A stretch of 64,000 nucleotides of DNA from Microglena sp. YARC. Taxonomy: Eukaryota; Chlorophyta; Chlorophyceae; Chlamydomonadales; Chlamydomonadaceae. The notes under the pieces are model-generated. The model did not search any database. It had not been told where the DNA came from and saw nothing but the letters and a program-made list of their open reading frames with translations. This document shows positions 1 to 64,000 of this stretch, in pieces. The translations under genes were made by a program, and so were the position numbers. Each line of letters begins with the position of its first letter. Position 1 is the stretch's first letter. Where the stretch lies: NCBI GenBank assembly GCA_022414725.1, contig CM039463.1:34231500-34295499 (forward strand), written 5' to 3'.

Positions 1-1077
1 ATTTTTTGGTAGAGGTGTAGGGTTTCTTACGTTTTGCGTGGGATTCATCCTCAGATACTAGATAGATAATGTCATCATCTTCGTCTGTGGGTGTTTCAGT
101 GTTATTTTGAGTGGTAGGGATTGTTTGATCTGGTGGTGAAGGTGGTGGATTGGTGTAGGTGTTGATCTGTTGAGAGTCTTCTAGGATGGTACCATTGGTA
201 TTAGGGTGGGGATTGGTTGGATCAAAATAGAGATCAGGTTGAAATGGATGGCCATGGAAGGAGGGTGTAGCCTGGCTAAGAGTGTAGATGCGCCCCTGGA
301 GCTGGTGCCAGTCTTGGGGGGTTAGGATGGTGGGTCCAGAGATTTCAGAGTCAAGGTTGTACCATTTATTGTTGTAGTATTTGATAGTGATTGCATGACC
401 ATAGCCATTGGACCAGTAGTGCAGTATGAATTTGGTGCTATTGATGGGAATTCTGCTAAGGATTTGTTTGTTTGGTGCTACCAAGTTTGGATGCCTGTTT
501 CATAGTTTTCTTCAGTGTTAGGAGATGAGGTGTGTAGTGGTGTGTATGGGTGGTTCCTGTGGCTGACCAGGTATCCAGTGCCAGTCTGCTTGGTGAAGGT
601 GTAGTAGTCAATAAGGGCATTATTATAGTTTCCAGAGGGGTTGAGAAAATATGATCCCATAACCTTCCAGTGATTATCAGTGGCTCTAGTGACTTGAGTG
701 TGGAGTTTGTTAGCAAAGTCTAGGACTAGATTGATATCCATGGCTTTGTATCCAAGGTAGGCATTGATGGAATGAATTTGGCAGTGAGAGGCTGTTTGGG
801 CTTCCCAGTATGGGGCAGACTTAGACTTACTTTGTAGGCGTCTGCTTCCTCTGGGTCTACCTCCTCTGAGTGTGGGGGGTGTAGGAGGAGTGGAGAGGGG
901 GCAGCTGTAGGGGTACTTACTGCTGTGAGCATCCTCCTGAGTATCTGAGCTGTCTATGGGTAGAGTGAGAGCAGGAGAGATAGGGGAGGGAAGAGTGCAG
1001 GCAAGGTTTAATCTGTTACAGGTTGTAATCTCAGCACAGGAGTGGCAGGCTGTGCCTTTGGGCTGGCAGGGGTTCAC
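1..1077 (-). pseudogene. Retroelement ORF with Josephin/papain-like cysteine protease domain, cut by window edge
   Basis: Two minus-strand frames, 1077-478 and about 480-1, join through a single frame change near 480. The upstream frame has Q-x4-C-x2-H-x2-N-x2-L (QTASHCQIHSINAYL, near 755-800), which matches the Josephin catalytic-cysteine signature residue for residue. The downstream frame has GYGHAITI followed 10 residues later by WYNLDS (near 345-405), the expected catalytic His and Asn/Asp block. Together they give a Cys-His-Asn/Asp protease of the deubiquitinase-like clan. Such proteases are known in some algal LINEs (for example an OTU-like one in Dualen/RandI). The C-terminal part is Pro/Thr/Asp-rich with an acidic run before the window edge. 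The coding strand is C- and A-rich like the LINE relic at 60-64 kb, so a LINE origin is likely but unproven. The frameshift suggests an inactive copy or a sequencing error. Confidence 0.6.
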
Positions 1078-1144
1078 ATTATAAGGAGATAGTGTTCAGA
1101 GGGGCTCATATCCATGTCTATTTTTTCTATTTTTGTTGCTCTTG

Positions 1145-2223
1145 CTATGGATGTTTCCACTGGGACAGTGGGTAGTGCTGATAAGAGAGAAGAGCAGGAG
1201 GAGCAGTGCTGTTATCCAGAGGTCCAGGGGGTTTGCTACTTCCTGTGTCCCTCGGGGGGGTAGAGGACGTCCCCTCTGGATTCGAGCACAGGCTTGGTGC
1301 CACTGAGACCTGTTGAGGAGATATTGTTATTTGCGAGGTTCGGATAGCTGCCGTCAGGCTTATGGTTTCCATTTTGGGGGCTGCCGTCAGGCTTTTGCCC
1401 CCATTGAATCTGCAGGATTCAATAGGACTCTCACCTTCGCCACGATGGACGGTATTATCCCAGTAAGGGTGGATTTGGGGGAGATGTTGGTTTGGATGGG
1501 AATGTGTTGTTGCGGAGCAGGGAGACGCAGCAATGGTCGAAGGGAGGTTGAGGGTCGGTGCGTGAGTACAGGTCGTTACTGGGGGAGGCACGACTCGTAG
1601 TTCTCACCTGTGAGGAGCTTAGATTGGAAGGGGCCATATCGGAGCATTGTATCGTTGGAGGGTTGTGGGGCTTGAGAGTTGCAAGTGTTGTGGTGTTGGA
1701 AGGCTGTGCTTGTTAGGAGGATAAGAAGGACGACGATGTGGATCGTCGCGTTGGAGATGGTATCTTTTCCATAGTAGGGTTTGGTGGTGATTTTTGATTG
1801 TTTTGATGCTGGAAGTGGAGATGATATTTTTTTTGATGGTGGTCAGGATTCGTCGGAGGGTGGTGACGATCATCGTGGGATTTGGTATGCAGGTGCCCCA
1901 TCCTGGAATATCTGTATAGCAGGTGTTCCAGGATCGCTTCGCGACAGCGTGTCCGCTCGAAACGTGGTGTTGTTCTTCTTGTTTGGTGTAGATTTGGTAA
2001 TCCGCCCGGTACGGGGATTTGGTGGTAGAATTTGGTTGGGTGATGCTGGCAGAGGCGTTTGGGCGCTTTGATATTCCTTACCTTTTTCCATGGGTTTTGC
2101 TGCGCTCTGGTGCTTCCAGAGCGCTGCTTCCCTGGATTCGAACTGCTCGCTCGCCGACAGTTGAGATGGATCACTTTGGAGGAGGTGGAGGTGGGGAGCG
2201 GTGGATCTGAGATGGGGGCACAT
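1145..2223 (-). pseudogene. Decayed N-terminal region of the same retroelement ORF
   Basis: Three overlapping minus-strand frames (2223-1870, 2174-1713, 1591-1145) cover this stretch with no single open frame. The first is Ser/Gln/Pro/Thr-rich and begins with a plausible Met at 2223, just inside the minisatellite at 2333-2540. The composition matches the protease ORF that follows on the same strand, so I read this as the low-complexity amino-terminal part of one protein broken by several frameshifts. No domain is recognised. Confidence 0.35.
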
Positions 2224-2332
2224 TGCTCATTTCCCTCGCGGGTGTGATCGTTACAAAGCCTAGCGTCGCGGCATTCCGAATCCAGTTTCCGCTAATGCGG
2301 AGGGGAAGTAGCGCCTACGAAATCTGCTCTCG

Positions 2333-2540
2333 ATGTTTGTCGGTTGTATATCTTATTTTCAACTTGGTTACATAGCCAGACTTATCTTATTTTCAACTTG
2401 GTTGTATATCTTATTTTCAACTTGGTTGTATATCTTATTTTCAACTTGGTTACATAGCCAGACTTCAACTTGGTTACGTAGCCAGACTTCAACTTGGTTA
2501 CATAGCCAGACTTCAACTTGGTTACATAGCCAGTTGTGAC
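2333..2540. repeat. 24-bp minisatellite (ACTTGGTTA/GTA units)
   Basis: Tandem units of about 24 bp come in two variants: TATCTTATTTTCAACTTGGT with TGTA spacing, and CAGACTTCAACTTGGTTACA with TAGC spacing. About eight copies are present. It lies directly upstream of the minus-strand retroelement ORF, so it could be a tandem promoter-type 5' repeat of that element. That is an inference from position only. Confidence 0.8.
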
Positions 2541-3519
2541 ACTTGAGATTACAGCCATCATCTTGCTAGCACCTACACCCCACCCTAGATTTTTGTCTAG
2601 CCAATGAAAGCACAACTAATGTACTACAAGATACGGATTTGTGCCGGTTATCGCTAGGCGCTCGCCCGCCTCGGATTCAAAGCTTCCTACCTCTCGGCAG
2701 CCTACATATGGGAGCTTAGCTACATTTCGAAGTGCAATATCTTCGACCACCTTGAATTCCGTTTGATATTGTCTTGATTGACTTCCGTCTGATTCAATGA
2801 ATAAGCTGATTGAATTGAATCACTGATTCAAACTGTTTTCAAGGTACCCTGATTCAAGGGGAAAACCGCTTGATAGGGGTTCATTGATTCAAACCAGTTG
2901 ATTCAAACGATTTCAAAGGTCTGCCTAAATACCGACGAAGAAGGGGGGACTAAACTGACAAAAGTAGAGCATTAAGCTCACTCCTCCTAAGGAGGTCAAA
3001 GAAACCCATCACTAGCCAAGCTGCATCTTTAGTAAACACGTCCTCCATTGATGTGGGGCAGCAGGGTTTTCAGCTTCCTCATGGTCTCCAGACACACAAA
3101 CATGAGGGACTTACAACACTGCCCTCTTTGCCACATGCAACTCCCTTAGGCCCTGGAACACCCTAAAGGCCTTAGAGATCTGTCCCGCAACACTGGAAAC
3201 CAGAGTGCTAAGGGTCCAGTCCCTTGGGCCTGTGCCAATCATCTAGTGCTGACATGGTTGTAATGGTGGCCGGTTGGTTATGACCTCCTGCCCAACCCAT
3301 GACCAGTTTTAACTAGCATCAAAGTCACTTGTTCCTTGGGGCCAGGAGGGAGTGCATTCTGCTCAGTAAGCAAGTAACTTCAGCCATGCACTTGGTGTCG
3401 CTTAAGATCACTTGCATAAGTGTCTTGTGAGCTTCCGTACAGCCAAGGTAGAGCCCTCCAACATCCCTAACTCCCTGGCCCTTGTTGGCCTTGGAAGCTA
3501 GTGATGTGGAGAGACACTC
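2541..3519. other. No recognised gene; cluster of TTGATTCAA-type repeats
   Basis: From 2760 to 2925 the sequence is crowded with TTGATTCAA/TTGAATCA variants in both orientations. From about 2930 to 3519 I see no open frame of length and no motif. A decayed C-terminal continuation of the minus-strand DIRS-like relic next to it is possible but not supported. Confidence 0.4.
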
Positions 3520-3959
3520 TTATAGTGTGCAGGCTGAGCACTTGAATGTACCACAGGACATGGCATTCCTGCCCAAGCTGATGCACTGGGGGTGGCTGTG
3601 CTGGCTGCAGCTGGTGCACCTAAGCATCCTTCCCTTGGTGCCTTGGTAGATGGTACATCCTATGGGGGGTGTGGGAGGAAGATATGAAAGGGGTAAGTTC
3701 TGGGCAGGTCTGATCACAAGCAAAGTGTGTCAGTGGGTGAGGCCACCCAAGCATATAGGAGATCCACAGTTTTTCCTAATGCCGATAATGGGATGTTATT
3801 ATCCCTGATGCGTGTTATCCTGGAACCCCCCTTATACACAGCTGAAACAGCTTGGACCTTATCCATGTAGCACAAGACTGACGTTCCTGCCAGTCTATGT
3901 GCCCAGTGCTGCAAGCAAATCATGCAAGCTTCGAGTTCCAGGACACCTATTGTGCACAT
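3520..3959 (-). pseudogene. DIRS-like retroelement relic: RNase H domain followed by a PHD-like zinc motif
   Basis: The frame 3959-3714 reads VLELEACMICLQHWAHRLAG, then a VLCYMD..QAVSAVYKG.SR block and a WVAS..DTL ending. This is the layout of the RNase H domain in DIRS/Ngaro-type tyrosine-recombinase retroelements, where DN..AVSAV.KG precedes a W+PG.DN.+AD motif. Here the DN is DK and the C-terminal end is cut. The next frame, 3723-3520, carries C-x2-C-x4-H-x2-C-x(11-13)-F-x-C-x2-C, the second half of a PHD finger. Both are fragments; no tyrosine recombinase was found. The LTR element inserted about 100 bp upstream (at 4066/13323). Confidence 0.5.
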
Positions 3960-4066
3960 GTACCCCTACCGACTCATGCCACTCCAGCTCCAGAGCCTTG
4001 TCCCAGACTCCAGGTCACTTAGTGTGCCCTTGTTAGATTTATTTAAAGTGCAGGCTGGACTATGTA

Positions 4067-4413
4067 TGTAACAGCTCAGGATGCACTTAGCAGCCTGGGG
4101 GGTTATTCTAGTGGAACAGTCTACGTGATGTATGTTTATGTGTAAGTCGATATGCGTAAGCTAGCAGAACAGTAGGGTGTTACCTAAGTAGGGGATGTAG
4201 AGTTGATCGGGTAGAACGTCTTCGTGGAAGGAGTAAAAGGGTTCGTCCCGAGTAGCTCGTGTCTATGTACGCAACGGGTGCGTTGTGAGAGATGAGGCAG
4301 TACATGGGTATGGTACTGTATCATGTGCATTCGTCACGTGGCTTACGGGTAAGGTGTACCCGTATGCCTTGCTGGAAGGCCAGAGTACCAGTAAAGGGTT
4401 CTGTACCGTTACA
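4067..4413 (-). repeat. 3' LTR of the Ty3 element
   Basis: It starts TGTAAC and ends GTTACA, a short terminal inversion typical of LTRs. It matches 12976-13322 over 347 bp with only a few substitutions. It is downstream of pol in the minus-strand reading, hence the 3' LTR. Confidence 0.95.
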
Positions 4414-4426
4414 CTCCCCCGCCTCC
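4414..4426 (-). other. Polypurine tract
   Basis: On the minus strand the bases directly before the 3' LTR read GGAGGCGGGGGAG. This purine run in the right place would prime plus-strand DNA synthesis. Confidence 0.7.
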
Positions 4427-4526
4427 AGAAGAGATGCGGACCCCGCATCTGACCGTAATGAAGGTGGGATGTGAATACCAGGTGAGTCGTAGTCGTATGT
4501 GCCGTGCTCAAAATATACTTGATGAA

Positions 4527-7500
4527 TCAAGTTGGTTTCGGAGAGAACCATTTAACATCCCTTTTGAGTACTCCGGGAAAGATAGCTTTATGAATAACGG
4601 GGTGGATACGCATCATCTTGGGCAAAGCCAAGCGGCACGCCGTCACTTGCCGGACGACCCCGGTGATCTCGTCGCGTGGACCAATGCATTCCGTAATCGT
4701 ATAGGGGCCAAAAAAACGAGGCGTAAATTTTGGTTTACCTGTTGCTTTGAACTTCATATTGCGGGTGGACAAGAGAACTTTATCACCAAGGTTGAAGAAA
4801 ACCTCCGTTTGTCGTTTATCGTAATGGGCTTTCTGCCGATCTTGAGCGGCTTGCATGCATGCCTTGCACTGATCTTGTCGTTCAATGTGATCGGCCCACC
4901 AATTGTTGGCAGCCGGACATTTTGAGTCGACCTCAGCCTTTAGCGGCGTCGTAGGGTCGTAACCAAGGTACGCCCGAAATGGGGTGTTTTGAATGGACTC
5001 TTGGTAGGAATTGTTGATTGCAAATTCCACAAGCGCCAAGGACTTATCCCAATCGTCGTGGTACGGCCCCACGTAGTGGCGAATCATGTCCTCGATGACT
5101 CGGTTCATGCGTTCTGTTTGACCGTCAGTTTGAGGATGAAACGCAGTCGAGAACGCTTGTCGCGTGCCCATTAACCGATGGAGAGCCACGCCGAAATGTC
5201 CTGTGAACCACGCATCGCGATCACTGAGGAGTTTCTTTGGGAAACCATATTAGCGGATGACGCGATTGAGGTATAGGGAAGCGAATTCCTCTGGGTTTAT
5301 CGTAGTATGACACGGTTTGACATGAACCATTTTTGACAGTTTGCCGACGAATACAGCGATGGCGTCATGGCCAGAAGACGTTGGCGGAAGCGCCGTAATG
5401 AGGTCTGTGGAGACACATTCCCAGAATTTCTCAGGAATTTCCACGGGAACCATGGTACCGTTAGGCTTTGCATTTCCGGGCTTGTTCGTTTGGCACTTAT
5501 GGCATTGTTGGACGAAGGCAGTAACGTCCGCCGTGACTTTGGCCCAAGTAAAAGTGCGGGTGACCAGCTCCAATGTCTTGGTGCGACCGCAATGGCCCAT
5601 GTAAATAGGGTCGTGAGCTTCGCGGATAACATCCAGGCGAAGGGCTGCGTCGAGGGGGACACACAAAAACTCGCGTCCGTACTTGTTTTTCTTGAACCAG
5701 TAACCATTTCTGGAAAACTTATCGCGGAGGCGCTTGCAGGCGGGCGTGAAGTTCGAGTCCAGTTTGTAACCAGCCAAAATTCGATCCATGATGGACGAAG
5801 AGGAGGGAGTCGACGCAGCGGGCGTATGCCGACTGCGTCGTCGCGTTTCCTTGACCGGAACCGAAGGAACGGGGAGGACAGTTGGTGGGCGGGGAAGGAT
5901 GTCAACGACCGCGGGACCGACTGCAATAGGACGTCGCTTCTTTGATCGAGGCCGGCATTCGCTGACCAAGAGAGAGAAGACCAACAGCTGGTGCGCAACC
6001 GCGACGTTGGCGGGGGCCGAGAGGTTGGGATTGCGACTGACCGGGTCTGCCATATTATTGCGACCCGCGCGATACTCCCAAGTATAGCTGAAGGGCGCTA
6101 GGTCCTCCTGCCATCGGCCCATGCGTCGTGAAAGGACAGCCTTGGTGTCAAAATACGTGAGCGGATTGTGGTCAGTGACCAATGTCATATGGGAACCTTC
6201 GAGGTAGCATCGCCATTCGGTCAACGCATGAACGATTGCTAGCATCTCTTGTTCCGTCGTAGTATAGTTCAGCTCCGCTGGGATGTACTTCTTGCTGGCG
6301 AAGGCGATGGGGTGTTTATCTTGTAAGAGCACCGCGCCGGTACCGAGCAAAGATGCGTCGGTAACGACTTCGAAAGGTTTGCTGAAATCCGGCAGCGCAA
6401 GGACTGGAGCGGATAGCAAAGCTTCCTTGAGGCCTTTGAATGAGACGAGATGTTCCTCTTTGAACAAGGAACCTAGTTCACCCTTGATGTTAGACAAGGT
6501 TTGAAGCGGGGCAGCGAGAGACGAATAGCCTTGGATAAATTTGCGAAAATAATTGCACAACCCGAGGAATGAGCCGATCTCTTTCGCCGTTTTCGGAGTA
6601 GACCAGTCACGGACTGTGCTAACCTTGCGTGGATCAACTTTAATTCCGTCGCGTCCAATGTAATGACCCAGGAATTTAACTTCCGTTTTGTTGAAGGAAC
6701 ATTTGGAGAGTTTTGCGTAGAATTCGTTGTCCTGGAGGACCTGGAGAACCGTGGCCAAGTTGGCCAAGTGCTCCGCCGGAGTGCGTCCGTAAACCAAGAT
6801 ATCGTCTAAGTAGACCACGACGAACTTGTGCAAGTAGGGCGCGAATATTTGGTTCATGACCGCTTGGAATGTGGCCGGCGCGTTCGCCAAACCCATCCCA
6901 AGGACTTTAAATTCAAACTGACCCATCGGGGTAGTGAACGCAGTCTTCGGCGCGTCCTCGTCCGAAATTCGTATTTGGTAATAACCAGACGTGAGGTCTA
7001 GGGAACTGAACAAAGTAGCTCCACCTAGACGATCAATGGTCTCATCGATACGGGGAAGGGGATACCTATTTTTAATCGTGATGTTGTTGAGTGCTCGCCA
7101 ATCGCAAAAGACACGGTATCCCGTTCCACCCGGTTTCGCTATGATCATAATTGGCGCACCGTACGGGGACGAGCTCGGGGCGATGAATCCTTGCTGCAAC
7201 AGGTCGGAGACGTATTCCTCACATAGTAAAGTCTCGGCTGGACTCATGCGACGATTTCTGCGATATGGCGCGTAAGCATTGTCTTGCGTTTTGATGACGT
7301 GAGGTATAACTCGATGGTTAGGAGTCCCCATAGGCAAATTGTTGAAGACTTTGCGATACCGCCATAGGAGAGCGCGCAGGTCGTTGGCTGAGATGAGTGT
7401 TATATCGTCGTGGTCCAGTATGTTGTCACGGATCCAATTTTCGAAATCCATGCTTGCCACCGGGGGACCAGGTAAAGGCCCGTCGGAAGGCAGTAATTTT

Positions 7501-8645
7501 GTCAGCAATTTCGCCCCTTCATCGGCAGTTACGTTAGACGCCGGTAAATCCGCTCGGGATTCGCGGACATTGACCATGACATGGTTAGCGCCAGCTTTCA
7601 AAAGCTTTGCCGCCTTGCGACCAGTAATGACTAGGTCGTCAGTCGACTTGCCCGAAAGGGCCATAGTGAAGAAGGAATGAGCCGTTTCGTCCCGCTGCCT
7701 GTTTATAGGTGTTAAACAGCAGCCGTACCGTTTGAGCGACAATGTCATGCGATCGTAGTCTAGGATGGCCTTTTCGTCGCGCATCCAGTCGGATCCGAGG
7801 ATTAGGTCTAATCCGCCGGGAAGTTTGTCGACGACATGGGCGAACACTTTGCCAACATATCGTTGTATGTGTATAGGGAGCGAGACCGTCCCGCGGATTT
7901 TGATAATCCCGTCGTTAGCGCAAGTGAATCCGTCGCGTTCGTTTTCCCAAGGGCGGATGTGCAAACCGAGATCCTCAGCCGTTTGCTTTTCCATAAGACA
8001 ACCTGTCGCGCCGGAGTCTGCCAATGTGAGTAATTGCTTCGCTCCTGATCGGGCGTTGAATAGCATATCGGGGGCAGCAGCGGAGTTGACTTCGTATACC
8101 CGATTGGCTCGTGTCATGAGCACGGGGGAAGAATTCGTATTTCGTTGCGCGTGATTGCGACGGATGCACTTCGTTGACCGTCTGGCAGCGATTTGTTCTA
8201 CGCGAACTTTGGGATCCAATGCCTCCGACCACCAGTGTTTTGTTCGACGGGTTTCAACCGGACTGGGGATGCCCTCCTCAGGTGCGGGGCCAAAGTATAC
8301 TGCCTTGGTCACGTCGTTGATCGCATGCCAATCTTTTTTGATTTGGACGGCCCGTTTGGAGTCGGGGGGGTCATACCATACTTGGATGGCGACTTTATTC
8401 GAAGGTGACCCCTTGGGGCGGGGTTTCATATGGTGATCGAACGATTGATACTCCTTGAATAACTCCATACCTTGTAGGAGACTAGAGACATGTTTATCGT
8501 TACTTGCGTTTTTCGGGAGGATGAACATACCGGACGTGTCGAAGGGTGCATCGTTTTTGCATTCCCAATAGTGTTCTAACACCGACACGACGTTTTCCGG
8601 AATGGGGTGAGCGTATATGAACTCGTTTGCGATGGAGACACGCAT
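4527..8645 (-). pseudogene. pol: Ty3/gypsy pol: protease, reverse transcriptase, RNase H, integrase (one internal stop)
   Basis: Counting from the Met at 8645: aspartic protease DSGAT at residue 210; reverse transcriptase about 480-720 with FCDWRALN, SSLDLTSGYYQI and the catalytic YLDD at 612-615; RNase H about 755-870 with FEVVTDAS, TTEQEMLAI and TDHNPL; integrase HHCC zinc region about 1005-1055, then the DDE core with STDL, SDRD and QTERMN. The C-terminal part has the usual GDKVLLS..RFFGPY..IHPV block. A single in-frame TAA at 5250-5252 interrupts integrase just before the second catalytic Asp, and the frame then stays open to 4527. The N-terminal edge is blurred by a frame change near 8645: a frame open from the gag stop runs into it. 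Lengths and order are normal for Ty3/gypsy. Confidence 0.95.
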
Positions 8646-8832
8646 GCCAAATTCCGTAGAGAACTAGGGACGACAAGGCATTAGTAGAAGTTACATCAAT
8701 GGTTGGGGTAAAGCCCAAGTTAGAAAACAGTTCCTCTTGAACTTGTAACAAGAGCTCAAGTGGCTCGACTACTACTACTTTATCGCCGCTAAGTACACAA
8801 TCCAGGGTTGTCAGTACCTGACCGGCCGATTC
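8646..8832 (-). other. Gag-pol junction: in-frame TAG and open linker
   Basis: Gag ends with TAG at 8833-8835, but the same frame continues open beyond it for about 60 codons (S-G-Q-V-L-T-T-L-D.. E-P-L-E-L-L-L-Q-V-Q) before shifting into pol near 8645. Gag and pol therefore look like one reading frame separated by a stop, as in retroelements that use stop-codon suppression. A simple nonsense mutation is the alternative. Confidence 0.55.
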
Positions 8833-11800
8833 CTATTCCCAAATCGGGATGGGACCGTTGCCATCAAGGGCCCAGTCGGGACACGTAGTCTCATTGAGGG
8901 CCGGCCAGTTAGGCAAGTCCCGCGTGCGGCAGCGTCCGTCAGCATTCAGCGACCGCACACATGTCCTCATGTAGCGGAAGCAAAAGAAGCAGCGGGCATC
9001 ATCCTGTAGCCAGATGGTCTGCCCGACGCTGACCGATTTGTTCATATGCATGGCGTTCTGGGGGGTTTGACCCAAAAAGTTGGGGGTCCGCGGCCCGCTG
9101 GGCTGTGAACAGCCCCGACCAGCACCCTGTCCGTATCCTCCGCAACCACCACGGCCCGCGCCACGACTAATAGAGCCTTTCCCGAACATGCGATCAGCAC
9201 CTTGCAAACTGAGGACCTGCGGCCTTGGCGATCCACCCAGCTTGCCGTTGTGCGCCGGCTGCGTCGCACTACGTCCTCCACCACCTCGGCCACCGGCCGG
9301 GTTGCGACTACTGTTTGGCGCCAGCTTGGGGCTCTTGGCTGGGCGAGAGTTCATCTCCCCGCCGTCGTCGGTGGCTACTCCCTGCGAAGAGAAAGAATCA
9401 GGGTCAGAATCGGAGGGGGGTGAGTCGGTAAACTGGACGCGATTGAATGCAAGGTCCTTACCCGGGTATTTAGTATCCGCGGGGCGCTTGAATGGGTACC
9501 TCGACTTCTGGTTAGCGTAACCTCCCCTCTGATGGCGATCGTGCTTGTCCGTCAAGGACTTGCCACGAGCGGCGACAACTTTCCTCGCTTCGTCCAATTG
9601 CAGATAGCGGAACAAATCTTCCATTGTTTCGAACATAGTACCAGACTCGCGCCGAGAGTGTGCACCGGCGCGGAGTTCACCGGAGAGTCCCGTGCGAAAC
9701 AAGTTTAACTTTTCGCGCTCGGTGAGCTCGGGGACTTTGCAAAATTCAGACTTGATGGCGTGGTAAAAATTCTGCAAGGATCGAGTATCTTGGCGGAAGC
9801 CACCTTCGTGTAGTTTGGTGAGAGCGACGTGTGATTCCGTTAATAGCTCGGGCAGGAGGAGCGACTCCGCCCATGCGACGATTCCCATGAAATCTAACCC
9901 GTCCAACTCATCGCTAGCCCATGCCTCGTCGTAAGTGATGCGGAGTTGGCCAGTAAAAGCGCCCGACAGGTGTGGAACAATGCGCTCGAACGAACCAAGG
10001 TAACCGTCGGAGAACTGGAGCTCCATGATCGTGACCACATTGAATACCCATCGGCGCAACTTAGCCCTAGTGCATCTGTCCGACAGTTTGTGTTCAATGA
10101 GACGTAGTTCCTTTCTCATTTCGGTAACACGCTTGGCGAACCCAGTGTCGTGATCAGAGTGACGAGTGGCGCGGTTATCGGGAGGAGGGGTGATTGGCGG
10201 TAGCGAGACGGGCTCACCTGGCAGGCCTGTTGGGGCCAGGTGTGCGCCCTCGCGAATCCGTCGTGTCGGAGAAGGTGTGCCCGCCGGCAGCGTAGCTGCG
10301 CGCTTTGCACGAGGGCGAACAGCGGCCGGGGAAGTCACCATAGGTACTGCGGGCGATGTTGGGTGCTCGGGCTGCTTAGCCCGAGGAGCGCGATTAGAGG
10401 TCGGGTCGCCAGGTGGAACCTGGAGGGGCGAACCTACGGAATCGGCTAAGTCGTGGTCCGATGACGAATGGTCGGAGACCGAAAAGGGGCCGTCGGGTGG
10501 TGAGTGAGCGGCGGTAGCTGCCGTCGGCGGGGAAGGGGTAGCGCCCCCCCGCGGGATCGAACCACGCTGCATTTTGCCAGTAAGGCCACCCGAAGGGGCA
10601 TTGACGTCGGGGAGGCGAAAGGGTTCTGGCTCAAACGCCGGGGCTACTTGAGCGACAGCTAGTTTATCAAACAACCCTGAATTCCCCGCAACCCGCACCT
10701 GCCTGTCAGGTGCACGAGGCAGCGTCTCATCCATCTTCTCGTCATTTGCCTCCGCCGCCGGGTAGTGGGCTTTCAGCTTAGTGCCCTTGAGGGCGGCGTC
10801 CTTGTCGGCAATGTCTTTGATGTGCAAAGGCATCATTTCCATCCACTTCTGCTTTCGCATCTTGGACGCCGTGTACAAACGGGTCATGCTGTCGCGGAGA
10901 TCATCGACCGCTTGCAGCGCCTCCACGATGTTCTTAGGATCGCAGTCAAGGAGGAGGCTGTCAGCGTAAGCGTTCATATGCACCGCCAACTTGGCGTCGG
11001 CATACGGCGCGACAGGGTGGTCAGCGGAGTGGCAATGGAGAAGACCCTCCGACTTCGCAGCCTTGGCATATGTGGGAGACGCCTTGATCTCGCGGCCGCG
11101 CAGAAACGCCTGCTTGCGCGCAGCGATGGCCTCTTGAGCGGCAGCGTCGTCCTCGCGAGGGGCCTGAGGAAGCGCATGCTTGCGCCCCACAGTCCTGCCG
11201 TTGCCACACCCAACGTAGCGGGCGCCGCTGGAAGAACCGCCAGGGTCCTCAATGTCCATCGGTACAGTCTCGTTGCGCGCCACAGTAGCTTGGCTCGCCG
11301 CGATCATGGCCATGACATCAGCCATGGTAATGGCGGCGGGAGATGCAGCCGCGGGAGCAGTCATTGGGCGCTTGCCCAAGTCGATGTTCTCGCGGGTCAG
11401 CTGCGCGACGACCTCAGTCAAGCGAGCGTTTTCAGCGAGAGCGGGGGCGAGCGCTGCTTGAGATTGAGCAAGGTCGCCTTTAGCAGCCTCGAGCTCGGAC
11501 TCCTTAGTCGCGAGCTTGACGCACAACGCATCCATGGATGACCTTGCGGTCGCTGCAGTATCAGTGAAAGCGGCCTGGAGGTCGGCCAACGTCTTGCGAC
11601 TCTGAGCCAGAGCTTTGCCGAGTAAGTAGTGGCTGTTTAACAGCTCTTGTCTCTCGGTAGGGTCGCCATTGGCCAAGCCAGCCGCTGGAGATGGCGAGGC
11701 GCTGCGTTAGGTCAGCGACTTCGGCGTCCTTAGCGGATATCTTCGCCAAAAACTGCTCGGTAAGGGCCGAGTTGGCGATGGAGGCCTGGTCGAGTTGCGC

Positions 11801-12211
11801 GCGGAGTTGTCCAATCTGCTCCGCCGCGATCAGGTGGTCACCCATGTGCTGATGACGCCTGCGCTCCGCGCCCGCGTCATAGCGAGCGTTGAGCTCCTCG
11901 AGGGAAGGCTCCACCAGCGTCGGCGTCGTCGGCGTCGTCGTCGGGGCCATGCCCGCGCGCGGAGGCGGGGCAGCGGGCGGGGCACCCGAGGGTGCCGCCA
12001 GACCATTAAGGCCGGGAACCAGCGGTTGCAACGTACCCACTGAGACAGAGGGCCGCGCTTCGGCGGATGCGGACTCATCCAGCGTAGCACCGAGCGCAGT
12101 GTCGGGCTCAGTGTCAGAAGACCCAATCCCTTCAGGCTTGGTGTCGACCACTGACATCGTAGGCTGGTCAGCCGCGTCGTCGGTTACCTTGGTGGATTTG
12201 TGGGATGCCAT
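8833..12211 (-). pseudogene. gag: Ty3/gypsy gag polyprotein (frameshifted near 11680)
   Basis: The likely start is the Met at 12211, giving an acidic Ser/Thr/Pro-rich head followed by a long coiled coil rich in Ala, Gln, Leu and Glu. The coil begins in frame 12211-11561 and continues in frame 11676-8833, so one frame change near 11680 splits what must have been one protein. The middle is Pro/Ser-rich with poly-basic patches. A retrotransposon capsid-like helical region lies around 10130-9540. The tail is Gly/Arg-rich and ends in a Cys cluster C-x2-C-x7-C-x9-C instead of a classical CCHC knuckle. Gag would package the element RNA and form the particle. At about 1100 residues it is long for Ty3 gag because of the coiled coil. 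Confidence 0.85.
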
Positions 12212-12952
12212 TCTGCACAGGCAACAGAACAAGTCAGTAGGCTGGACAGGAATGAGTGGTGGGCGAGAGAGGGAGAATTACTCGCAACTGCAAGAGGCCC
12301 AAATTCACCTGTCACAGGGACGAGTAATTTTTGCGAGCGTAACGAGCTGATAATGCCTCAAGCGTAACTGTATATGACGCGTTCGTCCAGAACACGATGA
12401 GGGATAAAAGCACTGCAAAGGCACGAATCACAGGGAAACCAAGAAGGACAACGACGAACCGAATTGCGCGACAGGATGAGCAAACGTGCAGGTGCAAAGC
12501 AACAAAAGATGATGCAGCAAGCAGGAAGAGTCGCAGGACAGGCTCGTGAAGTACGCTAATTCAAGCAAGTACGGCCTAGGTGGCCAATGGAGCCGTTGCT
12601 GTCCAATTGATCAAACCCCGCTCAAGATGCTCGGGAATGGAGCTTAAGAAGCTATAACCAAAAGGTCAGGTCGAGAAAGCAAGAATCGAGCGCGTGGGCC
12701 ATACAGGGTTAGGGCAGGCTAGGAAAAGATGCCCATGCAAGACAGGTCGCAGGCGGCCTAGGGCGTGTCGAGCTTAACAGGACAGTTCACTGAGAGAACC
12801 TAACAGGCGCTACGAGTACTCGAAGCCTACACGGAAGAGCAGGAACAGCGAGCAGCAAATGCCAGAAAGATGACAGGATGTCCTGGCGGGTGCGATTAAT
12901 TCGAAGAAAAAATTCGTATGCGTGCGTATGTGTATGCGTGAGGTCCCTAAGG
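12212..12952 (-). other. 5' leader of the Ty3 element, non-coding
   Basis: About 740 bp lie between the PBS and the gag start. Only short frames are present and no motif was recognised. A leader of this length would contain the packaging signal, but nothing in the sequence pins it down. Confidence 0.5.
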
Positions 12953-12975
12953 AACGAAACCAGCTCCGCTACCAG
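12953..12975 (-). other. Primer binding site, initiator tRNA-Met type
   Basis: Immediately after the 5' LTR the minus strand reads TGGTAGCGGAGCTGGTTTCG, then TTCC. TGG pairs with the CCA tail. The implied tRNA T-loop AACGAAA is close to the eukaryotic initiator tRNA-Met loop AUCGAAA. Family assignment of the primer is from memory of conserved initiator features. Confidence 0.7.
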
Positions 12976-13322
12976 TGCAACAGCTTAGGATGCACTTAGC
13001 AGCCTGGGGGGTTATTCTAGTGGAACAGTCTACGTGATGTATGTTTATGTGTAAGTCGATATGCGTAAGCTAGCAGAACAGTAGGGTGTTACCTAAGTAG
13101 GGGATGTAGAGTTGATCGGGTAGAACGTCTTCGTGGAAGGAGTAGAAGGGTTCGTCCCGAGTAGCTCGTGTCTATGTACGCAACGGGTGCGTTGTGAGAG
13201 ATGAGGCAGTACATGGATATGGTACTGTATCATGTGCGTTCGTCACGTGGCTTACGGGTAAGGTGTACCCGTATGCCTTGCTGGAAGGCCAGAGTACCCG
13301 TGAAGGGTTCTGTACCGTTACA
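12976..13322 (-). repeat. 5' LTR of the Ty3 element
   Basis: It is a 347-bp copy of 4067-4413. Its inner edge reads TGCAAC instead of TGTAAC, and other differences are single substitutions. It lies upstream of the PBS and gag in the minus-strand reading, so it would carry the element promoter. Confidence 0.95.
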
Positions 13323-14847
13323 ATGTAACGTTTTAGCTCTTGTGTGTGATATTTCCCTTAATTAGGGGGTATATCACACCATTGGCTGGCCGTACTGGTC
13401 ATAGCAGCTATGTTACCATTTAAATATCTATGGGATTTAAGCCTGTGCCTTGTAAGTGGTATGGTAGGTGGTGACAGGGTATAGGGCATCAAACAAGAGT
13501 TGGATAGTGCAGGTATCCCCAAGGGTGTGACCTTTGGGGAAGAGCTATCCATCTACCTATTTTTTACCTGTCACAGGGTTGTTTCAGGGGTGGTGAGTGA
13601 TCAAGGTAACTTGCTCATACAACCATTACCCCAGTGAAAGAAGGTCTACTAGAAACCTAGGACAAGGGACACCTAATTCATCTGCCCAGTACTGTCATCT
13701 CTCTATATTCAGCTTGGTTCCAGTTGAGTTGAGCCACTTTTCCTTGTCTTCCAAGTCATGGGGTTGGAACATCTCAACCATCAGTCTCCCACAAAGGGTT
13801 GTGATTTGAATGCAGCTATGAATGTGAGTGGGTACTGTAGGAAGACAAAATCTAGCAAAAGCTGAACGACGCAAACTTCAAGGCGAACAGGGCTGCTGTG
13901 CAAAGGCACTGGGCAAAAAAGGAAGGCAAAGAAGGAGAACGCGATGGTCGACTACGAGTCGCGGAGCAGAGGGGGAGAGGGAAGGAACTCAATACTCTCA
14001 CCTTTCTTCTCGATCTGGCTGGGAGGGAATCTAGCGGCTAGAGGATTGGAGGTCTTGGGGACATCAGGAGCTATAGGATAGGTCGATGAATGCAACTCCC
14101 GTTGCCCACTCATCTTGCGATGGGTTGGGATAACGGTGTAGCTTTAATAACTGGCGTTGGTTAGGGTTACTCCTGGTTTTGCCCGGGGGTTTACGGGTAT
14201 TTGAAATATGAAGGCGTCCTGCGGAATCTTACGTCGCGCGTCCGAATACTCCATTTCACCCACTACTGTGTGGGAAATGAGGCGTTCAGGTGCATGCTGA
14301 GGTTGCTGACACAAATGACTTTGCCTCCAGGATTCACACAGCTGATGGGGTGCATGAGCATCTTGGGCCAGGTGACCAGGACCCTGGCATGTGCTTGAAC
14401 CATAGCTGCTTGTAGGCAGATGGCCCACTGAAGGGTGGGCCTGTCAGCTGTAGAGACAGTGGGGTAGATGTGGACCATGTGCTACAGTCTGTTGACATGC
14501 TTGAGAAGGGGTCCACAGACTGAGGAAGGGCTGCTGTGCATCTGTATGTTGGGGAACTTAGTCTGCTCAGATGCTAGTAGGGCAGGGAACTTGTTGGCTA
14601 GCTGGTCAATGAGAATGGGAACAGGCTGTCTAGGTCTGATGCTAAAGGCTCTAAGGAAAGAAGGGGAGTTGTTGAGGTTGGTCAGCAGGATTCAAAACCT
14701 GTTTATGGAGAGACCAGAGTTGTTAAGGAAATGGACTGGGTAGGTGTTCATGTTGACATGAGTTAGGGGCTGATCAGGGGAAGGGGAAGTAGCTGAGAGA
14801 ATCCACTGGTCAAATCTAAGGGCTTGGGAGAGCTCATGCCGAGTGCA
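13323..14847 (-). pseudogene. Old retroelement-like sequence with broken minus-strand frames
   Basis: This is the host sequence between the Ty3 element and the CACTA element. The frame at 14847-14695 continues in frame, across the CACTA insertion, from the ORF at 27378-26962 and stops at 14692-14694. Further minus-strand frames follow at 14508-14263 and 13552-13358 with Pro/Ser-rich, protein-like composition, separated by stops. No catalytic motif is visible. Since it is contiguous, before the insertions, with the DIRS-like relic at 3520-3959, it may be the upstream part of that element. Confidence 0.4.
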
Positions 14848-14877
14848 CACTATGAATAAAACAGCATTTTACGAACT
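14848..14877 (+). repeat. Left terminal inverted repeat of the CACTA element
   Basis: Thirty bases identical to the reverse complement of 26932-26961, starting CACTATG. Confidence 0.9.
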
Positions 14878-15180
14878 TGCTAATCCTCGGACAGGTATCG
14901 TAAAGTGAAAATCTACGAACCCCCCTCGTAATATGTCATGAGGACACTTAGTAAAGTTTCGTCTATCATCTAAAGCATTTTACGAAGCCCGAAAGCGAAT
15001 TAGGGGGGTTCGTAGATCGAGAATCCCCATAGCATGTTACGAAGCCTATGATCAATTTACGAACTGGATTCATCCCCAAAGTATTTTACGAAGCCTATGT
15101 AGCAAATTACGAACTGGATTCATCCCAAATTGGTACGAATTCTCCCCAAATCACGGAGAATTCGGAACTTAGCTTCGTAA
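14878..15180. repeat. CACTA left subterminal repeats
   Basis: About ten copies of a TTTACGAA(C/G) or reverse-complement core occur here, several followed by CTGGATTCATCCC or GCCTATG. The matching array lies at 26700-26931. The spacing is irregular, as in known CACTA subterminal repeats. Confidence 0.8.
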
Positions 15181-15224
15181 TACACAGTCCCCTGTACCCA
15201 AAACCCATTAATTTCAAGTCAAGA

Positions 15225-15705
15225 CTCACTGACTCACTGACTCCCTAACTGATTGACTCACCGACTTACTAACTCAATGACTCACTGACTCACTGGCTCA
15301 CTAGCTCACTAGCTCACTGAATGATTGACTCACTGTCTCACTGACTCTCTGGCTCACTGGCTCACTGACTGATTGACTCACTGACTCATTGACTCACTGA
15401 CTCACTGAATCACTGACTCTCTAACTCATTGACTCACTGACCCACTGACTCACTAACTCACTGGCTCACTGACTCTCTGACTCAATGATTGACTGACTCA
15501 CTGGCTCACTGAATCACTGATTCACTGACTGATTGACTCACTGACTCTCTAACTCACTAACTCACTGACTGATTGACTCACTGACTCTCTAACTCATTGA
15601 CCCTCTAACTCACTGACTGATTTAATCACCGACTCACTGACTCACTGACTCACTGACTCACTAACTGACTCATCGACTAATTGACTCACTGACTCACTGA
15701 TCAGT
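15225..15705. repeat. TGACTCAC satellite, left part
   Basis: Degenerate 8-bp tandem repeat of TGACTCAC with frequent TGATTGACT and TGGCTCAC variants. The array resumes at 20489, so element C landed inside it. Each perfect unit contains TGACTCA. Confidence 0.9.
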
Positions 15706-15735
15706 AATGGGCGTTCCTGCTTCCCGGCCGATTTT
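15706..15735 (+). repeat. Left TIR of element C
   Basis: Thirty-base match to the reverse complement of 20459-20488. Confidence 0.9.
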
Positions 15736-16517
15736 CATTCTTATGTTTACTTTTAAGGGGTATTCTGATTTTTTACAAGTTCAATCTTATGATTAAAAAT
15801 ATAAGATTTCGGTCAATATGTTCAAATTTGACGAAATATGCTCAATTCGAGCTCATAAGAATGGATATAGCGAATCTTATGAGCATGAAACTGCCCTATT
15901 GTGTAACAACTTAGAAACACCAATTTTACATCTTACGTTTTTTAATGTAAGGAAAATGTGTAAAACTGGCAGTTATTGACCGGAATATAGAATTTAGCAT
16001 TCACGGCTTATGAAAATACACGTAAGAGTGGTTTATGAATAATATCATTAATGTGCCAAACGTCATTCTCTCCCTCCTCCCCCTACCCCCCCCTTTGTAG
16101 ACGGTGCATTGCCTAGGAAAGACGAAGAGCCTCAACTGCTGGTTTTAAATAAGTGGTGAGGAGTTTGGCTATGTAATAGACACAGTCGTCGCACTTAATG
16201 AATGGCTACCAATGCTTTATCATGACGTGCCACCAATGTAGTCACCACAGTTTGCGCACACTGCTGGATAGGGTCGTAGGAGGAATCATTGACTTCTTCC
16301 TAAGGTCGCTGATGTCAGCTTGCTTGCTTTGCAACATGCCTAAATGTAAGAATATCAAAGGGAACTTTAATTTAAAACTTCCGGTCGCCTCTTTGCAAAA
16401 CACTGATTTCCCGAAATCGGCCGCAAGGGATGTCATTGCAGCATTGAACGCATCCGTCAACTTTGCCGTGGGTGTTGTCATGCACCTTTCTGCTATGGTG
16501 TGTATGTGTGTGTGTGT

Positions 16518-16570
<53 letters not shown>

Positions 16571-16904
16571 GTAGTTTTTTATTTTTAAGACTCACCATGC
16601 CTCATCACTGTGACCCAAGACTACGCATATCGTTATATATAATGTTAACCAAGCGGTAGCCAAGATGACAAAAGCAGAAAAAGAGATTGGAGTTGTCGCG
16701 ACGGTTTTCAATCACATATTCCCCAAATGTGACACCCATAGTAGGTACTTGAGGAGGTATTTCGATCACGAGACTCACCATAACCTCTTCGTTGGTCCCT
16801 ACAGTTCGTATATAGCTCGATTTTTTTTTAACAAAGCTATAACCAGGAGTACAAGATTAGAAAACACGATTGGAGATGTCGCGCCGGTTTTAGCTGAGCT
16901 GCCA
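15736..16904. other. Element C left interior, no supported gene; GT microsatellite
   Basis: A subterminal AT-rich palindrome, CTTATGATTAAAAATATAAG, lies near 15785. A (GT)n tract followed by a G run occupies about 16500-16571. The frame 16198-16659 runs through that tract and is not credible as a gene at its C-terminal end. The same sequence, inverted, is at 45390-46555 in B. Confidence 0.6.
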
Positions 16905-17400
16905 GGGGCGGGTTACATCTAAAGCAGGTACTTGGGCAAGGACTTCAGTTCCGACATTTGCCACACATTTTTGGATGGACCCATGAGTTATTACATGTTT
17001 AGATATGGCTCAAACCAACCTGTAGCCATGAGGAAAGGGTCAGAAATCAATTTTCAATTAATGTATAGTTGGTTGGCTGAGCTGCTCCCCTAGGGGTTAC
17101 ACCTAGAGCACGTACTTGGGCAAGGACTTCAGTTCAGACATTTGCCACACATTTTTGGATGGCCCCAAGTGTTGGTATATGTTTATATATGGCTCAAACC
17201 AACCTTTAGCCAGAGGAACGAGTCAGAAATTAAGTTTGAATTAATTTATAGTTGGTTGGGTGATATGAGCCCCTTTGGTTACACCTAGAGCAGGTACTTG
17301 GGCATGGACTTCAGTTCAGACATTTGCCACACATTTTTGGAGTGCCCTAATAGTTGGTAAATGGTTAGTTATGGCTCAAACCAACCTGCAGTCAAGAGGA
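16905..17400. repeat. 184-bp tandem repeat of element C
   Basis: Three copies with period about 184 bp, each with a GCAGGTACTTGGGCAAGGAC block (near 16923, 17108, 17291), CATTTGCCACACATTTTTGG and TATGGCTCAAACCAACCT. The inverted counterpart in B is about 44870-45360. Confidence 0.85.
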
Positions 17401-17473
17401 ATGGGAGATAGACAGTAAGGTCGCGGATTCTACTGATCAATGAATCCGGTACCGCACCAGCCATCCAGCTCAC

Positions 17474-18103
17474 ATGCAACCACAATTTCTTTGTACGAGG
17501 CCGAAGGATAGCGACGAAATTAATTCACATCGCATCCCAATTCACCATTTCGCATCTCAGGCCCCTCCTACTAATAGAAACACACGCGTTAACCATCTAA
17601 GCCATAATATTTACCAGCAGGGAGCAGCACAACGTAGAACCGTAGTCGTCCGTGGACTTAATATGGCAACAACATCGCAACATATGCAAGCTGGGCGCAT
17701 AGCGCATCAGCAGGAGCAGCTTCGCGCAGTGTCATAGAACCAGCCTGGGCGAACAGCGCAGCCAGGACGAAAAGCGCAGCATGAGGAGCTTACTAGTGCC
17801 ACAGAAGCAGCCTGTGCGCACAAGCAAGAGGAGCAACCTGCTAGGCATCCTGCAGCGCAACCTAAGGGTGGTATAGCACCTAAAGTCATATTCGCTTCGC
17901 GTTGTGACAGCATCGGTGACAGCACCATGAGCCCGAAGGGTCTGACACCTATGCCTGCGTCGAATATCAAAGAATCGGTGGCTCCTCTTGTCATAAAGTG
18001 GTCGGATAAAAAACCTCCTGAAGGACCTAATGAAGCACCAGGCATTAAACGCAGTTTCTCTGAGCTAGTGGGAAAGATATCTCCTGCGCTGATCTGGATC
18101 TAG
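17474..18103 (+). pseudogene. Exon-like ORF of the B/C element family (one in-frame TAG)
   Basis: A plus-strand frame is open from 17474 to a stop at 18101-18103, apart from a TAG at 17735-17737. The first third is basic; the middle is Gln/Ala-rich with coiled-coil character; the end is better conserved. B keeps the same segment inverted at about 44110-44430 with the shared block IAPKVIFASRCDSIGDSTMS. It lies on the coding strand of B's gene and upstream of its exons, so it is probably a 5' exon of that gene. No known domain was recognised. B and C differ by one-base indels here, so the stop could be a sequence error. Confidence 0.5.
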
Positions 18104-18167
18104 GCACTCAAACTACGGCACTCAAAACGTGGAGCGCGAACTCCGCGAAAGGAAATTGGGATCCCCC

Positions 18168-19480
18168 GGGGGGGGGGGGGGGGTCGTGCCCCCATGCGTA
18201 CGGGGAATTTCGAAGCACTGAGGGGTTGGAGTTGGGGAGGGGGAGAGGGGGGATGCTCCCCAAGTGAACGGGAGGAATTTCGAAGCACTGATGGGTTGAA
18301 GTTGGGAAGGGGGAGGGGGAGGGGAGGGGGGAGGGGGAGGGGGGATGCTCCCCCACGCGAACATGAGGAATTTCGAAGCAATTAGGGGTTAGGGGTTGGG
18401 GTTGGGGGAGGGGTTGGGGGGGGGGGGGGGGGGGGAGAGGGGAGGGGGGGATGCTCCCCTACGCGAACGGGAGGAATTTCGAAGCAATTAGGGGTTGGGG
18501 TTGGGGGAGGCGGAGGGGGAGGGGGAGATGCTCCCCCACGCGAACATGAGGAATTTCGAAGCAATTAGGGGTTGGGGTTGGGGTTGGGGGGGAGGGGGAG
18601 GGGAGGGGGGGATGCTCCCCCACGCAAACCCGAGGAATTTCGAAGCACTGAGGGGTTGGAGTTGGGGGAGGGGGAGGGGGAGGGGGGGATGCTCCCCCAC
18701 GCGAACATGAGGAATTTCGAAGCAATTAGGGGTTGGGGTTGGGGTTGGGGTTGGGGGAGGGGTTGGGGGGGGGGGGGAGGGGGGGATGCTCCCCCACGCG
18801 AACGGGAGAATTTCGAAGCAATTAGGGGTTGGGGTTGGGGGAGGGGGAGGGGAGGGGGAGATGCTCCCCCACGCGAACATGAGGAATTTCGAAGCAATTA
18901 GGGGTTGGGGTTGGGGTTGGGGGAGGGGTTGGGTAGGGGGGGGGGGGGGGAGGGGAGGGGAGGGGGGATGCTCCCCCACGCAAACCCGAGGAATTTCGAA
19001 GCACTGAGGGGTTGGAGTTGGGGGAGGGGAGGGGGAGGGGGAGGGGAGGGGGGGATGCTCCCCCACGCGAACATGAGGAATTTCGAAGTAATTAGGGGTT
19101 GGGGTTGGGGTTGGGGTTGGGGTTGGGGTTGGGGGGGGGGGGGGGGGGGGGGGGGGTCGGGGAGGGGGGGATGCTCCCCCACGCGAACGGGAGGAATTTC
19201 GAAGCAATCAGGGGTTGGGGTTGGGGTTGGGGAGGGGGAGGGGGAGGGGGAGATGCTCCCCGACGCGAACATGAGGAATTTCGAAGCAATTAGGGGTTGG
19301 GGTTGGGGTTGGGAGTGGGGGTTGGGTTGGGGGGGGGAAGGGGAGGGGGGGGGGGGGGGGGGGGGGGTGCTCCCCGACGCGAACGGGAGGAATTTCGAAG
19401 CACTGAGGGGGTTGGAGTTGGGGGTGGGGGAGAGTGAGATGAAGGGGGGGGGGGGGGGGGTCTGCTCCCCCACGCGTACG
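18168..19480. repeat. G-rich minisatellite with TTGGGG runs and CTCCCCCACGCGAACATGAG dyads
   Basis: About 14 units of 80-150 bp, each with GATGCTCCCCCACGCGAAC, then GAGGAATTTCGAAGCAATTA, then (GGGGTT)n and long G tracts. The inverted C-rich counterpart in B is 42860-44045. The plus strand is strongly G4-prone. Proline- and glycine-rich frames here are repeat translations. Confidence 0.9.
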
Positions 19481-20165
19481 GGAGGGCTGTGCATGCACTG
19501 GGGTGTGGGTGTGGGGTGGGGGGCTCCCCTTTGCGTACGGGAGGACTGTGCATGCACTGGGGTGTATTGGGTGGGGGGTGGGGGGTGGGGGGTGGGGGGC
19601 TCCCATTCGCGTACGGGAGGAATTATAAACACTGAGGGTGAGATAAAGGGGGAGGGGTGTCTGCTCCCCCACGCGTACGGGAGGGCTGTGCATGCACTGG
19701 GGTGTATTGGGTGGGTGTTGGGGGTGGGGGGCTCCCATACGCGTACGGGAGGAATGTATAAACACTGAGGGTGAGATGAAGGGGGAGGGGTGTCTGCTCC
19801 CCCACGCGTACGGGAGGGCTGTGCATGCACTGGGTGGTGGGTGTGGGTTGGGGAGCTCCCCTTCGCGTACGGGAGGACTGCGCATGCACCGGGGTGTATT
19901 GGGTGGGGATGGGGGGTAGGGGGCTCCCATACGCGTACGGGAGGATTTTCGAAGCAATGAGGGTGAGATGAAGGGGGAGGGGTGTCTGCTCCCCCACGCG
20001 TACGGGAGGGCTGTGCATGCACTGGGGGTGGGTGTGGGGTGGGGAGCTCCCCTTCGCGTACGGGAGGACTAGGAGGACTGCGCATGCACTGGGGTGTATT
20101 GTGTGGGTGTCGGGGGTGGGGGGCGGGGGGGGGGGGGGGGGGGGGGGGGCTCCCCCTCGCGTACG
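19481..20165. repeat. CGTACGCG-type dyad minisatellite in element C
   Basis: Units contain two or three near-palindromes such as CTCCCCTTCGCGTACGGGAG and CTCCCCCACGCGTACGGGAG, separated by GCTGTGCATGCACTGGGGTG and AACACTGAGGGTGAGATGAA. The same units, inverted, are at 42085-42860 and 38990-40735 in B. Confidence 0.9.
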
Positions 20166-20458
20166 GGAAGTATTTACATACAATGTTAGAGTGTGTCTTA
20201 TTATTTAATTCAATTCGAACAAATGACTCCCCTATCCTTTTTTCTCCAAAAACTAGAAAACAATCTTATGTTTAAAAACATAAGATAATTCTAAGATAGT
20301 GAAGGAATTGTCTCTTTGTCGAAAAACTAGAAAACAATCTTATGTTCAAAAACATAAGAAGATTCGAAGAAATCCAGCAAAAACTCACAAATCAAGAAAT
20401 TTGCCTAAACGGTCTTTTGATTTGAATCATAAGATTCCACAAATTTAGAAGCATCCAC
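20166..20458. other. Element C deletion junction and right subterminal palindromes
   Basis: Near 20238-20246 the sequence switches from B's 42.04 kb flank (CAAATGACT..CCTATCC) to B's left end (TTCTCCAAAAACTAG). Two subterminal palindromes follow: CTTATGTTTAAAAACATAAG near 20267 and CTTATGTTCAAAAACATAAG near 20340. Confidence 0.75.
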
Positions 20459-20488
20459 AAAATCGGCCGGGAAGCAGGAACGCCCATT
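20459..20488 (-). repeat. Right TIR of element C
   Basis: Reverse-complement match to 15706-15735. Confidence 0.9.
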
Positions 20489-20590
20489 TCAGTTAGTCAT
20501 GACTCACTGACTCACTGACTCACTAACTCACAGACTCACAGACTCATAGACTCACTGAATCACTGACTGATTGAGACACTCACTCACTGA
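20489..20590. repeat. TGACTCAC satellite, middle part
   Basis: Continuation of the array broken by element C, with TCACAGACTCAC variants. Confidence 0.85.
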
Positions 20591-21865
20591 CTGATTAAGG
20601 GCGCCTGGTGGCGCGTCCCGAATGAAAGTAATTGAATCCTCAATTCAGTTTATTTTAATTAATTTTATTTTAAATGCACCGGTATTGAATGTTGTTTTAT
20701 TTTAATTCAATTTTATTCATTTCATTTTAATTTAATTCACGTGATTTGGATGCATGATATTGCTTTATTTTTTGTCAATTCGAACAGGATGAAATTAAAT
20801 TAAATTTGATGTAATTGAATTTCATGGAATCGATGGATGTTGCAGCTTTGTTGGCTAAAAAGTGACGAAAATGAGAGTTTTTGAAGGGTTGTTGGATTTT
20901 AAGCAGTGCTGAACGTTCATGCAATGCACTTTTGTAGATTGGCTTTATTTTTAAGAATTTGATACAAGAAAAATGAGACCAAATAGGAGTCTGGTTGATT
21001 TTAAGGAATTTTACAAGGTATTTCACGTTTGGGCCCAGCCCAGACGTGAACGGTACGTCCCGTCCTACTGAACGGTTTTTTGGCCAGCGGCAGGTGGCGT
21101 GGCTTGCTCCTACCTCCTCCCGGTGGGCCCCCGCCCCTGCCCCTGCCCCTGCCCCTGCCCCTGCACACGCACACGCACACGCACACGCACACGCACACGC
21201 ACACGCACACGCACACGCACACGCACACGCACACGCACACGCACACGCACACGCACACGCACACGCACACGCACACGCACACGCACACGCACACGCACAC
21301 GCACACGCACACGCACACGCACACGCACACGCACACGCACACGCACACGCACACGCACACGCACACGCACACGCACACGCACACGCACACGCACACGCAC
21401 ACGCACACGCACACGCACACGCACACGCACACGCACACGCACACGCACACGCACACGCACACGCACACGCACACGCACACGCACACGCACACGCACACGC
21501 ACACGCACACGCACACGCACACGCACACGCACACGCACACGCACACGCACACGCACACGCACACGCACACGCACACGCACACGCACACGCACACGCACAC
21601 GCACACGCACACGCACACGCAGTCATGCACACGCACACGCACACGCAGTCATGCACACGCACACGCACACGCCCACGCACACGCACACGCACACGCACAC
21701 GCACACGCACACGCACACGCACACGCACACGCACACACGCACACGCACACGCACACGCACACGCACACGCACACGCACACGCACACGCACACGCACACGC
21801 ACACGCAGTCATGCACACGCACACGCACGGCCCTGGGGTGGGGTCCGTGGGCTTATTATAGGAAC
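20591..21865. other. Unclassified block interrupting the TGACTCAC array
   Basis: An AT-rich stretch (20640-20830) with TTTTAATT repeats leads into GC-rich sequence and the hexanucleotide array at 21162-21829. Satellite resumes at about 21866. No inverted ends or duplication were found, so I cannot say whether it is an insertion. No gene is supported. Confidence 0.45.
21162..21829. repeat. (CACACG)n hexanucleotide microsatellite
   Basis: About 670 bp of nearly perfect ACACGC repeat, interrupted by three AGTCATGCACACG variants and one GCCCACG. All long frames over it are repeat translations. Confidence 0.97.
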
Positions 21866-22815
21866 TGACTCACAAAATCACTGAATCACTGAATCAATGT
21901 CTCACTGACTGATTGACTGATTAACTGATTGACTCACTGCCTCACTGACTGATTGACTTACTAACTCACTGACGCACTGACGCAATGACACATTGACACA
22001 CTGAATCACTGATTCACCGACTCACAAACTCACTGACTCATTGCCTCACTAACTCACAGACTCACTGACTCACTGACTCACAGAATCACTTACTCACAGA
22101 CTTACTGAATCACTGACTGATTGAGTCACTCACCCACTGGCTCACTGACTCACTGGATCACTGAATCACTGTCTCACTGACACACTGACTCATTGTCTCA
22201 CTGACTCACTGATTGATTGACTCACTGACTCATTGGGTCACTGACTCACTGACTGATTGACTCATTTACTCACTGACTCAATGACTCAATGACACATTGA
22301 CACACTGACTCACTCATTCACTGACTCACTGACTCACCGACTCACCAACTTACAGGCTCACAGACTCACTTACTCACAGACTCACTGAATCACTGACTGA
22401 TTGAGTCACTCACTCACTGACTCACTGAATCATTGTGTCACTTACTCACTGACTCGTTGTCTCACTGACTCACTGATTGATCGACTCACTGACTCATTGT
22501 CTCACTGACTCAATGACTCAATGACACACTAACACACTGAATCACTGACTCATTGACTCACTGACTCACTGACTCACTAATTCACAGACTCACAGACTCA
22601 CTGTCTCGCTGAATAATTTAAGCACTGTCTCACAGACTCACTGACTGATTGTCTCACAGACTCTCTGACTGATTGTCTCACGGACTCACTAATGATTGAT
22701 TGACTCACTAACGCATTGAGTCACTGACTCACTTACTGATTGACTCACTGACTCACTGACACAATGACTCAATGACACACTGACACACTGAGTCACTGAC
22801 TCACTAACTCACTGA
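21866..22815. repeat. TGACTCAC satellite, right part
   Basis: About 950 bp of the degenerate 8-bp repeat, with a higher-order pattern in which TGACACACTGAATCACTGAC blocks recur roughly every 240 bp. Confidence 0.9.
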
Positions 22816-23030
22816 CTTGCTGACTGCCCCTCCACACTACAGCTCTACATACACTACAGCTAACACCAGTCAAGCGAAGAAGCACATCCCCTAAACTCCG
22901 GTAACCAGCCCTACCTATTAGATAACTGCCCTCTTGTTATCCTTTTTTAGATAGCTATGCCTCTCTTTTTTGTAACTAACCGAACCCCAAAGCCCATCTT
23001 CCTTCCCATCTCTCTCCGCCTACTGCACAA
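22816..23030. other. Unique spacer, nothing recognised
   Basis: C/T-rich sequence between the two arrays without open frames or motifs. Confidence 0.5.
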
Positions 23031-24060
23031 TCAAAGTCATGGAAAGAGTTCAACACGGTCGGCCGACAGGATTGGCGTGGGTTACACCCCTAGGCAGGCA
23101 TAATATTGGGTTATGAATTCCCAAGGCCTCAATAGTTTTATCCCAGACTGTGCAAGTGGTTAAATAATAATTATTCTGGGTTATGGCCAAGAGGATAAGA
23201 GAAGAGCAAGAGTTTGGACGGAATTCGACACCGTCGAATGACAGGATTATTTAGTGTGGGTTACACCCCTGCTGGGCAGGCACCATGACATAATATTGGG
23301 TTATGACTTCCCAAGGCCTCAATGGTTTGATCTCAGACTGTGCATGTGGTTAACTAATAATTATTATGAGCTATGGCCAAGAGGAAAAGAGAAGAGAAAG
23401 AGTTTGGAAAGAATTTGACATCGTCAGATGACAGGATTAGTGTCGGTTACACCCCTGCTGGGCAGGCACTAGGACATAATCTTGGGTTTTGACTTCCCTA
23501 GGCCTCAATGGTTTGATCTCAGACTGTGCATGTGGTTAAATAATAATTATTATGAGCTATGGCCTAATGGAAAAGAGAAGAGCAAGAGTTTGGACAGAAT
23601 TTGACACCGTCAGATGACAGGATTATTTAGCGTGGGTTACGACCCTGCTGGGCAGGCACCAGGACATAATATTGGGTTATGACTTCCCTAGGCCTCAATG
23701 GTTTGATCCCAGACTGTGCATGTGGTTAAATAATAATTATTCTGGGCTATGGCCAAGAGGAAAAGAGAAGTGCAAGAGTTTGGACAGAATTCGACACCGT
23801 CGAATGACAGGATTATTTAGCGTGGGTTACACCCCTGCTGGGCAGGCACCAGGACATAATATTGGGTTATGACTTCCCAAGGTCTCCATGGTTTGATCTC
23901 AGACGGTGCATGTGGTTAAATAATAGTTATTCTGGGCTATGGACAAGAGTGCGGAGGTGCCCGGTATTGTTCAAACCCAGGACATTGGGGGTCCATAGGG
24001 GGCGAAAGCGAAAAGAATAGAGAAAGAGTTTGGAAAGAGTCCGACACAGTAGGATGATAG
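23031..24060. repeat. 187-bp tandem repeat inside the CACTA element
   Basis: Five full units and a partial one, with GACAGGATTATTTAGCGTGG, GTTACACCCCTGCTGGGCAG and AATAATTATTCTGGGCTATG as anchors. Units start near 23030, 23209, 23395, 23582, 23770 and 24020. Divergence between units is modest. Confidence 0.9.
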
Positions 24061-24081
24061 GATTACCGTGCCCCCCCCCCA

Positions 24082-24127
<46 letters not shown>

Positions 24128-25370
24128 CCAACCCTCCTGCGTCCTAGCTGTCAACTTAGATCGGTTATTCAATTTGCCGCGGCAAAACCCTCCGCCCCCC
24201 CCCCCCCCCCCCCCCCCCCTCCCACACACACACCCCGCCCCCCCCACCCCCACCCCAACCCTCCTCGTCGTTCAAATTTCCAACAAGACACCATCTAGAT
24301 CTGCGAAATGGCAGACGATTGCGTGCGCCTTCTAAACAATGCTTCGCATCACTGAACCAAACCACTACTGCTTTACTCCTGCACAGAGCCGCTGTCTTCA
24401 ACCATGCTACCTGCTGGACCATATTCAATTCGTCGATTAGTACACAGCTTTACTTGGGCGAATGTCATGCTTTAAGGCAAGCCGATTGAGTGTTGCAATC
24501 GAGTGTTGCGGATGGAGAGGGAGGATCCGAATGCCGCAGGTAGTTGCGCAGGTTTGAAAGTCGAAGGTTTGAATCGCTGCTGGTCCTTTCTTGCCTGATT
24601 TCCTTGCAATCGTTTTTCTGACGCGGAACAGTAATGCTAACGACCCGATCCAATGCTCATAATGTCCAGGCCAAGGTCGACAAGCAATCCATGACTCAGA
24701 CGCCTAACCTGCGGCTCAGCCGCTTGCTCGGTTGCTGCAACCTGGTCCACCTCCACATGCAGTGGCCGTACCTCCTCCAGGCCAACCTCCTGCACTCACA
24801 CCTGCTGCTGTTGCCCTACCTCAACTTCCTGCTGCTGTTGCCCTACCTCAACTTCCTGCCCTACCTCACACCTCCTGCTTGCTGTTGCCCTACCTCAACT
24901 TCCTGCTTGCCCTACCTCAACTTCTTTCCCCTCCCCCAACTTCCTGCACTCCCACCTGTTGCTGTCCATGATGCGCCCACCTGATGTGTTCAGGGCACCA
25001 GTACATCCTAGCTGATTACTCCCAGCTGTTGCATCAGAGGTACGGGGTGCCTCCTTGTTTGTCAATTAAATGCCTGCTTGCCTGCATGCTTGCCCGCTTA
25101 GTTACCTGCTCGCCTGCTTGAATTCTCTCTGCTGCCTGCCTGCTTCACAACTGCATGCATGCCTATGTACCTCCATGATTGACAAATGCCTGCCTGCTGT
25201 CTGATTATTGACACCTGCCTGTTAACTAGGTTCCTGCTCCTGACGCAAGCGACGACAAGAGGTGTATGTATCTTGAAGACAATGGGAGAACAACACGAAG
25301 AAGTCTCCCCTGACTAGGCTACACAGTGGCAATATGTTGTTATAAAACCAACACATGTGAGTAGATCTGA
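24061..25370. other. CACTA interior: poly-C tracts and no supported gene
   Basis: Long C runs lie at 24070-24126 and 24193-24250. From 24634 to 24984 a frame repeats Leu-Leu-Pro-Tyr-Leu-Asn-Phe because a CCCTACCTCAACTTCCTGC motif is tandemly repeated; a Pro/Ala-rich frame overlaps it. From 25000 to 25200 degenerate TGCCTGCTTGCCTGC repeats follow. I see no transposase motif. Confidence 0.5.
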
Positions 25371-25372
25371 AT

Positions 25373-25905
25373 CATCTGTCTTGTATGCTGTACCATATGT
25401 CATGTACGCTGCACCATTTGTCTTGTAGGTTGAACCATCTGTCTTGTACGCTGCACCATTTGTCGTGTATGCTGAACCATTTGTCTTGTACGTTGCACCA
25501 TATGTCTTGTATGCTACACCAATGTGTCTTGTATGCTGCTCCATCTGTCTTGTATGCTGCACCATTTGGCTTGTATGCAGCATGATTTGCCTTGCTGCAC
25601 CATGTGTCTTGTATGCTGCGCCATGTGTCGTATATGCTGCACCATCTATCTTGTATGCTACACCATGTGTCTTGTACGCTGCACCATTTGTCTTGTATGT
25701 TGCACCGTATGTCTTGTATGCTGCACCATCTGTCTTGTATGCTGCACCATGTGTCATGTATGCTGCACCATCTGTCTTGTACGCTGCACCATGTGTCTTG
25801 TACGCTGCACCATTTGTCTTGTACATTGCACCATATGTCTTGTATGCTGCACAATCTGTCTTGTATGTTGCACCATGTGTCTTATATGCTGCACCATCTA
25901 TCTGT
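25373..25905. repeat. 21-bp minisatellite (CTTGTATGCTGCACCATCTGT)
   Basis: About 25 units of 21 bp. Because 21 is a multiple of three, several frames stay open on both strands, giving 7-residue protein repeats. These frames have no other gene features. Confidence 0.9.
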
Positions 25906-26699
25906 CTCATCATCGTAATTGCTACTACGTGAACGCTTTCTTTCTTGCTGATTCGTTGATTATTCAAGTGGCTTGTGCTTGGTCAAGCAACTAATAATCT
26001 TCTAACCCCACCTCCTTCCTTCCATGCTGCTGCATTTACGGCAGGCAGTGACTTCCACATATTGCGGCATGGTGGACAAGGAGCAAGTCATCAGCATGCT
26101 GGGATGAGTAGAGGGACAAGATCAAGAAGCCTGATGATGGCACTGCACCTGCTGCTATCACTCATCATATAATAGTAGCTATAGCTAGACTAGCCAGTGG
26201 GGGTGGCCGGGGGGGGGCAGGGACAGAATACAGACCATATAGCTAGTCAGAGCTCATCAGGGTACCCTGGTACTTATTATTTTAGTAGTCAGCCAGAGCA
26301 CAGGGTACTCATACTTCTGATGAGTACCATTTTTCTAGTCCCAATTCATGGGTACAATTTCCCCCACATATGAGGAGAATTTGTAAATGGCCAAATTATA
26401 ACAGCTATTGTTCATTATCACTTTTTGGATATCGAGTTTTTCAGTCTTAAAAATGTCTGTAAATAAAACATGGCAATCCATCTATACATCTTGTATGATC
26501 CAAAGTTTCCAGTGCAAGCGCTGCCTGGAAAAAAAAAAACGGGACCCAATCCCTCAAATACCCGGAACCTAACCTAGCCCGGAGCCCAGGTCCCGAATTT
26601 ACAGAATAAGAAAAGGGTCGGTCCAGTATTAAATACTACAATCCGGGACCAAATTCCTTGTACAATCCGGGACCAAATTCCCTGTATTCAAAGAGGGTT
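25906..26699. other. CACTA right interior, nothing recognised
   Basis: Unique sequence with a short duplicated GGGACCAAATTCC motif at 26640-26690. No open frame of note. Confidence 0.5.
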
Positions 26700-26931
26700 A
26701 TTCCACGAAGGGTGCCCGGTATTTTACGAACCAGCACCATTTAGTTTACGAACTATCAAATCCTAGTTCGTAATAAAAGGGTGCCGGAATTTTTCAAACC
26801 AGCTCCATTCAGTTTACGAACCATCAAATCCTAGTTTGTAGACCTTAAATTACGATGGGGCGTCCGCTTTTTACGAAGTAGAGCCCAACATTTTACGAGG
26901 GGGGTTCGTAGAATTTTCCAAGCCAAATTCT
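26700..26931. repeat. CACTA right subterminal repeats
   Basis: TTTACGAA and TTCGTAA cores occur about eight times in both orientations, mirroring 14878-15180. Confidence 0.8.
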
Positions 26932-26961
26932 AGTTCGTAAAATGCTGTTTTATTCATAGTG
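26932..26961 (-). repeat. Right terminal inverted repeat of the CACTA element
   Basis: Reverse-complement copy of 14848-14877, followed at once by the GCA duplication. Confidence 0.9.
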
Positions 26962-27378
26962 GCAGGACCCCTGTCCATCAACAGGGAATGAATTCTCATA
27001 TGTGGTTTTGGCTTGATCTAGCAGGAGGTCCATTTCTCTTCTGGCTTGTGCTTTTGTCAGGTTGCAGAGCTCATCATGGGGAACAGTGGGGAGCTGCTGG
27101 ATAGGGGCGGTGGAGTAGTCAGGATCTGGGATGAAGTCATGGGATGAGGTGGTGTACAAATCATCTTGGTGTGGTGAGAATTCCCCCCCATTGTCTGACT
27201 GGAGCAAGGATGGGGGGTTGGCTTGGACAAGGTCAGGCAGGTCATCATCACCAATGACTGGTATCAGATCTGGTAAACTTCTGGGGCTGCTGGCAGTTTC
27301 CTTTGGGATGGAGCAGCTGCCAGCAAAGTCATCATTGCAGTGGGCAGCTGGGTTGATCAGTTCTGGTTGGGTGACCAT
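26962..27378 (-). pseudogene. Fragment of an unrecognised ORF split by two transposons
   Basis: Open minus-strand frame from 27378 to the CACTA edge. It is acidic, with Pro/Asp-rich middle and a Lys/Arg/Glu helical stretch near its end. Removing the CACTA element and one GCA copy keeps the frame open for 51 more codons into 14844-14695. Its upstream end coincides with the CATT duplication of element A, so both transposons hit one older coding-like sequence. No domain is recognised; a retroelement gag-like ORF is possible. Confidence 0.55.
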
Positions 27379-27379
27379 T

Positions 27380-27405
27380 AATGGGCGTTCCTGCTTCCCA
27401 ACGGA
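27380..27405 (+). repeat. Left TIR of element A
   Basis: Twenty-six bases match the reverse complement of 51754-51779. The AACGGA variant at its inner end distinguishes it from B and C (GGCCGA). Confidence 0.9.
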
Positions 27406-28268
27406 TTTTTTATTTTACTGAAATCTTACGATAAATATTGTAAGATCGTTTTCGCAAATTAATTGATTTTGCTTTTTTGGTGGCTTTTACGAAAATATCT
27501 TACAATTTATTTTGTAAGATTGCTTTGTTGTATTCCGGAGAAAGAGACTATTCCCTTCAATTTCAATTGTAACATTGATTTGCTCGTTTGGAGAGAGAGA
27601 AAGTATTCGAATACAAAATCAATTGTAGAGGGCAGTCAAGAGGAAGGTGAAAGCTGTTTACAAAGTCTTGAACGCATTGCTCATAATTATTTATCTCACA
27701 ACTCACAACTCAACAGTTCAAAATTACAACTTAGTACTTACGACTCCGAAATCTGTACTTATGTGTACCTCATAATTTATAACTCACAACTCAGAACTTA
27801 TATGTACCTTATACAAGTCAGAACTAATAACTCCTAACTCAGGACTTATTATTCATAATTTCATACCTCATAAGCTCATTATGTACATAACACAAATTTA
27901 AATCCTGAAATCTGCAAACTGCCATCCTAGAATCCTGAAATCACTCAAAATGTGTGTTGGATGGTGCAAACAAGTACACTCGTGAAACTTGTGCACAATG
28001 CTAATGTTGCACTGCTGCCAACAAGTCCATTGGTGCTAACTTCTGCACTTAATGCTGACAGATCATGTGCTAACTGACGCCATGGTGCTACCTCATAAGC
28101 TCATTATGTACAACACAAATTTAAATCGTGAAATCTGCAATCCTAGTCTAGTGCACGATGTTACATGGTGCACTGATGCTCAACCAAGTCCATTGGTGCT
28201 AACTTCAACACTGGTGATGGCAGGTTTAGTGGAGCTAGCTTACTGACTCGCTAGTGCTAACTGGCACA
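27406..28268. other. Element A left end: subterminal palindromes and downstream non-coding sequence
   Basis: Two palindromes lie next to the TIR: ATCTTACGATAAATATTGTA AGAT near 27422 and ATCTTACAATTTATTTTGTA AGAT near 27488. From 27690 degenerate AACTCACAACTCA repeats follow. A CCTCATAAGCTCATTATGTA block is duplicated at about 27867 and 28092. No gene. Confidence 0.7.
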
Positions 28269-29176
28269 TTACTCGTCTTGCTCTGGGAACAAGTTGACAC
28301 GATACCCATGGAGGGCCCATTCTAACATCCTGGAACTCATCAGCCCTTTTAATGTTGCTGCACTGATGCAGCTTTCCAGAACCTTCTCCTTGCAGGCCTC
28401 GAACTCCTCGTCAGTCCAATGTGCGTTCTTCTCGCGAAATGTCTGGAGACACGTCTGTAGCTTTTGCATCATTTCCTCATTGGGCTCAGCAGGGCGGTCG
28501 CAAAACTCTGCGTTGATGTCTTCCTGAACCAGTTCCGCCGTCCTCGCCCTTGTTTCATCATCTGCATCAGTACAGGCTTCGAGACGTGATAGAATAGCCT
28601 GCTCCGTTTTTGCAAACATGTTCAAACGCCATGCAGCAGCCCCAAGCTTCTGAGTGATACAGTCCAAGCCAATGGCGTTCCTCCTCTCTAGCAAAGCCGC
28701 TAGCATGCCCGAGGCATCGCCAGCTTGCATGCACATCACATAGTTGCCAACGGAGCTAAGCTCCCGCACAAAGTGACGGAATTCGGCAACACTTCTCTTG
28801 CGGTATCCAACTTGTTGGGACTCATCGAGCAGCCGCTAATGTCGGGGCGTCCAATGGCACTTTTCTGTGCGTCAATAGGCGGTAGGAAGACCGTGATGGC
28901 AGCGGCAAGACCAGAAGAAGAACTGGAAGCTTTCGAGGACGGGCCCGCTTATCCCGCACCTTGATGCAAGATCCCAGAGATGGCGATGCTGGTGGAATGT
29001 GTCTTGAAGTCTGGCCCCATGCGTGTAATGTGGGTAAGGCGAATGTCAGCCACGCCAGCTTCTCTGAAAGCCACAAGGAACCTGCTGCCTTCCTCTTGGT
29101 TGGTGTACACGACCACATGGCACACTGAGGCAAACTTCCGATTCTGGCCTGCTAAGTCGATCAGTTTGCCAGGCAC
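28269..29176 (-). pseudogene. Element A gene 1, last exon (methyltransferase-like region, frameshifted)
   Basis: It starts after a CTCTTGCAG acceptor at 29176 and ends at the stop at 28269. The first 70 residues read VVVYTNQEEG then a VAFREAGV..HITRMGPDF block and align with B's exon at 36359-37394. Compared with B, about 25 residues holding B's IIDPSLGDD are missing. At least two frame changes occur between 28961 and 28770, and then the frame 28769-28269 is open (SGMLAALLERR.., an acid-rich helical tail). The segment 28269-28769 aligns with B over nearly its whole length. Function unknown. Confidence 0.65.
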
Positions 29177-29386
29177 CTGCAAGAGTAAACGAAATATGTA
29201 CAAGTCAGTTAGATTATGGGTTGGAAGACAAGTTGAACAACGTGATGCTCCCGACTATGATCGGAAGGATTATGTGTAATGGATTTTGAAGTGGTGAAAA
29301 GACATGCTTAACACATCATCCTCCCGATTATGATCGGGAGCGTCAACTTTTCAACTTGTAGTCTATCATTTTAAACATCTACGCAC

Positions 29387-30472
29387 CTTACGGATGTCAT
29401 CACACTGAAATGTTTTCGCCTTCATGTTGTACAGGTGCGCGCTGACTGTTGCCGTCTCTAGCTGGACCCGACCGGCTCCAATCTGGTGGTCAGCGTCCAT
29501 GAACACTGCTGTAGCTGCCGACATCAGGTGTGGATACATCTGTCCACCATCGTAGAGACGGAAAAAGTCTTCGGAAGGCTCTCCCCTTTTCCACACTGGC
29601 AAATCACCGTACTTTACCCTCAATGACAACAAGAACTCCTCTGTCAGGTTCGACATCGGAATCCCTGCTGCTCCATCTTTCCTCCGCCTTGTAAAGTCCA
29701 TGACGAGGAAACCCACGACTCCCCTGATGATGTTCAACGCATCGAGATGGATACTGCGAGGCGGAATGGGGTGTGCGAAAAGCAGTTCACGGCAGGCCTC
29801 GAGGAACTTGGACATATCATCACATATTGGTTGTTGGAGGCCGTCTGTCGCCATTGGGTACTTCTGGTCAGGCTGAACTAGCAACTTCATGTCGTCAATG
29901 CTAGCGGCCAGGGTACTGATACTTAGTGCCTGGTTTTTTTGCTGGACCCTTGTCCTGATCACAGAAAACCACCTGTCGAGAAGCTGGTTTAGCGCTTCCT
30001 TGTCTGTCGCGAAACTCAGCAGACCTTCCACTTGCGTGACCTCGGTGATGGTTAGCTTGGGCATCAAAACTTCATCCCTAGGTGGTATACCATACCATTC
30101 CCTTCTCTGGGCGGTATAGTCCCTCAGCCACCTGGCGAAGACCTGATGTGCGGGAATCGAAGCATCGGCCATGCCCCCGATCAAGATTTCAGAAGCTGCC
30201 TTGCTGCTGAAGGCGATGCCACCCAGCGGAAGGGGTTTGTTGGTAACGGCGGGTTCCGCGTTATTGCCCAAGAAGGCGTGCATGTGCGTGAAGCCCTTTG
30301 CCTCAAGGTCAAGCGGCGAACCAGAATTGAAGCGTAACTTCAAGTCGTCACGAAAGGACACAGGCGAGACATTGTGTTGCTTGAGAAGCCTGTCGATGAT
30401 GTAGATGACGAAGCCCGCTGACACTTCTGTCTTGTAATGAACCAACGAAGCCTTGTATGCCGATGCAAACGT
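29387..30472 (-). CDS. Element A gene 1, exon of unknown family
   Basis: The exon lies between a TTCGCAG acceptor and an AAG/GTGCGT donor and is open for about 360 codons. Shared with B are VSAGFV, LMPKLTITE, the stretch from AHP(I)..RS to FLV(M/L)D, TVSAHLYN and KTF-CDD, giving clear homology across B exons 38674-38823 and 37644-38506. It is mostly helical with no membrane segment or zinc motif. A carries about 30 residues (including LDRWFSVIRTRV) that B has lost. I do not recognise the family. A role in transposition is inferred only because both elements of the family keep it. Confidence 0.7.
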
Positions 30473-30812
30473 CTGCGAATAAAAGAGTTTTCTTGTCATG
30501 ATAACGATCATACTAGGAAGCATCTCCCGATCATAATCGGCAGCATCATCCAATGCAAGAAGGGATTCGCCGTCAATAACTAGATATGGCACACGCACAG
30601 TCCTCCCGATCATACTCGGCAGCATCGTCCAAAGCGAGAAGTGAATCTATGCCAATAATGAGACATGGCACACCCACAGTCCTCCCGATCATACTCGGAA
30701 ACATCGTCCAATGCGAGAAGTGAATCGCTGTCAATAACGAAAAATGGCACACCACCGTACTTCATCACAGTCATCATGTCTAAAAATAACTTAATATACA
30801 ACATGAACCTAC
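30473..30812. repeat. Intron of element A with dyad repeats
   Basis: Four copies of a 75-bp unit carry CTCCCGATCATACTCGG-type dyads and GCGAGAAGTGAATC. The intron is bounded by a GCG/GTAGGT donor and a GCAG acceptor on the minus strand. Confidence 0.7.
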
Positions 30813-32187
30813 CGCGGTAGTGAACGTGACCTTGTCCACTTCGTCCTTGATCTTGAAAGCTTCATACTCGTGGACATACAAGTCGTCGGTCACGGACTTC
30901 AGGAAGAACTTCAGCTCTCCAGATGGCAGCTTCATAGTTTCCTTCGTGTCCTCAACGAGGACCGACCTCATCTTGTCCTTAGCCTTTCCCTTAGCTCTTT
31001 TCCCATGGGATCCAGGTGCAGCTTCCTCGTCGTCCCCCTCCTCTTCCTCCTCATCGTTTGGCGGAGACGGAGGCTCCACGTTCTGTAGGCGCTCAACAAG
31101 GTGGTCGGCGCCGATCTTCTCCTGGTCGTCCATGGAGGACATGATCAGAAAAGCCATGTTGTAGGACTCTTCGTCCAAGCTCACGACTTTGAAGCGTGGC
31201 ACGGTGACACCCCCCTGGCTAGCAACAGCCTTCGTCAACTTCTCGTCCCCGGTGACACACAGAGTTTTGAAGTTGTTGTACTTGTCTGACTGATGCCCCT
31301 TCTCAGTCCGAGCGGGACAGCCTGCATTAAGGTACAATTCACGCCACAGGAAGGTAGAAACCAAAAATGGCTGAGAGTCGTACCCCTCAGTTGACTAGCC
31401 GCTTGTGTTGTCCAAAAGGGAAAGAAGGCGAGCGTTCTGAAGCTTCTCGTTGTACGTGGCACCCTCCACCTGTGACAACCGGTACACGAAGCAATTGCGC
31501 AGAGGAATTTCACCAGGGCGGTTTGCTGCCCACTTGATGAAGGCTTTGGAGCTGTGGTACCCTCCGATGATCCATGGCTCGCCTAACTCCCCTTTCACAT
31601 TGGAGATGGTGTTGAACGTCTGTTCCAGCCTGCTTGGATCCATATTAGCCCAACCTGGAGATACCTTCTTCAGGTCTTTGCTGATGTCCATGAACAATAC
31701 CTTCCCAGTGGCCATTGTGGTTTTCAAAAAATTGGCGAGGAGTTGATCGACTCGAACAGGGTCCAACACACGGATTCTGACAGGTAGCTTTGGAGGGAGG
31801 AACTTCCTGCAGTCCAATGAATGCTCTCCACCAAAATGCTTGTCGGTCAGGAAAGCCTTAGCCTTAGCCAAATTACCTTCGATGTTTACAATGCTGTCCT
31901 CATTCTTCTCTCCTGCCGGTGATCTCTTTGCCTTCTTCTTAGTCTTCTTCTGAGAACCAGGCTGACCGCGACCTCTTTTCTTAGGAGCATCATCGTCGTC
32001 AGATGGCCCGGTCACAGGGTCGACAGAACTTCTTGAGTTCAAGTCTGAATCCTCCTCCGAGGAATGAATCTCGGCTTCGGGTACAGGAGTTTGTTTCTTT
32101 GCGGCTGGTGCATTGTCAGCAGCCTGCGACGCAGCACGCTTGCCTTTGGCCTTGGGTCCAGCAGGGTTCTTCTTGGGATCAGCAAAC
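30813..32187 (-). pseudogene. Element A gene 1, large exon with nuclear-localisation-like basic region (one in-frame stop)
   Basis: After a CCCTTCAG acceptor at 32188-32190 the exon opens with a Lys/Pro/Ala-rich stretch containing KKRGRGQPGSQKKTKKKAKR, likely a nuclear-localisation or DNA-binding patch. A globular part follows with VRIRVLDPVRVDQLLANFLK and EPWIIGGYHSSKAFIKW. A TAG at 31395-31397 breaks the frame, which continues unchanged for about 190 codons (LWRELYLNAGCPARTEKGHQ, then an acidic EEEEEGDDEE run). The donor GTAGGT is at 30812. The repeated 'adjacent hit' character resembles ParB/sulfiredoxin-like basic proteins only faintly, so I leave the function open. Confidence 0.65.
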
Positions 32188-32224
32188 CTGAAGGGATTGA
32201 TAAAACATATTTGACTTAGTGAGG

Positions 32225-33225
32225 GGTCAGAACATTGAACATCCAGTGTCTCCCGACTATGGTCCGGAGCATTGACATAGTTGATTACAGAAAGATTGCG
32301 GAATATTAAACATTAAATATCTAGTGTCCTGCCGATTATACTCGGGAGCATTTACATACTTGATTAGTGAATGATTGCGGAAGTTTGAGCCTTGAACATC
32401 CAGTGTCCTGCCGATTATACTCGGGAGCATTGACATACTTGATTAGTGAATGATTGCGGAAGTTTGAGCATTGAACATCCAGTGTCCTCCCGACTATAAT
32501 CGGGAGCATTGACATAGTTGATTAGAAAAGATTGCGGAAGATTGAACATTGAACATCCGATGTCCTCCTGACTATACTCGGGAGCTTTGACATAGTTGAT
32601 TGGTAAATTATTGCGGCAGATTGAGCATTGAACATCCAGTGTCCTGCCGATTATACTCGGGAGCATTGACTTAGTTGATTAGAAAAGATTGCGGAAGATT
32701 GAACATTGAACATCGGATGTCCTCCCGACTATACTCGGGAGCTTTGACATAGTTGATTGGTAAATTATTGCGGAAGATTAAACATTGAATATCCAGTGTC
32801 CTGCCGATTATACTCGGGAGCATCGACATAGTTGATTGGTAAATTATTGCGGCAGAATGAGCATTGAACATCCAGTGTCCTGCCGATTATACTCGGGAGC
32901 ATTGACATACTTGATAAGTGAATGATTGCGGAAGTTTGAGCATTGAACATCCAGTGTCCCCCCGACTATAATCGGGAGCATTGACTTAGTTGATTAGAAA
33001 AGATTGCGGAATATTGAACATTGAACATCCGATGTCCTCCCGACTATAATCGGATGTTCGGACATCGGATGTTCAATGTTCAATCTTCCGCAATATTTTC
33101 TAATCAACTAAGTCAATGCTCCCGATTCTAGTCGGGAGGACACTGGATGTTCAATGCTCAAACTTCCGCAATCTTTCTCTAATCAACTAAGTCAATGCTC
33201 CCGATTATAGTCGGGAGGACATATA
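32225..33225. repeat. Intron minisatellite of element A with fold-back
   Basis: About ten direct units of roughly 75-110 bp contain CTCCCGACTATAATCGGGAG, CATTGACATAGTTGATTAG and ATTGCGGAAGATTGAACATT. At about 33055 the orientation flips and two units follow inverted up to 33225, so the array ends in a large hairpin with arms of about 150 bp. Confidence 0.85.
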
Positions 33226-33423
33226 CATAGTGCGGAGTAAACAATGCGCATCGACTATTTTCGAGATAAGGAGGACGGTATTCAAAATCAGTGACGCGCG
33301 TGTTTAAGTTGATGCGATCGACATGACTACGATGCAGGGAACATACTTGACTGCAATGGTTCATTCACGCAAACGAGTGATCGATTGCGAAAGGAGATAA
33401 CAATTTGAATACGATGAACTTAC

Positions 33424-33502
33424 AAAGTTTTCGGCGATTTGTCGTCTTCGTTGATTGTAGTGGGCTGATCTCGTCGCTTCCTTCCTGCCTTCTTCGCGGA
33501 GC
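33424..33502 (-). CDS. Element A gene 1, short basic exon
   Basis: A 79-bp exon between a TCCTTCAG acceptor and a strong GTAAGT donor. It encodes a basic-acidic linker, GSAKKAGRKRRDQPTTINED. Adjacent exon frames are compatible. B has a similar charged segment at 41050-41224. Confidence 0.5.
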
Positions 33503-33700
33503 CTGAAGGAAATGGAAAGAGTGCAGAAGTTACGCAATATCCTATCGAAATTGAAAGCGGCAGCCGCGGTCAGCACACAATGGTTGTTTCGAACGGTGTA
33601 CATCCCACAGCGTACGTAATATTCAAAATGTACCTGTCAGATTTGAAAATTTGACCTGAGCCGTGGTGCAGCAGTACAGTCCGTTCGATTGCTCTCTTAC

Positions 33701-34215
33701 CGGCGTCAGGTGAAGGCTCTATTGGTAAAGATCGAGGTGACCTCCTGTCGCCAGGACCAAAGTCCTTGAAATCGTTCCTGAGCTTTGCTTCGCATGTCTC
33801 AACCCACGCCTTAGTTTCCTCAAGCTCTTTGTCGGTGATAAATCCGCCCTTGCCGACCCTAACAGACGGGTGGCGCATTTTAAGCCACCATAAGAAGAGG
33901 TCGAATGTGAACTGGTATGCATGATAGGGATCCAGACATGGGCCTCCGAACGCTAGTAACTTCATCTGGGCTGGCTTGGATCCCGCAAGGGTGAGTGTCG
34001 ACCAGAAATCATCAGCTCCACACATAGGCCTGCATTCGCCGCGAAACCTCAACCAGTGAGTGTGCGTAGCCGTAACATTGAAGGCTGGTCCACCAGCAAC
34101 GACTTCGATGTACGTTGGCTCTTGGCGCTCCTTGGTCCATTCGTCCATGACACCGCATCCCAAAACCGGCTCGTCTGCGTAGACTTTTAATTCCACGGTA
34201 CCGTCACCGTACACG
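33701..34215 (-). CDS. Element A gene 1, exon with conserved MCGADDFW region
   Basis: The acceptor is TTACGCAG at 34216-34218 and the donor is CCG/GTAAGA at 33700. The open frame has VYGDGTVELKVYADEP near the start and MCGADDFWSTLTLAGSKPAQ in the middle. B keeps relatives of both: GTIDAKMYGDGTPAC at about 41930-42014 and MCGSEAFWLQLTL at about 41742. A basic/aromatic helix (FDLFLWWLKMRH) and a Glu/Lys-rich helix follow. Family unknown. Confidence 0.65.
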
Positions 34216-34299
34216 CTGCGTAAGACAAATAGGTTGGTAGAGCAAATGATTCAGATTCAGATTCAAATTAAAATTCAGATTCACATGTAGAGAAAAACC

Positions 34300-35335
34300 C
34301 ACAGTCCTCCCGATCATAATCGGGAGCATTGACAAACCCAACGCGCGAATGATTCAGAAAACATGTACTCGGCCTACCCACAGTCCTCCCGATCATAATC
34401 GGGAGCATTGACAAACCCAACGAGCGAATGATTCAGAAAACATGTACTCGGCATACCCACAGTCCTCCCGATCATAATCGGGAGCATTGACAAACCCAAC
34501 GAGAGAATGATACAGAAAACATGTACTCGGCATACACACCGTCCTCCCGATCATAATCAGGAGCATTGACAAACCCAACGAGAGAATGATTCAGAAAACA
34601 TGTACTAGGCATACACACAGTCCTCCCGATCGTAGTCGGGAGCATTGACAAACCCAACGAGAGAATGATACAGAAAACATGTACTCGGCATACCCACAGT
34701 CCTCCCGATCATAATCGGGAGCATTGACAAACCCAACTAGCGAATGATTCAAAAAACATGTACTCGGAATACGCACAGTCCTTCCGATTGTAGTCGGGAG
34801 CATTGTCAAACCCAACGAGCGAATGATTCAGAAAACATGTACTCGGCATACACACAGTCCTCCCGATCATAATCGGGAGCATTGTCAAACTCAACGAGAG
34901 AATGATACAGAAAACATGTACTCGGCATACCCACAGTCCTCCCGATTGTAGTCGGGAGCATTGTCAAGCCCAACGAGCGAATGATTCGGAAAACATGTAC
35001 TCGGCATACACACAGTCCTCCCGATCATAATCTGGAGCATTGACAAACTCAACGAGAGAATGATACAGAAAACATGTACTCGGAATACACACAGTCCTCC
35101 CGATCATAATCGGGAGCATTGACAAACCCAACGAGAGAATGATACAGAAAACATGTACTCGGAATACACACAGTCCTCCCGATCGTAGTCGGGAGCATTG
35201 ACAAACCCAACGAGAGAATGATACAGAAAACATGTACTCGGCATACCCACAGTCCTCCCGATCATAATCGGGAGCATTGACAAACCCAACGATAGAATGA
35301 TACAGAAAACATGTACTCGGAATACTCACAGTCCA
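34300..35335. repeat. 79-bp intron minisatellite of element A
   Basis: Thirteen units of period about 79 bp, each with CTCCCGATCATAATCGGGAG, CATTGACAAACCCAACGAG and AAAACATGTACTCGGCATAC. Some units carry CGATCGTAGTCGG instead, a compensated change that keeps the dyad. Confidence 0.95.
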
Positions 35336-35401
35336 AATTCATAAGCCAACACCCATCTGAACTTACCTGACTATATGCGGGCACGGAATAAAGATTTACT
35401 T

Positions 35402-35626
35402 TCCACCTTGTTCTGTCCTTCCTCCATAGTCCATCAAGTCGTCCATGCAGAGCTGATAGGGGTAATTCCTACCCTTGCAAAGAAGCGCATCTCGTTCACT
35501 GTCCCATGCGACGATACCTATCTTGTGCACGCCTAATCGATCCTCTTCATTACCCACGTAGGTGAAGGTGACATATGGTGCCCAATACAATTTGGAGTCT
35601 GCATCACTTTCATCTCTGGCGATCTT
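35402..35626 (-). CDS. Element A gene 1, downstream half of the exon interrupted by element B
   Basis: The donor is AAA/GTAAAT at about 35401. The frame is open to the border with B (ARDESDADSKLYWAPYVTFT, then an IGIVAWDSERDALL block). Removing B plus one TCTT copy joins this frame to 46586-46677 without shift or stop, showing that B entered a formerly intact exon. Function unknown. Confidence 0.75.
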
Positions 35627-35656
35627 AATGGGCGTTCCTGCTTCCCGGCCGATTTT
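35627..35656 (+). repeat. Left TIR of element B
   Basis: Starts AATGGGCGTTCCTGCTTCCC and matches the inverted right end over 29 bases. Confidence 0.9.
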
Positions 35657-36358
35657 GTGGATGCTTCTAAATTTGTGGAATCTTATGATTCAAATCAAAA
35701 GACCGTTTAGGCAAATTTCTTGATTTGTGAGTTTTTGCTGGATTTCTTCGAATCTTCTTATGTTTTTGAACATAAGATTGTTTTCTAGTTTTTCGACAAA
35801 GAGACAATTCCTTCACTATCTTAGAATTATCTTATGTTTTTAAACATAAGATTGTTTTCTAGTTTTTGGAGAAAGAGACAATTCCTAGACAATTATTGAA
35901 TCTTGTTACATAACTCATAACTCATAACCTCATAACTCATAAATCGTAACTAATAACCTCGCAATCTCTGAACTCTTACATCAAAACCTCATAAGTCATT
36001 ACTTTGTAACTCATCATTCGTAAACTCGTAACCTCGCAATCTCAGAACTCTTAACTCATTACCTCATAACTCATTACCTTGTAACTCATAACTCATAACC
36101 TCGCAATCTCAAAACCGTAAATCATAACCTCAAAACTCATTACCTTATAACTCATATACTTCCAACCTCACTGCCTCACAGCCCCATTCACGGTGGTGGT
36201 GGAGGACACACATTTGGGTAGGTCCACATTGGTGCTGCAGCACTCTACGAGACCTTCCAGCACTACACCACCACGACAAAACATTATCCTAGCACCTGAA
36301 CACATCACCCTACTTCCTAACCTCACAACGTCTTAATCCCATTATTCACGTGCCCGCT
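35657..36358. other. Element B left end: subterminal palindromes and CATAACTCA repeats
   Basis: CTTATGTTTTTGAACATAAG near 35758 and CTTATGTTTTTAAACATAAG near 35831 are paired palindromes. Degenerate CATAACTCATAACCTCG repeats run from 35900 to 36180. No gene. The layout repeats that of element A's left end. Confidence 0.75.
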
Positions 36359-37394
36359 TTACAACCTCATTCCCCTCAGCCATGCTTTCATCTGCTTCAT
36401 CATGTTTCCAATGGTGATCAAGAGGGCCGATGGTTCGTCGATGAATGCCTGTGCTATGGCGATGTCGGTGCACCTCTCAACTATCCTGCCCCCAATGGTC
36501 TTGAATTCCTCATCTGTCATAGTTGGAAAGAGCTTTGATCCGCTGTGATCTTTACGCAAGCCTTTCAGCTCGTCCCACACTCGGCCTAGCATGTCATCAC
36601 TAGGCTTTGCAGGCATGAGGCTACTCAGCTCTTCCATGTCATCTTCAACGAGCTTGTGCACCAGATTCTTAGCTCTGGTGTCATCACCAGCCTCTTGCAT
36701 GGCGGCGTGATGTTTGAGCAAGACTTTCTCCGTGGCATGAAACTTCTTCAAACGCCATGTAGCGACCCCAAGCCTCTGTGGGACTGACTCCAAACCGACG
36801 ACGCTCCTACCCTCTAGCAATGCCGCCAGCATGCCTGAGCCATCTACAGTGTGCAAGCACATCACCCAGTTTCCTTTGTTGCTGTACTCTCGCACGAGGT
36901 ATCGGTATTTCGTCGACACATCTCCTGCTGTACCCAACCTGCCGGGGACCGATGGAGCAGCCGCCAATATCGTGGCGCCCAAACACGCTCTTGTCAGCAT
37001 CACTTGGTGGGAGATAGACCTTCAGGCCGTTACTTGGCGTCATACCACGCAAAGCTGTCACGGACATGCCACAAGTAGTGGAGAAAGTCCCGACTATGGC
37101 CAATGTGTTGGAAGCTGGTTTGAAGTCAGGCCCAATCCGCGTAATGGGGACATGATGCACGTCCTTAGCGGTGGCATCAACGAAAGCCCTAGTGAAGGTA
37201 CTCACTTGCTCCATGTTGCTGTACATCACCACCTTGAACACCCCGGAAAACTTCCTGTTTTGGACCATCAAGGTTCGCAGAGTGTCTGAGGCATCAACGC
37301 CCGTCCAAGCCTTCTCACCTACGTCCCAAAGCGGTCCAGTGTCATCACCCAAGCTCGGGTCGATGATGACCAAGTCGACCAATTTTGCAGGCAC
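36359..37394 (-). pseudogene. Element B gene, last exon with methyltransferase-like motif (frameshifted)
   Basis: Acceptor CACGCAG/GTGCC at 37395. The frame 37394-36807 reads PAKLVDLVIIDPSLGDD near its start, then VVMYSNMEQVSTFTRAFV and HVPITRIGPDF. A DP(P/S)-type motif IV followed by a strand and helix of this kind recalls adenine-type DNA methyltransferases, but other motifs were not found and DPSL is not the canonical DPPY/DPPW. Near 36900 the frame shifts to 37003-36359, which continues with SGMLAALLEG and a helical acidic C-terminus. A shifts frame at a slightly different point, so the breaks are independent. Weakly assigned. Confidence 0.6.
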
Positions 37395-37643
37395 CTGCGT
37401 GATAGTAGGAAATAATATAAATTAATACGTTAGTGGTAGGACGACCAACCAACCATACCCTTTGCAAAGGGGAGCAATGAACACACATCCCAATTTCAAA
37501 AGGCCAACCTACCATACATACCGACCTTAAACCTTTGCGTAGGAAAACGTAGAACACACATGCACTGAATAAGTACATCACCTTCCTTACAGGAAGGGGA
37601 GCAATGCTCATGCACCAAACAATTCAAGAATAGCCAAGCGCAC

Positions 37644-38506
37644 CTTGATGAGGTCGTCACAGAGAAAAGTCTTTGGATGCACGTTGTACAGGTGCGCGCT
37701 GACCTTAGCGGTCTCCTTCTGGAGGAGCTGGCCTGCAGGTACAAGCGGGTGGTCCAGGTCAAGGAACACTGTTGTCGCTGTGACGAGCAGATATTTCATC
37801 GCAAATGTACCGCCCTCTAGATGGTCGAAGAAGAGAGGACTAGGTTTTCCCTTCTTCCACACATCCTTGACGTCGCCGAAATTGCGCCTGATCTCCCCCA
37901 TATCAGCATTGTGTTGGCTTTGCTCCGGTGAGTAGCCCGAAGCTACAAGACCTACGTCGTTCCTTGACAAGTCGAGGACAAGGAACTCCACCGCTTTCTT
38001 GATGGTATGCAACGCACTGCTCACTGGACTGCGAGCGGCAATGGGATAGGCAAGGAGCAGTACCCTCACTGCTTGGAATAACTTGGCCATATCGTCAGAT
38101 ATAGCTCCGACAGCTCCACCAGATAGGCTGGAGTACAACATATCTGGTTGCGTCAATAGCTCGATGTTGGGGACTGATTGTTAGTCTGGAACGTGATGAA
38201 CCCGTTTGCTTTCTTGAACTCAGTGATGGTCAGCTTGGGCATCAAAAGCTCTGAAATACCACGGAGGTCAAGTGCATCCCTCCTTGTAGTGGCGTAGTCC
38301 GACTGCAACCTCGAGAACCAGGCCTGTGCTGTCATAGGCTTTGAAAAACCTTCCACCGCCGTCTGTCCAACTTCCTCGGTGGCGAACATGACGCTGGAGG
38401 CCTTTGTGCCACTTTTGGAAACGGCAGCGTCCATGGAACCCTTAAACAACTGGTTGTTGACGGAGCTGAAGTGATGTTGTCCAGGCTTGTCCATGCTAGG
38501 TGATTC
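37644..38506 (-). pseudogene. Element B gene, exon homologous to element A 29387-30472
   Basis: The TTTGCAG acceptor is at 38507-38509 and the ATCAAG/GTGCGC donor at 37643. Frame 38506-38153 carries LLMPKLTITEFKKANGFITF; frame 38156-37644 carries FLVLDLSRND, VSAHLYN and KTFLCDD. The two overlap around 38155 where A has about 30 extra residues, so B has an internal deletion with a frame change. Family unknown. Confidence 0.65.
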
Positions 38507-38673
38507 CTGCAAACAAGGAAGTACGCGGTAATTAATTGAGGGGAGCTTGAAGGCAGGCGCTCCCCTTTGCGTAGGGGAGACCTAGACAGTCAACCAAATG
38601 GGCACCACGACAGTACATCGCGAAAGGGAGACATTTGGTAAGTATTTTAAAAGCAAACGTCTGTAACACTTAC

Positions 38674-38823
38674 CGTAGAGTAGCGGGTCATCAACTCGGC
38701 TTTAAAGTCGTCCTCCTCAATGTTGTGCATATCAAGAAGCTTCTTCAGGATGAACACCACAAAGCCCGCACTCACTTCCTTCTTGAAATGCTCCAATGCC
38801 AACTTGTATGTAGCGGCAAAGGT
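38674..38823 (-). CDS. Element B gene, 150-bp exon
   Basis: It lies between a TGCTCAG acceptor and a canonical GTAAGT donor and is exactly 50 codons. TFAATYKLALEHFKKEVSAG and a helical follow-up align with the first 50 residues of A's exon at 30472. A has no intron after this point, so an intron was gained or lost between the two. Confidence 0.7.
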
Positions 38824-38989
38824 CTGAGCAAGCATGTAAAAGGGATTTGTTTATTTTTGATCATGCTCAAATATACATCATTGCAATCCAAGTTGCATGC
38901 AATGGTCAAAATCGTATCCTTTGTCACCTATAGAACTATGCAAACTCTCCTACAAGCACAACCATCCACTTAGTGCATGCATAGTCCTC

Positions 38990-40735
38990 CCGTACGCGCG
39001 GGGGGCAGTCACCCCCCCCCTCCTCTCCCACTCCACCACCCCCTGTTAAATTTCACAACCCACTGCTTGCATTAAATCGACTGAGTGCAAGCAAAGTGCT
39101 CCCGCACGCGTGGGGGAGCAGACACCCCTCCCCCTTCATCTCACCCTCAGTGTTTAGAAATTCCTCCCGTACACGAATGGGAGCCCACACCCCACAACCA
39201 CCCCCACCCAATACACCCAGGTGCATGCCAGCCCTCCCGTACGCGTGGGGAGCCCCCACCCCACACCCACCCCCCAGTGCATGCACAGCCCTCCCATCCG
39301 CGTGGGGGAGCAGACACCCTCCCCCTTCATCTCACCCTCATTGCTTCGAAATTCCTCCCCGTACGCGTATGGGAGCCCCCCCACCCCAACACCCACCCAA
39401 TACACCCCAGTGCATGCACAGCCCTCCCGTACGCGTGGGGGAGCAGACACCCCTCCCCTGTTCATCTCACCCTCAGTGTTTCGAAATTCCTCCCGTACGC
39501 GAATGGGAGACCCCCCCCCCCCCCCCCACCCAATACACCCCGGTGGGCAATGCACAGTCCTCCTTACGCGAAGGGGAGCCCCCCACCCCACACCCACCCC
39601 CAGTGCATGCACAGCCCTCCCGTACGCGTGGGGGGAGCAGACACCCCTCCCCCTTCATCTCACCCTCATTGCTTCGGAAATTCCTCCCGTACGTGAATGG
39701 GAGCCCCCACCCCCCACCCGACCCAATACACCCCAGTGCATGCACAGCCCTTCCCGTACGCGTGGGGGAGCAGACACCCCTCCCCCTTCATCTCACCCTC
39801 AGTGTTTAGAAATTCCTCCCGTACGCGAATGGGAGACCCCCCCCCCCCCCCACACACACACACACCCACCAATACACCCAGTGCATGCACAGTCCTCCCG
39901 TACCGCGAAGGGGAGGCCCCCAACCCACACCCACCCCCCAGTGCATGCACAGCCCTCCCGTACGCGTGGGGGAGCAGACACCCCTCCCCCTTCATCTCAC
40001 CCTCATTGCTTCAAAATTCCTCCCGTACGCGAATGGGAGCCCCCACCCCCCACCCGACATAATACACCCTAGTGCATGCACAGCCTCCCGGACGCTGTGG
40101 GGAGCAGACACCCTCCCCCTTCAATCTCACCCTCAGTGTTTAGAAAATTCCCTCCGTACGCGAAAGGGGAGACCCCCCCCCCCCCCCCACAACACACACA
40201 CCCACCCAATACACCCCAGTGCATGCACAGTCCTCCCGTACGCGAAGGGGAGCCCCACACCCCACACCCACCCCCCAGTGCATGCACAGCCCTCCCGTAC
40301 GCGTGGGGGTGCAGACACCCCTCCCCCTTCATCTCACCCTCATTGCTTTCGAAATTCCTCCCGTACGCGTATGGGGAGCCCCCCACCCCCACCCCGAACC
40401 AATACAACCCAGTGCATGCACAGCCCTCCCGTACGCGTGGGGGAGCAAGACACCCCTCCCCCTTCATCTCACCCTCAGTGTTTAGAAATTCCTCCTCCCG
40501 TACGCGAATGGGAGAGACCCCCCCCCCCACACCCACACCCACCCAATACACGCAGTGCATGCACAGTACCTCCCGTACGCGAAGGGGAGCCCCCCACCCC
40601 ACACTTACCCCCCAGTGCATGCACAAGCCCTCCCGTGCGCGTGGGGAGCAGACAACCCTCGCCCCTTCATGTCACCCTCATTTGCTTCGAAATTCCTCCC
40701 GTACGCGAATAGGAGCCCCGCACAATCGTCGACGT
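38990..40735. repeat. CGTACGCG dyad minisatellite in an element B intron
   Basis: About 13 higher-order units of roughly 130 bp alternate CTCCCGTACGCGTGGGGGAG, CTCCCGTACGCGAATGGGAG and CTCCCGTACGCGAAGGGGAG dyads with CACAGCC, TTCATCTCACCCTCA and CCAATACACCCCAGTGCATG. Many one-base differences occur within the array. Confidence 0.95.
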
Positions 40736-41049
40736 TTATCTACATGACGTGCCACAATGGGTAACTTGGGTAAGCGTAATATTGTACGACATACATTTTA
40801 CTAAGACAATCACTAAGAAAATATAAGAAGATACATTTCATACAATCGACTAAAGAAACTAGAAAGAATCGAGTTGAATGCATTCGCGATTCGTGGTCGT
40901 CAATCTCCGAATCAGCATGGACAAGCTGCACCACCGCACGAGGTCGCAAATCGGCAACGTTGTCAAAGCTCGCAACTCTAGCGCGACCATTGAAGTGTAT
41001 GGGCGCGGCGGACAGTTGTGAAAGAAGCATGAGTTCAAAATAAACTCAC
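40736..41049. other. Element B intron remainder
   Basis: Unique AT-rich sequence between the minisatellite and the next exon. Nothing recognised. Confidence 0.5.
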
Positions 41050-41224
41050 ATGGCACGGAGATCTTTCGGCATGGCTTCATTGGCAGCGTCCTGGGTTGCA
41101 TCGCCCTCGTCCTGATCTGGGTGTCCATTGCCAGCCTCCCGATTGTTGCCTCCTCGCTTAGCCTCCTCTCGCTTCGCTTCCTCTCGCTTCCTCCTCTTAC
41201 TCGCAGAATCTGTTGCATGTCCAA
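41050..41224 (-). CDS. Element B gene, charged exon
   Basis: Donor GTGAGT at 41049. The frame encodes a KRRKREEAKREEAKRGG basic-acidic stretch and an Asp/Gln-rich tail ending NEAMPKDLRAM. It occupies the place of A's basic exon (33424-33502). The upstream border is uncertain. Confidence 0.45.
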
Positions 41225-41539
41225 TTGCGGAAGTAAGGCATGGTGAAGGAAAACGAAAAGGAAAGATCGCCGTCAGAGCGATGATATTCAAAGCGCGGTA
41301 CGTTGTGTAGCGCAACGATATTCAAACCTGCAGTACATTGTCGCTCCGTACAGGTTTGTTTCAAAAGCTCGACCTGTCGCACTCAATACGGTATGATCAA
41401 ACATTCACTCACAAAGCTGTCAGGTGCCTGCTTCTCTCTCTGCCTTGTTTCCCCTCCTGCCTGGGCTGAAACTCTCCGAAACCTGGAGTTAGCGTGGATT
41501 CGCATGCTCGGATACTCAGTCTCGTTTCATCGAGCTGTC

Positions 41540-41742
41540 CTCGCTGGAGGGACGCATGTGCGCAGTTGCGCAGGTTTGACCGCGATCCTGCAACCACCAT
41601 TTTTTGCATTGCGGCGGTGTAGTTTGTGCGGAATGCGGAAATTGCCTACGGGCATGTGGTTCTTGAATGCCATATCCTTCAGCTGTTCGGACGTGCAATC
41701 ATCGAGGGTAAGTTGTAGCCAGAAAGCTTCGGACCCACACAT
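41540..41742 (-). pseudogene. Element B gene, MCGSEAFW exon fragment
   Basis: The frame starts MCGSEAFWLQLTLDDCTSEQ and continues about 45 codons. The first 25 align with A's MCGADDFWSTLTLAGSKPAQ at about 34020. Beyond that the reading deviates from A and is probably shifted. Confidence 0.5.
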
Positions 41743-41929
41743 CGTGTTTGCAAGATTCAGAAAACCTTACCAGGATGTGGCGTCACAGTAGTTTTGGCAT
41801 TGGCGCCTCCTAAATTGAAATTGAAATTGTTACATCCAAGAAATATAAATACTCTAGGACGTAGATTAAAGGAACACCACAGCGTAAGCAGCAAGATAGC
41901 TGTAGTCACCATCGTTTCTACGACCTGCT

Positions 41930-42014
41930 TGATTTCCACTGTTAAATGCCTTTCGTCACATGCGGGCGTCCCGTCTCCGTACATCTTGGCATCGATGGTG
42001 CCATTCGAGTAGAA
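41930..42014 (-). CDS. Element B gene, exon starting FYSNGTIDAK
   Basis: Acceptor GGACGTAG at 42015. FYSNGTIDAKMYGDGTPACD aligns with the first residues of A's exon at 34215. Its downstream border is unclear. The break point of the deletion in element C lies only about 20 bp upstream. Confidence 0.5.
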
Positions 42015-42084
42015 GCTACGTCCAATAAAATAGGATAGGGTAGTCATTTGTTCGAATTGAATTAAATAATAAGACACACTCTAA

Positions 42085-42860
42085 CATTGTATGTAAATAC
42101 TTCCGTACGCAAGGGGGAGCCCCCCTCCCCCCCCCCCCCCCCCCCCCCCCGCCCCCCACCCCCCACCCCCACACCAATACACCCCAGTGCCATGCGCAGT
42201 CCTCCCCAGTCCTCCCGTACGCGAAGGGGAGCTCCCCACCCCACACCCACCCCCAGTGCATGCACAGCCCTCCCGTACGCGTGGGGGAGCAGACACCCCT
42301 CCCCTTCATCTCACCCTCATTGCTTCGAAATTCCTCCCGTACGCGTATTGGGAGCCCCCCACCCCCCACCCCCACCCAATACACCCCGGTGCATGCGCAG
42401 TCCTCCCGTACGCGAAGGGGAGCTCCCCAACCCACACCCACCCCCAGTGCATGCACAGCCCTCCGTACGCGTGGGGGAGCAGACACCCCTCCCCCTTCAT
42501 CTCACCCCTCAGTGTTTCAAAAATTCCTCCGTACGCGTATGGGAGCCCCCACCCCCAACACCCACCCAATACACCCCAGTGCATGCACGCCCTCCCGTAC
42601 GCGTGGGGGAGCAGACACCCCCCTCCCTTTATCTCACCCTCAGTGTTTTATAAATTCTTCCCGTACGCGAATGGGAGCCCCCCACCCCCCACCCCCACCA
42701 ATTACACCCCAGTGCAGTGCACAGTCCTCGCGTACGCGAAGGGGAGCCCCCCACCCCACACCCACACCACAGTGCAGTGCACAGCCCTCCCGTACGCGTG
42801 GGGGAGCAGACCCCCCCCCCCCCCCCTTCATCTCACTCTCCCCCACCCCCAACTCCAACC
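42085..42860. repeat. CGTACGCG dyad minisatellite, second array of element B
   Basis: Same units as 38990-40735. The inverted equivalent is 19481-20165 in element C. Confidence 0.9.
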
Positions 42861-44045
42861 CTCAGTGCTTCGAAATTCCTCCCGTTCGCGTCGGAGCACC
42901 CACCCCACCCCCCCCTCCCCCTCCTCCCCCCCCCCCACCCCCACCCCCACCCCTAATTGCCGTAAGGTCCCCACCCCCGAACGCGGCCTACCCAATGGGC
43001 AATTGTTTCGCTGAAAATTCCTCATGTTCGCGTGGGGGAGCATCTCCCCCTCACCCTCCCTCCCCCAAGCCCCCAACCCCTAATTGCTTCGAAATTCCTC
43101 ATGTTCGCGTGGGGGACTGCATCTCCCCCTCCCCTCTCCCCAACCCCAACCCCAACCCCTAATTGCTTCGAAATCCTCCCGGTTTCGCGTGGGGGAGCAT
43201 GCCCCCCTCCCCGACCCCCCCCCCCCCCCCCCCCAACCCCCAACCCCAACCCCAACCCCTAATTGCCTCGAATTCCTCATGTTCGCCGGCCGCGTGGGGG
43301 AGAATCCCCCCCCCTCCCCCTCCCCTGCCCCCTCCCCAACTCCAACCCCTCAGTGCTTTTCGAAATTCCTCCCGTTCGCGTGGAAGAGCATCCCCCCTCC
43401 CTCTCCCCTGCCCCCCTCCCCCCCCCCCCCCAACCCCAACCCCAACCCCTAATTGATTCGAAATTCCTCATGTTCGCGTGGGGGAGCATCCCCCCCTCCC
43501 CCTCCCCCTCGGGACCCACTCCAACCCTCAGTGCTTCGAAATTCCTGCCCTGTTCGCGTGGGGGAGCATCCCCCCTCTCCCTCCCCTCCCCAGCCCAACC
43601 AACCCCAACCTCACACCCCTAATTGCTTCGAAAATTCACTCATCGTTCGCGTGGGAGCATCTCCGGCCCTCCCCCCTCCGCCTCCCCCAACCCCCAAACC
43701 CCTAATTGCTTCGAAATTCCTCATGTTCGCGTAGGGGAGCATCCCCCTCCCTGGCCCCTCCCCCCCCCCCGCCCCCCCCAACCCTCCGCCAACCCAAGCC
43801 CTAACCCCTAATTGCTTTCGAAATTCTCATGTTCCGTGGGGGAGCATCCCCCCCTCCCCCCTCCCCCTCCCCTCCCCCTCCCCCCTCCCCCTCCCCCTCC
43901 CCCAACTCAACCCCTCAGTGCTTCGAAATTCCTCCCGTTCACTTGGGGAGCATCCCCCCTCTCCCCCCTCCCCAACTCCAACCCTCAGTGCTTCGAAATT
44001 CCCCGTACGCATGGGGGCACGACCCCCCCCCCCCCCCCCCCCCGG
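42861..44045. repeat. C-rich minisatellite with CCCCAA runs in element B
   Basis: Inverted equivalent of C 18168-19480: (AACCCC)n, long C tracts, TAATTGCTTCGAAATTCCTC and CATGTTCGCGTGGGGGAGCA. Frames over it are repeat translations. Confidence 0.9.
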
Positions 44046-44107
44046 GATCCCAATTTCCTTTCGCGGAGTTTGCGCTCCCACGTCCTGAGTGCCGTAGTTT
44101 GAGTGCT

Positions 44108-44640
44108 CGATCCAGATCAGCGCAGGAGATATCTTTCCCACTAGCTCAGAGAAACTGGCGTTTTAATGTGCCTGGTGCTTCATTAGGCAGGTCCTTCAGT
44201 GAGGTTTTTATCCGACCACTTATGACAAGAGGAGCCACGATTCTTTGATATTCGACGCAGGCATAGGTCGTCAGACCCTTCGGGCTCATGGTACTGTCAC
44301 CGATGCTGTCACAACGCGAAGCGAATATGACTTTAGGTGCTATACACCCCCGGCTTAGGTTGCGCTGCAGGATGCCCCCTAGCAGGTTGCTCCTCTTGCT
44401 TGTGCGCACAGGCTGCTTCTGTGGCAACTAAAAGCCTCCTCATGGTGCGCTTTTCGTCCTGGGCTGCGCTTGTTCGCCCAGGCTGGTTCTATGGACACTG
44501 CGCGAAGCCTGCTCCTGCTGCCTGCGCTATTTGCGCCCAGCTTGCATATGTTGCGATGTTGTTGCCATATTAAGTTCCACGGACGACTACGGTTCTACGT
44601 TGTGTGGCTGCTCCCTGCTGGTTAAATATTATGGCTTAGA
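44108..44640 (-). pseudogene. Element B copy of the C family 5' exon (frameshifted)
   Basis: Inverted counterpart of C 17474-18103. The frame 44427-44146 preserves IAPKVIFASRCDSIGDSTMS. One-base indels relative to C break both flanking frames. Confidence 0.5.
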
Positions 44641-45714
44641 TGGTTAACGCGTGTTTCTATTTAGTAGGAGGGCTGAGGATGCCGAAAATGGTGAATTGGG
44701 ATGCGATGACTCGTGAATTAATTTCGTCGCTATCCTTCGGCCTCGTACAAAGAAATTGTGGTTGCATGTATGCAGCTGGATGGCTGGTGCGGTACCGGAT
44801 TTCAGCTGGTTTATGATCAGTAGAATCCGCGACCTTACTGTCTATCTCCCATTCCTCTTGACTGCAGGTTGGTTTGAGCCATAACTAACCATTTACCACT
44901 ATTTAGAGCACTCCAAAAATGTGTGGCAAATGTCTGAACTGAAGTCCATGCCCAAGTACCTGCTCTAGGTGTAACCAAAGGGCTCATATCACCCAACCAA
45001 CTATAAATTTAATTCAAACTTAATTTCTGACTCGGTTCCTCGTGGCTAAAGGTTGGTTTGAGCCATATATAATACATATACCAACACTTGGGGCCATCCA
45101 AAATGTGTGGCAAATGTCTGATACTGAAGTCCTTGCCCAAGTACGTGCTCTAGGTGTAACCCCTAGGGGAGCAGCTCAGTCCAACCCAACTATACTATTA
45201 ATTGAAACTTGATTTCTGACCCTTTCCTCATGGCTACAGGTTGGTTTTGAGCCATATCTAAACATATAATAACTCTTGGGGCCATCCAAAAATGTGGTGG
45301 CAAATGTCGGAAACTGAAGTCCTTGCCCAAGTACCTGCTTTAGATGTAACCCGCCCCTGGGGGGGGCAGCTCAGCTAAAACCGGCGCGACATCTCTCAAT
45401 CGTGTTTTTCTAATCTTTGTCCTCCTGGTTTATAGCTTTGTTAAAAAAAAATCGAACTACATACGAACTGTAGGGACCAACCGAAGAGGTTATGGTGAGT
45501 CTCGTGATCGAAATACCTCCTCAAGTAACCTACTACTGGGTGTCTACATTTGGGGAATATGTGATTGAAAACCGTCGCGACAACTCCAATCTCTTTTTCT
45601 GCTTTTGTCATCTTGGCTACCGCTTGGTTAACATTATATATAACGATATGCGTAGTCTTGGGTCACAGTGATGAGGCATGGTTGAGTCTGAAAAATTAAA
45701 AAACTACCCCCCCC

Positions 45715-45745
<31 letters not shown>

Positions 45746-46556
45746 ACATATAGCACACCATAGCAGAAATGTGCATGACAAACACCCACGGCAAAGTTCG
45801 GATGCGTTCAATGCTGCAATGACATCCCTTGTGGGCGATTTCGGGAAATTCAGTGTTTGGCAAAGATGGCGACGGAAGTTTTAAAATTAAAGTTCCCTTT
45901 GATATTCTTACATTTAGGCATGTTGCAAGCAAGCAAGCTGACATCAGCGGACCTTAGGAAGAAGTCAATGATTCCTCCTACGACCACATCCAGAAGTGTG
46001 CGAAAACCCTGTGGTGACTACATTGGTTGGCACGTCATGATAAAGCATTGGTAGCCATTCATTAAGTGCGAACGACTGTGTTCTATTACATAGCCAAACT
46101 CCTCTCACCACTTATTTTAAAACCAGCAGTTGAGGCTCTTCGTCTTGCCTAGGCAATGCACCGTCTACAAAGGGGGGGGGGGGGGTGGGGGGGAGGAGGA
46201 AAGAAGAGAATGACGTTTGGCACATTAATGATATTATTCATAAACCACTCTTACGTGTATTTTCATAAGCCGTGAATGCTAAAATTCTATATTCCGGTCG
46301 ATAATCATGCCAGTTTTAACACATTTTCCTTACATTAAAAAAACATAAGATGTAAAATTTGGTGTTCTAAGTTGTTTACACAATAGGGCAGTTTCATGCT
46401 CATAAGATTCGTATATCCATTCTTATGAGCTCGAATTGAGCATATATTTCGTCAAAATTTGAACATATTGACGCGAAATCTTAATATTTTTTAATCAATA
46501 AGATTGAAACTTGTTAAAAAAATCAGAATACCCCTTAAAAGTGAACATAAGAATGG
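44641..46556. repeat. Element B right interior: 184-bp repeats, C run and subterminal sequence
   Basis: Inverted match to C 15736-17460. The 184-bp repeat lies at about 44870-45360 and the poly-C/CA tract at 45707-45748. A subterminal AT-rich palindrome is near 46480. No gene. Confidence 0.8.
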
Positions 46557-46585
46557 AAATCGGCCGGGAAGCAGGAACGCCCATT
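46557..46585 (-). repeat. Right TIR of element B
   Basis: Inverted copy of 35627-35655, followed by the TCTT duplication. Confidence 0.9.
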
Positions 46586-46677
46586 TCTTGGTAAATTCAA
46601 GGGGTCCATCAGGGTTGTGAGGTCCTTCAACCCAACCAATGGGTGGTGGTCCGTGGTGGCTCTCTCTCTACCCTTCA
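46586..46677 (-). CDS. Element A gene 1, upstream half of the exon interrupted by element B
   Basis: Minus-strand frame reading HHGPPPIGWVEGPHNPDGPL up to the B border. A TAG at about 46670 just upstream, within GGGTAGAGAG, suggests the exon begins there at an AG acceptor. It continues in frame with 35626-35402 when B is excised. Confidence 0.6.
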
Positions 46678-47707
46678 CCTGTTAACCGCATCAGCTACTG
46701 TGGTGTACGTTCCTCAGGTAAGTTTTCTGCTGCACGGACTTGTTTAGACATGCTTGTGACACCCTTTTGGAGGGGACATGCTACTGTTCGCAAAGCTTCT
46801 CAACTGAATTTGAAGGACAGAGTCCTAGGTTCCAACAGTCGGGGTTTCGCAGGCACTGCAGCTGGTTGTCGAGGCTTTGCGCAGGCACTGGCGCAGCTGG
46901 GTCGTCGAGGTTGCGCATGCTGGATAGCTACACCAGAGCGTAAAGGTTTAGGTTGCACAGGTTGCGGCCTAGGTATTTACCCGGGAACCAACCCTTGAAT
47001 GGGTTGTTACGAAGTTTGGAGAAAATGTCTCTCCGCGTTTGTTTACGACGTGAATCGGTTTGCGTAGGTTGGTTAGGATAAAAGTGGCCTCTTGGAAGCA
47101 ATTCACCTCGTTAAGGGTCCTTCGGCCGCATAATACCGACATAGCAAGCAAACTGATAGGACCTTTGGACAGAGTCGAACTATGGCCTCTAGTTTATTCA
47201 CGGTACTGCATGAAATACAGTCTTGTGTTTCCCTGGAATTGATTTCTTATACAGTATTAGCCCTTGCAAGTTTGCTAGGCCCGGTCAAGTCGCTGGTCCC
47301 GGTCTAGTCTGCTGGTCTGCGGTACAGATTCGATTCTTTTCCCGCGCCCGGAACAGTTGGCTGGTTCCCCGGGTTCCGCGATCACTCACTAACCGACGGC
47401 AGGCCCACTGTCGATTCCTTCTTATCATATTGGCAGGCTTAGTTTCTGCTTGAGGGGAAGGGGCAAAATGGAACGCTACCCCTTCCCCAGGAATTGGATT
47501 TGGGCATACACCACCTGGTTGAGCCTATGTTGCCGGTACCTCGACGTCCGACAATTAGATTTCGAGAATTTCCAGTGGCAACGATGCGATCGAGAACCAT
47601 GCCAAAGCCGATGAGAGCCGACACAGGTTACCAAACTCTGATACCGTGAATCAATTCGACAAGCTTATTACCTGTAAGTGCAAAGAACACATGTCATCTT
47701 AGTACTC
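46678..47707. other. Divergent intergenic region of element A
   Basis: It separates minus-strand gene 1 from plus-strand gene 2. GCAGGCACTG/GTTGTCGAGG motifs are partly repeated at 46850-46920. The frame 46639-46998 overlaps gene 1 antisense and is not supported otherwise. By position it could hold a bidirectional promoter. Confidence 0.4.
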
Positions 47708-47856
47708 CCACAGGATGTAATTCTTGTCCGCCACGACAAAATGAATTCGACGGAGGCTCGAACCTGCGAAAGGCAACGTCGATGCTACATCGAATTAAAT
47801 GCACTGGCAAGCAAGCGGGATCCCAAGACAGGGACAAGGGAAGTTGTGTCGACAAG
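47708..47856 (+). CDS. Element A gene 2, exon ending at a GTAGGT donor
   Basis: Plus-strand frame with MNSTEARTCERQRRCYIELN and KRDPKTGTREVVSTR, ending AAG/GTAGGT. Joined to 48025 it gives an uninterrupted frame (VSTR-ILGVDG). The 5' border is not certain. Function unknown. Confidence 0.5.
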
Positions 47857-48024
47857 GTAGGTTGTAATTTGAAATTTGAAATTGTTACATCCGCTGTGAA
47901 CCGTTTACTCACAAAGGTAGATTGTCAATAAATTTGATCTTGCGCCTGAAGCGCCTGATGCGCCTAAAAGATTTTTGAAATGTATTATGACTTTCGAACT
48001 TAACGATTCTTTTTGCTCGTTCAG

Positions 48025-48131
48025 GATATTGGGCGTTGACGGTTGCAAGTCATTTTATCAGGCTGCATCCGTAATCGGTTTTCAAAATGACATGGCTAGC
48101 GACATAAGTGGTCAGATCAAAACAACAGAGA
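48025..48131 (+). CDS. Element A gene 2, second exon
   Basis: The TCGTTCAG acceptor and GAGA/GTAAGT donor are both strong. The frame reads ILGVDGCKSFYQAASVIGFQ then NDMASDISGQIKTTE. It is open and compatible with the previous exon. No domain recognised. Confidence 0.55.
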
Positions 48132-48410
48132 GTAAGTTATCCGGATATTCTCATGTTTGGTTTACAGTGCACTTGCTTCCTCCGATTATGCTCGGCGACA
48201 ACAGAAAACAATCAGGCTCCGTATAAATGATCCATTCTACTCCCTCCCGATCATGCTCGGGTAGCATCTCATAACATATAAGCGACCTAACCTCGTTCCA
48301 TTGGACCCTGTCTAGGTTTGAACCTGCTGTGAAAGGGTGAGGAGGAAGAGAGTGCATTTCCGCAGTGTTGTTGAGGGACAATTTCAACGCTGCGATCTAA
48401 ATCTCTCTAG
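48132..48410. other. Element A gene 2 intron with dyads
   Basis: Contains CTCCGATTATGCTCGG (48180) and CTCCCGATCATGCTCGGG (48243), the same dyad class as in gene 1 introns. Confidence 0.5.
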
Positions 48411-48634
48411 ATGAGGTTTGGGGAGTCAATGCCGCAACCAGACTTCTTATGCTCCAAGGATCTAGAGAAGGAAAAATCTAAGGTCATGGCCCATTTTGAT
48501 TTTTTTACATTGCTGCGCATATTTTTCAAGGCAAGCAAGCTGTCTTTAGGTGATCATGAAGAAGAAGGCATGTTTCCTCCAGAACATTTATATCAGCAGT
48601 TTTGCGTAAACTATGGCATCTCATTGGATGGAAG
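48411..48634 (+). pseudogene. Element A gene 2, third exon
   Basis: CTCTCTAG acceptor and GAAG/GTGAAG donor. The open frame (DFLCSKDLEKEKSKVMAHFD, then a HFDFF..LLRIFFKASKL helix) is not the one expected from joining exon 2 at this acceptor, so a frame change or another acceptor is needed. It resembles nothing I know. Confidence 0.45.
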
Positions 48635-48730
48635 GTGAAGATTAAAAGACTTGGCAGCCTTTCGCCAAGTTTATGCGACGACTGCGTTCAAGTACCGAGC
48701 CAGACTCCTGACCACTACGTTTAGCAGCAG

Positions 48731-48962
48731 TTGATGGAAACTTCGTCAGAGTCAGGCTGTGTCACCGTTAATCAGATTTCCATTGTCGGCGTAGGTATGA
48801 CATCCGTGAAAAACTGTTATGAACAGTATCCGAAGCTCTCTTGCACGCATTCCGCTGATGCATATGGACAACAAGAAGTGACTAATCTTCCTCATCACGC
48901 CACTTCTCACATACAAAGAAGAACGCCAGGCATGGTTGAACTTCTAAAGAACACGCATCATG
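48731..48962 (+). CDS. Element A gene 2, fourth exon
   Basis: TAGCAGCAG acceptor and CATG/GTGAGT donor. Open frame with SESGCVTVNQISIVGVGMTS and a His/Thr-rich end. Family unknown. The following intron holds CTCCCGATCATAATCGGGAA at about 48996. Confidence 0.5.
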
Positions 48963-49102
48963 GTGAGTACAAATACAGCGCATGTTAGGACATGTCCTCC
49001 CGATCATAATCGGGAAGCATACACAGTATTTAAACTTGAAATGATTAATTTAAAAAATAATGCTATATTCTGACTTCGTGTTTCCTTTCTATGTTAACTC
49101 AG

Positions 49103-49673
49103 GATTATTACTCCAGGGAAAGAGGCTTCATTGGTTATTGGGTTTCTTGCCATTTTCTACTCGCAGTCCATCAATCTGACTATATCATGCTTTCCAACAT
49201 TTCTTCAACCGGGTCCTTGAAAGACAGAGGGGCAGCTTCCACCGTATTGTTCTTGCAAAATGGACAACGCGGCAAAGGACAACAAGAACGCTTTTCCATG
49301 TTCGCATACTTGTCCTTGTTGGTTGAGATGAACTGGTTTTGATGAAGTGTACGTCCATTCCTCCTCCTCCCGGACACACACATAGCAATCTTGACCAAAA
49401 GTACTCTGTGATCTGCTCGCAAGGGTTAAAGAACATGGAAGGTAAAACCCTGGACCATCTGATGGGCATTGTTGGTAACTTATTCAAGAGAATGGGCCCT
49501 TTACACAAGGCAAGACGTCGTGACCTTTATATGGTACTTCTCTCGCTGTCCTCCTAGACAACGTTTTACAAGTTGTTTCGGTCATTTGGCCTTAGCACCG
49601 TCAAAGGAGTGTTTAATCGCCGTTTTACACGCAATTCAAGAATAACGAAAGGTCGCCAACGGGAAATTGGTCG
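49103..49673 (+). pseudogene. Element A gene 2, fifth exon(s), broken
   Basis: AACTCAG acceptor; TCG/GTAAGA donor at 49674. Two frames alternate. The better downstream frame has MEGKTLDHLMGIVGNLFKRM and, after a TAG near 49555, TTFYKLFRSFGLSTVKGVFN. The latter is basic and helical. No known domain. Confidence 0.45.
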
Positions 49674-49977
49674 GTAAGAAATACTTGATATACTTGATAT
49701 TTACAAATTTAAATGCTACCAGTGTCGTGTATGTATACTGTCTGCACAATGCTCCCGATTATGCTCGTTAGGAAAATTGGGTGTGCCATGTCCTCATTGA
49801 TTACACACATGTACAGTCTTTAATATAAATTAAATGAATACAAAGGAAGTAGTACCTAGGACGCTAGGTATGTGTTATCCAAGGGATGATTTCCCGAGTA
49901 TAGTCGGGAGAATATTGGGTTGTGTCCTATAATGATTCACCTAATATACAATACATGTTTGCACACAACAAATGCAG

Positions 49978-50750
49978 GGGTCTATTAACAAGGAGTATGA
50001 CGAGTTCAGATGATCTTGGAGAGACATGGGACTATGACGCTGAATCCTATTTACGTCCTCCAAGGCTTCCCACTTGGTGGATGCACCATGTACAAGTTAT
50101 TTAAGGAAGCCCCAAGATCAAGAATGAAAGCTTCGAGAATATTGAGTGCATAACTGGGGGCGGCTGTTGGAAGAACTTTCAGAACGAGAAGCCCGGAGCG
50201 GCGACGTCACATTCGCAGGGCACGTGGTGATGGTCCCTGTACAAACCGCCGGTGACGACCGTGCAGGACCCGGTAGCTGATGTCCGTGTGTACGACACGC
50301 AGCGGAGGACCTTCTAGAACCAGCCGCAGCCGATGGACCAGCAGCCGATGGCATGACCAGCAGCCGTATGTGATGTACATCGCCGATGGCCATCCCATGC
50401 CCAGTCCTTTCAAACATATTGCCTGAGAAGCTTCGTGAAACTTGGAAGCCAGCAATAAGTGGTGGACTGATTTTCTCAACGTTGAGTAAGAGTTATTGGA
50501 GCATCTCACCAGATATAGCTTATGTCTGTGACTGGGAGTACCCGATAAGACGCAACATTTTGTCGTCTTCCATCGGAGTTGTCAGCAATATCCAGTCGTG
50601 TTCTGACACAGTCTGAGAAATCAATGGCCAAGCGTTTTTTGATAGCATGCATTGGATGACTTGTCCATGGATGTGTGTCAGACATTTTTTTACCTGCAAG
50701 TAACGGAGATTGCCAAGGACTTATGAAGGTCCGCACACACTTTGGAGACT
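49978..50750 (+). pseudogene. Element A gene 2, 3' part, broken
   Basis: An AATGCAG acceptor precedes GSINKEYDEFR, after which stops appear in every frame. Protein-like pieces persist to about 50616 (KLRETWKPAISGGLIFSTLS). I see no stop-proximal feature that fixes the end. Confidence 0.35.
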
Positions 50751-51753
50751 AATATGGAAAGGCCAGAGGAGAAGGATGTGTTGTTATACTTATATTTCTT
50801 CACAAGGGACGAAGTCCCTGGATTATAGATAAATAGCCTAACGAGCCACTACTGATTTGGTGTTTGGTCATTGTCTGCTGTGGTCAAGGTACAAATGGAT
50901 GACTCTAGCGGATTGAGAGGAATGGGACGTGGTGGACGGTCAAATCACTACCAGTGAATGAGATAGTGGAATGTGTGTACTTTAAAGCCCTTGTACTCTG
51001 GGCTCATGAAGGTTGGTGTACACTATAACACCACTAATTTACCCACAACTTCGGCCAGAAGATTGGGATGGACCACAAGCTTGTTGCCTATTACCGTGGG
51101 GGTTAGGAGTAAAACAACATGGACGGGCGATTATTCCCATTGACTGCATTTCAATTTAGCTGCGATACCCACCAAGGGTAATGAAGATCCAGAGAAAAGT
51201 AGCCCACACAAGCATGCTCCTAGCTGTGTCAATCCATTGAGAAGGACACCAGGGCAGAGGCTGTGCAATCGGATGGTAGACCATGCAGACATTGCTGAGG
51301 AGGAGGAGATGAGGAGGAGGAAGATAGGGATGGGGACATGGGGAGGAGGAGAAGGAGAGGAGGAGGAGGATCGAGGAGTGGGGGGGCAGGAGGAGGAGTA
51401 AAGATGTTTGACCACAATAGCCCCCCCGTTTTTACTAAATTGTGAATTATACTTACGATTTTTATTGTAAGATGTAAAAAGCTGAATTCTGCCTGCCGAC
51501 TTATAACGTCCGCTTTCCCTTTATTTCTTACAATTATAAATTGTTAAGACACGAAATTGATGTTTAGCACTTTTGTTTACAAAATATGGTATTTTCAATG
51601 TTGTACATTCGCAATCTGTACAGTTTCTCTGTCTTTCAAGCTCATTTTCCGAGCATATTTTGTCAAAATTTGACTACAATCTTACGATTTTATCGGTAAG
51701 ATTGCATTTGAAAGCCTCAAAAGACTCCCCAAAAGTGATTGTAAGATTGGAAT
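50751..51753. other. Element A right end, non-coding
   Basis: GA-rich tract at 51290-51400, then AT-rich sequence with palindromes TACGATTTTTATTGTA near 51452 and AATCTTACGATTTTATCGGTAAGATT near 51679 (written with its 6-bp loop). These mirror the subterminal palindromes at the left end. No gene. Confidence 0.6.
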
Positions 51754-51779
51754 TCCGTTGGGAAGCAGGAACGCCCATT
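51754..51779 (-). repeat. Right TIR of element A
   Basis: Inverted copy of 27380-27405 with the same AACGGA variant, which pairs these two ends and excludes pairing with B. Confidence 0.9.
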
Positions 51780-52379
51780 CATTTGGAGCCTCCACATGTT
51801 TTCTTGTTGTGCGTGTAGGTCTGTGGCCGTCTGTGCTGATGTACATGCTGCTGCTGCTGCTGCTTTGCATTACATGTTGCGGCTGATGCCATGTACTGAT
51901 GTTGCTGACTCTGAGGTTGCTGCTGCTGCTACCGCTTCCTCAAATCGCAGCATATTCAGCCTGGATACGTCCCTTCTGCAGCTTCTCTCTAAAGTGCTTC
52001 CAATGTCATCAAAAGACGGGCAAACCATGGGTCGTTTTTTTTCATTGCCGTTGAAGCTGCACCTCCAGGAACACTTGATAGTGTGTCGTTTTTTTTCCCT
52101 CGATACCACTGAGTTCTCCAGATTGTTAGCCTGTTGAGAATAAACTCTTAGTGTCGGGCAGAATATTCCTACGTTAGTACCTAGACATATCATGCGACAG
52201 ACTCTTTCAAGTCCAAGGTCCTGTTCAAAAATTTTGACAAAGTTGAGGATATAGATAGAGGCATTGGCATCATACTATCAAGATTGGATGCAGATATTTT
52301 CCACCGTTATAAACCCTGCAGTATGTAATGAGTCAGCTAGAGTTGGAAATGTGTAATAGACTGTATGTAGCCAGAATTG
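51780..52379. other. Old flanking sequence right of element A, no gene assigned
   Basis: A (CTG)n tract lies at 51849-51870. A minus-strand frame 52193-51870 is Arg/Lys-rich and protein-like but has no known motif and no clear start. This sequence adjoins the ORF at 27378 if A is removed. Confidence 0.35.
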
Positions 52380-52980
52380 TGAAAAAAGGATTTATCAACT
52401 CCAAGCACATCACCTTTTGGTGTTTGCACCCATAAATTGTTGTTGCAACCTGTGAGTAGGCTTCAGTTTAGTGTCGCGATCTGGAGAGCCTCTATATCAA
52501 GAAAACAATCATATAGTTTCCCAGTCTCCAAGATTGATGTAAACAATATATATTCTGAACTGGTAGGTACCTATGTTCACTCTCATTGGATCTCGATTCC
52601 GGATATTTTTTTTTTTTTTTTCTGTCCGATTAAGATATCAGAGAGAGGTATGCTCTATTAAGACTGCTTTCACTACTCCCATGGACATTATGAATTCAAA
52701 GGTTTGGGTAATGGGTATTATAGCAAATATTCACCTCAGCGACTTTCAAAGCAGGTCTTTGTGACAGAGTCTTCTATAATAATATTTAGAATATATGTTT
52801 GTTGGATATTTCTGGTTGTATATTCTATGATATACAGTAAGACTCCAGAGGCTAGCATATTAAAACATTCAAGCTATTGTTTCGTAAGTCTTTGGAGAAA
52901 GAGAAATTACATGTAAAGTTGTATTATCAAGTTTCCTTCTATTATGAAAAGTGATAGTTTTTATGGGTCATATTTCAGAG
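52380..52980 (+). pseudogene. Decayed Ty3/gypsy reverse transcriptase, 5' part
   Basis: Fragments in changing frames follow the order of a Ty3 RT: KKGFINSKHITF (LxxGFIxPSxSP), PVSKIDV (PLPRID), a YHQIRI-like stretch with KTAFTTPM (52650-52685), GHYEFK, and YSKTPEAS (after the expected YLDDILI). Then LFRKSLEKEKLHVKL and FMGHISE (FLGHxVS) end the block at the insertion point. Stops and frame changes are numerous, so this is an old relic on the strand opposite to the complete Ty3 element. Confidence 0.75.
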
Positions 52981-54459
52981 TTGATAGCTTTATTCAAGGT
53001 CATATCCTGTTCAAAATCTCCGCACAGTACTTCAATGTGCTCAATTTTGACCAGCGCTTAAAGGCGCACTGGAGGAAAAATAAAAATCTGCGCATATAAG
53101 CGCAGAGCAAAAGAAACGCAGCGTCCCAAATAGCCTTAAAAAAAAGCCTGAATCATGCACGGTATGTATGTTGGAGTGTCTCGTGGACAGAATACCGCAA
53201 GGCCGATCTAGAGCCGCTGAAGCATCCTAGTGCTAGCCGCAATGGTCCCCTTTCCGCTTTCACTGGGGAACGCAGAAACTGGCAACGGATTCGGCTGCAC
53301 GAAATGTGGAAGGAGTTGATTTAGCCAAGAAGATATGATGCTATCCAGCAGATTTCCAAGACATAGGTCGCAACTCGATAAGCAAACACACACCCTAAAT
53401 AACAGCTCGATCAAATTATGTACCAAGCAAATCGAACATACTCGTGGCCCAGTAGTTCTTGGTCTTGCTGTCGGGACCCCACGTCTTGGCCTTCTTTCGT
53501 CGGTTATGCCTGCTTGCCCATCGCAGCAAGTTAGGGGCGACTAGGAGAGCGGTAGGGCGTGACGTAGAGAGAGCGGGTAAGGTTACTAGGAGAGCAGCAG
53601 AGGCAGCAGAGGCGAGCAGCAGAGGCGACAGGCGAGTTAGAGCAGGAAGGAGGAGGCCGAAAGAAGAGAGAGAGGAAGGAGCAGAGGAGGAGAGTGGGAA
53701 AAGGTACTGGTGGCGAAGGAGAGTGAGGAGCGAGGACTCCGGACTTGGCGACTGGCGACGAGGAGTCAGAGGACAAGGACTGCACAAGGGGACAGGAAAA
53801 GTGGAGACACTTTGATGTCAGCGCGTTCCAGATTCGGCAGGTCACAACTCAACAAGGCTGAAAGAGTACTCAACTCGTCGATTCAGACGCATCGAACTTA
53901 CGTTGTGGTGGGTTAGATGAGAGCGTATGTCAGTATACTTGAGCAAGTTAGCTTGACGAAATGTAACTCAGGTATTGAGCAGCGTATGAGCCAGGGGCGA
54001 GGGAACGAAAGCGTTGAATAACCCAGGAGATAGAGATTTTTGTTAACGTAACCGCACTCGTGCGCGGTTGGTGTTTAGTTTAGCAGTCAGATACGTTGTT
54101 TCCGTAGCGTTTCAAAGCACGGTCGACGGCTGCCCGCCGTGTTGGCGTACAGTGCCTACCTGTCAGGTATGCTGCGCTGTTCGACACCTATTTAAGATCC
54201 ACCACCCCTGAGTCACTCGAGTCATTTCCACTTAAATGAGTCAGTGGGACTGTCATTTCAAACAATGAGAAGCGCCCCACAGTGGGAGATGCTGGTTTCA
54301 CGGCTATTCTCTGGGAGACTGAAAAGAGGGAAAGCCACTTGCTTGTGTTCAAAAAGACAGCGTCGGCTAAGCGCACAGGGCGTTTTGCAAAAATCTGCGC
54401 TTATAGCGCTGCATGGTGTTCAAAAATGTCAGCGCTCAAAAGCGCAAAAGCGCGCGCTG
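52981..54459. mobile_element. Probable insertion splitting the Ty3 relic (class unclear)
   Basis: The Ty3 frame stops making sense after FLGH-type sequence at 52980 and resumes with VAAWPLITKWPIPKDVKQLE at 54468, exactly the next expected motif. TTTCAGAG (52973-52980) and TGTTAGAG (54460-54467) agree at 6 of 8 positions, as an old 8-bp duplication might. Both flanks carry AAAATCTGCGC(A/T)TATA and CAGCGC/GCGCTG motifs (53050-53100, 54390-54457), possible remains of inverted ends. An 8-bp duplication would suit a hAT element, but no transposase was recognised. Confidence 0.5.
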
Positions 54460-55100
54460 TGTTAGAGTAGCCGCGTGGCCTCTCATAACCAAGTGGCCAA
54501 TCCCAAAGGATGTTAAGCAATTGGAGCAATTCTTAGGGTTGACAACTATTTCAGAAAATGCATACATGGATACATTTTGTTCACTTACAGTCCCCTCTTC
54601 CATGAAACTTACAAGAAAGGGGGACAGATATTGGTACTTCATTGGGTCAGCTAACCATACCAACCTTTGAGAAAGCTTAATGAAAGGCTTTAGTCACAGC
54701 CCCGGTGATATTCGCCAGGATGTTTGAGGGAAACTTTACTGGTAAGTTCAGACGCTTCGTTGTTAGGAACTGTGCTGTCCTTCTTCAAAGGATGGTGAGC
54801 GGTTTGCTGTATCGGAGTTAAGAAGTTCAATTCTGCAGAAATAATTTATACCACCAGCAGAACCAAGGAATTGTTTAGGAGCAGTGTCAGCACTAAAGAA
54901 TGGCTCTCGATGCTATACAGAAGGATCAATTAATTAAAAAAGTGGTTACAGATCACCATCCTCTGAAATTCTTGCAAGTCAAACCTATTTGAAACTGGCC
55001 AGATGGACAGGAATTGATGGGTTTGAACTTCACATGGATATATGAAAAGCCCGGTAGAACCAACATGGCAGACCTCCTGGTCGAAGTCCTGCTTGACATT
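54460..55100 (+). pseudogene. Decayed Ty3/gypsy pol, RT end and RNase H
   Basis: VAAWPLITKWPIPKDVKQLE then QFLGLT is the RT connection motif. ALVTAPVIF, VVTDHHPLKFLQ and NMADLL mark RNase H and its end. Frame changes are frequent. It continues 52380-52980 after removal of the insertion. Confidence 0.75.
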
Positions 55101-57430
55101 CTTTGTAGTCGCATGTATGGTCTGCGCAACTCACGACCATATCAGATTGGATGAACCAATCAAAGCTGGGTACAGGTAAAATCCCACATTCCTTCACCCC
55201 AAGAAGACATGTTACAGACAAGAGGATTTTATTTTTCCAAAGTGAAGAATAGCGTTCACAGTTGGATCCCTTGAGAACAATATTGTGCGAGTAGATGCAT
55301 ACCCCAAAATATTGCTGGACATATGGGACGAGATAATACATAAGACTTGCTTTTGAAGGAATATCCTGCTACACTCGCGCCTCGTCTGTTGAAAGGGGAA
55401 GCGTTCCTCGGATTCCAGGCTCAGTACACCAATCCGATCTCCGCAGTGGAGTGGCTGCACAGTGTAAAAGCCATTCGTCTGGAGGGCTGTTGTTATGATC
55501 AAGGGGTGTACTAACAGCATGATCCACATTTTGCAATTCCCCCCATCATCATCATCGTCGATTGCCATCACTCTTGAGACTAGTTCTGGCATGGACTCTT
55601 CCCTTTCTATAAGACAGCATAATTCATGGGTTCCCAAATAAGAACTGTCAGATGGGGTATGTGGGAGGGGACAGGGTGTAGACTTGCCTCGTGTTGATCA
55701 GCATATTGGAGAGGCTGGGGGTCCATCAGTAGTCAATGCCATGAAGTTGTGCTCATCCTCATTGTCTGTGTTGGACTGGAGGTAGAACAGTCATCATCTC
55801 TACATGGCATGCCTATTTTTGTCACGGCGGCCTGTAGCTCTTGGGGCCCTGTGAGTTCCTGTGGTCTCTCCTAGTGAACTTTGATTTGCTGGAGGGACCT
55901 TCCCATGGCTGCGATCCTTGGGGGTGATGGAGATCCCCTATGCCAGATGTAGATGAAAATGGGGAGGTATATACTTCAGGTCAGTGGAAGGAGAGACTGG
56001 CAAGTGAGGAGTAGCCAAAACTTCACAGTTCCACAGTCATCTGGGTGATGGACACGGTCCTTCTTTCTCTCTCTAAGCAGCAGCTGCCATGGGCTCAAGT
56101 CTACTTCGGGAGGAGATGGTGGAGTCGGATATCTGGTTGGAGACCTGCGTTACCTGATGATCTGTGGTCTAAGTGAGGCAAAGTCTTCATGGCAGACAGA
56201 GTTGTGCAAAGGAGAACCTGAACCATTGTACTCTTGTGCGACGGTGTGAGTCCTTGGACAAATGTGTCTTAGGGAAAGCTGGGATTAGTGTTTGCTGACC
56301 CTCCATTGACTGGGAAAGCCAAGGTATACAAGCTCATGCTTCGAGGGAGAGTAGACATCAGTGGTTCCAGTAATAGTCATAGCTGCGGTTGTACAGGATC
56401 GACAGCACTGTTTCCAAGTCAGAGTTCCGTTCTTCCATACGTTAGCTTGAGGAACCTGTAGGCGTGCGAGGGCACGGTCGATTGTGCAATTATGGCTTGC
56501 TGTATGGGTTGCTGAAACAGTGCTTGAGATCGCATTAAGCGACAGCATTCTTCACCATCTGAATTGGATTAGGGAACAGCACGAGGCTGCAATAGTTGCA
56601 TTAGCGGTGCGTGGTCCAAAATTTCGGGTAATGAGGAGCCGTCCAATGGGATCCGTCAGCTGTTGCGTGGCTCATTCGTTTGGAGTTAGGTTCTTGCCGC
56701 GTACGATGCGCGGAGATGCACCAGAGGTGGTCTGAGGTGACGAAGAGGAAGGTCCGGCGAACTTGTCCAGGGAATAGTAGGTGTGCCGTCAAGATGAAAA
56801 TGCAGGGGGCTGGCTGTGTTGAGTCTTAATGGCGTGTCGCGGCGCTTGGAGTCTTGGAGTCTGGACTTCACATCGGGTTTATAAACCGGCCGTTTGGGAA
56901 TCAGGCGTGTGAAGTTTTCGCGGCTTCAGTCTTGCGTTGCGGTTTGGAGGTAGAGGTGAGAGAGTGTCGACAGATCTGGAGAGAAGCGCAGAGGGTCATG
57001 TTGGTCTGAAATGGTGGTTATATTAGCAGGGAAAGGGGGTAATGGTTGACGAACTCAGAGGGTGGGAGGAGGCGGAGGGGTACGAGGGTGTCAGGGCTGA
57101 ATCTCCGTGGCAAAGCAATCTCAGCGAGATTGGCCAACGCTGTGTGTGATCTGTGTGTATACAACTCACGTCCTCGTTGATCTACTGATGACTCGGACTG
57201 CTTCTTACGGTGCGTCGTGTGACGGAAGGTTAGAGACAAACAGCTGTTGTTTGGACGAGTAGGCGAGGTCGCAGGCCGCAGGTAGATGTCCTTCGAAAAA
57301 ATACGTAGGCAATCCAGGCAAAATCAGTACTCAAAGCCGTCGTGCAAGTCAAAAGGAAAACTATCACCTTGTGCAGGGCCTGAAGATCCACTTGGCGGGA
57401 CGGGCGCGCCAGGCGTTGTACGTACGGTGT
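55101..57430. other. No recognised gene
   Basis: Only short frames. A minus-strand frame at 56548-56285 (VPQANVWKNGTLTWKQCCRS) and another at 55637-55212 look protein-like but have no known motif. Decayed integrase of the Ty3 relic would be expected here and was not found. Confidence 0.4.
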
Positions 57431-59055
57431 TACGTGTCTCCTTCTTCTTCTTGCGTGGTCTTCTTCTTCTTTTCTCTTTTCTTCTTCTTTTCTTCTTCTT
57501 CTTCTTCTTTCTTTTTTCTTCTTCTTCTTCTTCTCCGTTGCTTCTTCTTCATTCTTTCTCTTGTTCTCTGCGTTCTGCTTCTTCTTCTTTCTTCTTCTTC
57601 TGGACATTCTTAGCTGTCCGTGTTCTTTCTTCTTCTTCTCCTTCTTCTTCTTCTTCTTCTTCACTTCTTGGGTTTCTTCTTCTTCTTCTTTCTTCTTCTT
57701 CTTGTCGTTCTTCTTCTTCTTGCTCTTCTTCTTCCTTCTTCTTCTTCTTCTTCTTGCTTCTTCTTCTTCTTCTTACTTCTTCTTTTCTTCTTTTTATCTT
57801 CTTCTTCTTCTTCTTCTTCTTCTTTCTTCCTTCTTCTTCTTCTTGGTCTTCTTCTTCTTCTCCGCTTCTCTCTTCTTCTTCTTCTTCTTTTTAGTGCTTT
57901 CTTCTTCTTCTTGCTTCTGCTACTTCTTCTTCTTCCTGTCTTTCTTTTCTTCTGTCTTCGTTTCTGTTACACTTCTTTTCCTTCTTTCTTCTTCTTGGTC
58001 TATCTCTCTCTTCTTCTTCTTTCATCTTTCTTCTTTCCTGTCTTGCTCTTGTCTTCTTCTTCTTTCTTCTTTTTCTTCTTAATTCTTCTGTCGCTTCTTC
58101 TTGGTTGCGTTTTCTTTCTCTCTTCTTCTTCTTCTTCTCTTCTTCTCTTTTCTCTTCTCTCTGTGCTTCTCCTGTCTTCTTCTTCTTCGTTCTTTCTTCT
58201 TTCTCTGATTCTTCTTCTCTTGCTTGTTCATCTCTTCCTGTTCTTCTTCTTCTTCTAATTCTTTCAATTCATTCTTGCTCTTCTTCTTCTTCTGCTTCTT
58301 CTTTCGTTCGATTTCTTCTTCTCTTCTTCTTCTTCTTCTTAATTCTTCTGCTTCTCCCCCCTCTTTCTTCTTCTCCTCTTCTTCTTCTCTTCTTCTTCTT
58401 CGTTCTTCTTCTTAGGTCTTCTTCTGGATGTGTGTCTGTCTGTATCTCTTCGTCTCTGTATTCTTTCTGGTTGTATTGCGCTTCTTCTGCGTTCTGCTTC
58501 TTCTTCTTCTTCTTCTTCTTTGCTTCTGTCTTCTTTGCTTTCTTGGTGTCGATCTCTTCTTTTCTTTTCTTCTTCTTCTTCTTCTTTCTTGCTTCTCTTC
58601 CTGGTTCTTCTTCTCTTCTCTTCTTCTTCTCTTCTCTTTCTTCTTCTTCTCTTTCGTCTTCTCCTTCGTCTTCTTCTTCGTTTCGTTTTCTTCTTCTTCT
58701 TCGTCTTCTTCTTCTTCTTCTTCTTCTGCTTCTTCTTCTTCTTTCTTTTTCGTTGTGTTCTTCTGCTTCTTCGTTTCTTCTTTTCTTGCTTTCGTCGAAC
58801 TTTCTTCTCTCGTCTCCTAATCGTCTTCTCTTCTTATCTGTCATGTCTTCTATCTGTTTCTCCTCTTCTTTTCTTCTTGCTATCTTAGCTATTTCTTTGA
58901 GCCCACTCTATCTATAATCTCTTCGTCTATCACACTCACCACAAGACCCCAGTCTATACATTCTTTCACACTTCTTCTGCGCGATCTTCTCGTCTTCTTC
59001 TCCTTTCTTCTTCTTTTCTTCTTCTCTCCTCTTGGTCTGTTAGACTCTCGCCCTT
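57431..59055. repeat. (CTT)n-type microsatellite
   Basis: About 1.6 kb of degenerate TTC/CTT repeat up to the gap. Frames rich in Ser, Phe and Leu, or Arg, Lys and Glu on the other strand, are repeat translations. Confidence 0.95.
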
Positions 59056-60055
59056 NNNNNNNNNNNNNNNNNNNNNNNNNNNNNNNNNNNNNNNNNNNNN
59101 NNNNNNNNNNNNNNNNNNNNNNNNNNNNNNNNNNNNNNNNNNNNNNNNNNNNNNNNNNNNNNNNNNNNNNNNNNNNNNNNNNNNNNNNNNNNNNNNNNNN
59201 NNNNNNNNNNNNNNNNNNNNNNNNNNNNNNNNNNNNNNNNNNNNNNNNNNNNNNNNNNNNNNNNNNNNNNNNNNNNNNNNNNNNNNNNNNNNNNNNNNNN
59301 NNNNNNNNNNNNNNNNNNNNNNNNNNNNNNNNNNNNNNNNNNNNNNNNNNNNNNNNNNNNNNNNNNNNNNNNNNNNNNNNNNNNNNNNNNNNNNNNNNNN
59401 NNNNNNNNNNNNNNNNNNNNNNNNNNNNNNNNNNNNNNNNNNNNNNNNNNNNNNNNNNNNNNNNNNNNNNNNNNNNNNNNNNNNNNNNNNNNNNNNNNNN
59501 NNNNNNNNNNNNNNNNNNNNNNNNNNNNNNNNNNNNNNNNNNNNNNNNNNNNNNNNNNNNNNNNNNNNNNNNNNNNNNNNNNNNNNNNNNNNNNNNNNNN
59601 NNNNNNNNNNNNNNNNNNNNNNNNNNNNNNNNNNNNNNNNNNNNNNNNNNNNNNNNNNNNNNNNNNNNNNNNNNNNNNNNNNNNNNNNNNNNNNNNNNNN
59701 NNNNNNNNNNNNNNNNNNNNNNNNNNNNNNNNNNNNNNNNNNNNNNNNNNNNNNNNNNNNNNNNNNNNNNNNNNNNNNNNNNNNNNNNNNNNNNNNNNNN
59801 NNNNNNNNNNNNNNNNNNNNNNNNNNNNNNNNNNNNNNNNNNNNNNNNNNNNNNNNNNNNNNNNNNNNNNNNNNNNNNNNNNNNNNNNNNNNNNNNNNNN
59901 NNNNNNNNNNNNNNNNNNNNNNNNNNNNNNNNNNNNNNNNNNNNNNNNNNNNNNNNNNNNNNNNNNNNNNNNNNNNNNNNNNNNNNNNNNNNNNNNNNNN
60001 NNNNNNNNNNNNNNNNNNNNNNNNNNNNNNNNNNNNNNNNNNNNNNNNNNNNNNN
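59056..60055. other. Assembly gap of exactly 1000 N
   Basis: A round-number run of N is a scaffolding placeholder, so the true distance and even the linkage across it are uncertain. Confidence 0.99.
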
Positions 60056-62479
60056 TGCCCAAAACAAGGCGCTGAGATCCCCTTTTCCCTTCCTCACTGG
60101 ATACACACAAATTACTGCCTCTGCCCTACCCCCACGCCAGAATGGTACACTGTACGCCTGGCATTACTAACCAAAGTCTCTCCTCACTAAAACTTCAAAA
60201 ACTTATCCACACTCTCACTCCCAACCTCTCTTCTCCCAAACTCCCTCCAAGTTAACTCATCTCTTTCCCGCAACTTCAAATCTCTAGACCATTCAAAATC
60301 CCAAAATTACCTGAAGACACAGAAACTCCGGATAAGCTCAACAGTTCCAATCATACTCCCTCAAACCTCTCACATTCCCGTCTCCCCTTGACTTCCTTCC
60401 ACATCGTAGATCTATTACATTACCAACACCTGGTACTCCAGCAGCACTCACCTTATCACTACCACGATCTTCCCTCTTATCACACAGGCAAACCACAAAC
60501 ACCATCGGCGCTCCTCAAAACTCCCTTACAGCACACCTCCACTGAACAAGCCCGACCTGCTCCCTCCTTCCACCATGCCAACCCTCTTCCATTCCGCCAG
60601 CACCAACTTACCTCGTCAACACCCATCCCACCCAAAACCGTCAGCCGATGCGTCCAAGAACATGTTTGTCGCCCGCCGCCTCCACCCAACCAACGCTACC
60701 CCACAGCCGAGCTCAACCCCCTGTCAAGGAAGCGAACTACACTGCAGACCCTCTCCGAGAACCTCAGCGGGACAATGCTGTGCGGGACACCTGCAACTCC
60801 AACACCGAATGAACGCCAACGTCGACCACTACGAAAGCATGAGGCAACAATTGGAAGCCCACAACCTGGGCATCCCCCTTCACCTCTCAAGCCATCACCG
60901 CGCCCAACCCAACCCTTCTTAAGCACTTACCAACATCACTAAGTCTCCAACCCTGATTTCTCAACAAGCAATGCTCCACCCTACCCCTGGATCCCCATCC
61001 CCCCCTACCCGTCTCCTTCACCTCACCTATGGTAACCAGTTACATACCCGCTCCCAGCATCACCAGCTGCGCAGCAAACGACCATGGACACTAGTGGACA
61101 CCAGCTCACCACCACTGCCCACCTCCAATGCCCCATCACCAGGCACACGACCATATTCATCAATACACCCCCAAAATTGGTACACTATCCTTCACAGTAA
61201 CCCAATACTCCACCCACCTCTGAGGTCCCACTGGAAACACAACCATACACAACCACCCCCACCTCATCACATGCTGGGCCAATCACCTATGACACCCTTC
61301 TCCAGGCCCTTCAAGACACACCACCACCACAACCCATCTTAACCCCAGAAGAGACTCCACCTTACTAACTCCGCAACAGGGACAATGCCACTACACCCTG
61401 CGGCTTAAACCTGATACCAGCCCTTGTCCAACCAAAACTTCTTCACACAACACTCATGACAAAACCCTACCTGGGACATCCAAATCACCACTCAAACACA
61501 CAGCCCCAAACTGCATCCTCACTGGCTCAGAAGCCATCAAAACCCCACCACCGGCGCATGCAAGACACTACATTCCTTCTATAACCCCACGGGAAATGTG
61601 TGGCGTTCATATTACCCAACAACCCCTTCTCATCCTCCCTCCACACACACTATGAATACAATAAAACTTACACGCCCTTCAACTTGAACCAACTTCCACA
61701 CAAGGATCCATACCTGACCTTTGCAGCCCTATACACAGACACAAGGACAACCCCTTGCCTCCCCTACACTCTTCCCCCAAGCCCTGCACCAAGCTAACCT
61801 TACACCCTCCAACATCACCCCATTCACCGCACTGCTACCCCAACTCCACCTGAGATTCTGCCATAAGAATTTTCCCTACATTGAACCCAGCTGACCAGCT
61901 CTTTGGAGCCAACGGGATCTCTTCCACCCACATCGGAACAGGGGATCACTGGTGACAGCCCACCTCCTTCACCGATGCACACCAAAGCACTCAGTGGGCT
62001 TCTAGCCCAAGTCTGACCACGCCAGAAGGCACAAACAACATCCCAACATGCCAACTGTCTTACTATCCCCAGACAACTAAATGCCCCTAAAAGAAACTAT
62101 GCACCAACCCCCTGATCCATTACGTGACCTCCAGACCTTTCTCTGAAATCTACACACCTCTGAAACCTGGTAGGCAAACATCACAACCCTTACCTCCTCC
62201 CACAAGCCCATCATTTCATCATCAGCAACCCAAGCAGCCAACCGAATACCCTAAAACCGTCTCCCAGGGTTCAAAGACATTGCCGGTTCACAGCACGATT
62301 GCTCAGCATCTCACCCTACTAGGAAACCAACATAACCTCCCTGCAACATCCACCCTTACCTCTTCAACACACAAATCACCTACCCCAGGACTCTTTAAAT
62401 CCCCTCCAACTACCCTGCCCTGGCAGCCTACCAGCCACCACTGCCCCCTCTGCTCCCCCATACTACCGCCTGCCACTAC
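60056..62479 (+). pseudogene. Decayed LINE, upstream part
   Basis: C- and A-rich plus strand with long but broken frames. 60388-60942 encodes a Pro/His/Ser/Thr-rich segment, overlapped by a second frame containing HRMNANVDHYESMRQQLEAH. Further frames lie at 60971-61342, 61600-61797 and 62124-62516. I could not find an unmistakable RT YxDD box, so this is assigned to the LINE because it is contiguous with, and composed like, the RNase H region downstream. Confidence 0.45.
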
Positions 62480-63050
62480 CCAGCCATACCACCCTAGTCT
62501 TGCAAGTCTATACTGATGCAGCCTATCAAGGAGCCCTGGCAACCCCCAGCAAATATGCGGTCTACCATACCTGTGGCGTTATGAGCCTATTCCATTAACC
62601 CAGGAGGGCCAAGCGCCACCAAGCAGGAACTAAACAAACCGGGATGCAATAAAGTGGCCATCCATCAAGCCCAAGCACGCATTGACTATAATACTGACCT
62701 CACCCCTGCACCACTGACAGCCTCTGGCTCACTTCCAACCATAAACAAAATGATTCAAGATCCTACTACCTCTACACGTTTCTTCACTCTGACTCCTGCA
62801 TTCTATTCCCACTCACCTTGCTCCAACCTCATTCTGGCAGGACATCAACACTACCCTCTGGCAAAGTACCGCTCACACACTGCATATTGGCAATATCACG
62901 AGCAAGCACTAGCACGCAATTGCAGCCACCAACCAGCACTGTACGATACACCGACACCACTGGAGAACAACCCACCACAACACCTATTGGCCCACTGCCA
63001 ACCCCCCTTGCACACCTCTTGCACAACTCCCCCACGGCCTTAGCACCTTA
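62480..63050 (+). pseudogene. Decayed LINE RNase H domain
   Basis: LVLQVYTDAAYQGALATPSK (first catalytic Asp region), TDSLWLTS and INKMIQDPTT (a motif typical of the RNase H of some green-algal LINEs), and a KYRSHTAYW..H.QALARNC block that corresponds to KVKSHTGI.GNE.AD.LAR. The pieces lie in two frames. The order is that of a non-LTR retrotransposon RNase H. Confidence 0.65.
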
Positions 63051-63640
63051 ACCTCCCACCAACGTATCAGTCTAAACCTTCCCAACTAGTGCCACCCTCG
63101 GACAACATCCCCTCAAAGCATATATCCACCACCTGGCTGATAACACCCCCTTGCATCACCCACTCCAGCATAAATTCTGGACATCCTCTCACATCACCCA
63201 CAAAACTAAGTCTGGGCATCCTTCAAGGCCAGATGGGCCGACTGTGGAACAAGAAGCTGCCTATCGCTGAATCATTGCCCTATGCAACAACCCCACCCTG
63301 CCACCTCCCCCACATGCCCTATGTACACCCACAGAGGACTGGCCACATTTCTTGCTGCTGCACACACGCCCACTCAAGCAGGAACATCAAAGCTCAGACG
63401 CAGCTGTCCACTTACTGCACAAGCCATCAGCAAAGGCCCTGATCCCGCCCGTTATCAGGACGCAGTAGCTGGAGACCTCCCCCGCGAGCCTTGGCAAACA
63501 CTGCCTGACTTTACGCCCTCCCTCCCATTCTCAGCAAGAGATCTGCCCAAACTAGCAGATCTCGCCATCCTGCCCGAGCGTGTACTCACCCACCATTGCT
63601 GCTACAAGAAATCTGAATTCTGAGCTGGGATACTCTCTGA
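63051..63640 (+). pseudogene. Decayed LINE C-terminal region
   Basis: Contains GQMGRLWNKKLPIAESLPYA, a Cys/His-rich patch corresponding to CPLC..GHI..GCTH, a HKAISKG-like segment and a DAGxADDLP-like segment (DAVAGDLPREPW). This succession follows RNase H in related algal LINEs as I remember them. At least two frame changes are needed. Confidence 0.55.
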
Positions 63641-64000
63641 AACCAACGCCACTAAGCAGAGGATAAAACATTGCCCAACCACACCCAGTTGGGTGGCCGG
63701 CCCTAGACTAGCTGGCCCTTGTTCACTACCTAGTTGTACCATTTACCACTGGCCACCATCCCAGAACCCTTTGTGACCTTCATGCCACCCTTGGTCTTAA
63801 CCGAATTTGAAATTCTACATTAGCAGACCAGCTGCACCACCACTCTGTTGACAGCTTCAGGATATTTTACAAATGTCCTAATCATGTGGAACACCACCCC
63901 GCCGGAGATTAACATTTTTTGTCAGCTAGTTGCCACCCCACGTGACTGGACTGAACATGACTCTCAGTCATTACGGCCGGATCACAAACTAGTACTGTAT
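63641..64000. other. Sequence after the LINE relic
   Basis: No further open frame. It may be the decayed 3' end of the LINE or flanking sequence. No poly-A tail is visible before the window ends. Confidence 0.4.

Follow-up and report, generated by a model that had tools for sequence, protein, structure and literature searches.

Which kind of mobile element do the terminal inverted repeats (TIRs) in this 64-kb window, i.e. the whole stretch of DNA analysed, delimit, and which protein moves it? Six exact 20-mer TIR copies bound three elements, A, B and C (expectation by shuffling, 0). The preliminary description had placed all six copies and their strands correctly, and its inner TIR variants (AACGGA in A, GGCCGA in B and C) and target duplications were borne out as well.

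15701..15705: left target duplication of C, TCAGT, 5 bp
15706..20488, orientation opposite to B: element C, GGCCGA-type TIRs, 4,783 bp
20489..20493: right target duplication of C, TCAGT, 5 bp
27376..27379: left target duplication of A, CATT
27380..51779: element A, AACGGA-type, with B inside; 13,437 bp without B
27423..27520: two left subterminal dyads of A, ATCTTAC..GTAAGAT
35623..35626: left target duplication of B, TCTT
35627..46585: element B, TIRs with GGCCGA inner variant, 10,959 bp
46586..46589: right target duplication of B, TCTT
51780..51783: right target duplication of A, CATT

The three pairs drawn up earlier stand, the nesting only in part: B alone is nested, in a gene 2 exon of A, whereas C lies outside A. 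The 24.4 kb assigned to A includes B, and A alone measures 13,437 bp. A single 24.4-kb element was rejected. The insertion point of B is uninterrupted in two relatives of A (L061 and L010), an empty site examined for B, which demonstrated that B is an insertion. C is 88.5% identical to B across 4,743 aligned columns and is an internally deleted, presumably non-autonomous relative of it.

The earlier proposal of a family of large TIR transposons was to be given up if TIR pairs elsewhere lacked duplications. Genome pairs carry them. The 568-Mb genome contains 307 exact TIR copies (control, 0), and perfect 4-bp target duplications were present at 17 of 18 TIR pairs outside the window; the imperfect pair reads ATGC/ATGT. 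Sixteen of these pairs are neighbouring plus and minus TIRs on contig C1, a subset of such neighbours among the places listed by the genome TIR search, and were picked before duplications were inspected. Two of the 18 (L007 and L008) are inverted copies with an identical flank; counted once, they leave 16 perfect duplications among 17 independent pairs. A duplication length of 4 bp is the family rule, to which A and B conform; because of this rule the 5-bp duplication of C, which sits within a TCACTGAC repeat, is an exception. The element ends start with AATGGG. The long members, 13.4 kb (A without B) and 14.3 kb (another), have a 20-bp TIR common to both ends and are unequal left and right inside the TIR. 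They carry two divergent genes, gene 1 toward the right end and the multi-exon gene 2 toward the left end. These are real cut-and-paste TIR transposons of a large eukaryotic genome.

Gene 1, in the right half and on the strand opposite to gene 2, matched Pfam DUF7869 (PF25273) with an E-value of 1.4e-37 and 129.6 bits, compared to a curated cut-off of 26. The window copy is broken and decayed:

49074..51323, plus strand: A gene 1, remnants of a frameshifted DUF7869 transposase gene; relative L050 has open exons

A DUF7869 match was sought in B and C and none was found. The gene was probably overlooked at first for these two reasons. The preliminary description had ascribed to A and B homologous multi-exon genes of no recognised family; this holds insofar as no Pfam family scored above cut-off for them, and is incomplete with respect to the transposase gene.

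The DUF7869 family core consists of conserved D, D, D and GHTHxxxDQ. For P0020, a relative from a hemichordate, structure prediction gave an integrase-like RNase H fold (pLDDT 85); P0020 is 26% identical to P0003 in the alignment, and the fold applies at the level of the family, not to the element's own spliced protein. On this predicted model the near-invariant D-D-D triad was assigned to D345, D429 and D471, which sit on those elements of the fold where a DDE/D transposase would have them. In a structural second look, 50 of the 50 matches listed were DDE/D integrases or transposases. Plain Foldseek of the P0020 model against PDB gave no match at E <= 0.001; the best integrase row was the SIV intasome (E 0.039, probability 0.54), and acetyl-CoA carboxylase rows were better by E-value. 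The dN/dS ratios of the gene 1 exon among B-type copies were 0.14 to 1.31 (10 open copies; stop-bearing copies excluded). As only open copies were compared, for gene 1 as for gene 2, such ratios lean towards conservation. The family encodes a DDE/D-type transposase in its right half, the integrase-like fold being predicted from the relative. Probably, the elements are moved by the DUF7869 protein.

The best explanation as a whole, which we consider highly probable, is a TIR transposon family moved by a DUF7869 DDD transposase, with gene 2 as second gene. Most likely, the transposase would bind the TIR and the subterminal dyads; by their position, the dyads of A are possible binding sites. Next, it would most likely cut both ends and insert the element by strand transfer with a 4-bp stagger, which after filling-in would constitute the target duplication. 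A arrived first and B then inserted into its exon. The transposase gene of A is broken; B and C show no DUF7869 and would have been mobilised in trans by a transposase made elsewhere.

Gene 2 is under purifying selection (dN/dS, six open copies). Its exons in A and B, and the repeats and palindromes in all three elements, are

18454..20066, plus strand: C palindromes CTCCC-N10-GGGAG, 14, in G-rich repeats
28272..28835, minus strand: A gene 2 last exon; covers a portion of the methyltransferase-like domain, where motifs X-I-II would lie; compare L060
28949..29254, minus strand: A gene 2 exon piece, without the IDPCL stretch (motif IV position) retained in relative L060
29369..30484, minus strand: A gene 2 exon
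30783..31394, minus strand: A gene 2 exon
31398..32222, minus strand: A gene 2 exon, stop between it and the next piece
32230..33221: A, 79-bp repeats separating gene 2 exons; these include CTCCCGA..TCGGGAG palindromes
33573..34250, minus strand: A gene 2 exon
34300..35334: A, array of 13 copies of a 79-bp repeat separating gene 2 exons; includes CTCCCGATCATAATCGGGAG palindromes
35399..35626, minus strand: A gene 2 exon, interrupted by B, resumes at 46590; uninterrupted in L061
36362..37021, minus strand: B gene 2 last exon, with the methyltransferase-like domain; a frameshift separates it from the next piece
36810..37421, minus strand: B gene 2 exon piece; VIIDPSL at the motif IV position
37611..38180, minus strand: B gene 2 exon piece
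38156..38581, minus strand: B gene 2 exon piece, frameshifted relative to piece 37611..38180
38650..38850, minus strand: B gene 2 exon
39099..42806: B palindromes (CTCCCGTACGCG..GGGAG and kin), C-rich repeats, two blocks

The dyad-packed sequence described at the outset was confirmed: the window has 49 copies of CTCCC-N10-GGGAG compared to 0.09 expected, all 49 of them inside A, B or C and mostly between gene 2 exons. In two fetched elements 25 of 25 and 32 of 32 palindromes were inside, with little outside sequence compared; in a third element, the right end of which was not reached, all 20 were located right of the left TIR. One palindrome form has 7,215 exact copies in the genome, counted irrespective of element membership (control, 0).

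What does gene 2 encode? Compared to Pfam, A and B gene 2 gave nothing above cut-off and weak matches at E 0.012 to 0.16. Judged by its sequence, the C-terminal domain resembles N6/N4 DNA methyltransferases, which is suggestive only. Using hhalign with partly selected comparators, it aligned with phage-type N6_N4_Mtase (PF01555) at a probability of 82 in 61 columns over motifs X-I-II, scoring 45.3, whereas none of 200 column shuffles exceeded 24.8. In this alignment motif IV would precede X-I-II at the C terminus, as it does in the comparators. The canonical catalytic motif of N6/N4 methyltransferases is DPPY or SPPY, and the phage comparators have DLPY, DIPY or DPPY. In contrast, gene 2 has IDPSL in five of five B-type rows and IDPCL in the one A-type row, and motif I is altered. 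A single-sequence search (tblastn) with gene 2 gave no significant match to this family. PDB sequence searches with gene 2 returned nothing relevant. A ParB-like domain, suspected from the string GGYHSS alone, was not supported: the check yielded two phage rows at E 3, neither annotated as ParB, and a Pfam scan of separate gene 2 pieces contained no ParB-like N-terminal domain.

Tentatively, gene 2 may code for a sequence-specific DNA-binding protein which originated from a DNA methyltransferase, probably is devoid of its chemistry, recognises CTCCC-N10-GGGAG and aids transposition or counters silencing. The profile match above all shuffles, the replaced DPPY, the location of the palindromes inside the elements examined and their abundance in the genome would fit. 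However, four of the five comparators were chosen through non-significant tblastn, and the unselected E. coli YhdJ scored 25.0 in the same register with a probability of 3.8. A PDB profile search detected no methyltransferase, and the AlphaFold model of the domain (pLDDT 44) was too uncertain for a structure search. Further, the fetched elements have some palindromes on their gene 1 side, and the palindromes may be mere intron repeats. Returning to the transposon family with a DUF7869 transposase, gene 2 would serve transposition or escape from silencing, and the palindrome arrays would have a role.

The next question concerns the superfamily. The preliminary description could not place the elements; this is softened because their features agree with a published account of Sola, i.e. 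4-bp target duplications, a DDD transposase and some elements >15 kb (PMC10741241). The 4-bp duplications and a DDD transposase, with the triad taken from the predicted model, are present here, and by duplication length, triad and size Sola is the closest named superfamily in a comparison of published descriptions. TIRs of tens of bases are another likeness, as are accessory genes in Sola2; there Fanzor1 is known (PMC3627910), whereas the accessory gene here has no Pfam match. In contrast, the text examined neither mentions palindrome arrays for Sola nor links DUF7869 with it. Possibly, though this is rather doubtful, DUF7869 constitutes a separate, as yet unnamed transposase superfamily which is Sola-like only in duplication length and triad. 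The word DUF7869 is absent from the literature searched, and the papers listed for PF25273 and motif strings were all unrelated. The proteins occur in hemichordates, echinoderms, lancelets, molluscs, corals, a sponge, Chara and Riccia; as far as shown, their source names include no transposase family. The animal, Chara and Riccia members, known here from proteins alone, have the same D, D, D and GHTHxxxDQ core. However, duplications, triad and large size are those stated for Sola in a review which also records this superfamily in moss and metazoans, close to the range of DUF7869 (PMC10741241). It is unlikely that DUF7869 is its own superfamily from algae to animals, joined here by a methyltransferase-derived gene 2 which lost its catalytic motif and binds subfamily-specific palindrome arrays between exons as a targeting or anti-silencing system.

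Academ or Ginger is a very improbable identity. Academ target duplications are 3-4 bp; Pfam scans, which covered ORF pieces rather than a whole intact element, detected no helicase. Ginger1 likewise has 4-bp duplications and an integrase-like catalytic domain, but its targets are CCGG or CCGT, its ends begin with TGTNR and its transposase is close to Gypsy integrase with a GPY/F motif (PMC2836005). CCGG, CCGT or ACGG was found in 0 of 18 duplications outside and 0 of 3 inside the window, and the ends read AATGGG. Ginger1 was rejected on target and end sequence. A Polinton or virus was rejected because in Pfam scans of ORF pieces nothing above cut-off pointed to a capsid, a polymerase or a virus, and there were only weak sub-threshold rows; viral contigs had no relatives of either protein (0 of 52 and 0 of 20 pattern matches confirmed). 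That similar TIRs in repeats arose by chance or assembly without transposition is practically refuted by B's empty site, the perfect duplications and the exact TIR count, even if low-complexity arrays are common in this DNA.

The data suggest that DUF7869, a so far uncharacterised Pfam domain present in animals, charophytes and liverworts, functions as a DDD transposase; element ends and 4-bp duplications in one genome anchor this assignment. The family also combines a conserved accessory gene with subfamily-specific palindrome arrays that an element protein may read, which makes it amenable to experiment. Many 'uncharacterized proteins' with DUF7869 could be transposon genes.

Six exact copies of the 20-mer AATGGGCGTTCCTGCTTCCC are present in the window at the six positions named in the preliminary description, while none is expected by chance. 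They pair as the terminal inverted repeats (TIRs) of three transposons, A, B and C. The features are as follows.

27380-51779, element A, TIR pair
35627-46585, element B, TIR pair
15706-20488, element C, TIR pair
49074-51323, + strand, frameshifted remnants of gene 1 of A (DUF7869), the only window copy keeping remnants
4530-12277, minus strand, Ty3/Gypsy-type retrotransposon
59056-60055, run of 1000 N (scaffold gap), beside a long TCT-rich microsatellite (57437-58787)
21163-21828, 15223-15700, 21864-22825, long GCACAC microsatellite and TCACTGAC-type 8-bp repeats around C

The inner TIR variants reported earlier (AACGGA, A-type; GGCCGA in B and C, B-type) and the target duplications CATT, TCTT and TCAGT were all recovered. 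The proposed nesting of three elements holds for B, which is inserted in A; C lies outside A. The 24.4 kb described is the span including B, and A without B measures 13,437 bp. The shared 20 bp are followed inward by different sequences at the two ends, TTTTGT or TTTTTT at one and mostly TTTCCA at the other, thus the elements can be given an orientation. AT-rich dyads, ATCTTA..TAAGAT, are located near the ends, at least one per window element. The left ends of C (20241-20488) and B (35627-35874) are identical over 248 bp, and most of the remainder shows about 88% identity; this may reflect recent gene conversion, or else selection acting on the end.

Elsewhere in the window, the Ty3/Gypsy-type element carries reverse transcriptase, RNase H, an integrase zinc finger and an SH3_Tf2-1 match at 4530-8663; long frames up to 12277 had no Pfam match among those scanned. 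The window ends (1-2000 and 60001-64000) contain stretches of strong, opposite GC skew, and the two frames scanned there gave no Pfam match.

In the genome (568 Mb, 2,390 contigs, window included) the 20-mer had 155 forward and 152 reverse copies; the reversed control was absent. Sixteen neighbouring + and - TIR pairs were sampled from places listed on one contig, C1. A perfect 4-bp target duplication was observed in 15 of the 16, and the remaining pair had ATGC versus ATGT; because L007 and L008 represent a single site in inverted orientation, this equals 14 of 15 independent sites. Two further elements had the duplications ATAT and CACA. Pairing with duplications thus extends to this sample of TIR copies elsewhere in the genome. 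The flanks of B, joined by a single TCTT, aligned continuously across the junction with the A-type locus L061 (93%, 407 columns) and, again unbroken, with a second locus, L010, at 79%. This is the site before B arrived.

Which protein might move these elements? Using tblastx, A and two fetched relatives (L001, L002) shared conserved + strand frames in the right half, i.e. gene 1. Those of L002 read QMDNAAKDNKN...HFLPPGHTHSNLDQKYS and matched DUF7869 in Pfam (PF25273, E 1.4e-37). Genome-wide, 129 DUF7869 exon matches were obtained from 51 scored candidates, and A-type gene 1 exons without stops exist, e.g. in L050. B and C gave no DUF7869 match; each keeps a short stretch with about 70% identity to the right half of the A type, upstream of the domain. 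A protein search with gene 1 returned 20 relatives, of which 13 came from one data set of eukaryotes (EukProt) and another from the hemichordate Ptychodera flava. With the latter as query 99 matches were obtained including itself, among them hemichordates, echinoderms, lancelets, molluscs, corals, a sponge, a ribbon worm, Chara braunii and the liverwort Riccia. Residues 650-744, in the C-terminal part of this hemichordate protein (P0020), match two PDB chains annotated as Nipped-B-like protein, in both over their C-terminal region (E 5.5e-11).

Gene 2 occupies the left half. The genes of A and B had been called homologous, and sequence comparison agreed; in both, gene 2 is on the minus strand and runs to the left end. 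A long B-type element at C1:95354441 (L051+L052; 14,318 bp, gene 1 changing frame once in the DUF7869 region) and the A-type L060 have the same gene 2 exon order; at L060:8094-8645 a RVT_1 reverse transcriptase fragment marks a further nested insertion. Many copies have an open frame of about 350 codons in the last exon of gene 2; this exon has 120 matches, and many of those at 43-45% identity have nearly equal scores. By a simple Nei and Gojobori count on open copies, dN/dS between A and B types (dS 0.8-1.1) came to 0.47-0.50 in this exon and 0.28-0.31 in a gene 1 exon; within B-type copies the values were 0.33-0.60 and 0.14-1.31, respectively. In a predicted protein, P0021, gene 2 residues are combined with a trypsin-like segment (Pfam E 0.028, sub-threshold); an erroneous gene model or a genuine host-gene fusion may account for this.

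The order IDPSL ... YLVREYSNKGNWVMCLHTVDGSGMLAALLEGRSVVGLE raised the suspicion that gene 2 encodes a methyltransferase. A Pfam scan of gene 2 gave nothing above cut-off. Against phages, tblastn (E up to 10) yielded 46 records, none significant; among the 15 listed, 4 fell on annotated methyltransferases, members of PF01555, at motifs X-I-II. Profile comparison with comparators partly selected by this non-significant tblastn reached a probability of 82 and a score of 45.3 versus no more than 24.8 among 200 column shuffles; the unselected E. coli YhdJ gave a probability of 3.8 in the same register. A PDB profile search and the AlphaFold model of the domain (pLDDT 44) lent no support to a methyltransferase, and motif IV is without DPPY. 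The resemblance is suggestive, and the domain is described here, with moderate confidence, as methyltransferase-like and probably inactive.

The palindrome CTCCC-N10-GGGAG, expected 0.09 times in the window, was found 49 times, always within A (15), B (20) or C (14). All 25 and all 32 palindromes of two fetched sequences fell inside the element, the sequence beyond its ends amounting to only 4,338 and 92 bases; in a third element, L060+L061, fetched without its right end, all 20 lay right of the left TIR. The palindromes are mostly located between gene 2 exons, and a few are on the side of gene 1. The outer bases are common to all subfamilies; the cores are GATCATAATC and kin in A, and B and C carry GTACGCG.. 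or the reverse of this. Place, subfamily-specific cores and shared shell suggest that the palindromes may be recognised by an element-encoded protein. CTCCCGATCATAATCGGGAG alone had 3,636 + 3,579 genomic copies (control 0); at the listed sites, which are all on C1, its clusters had mostly 78-79 bp spacing, and one (C1:1717164-1721616) adjoins a DUF7869 match (C1:1715012-1716973).

TIR transposons are a known kind of element. Ginger1 as described in print (PMC2836005) has a different target and different ends. A review gives Sola elements a DDD transposase, target duplications of 4 bp and, in some cases, a length above 15 kb (PMC10741241); in Sola2, elements with AT-rich 4-bp duplications that possess an accessory gene are described (PMC3627910). 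Duplication length, the predicted DDD triad and size fit Sola as published; because this matches descriptions and not reference sequences, Sola is the best-fitting name, somewhat favoured and not proven. No paper in the library searched mentions DUF7869, and its assignment as the transposase is new as far as that search extends. Among the papers listed there, no counterpart of the accessory gene or of the palindrome arrays was recognised.

An intact copy would supply the transposase, which would find the TIRs and subterminal dyads, pair the ends, cut, and join them to the target with a 4-bp stagger. Of these events we observe the products alone, the TIRs, the duplications and the empty site. 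Shortened copies such as B and C, which keep the ends, would be moved in trans, and gene 2 may aid transposition or protect the element.
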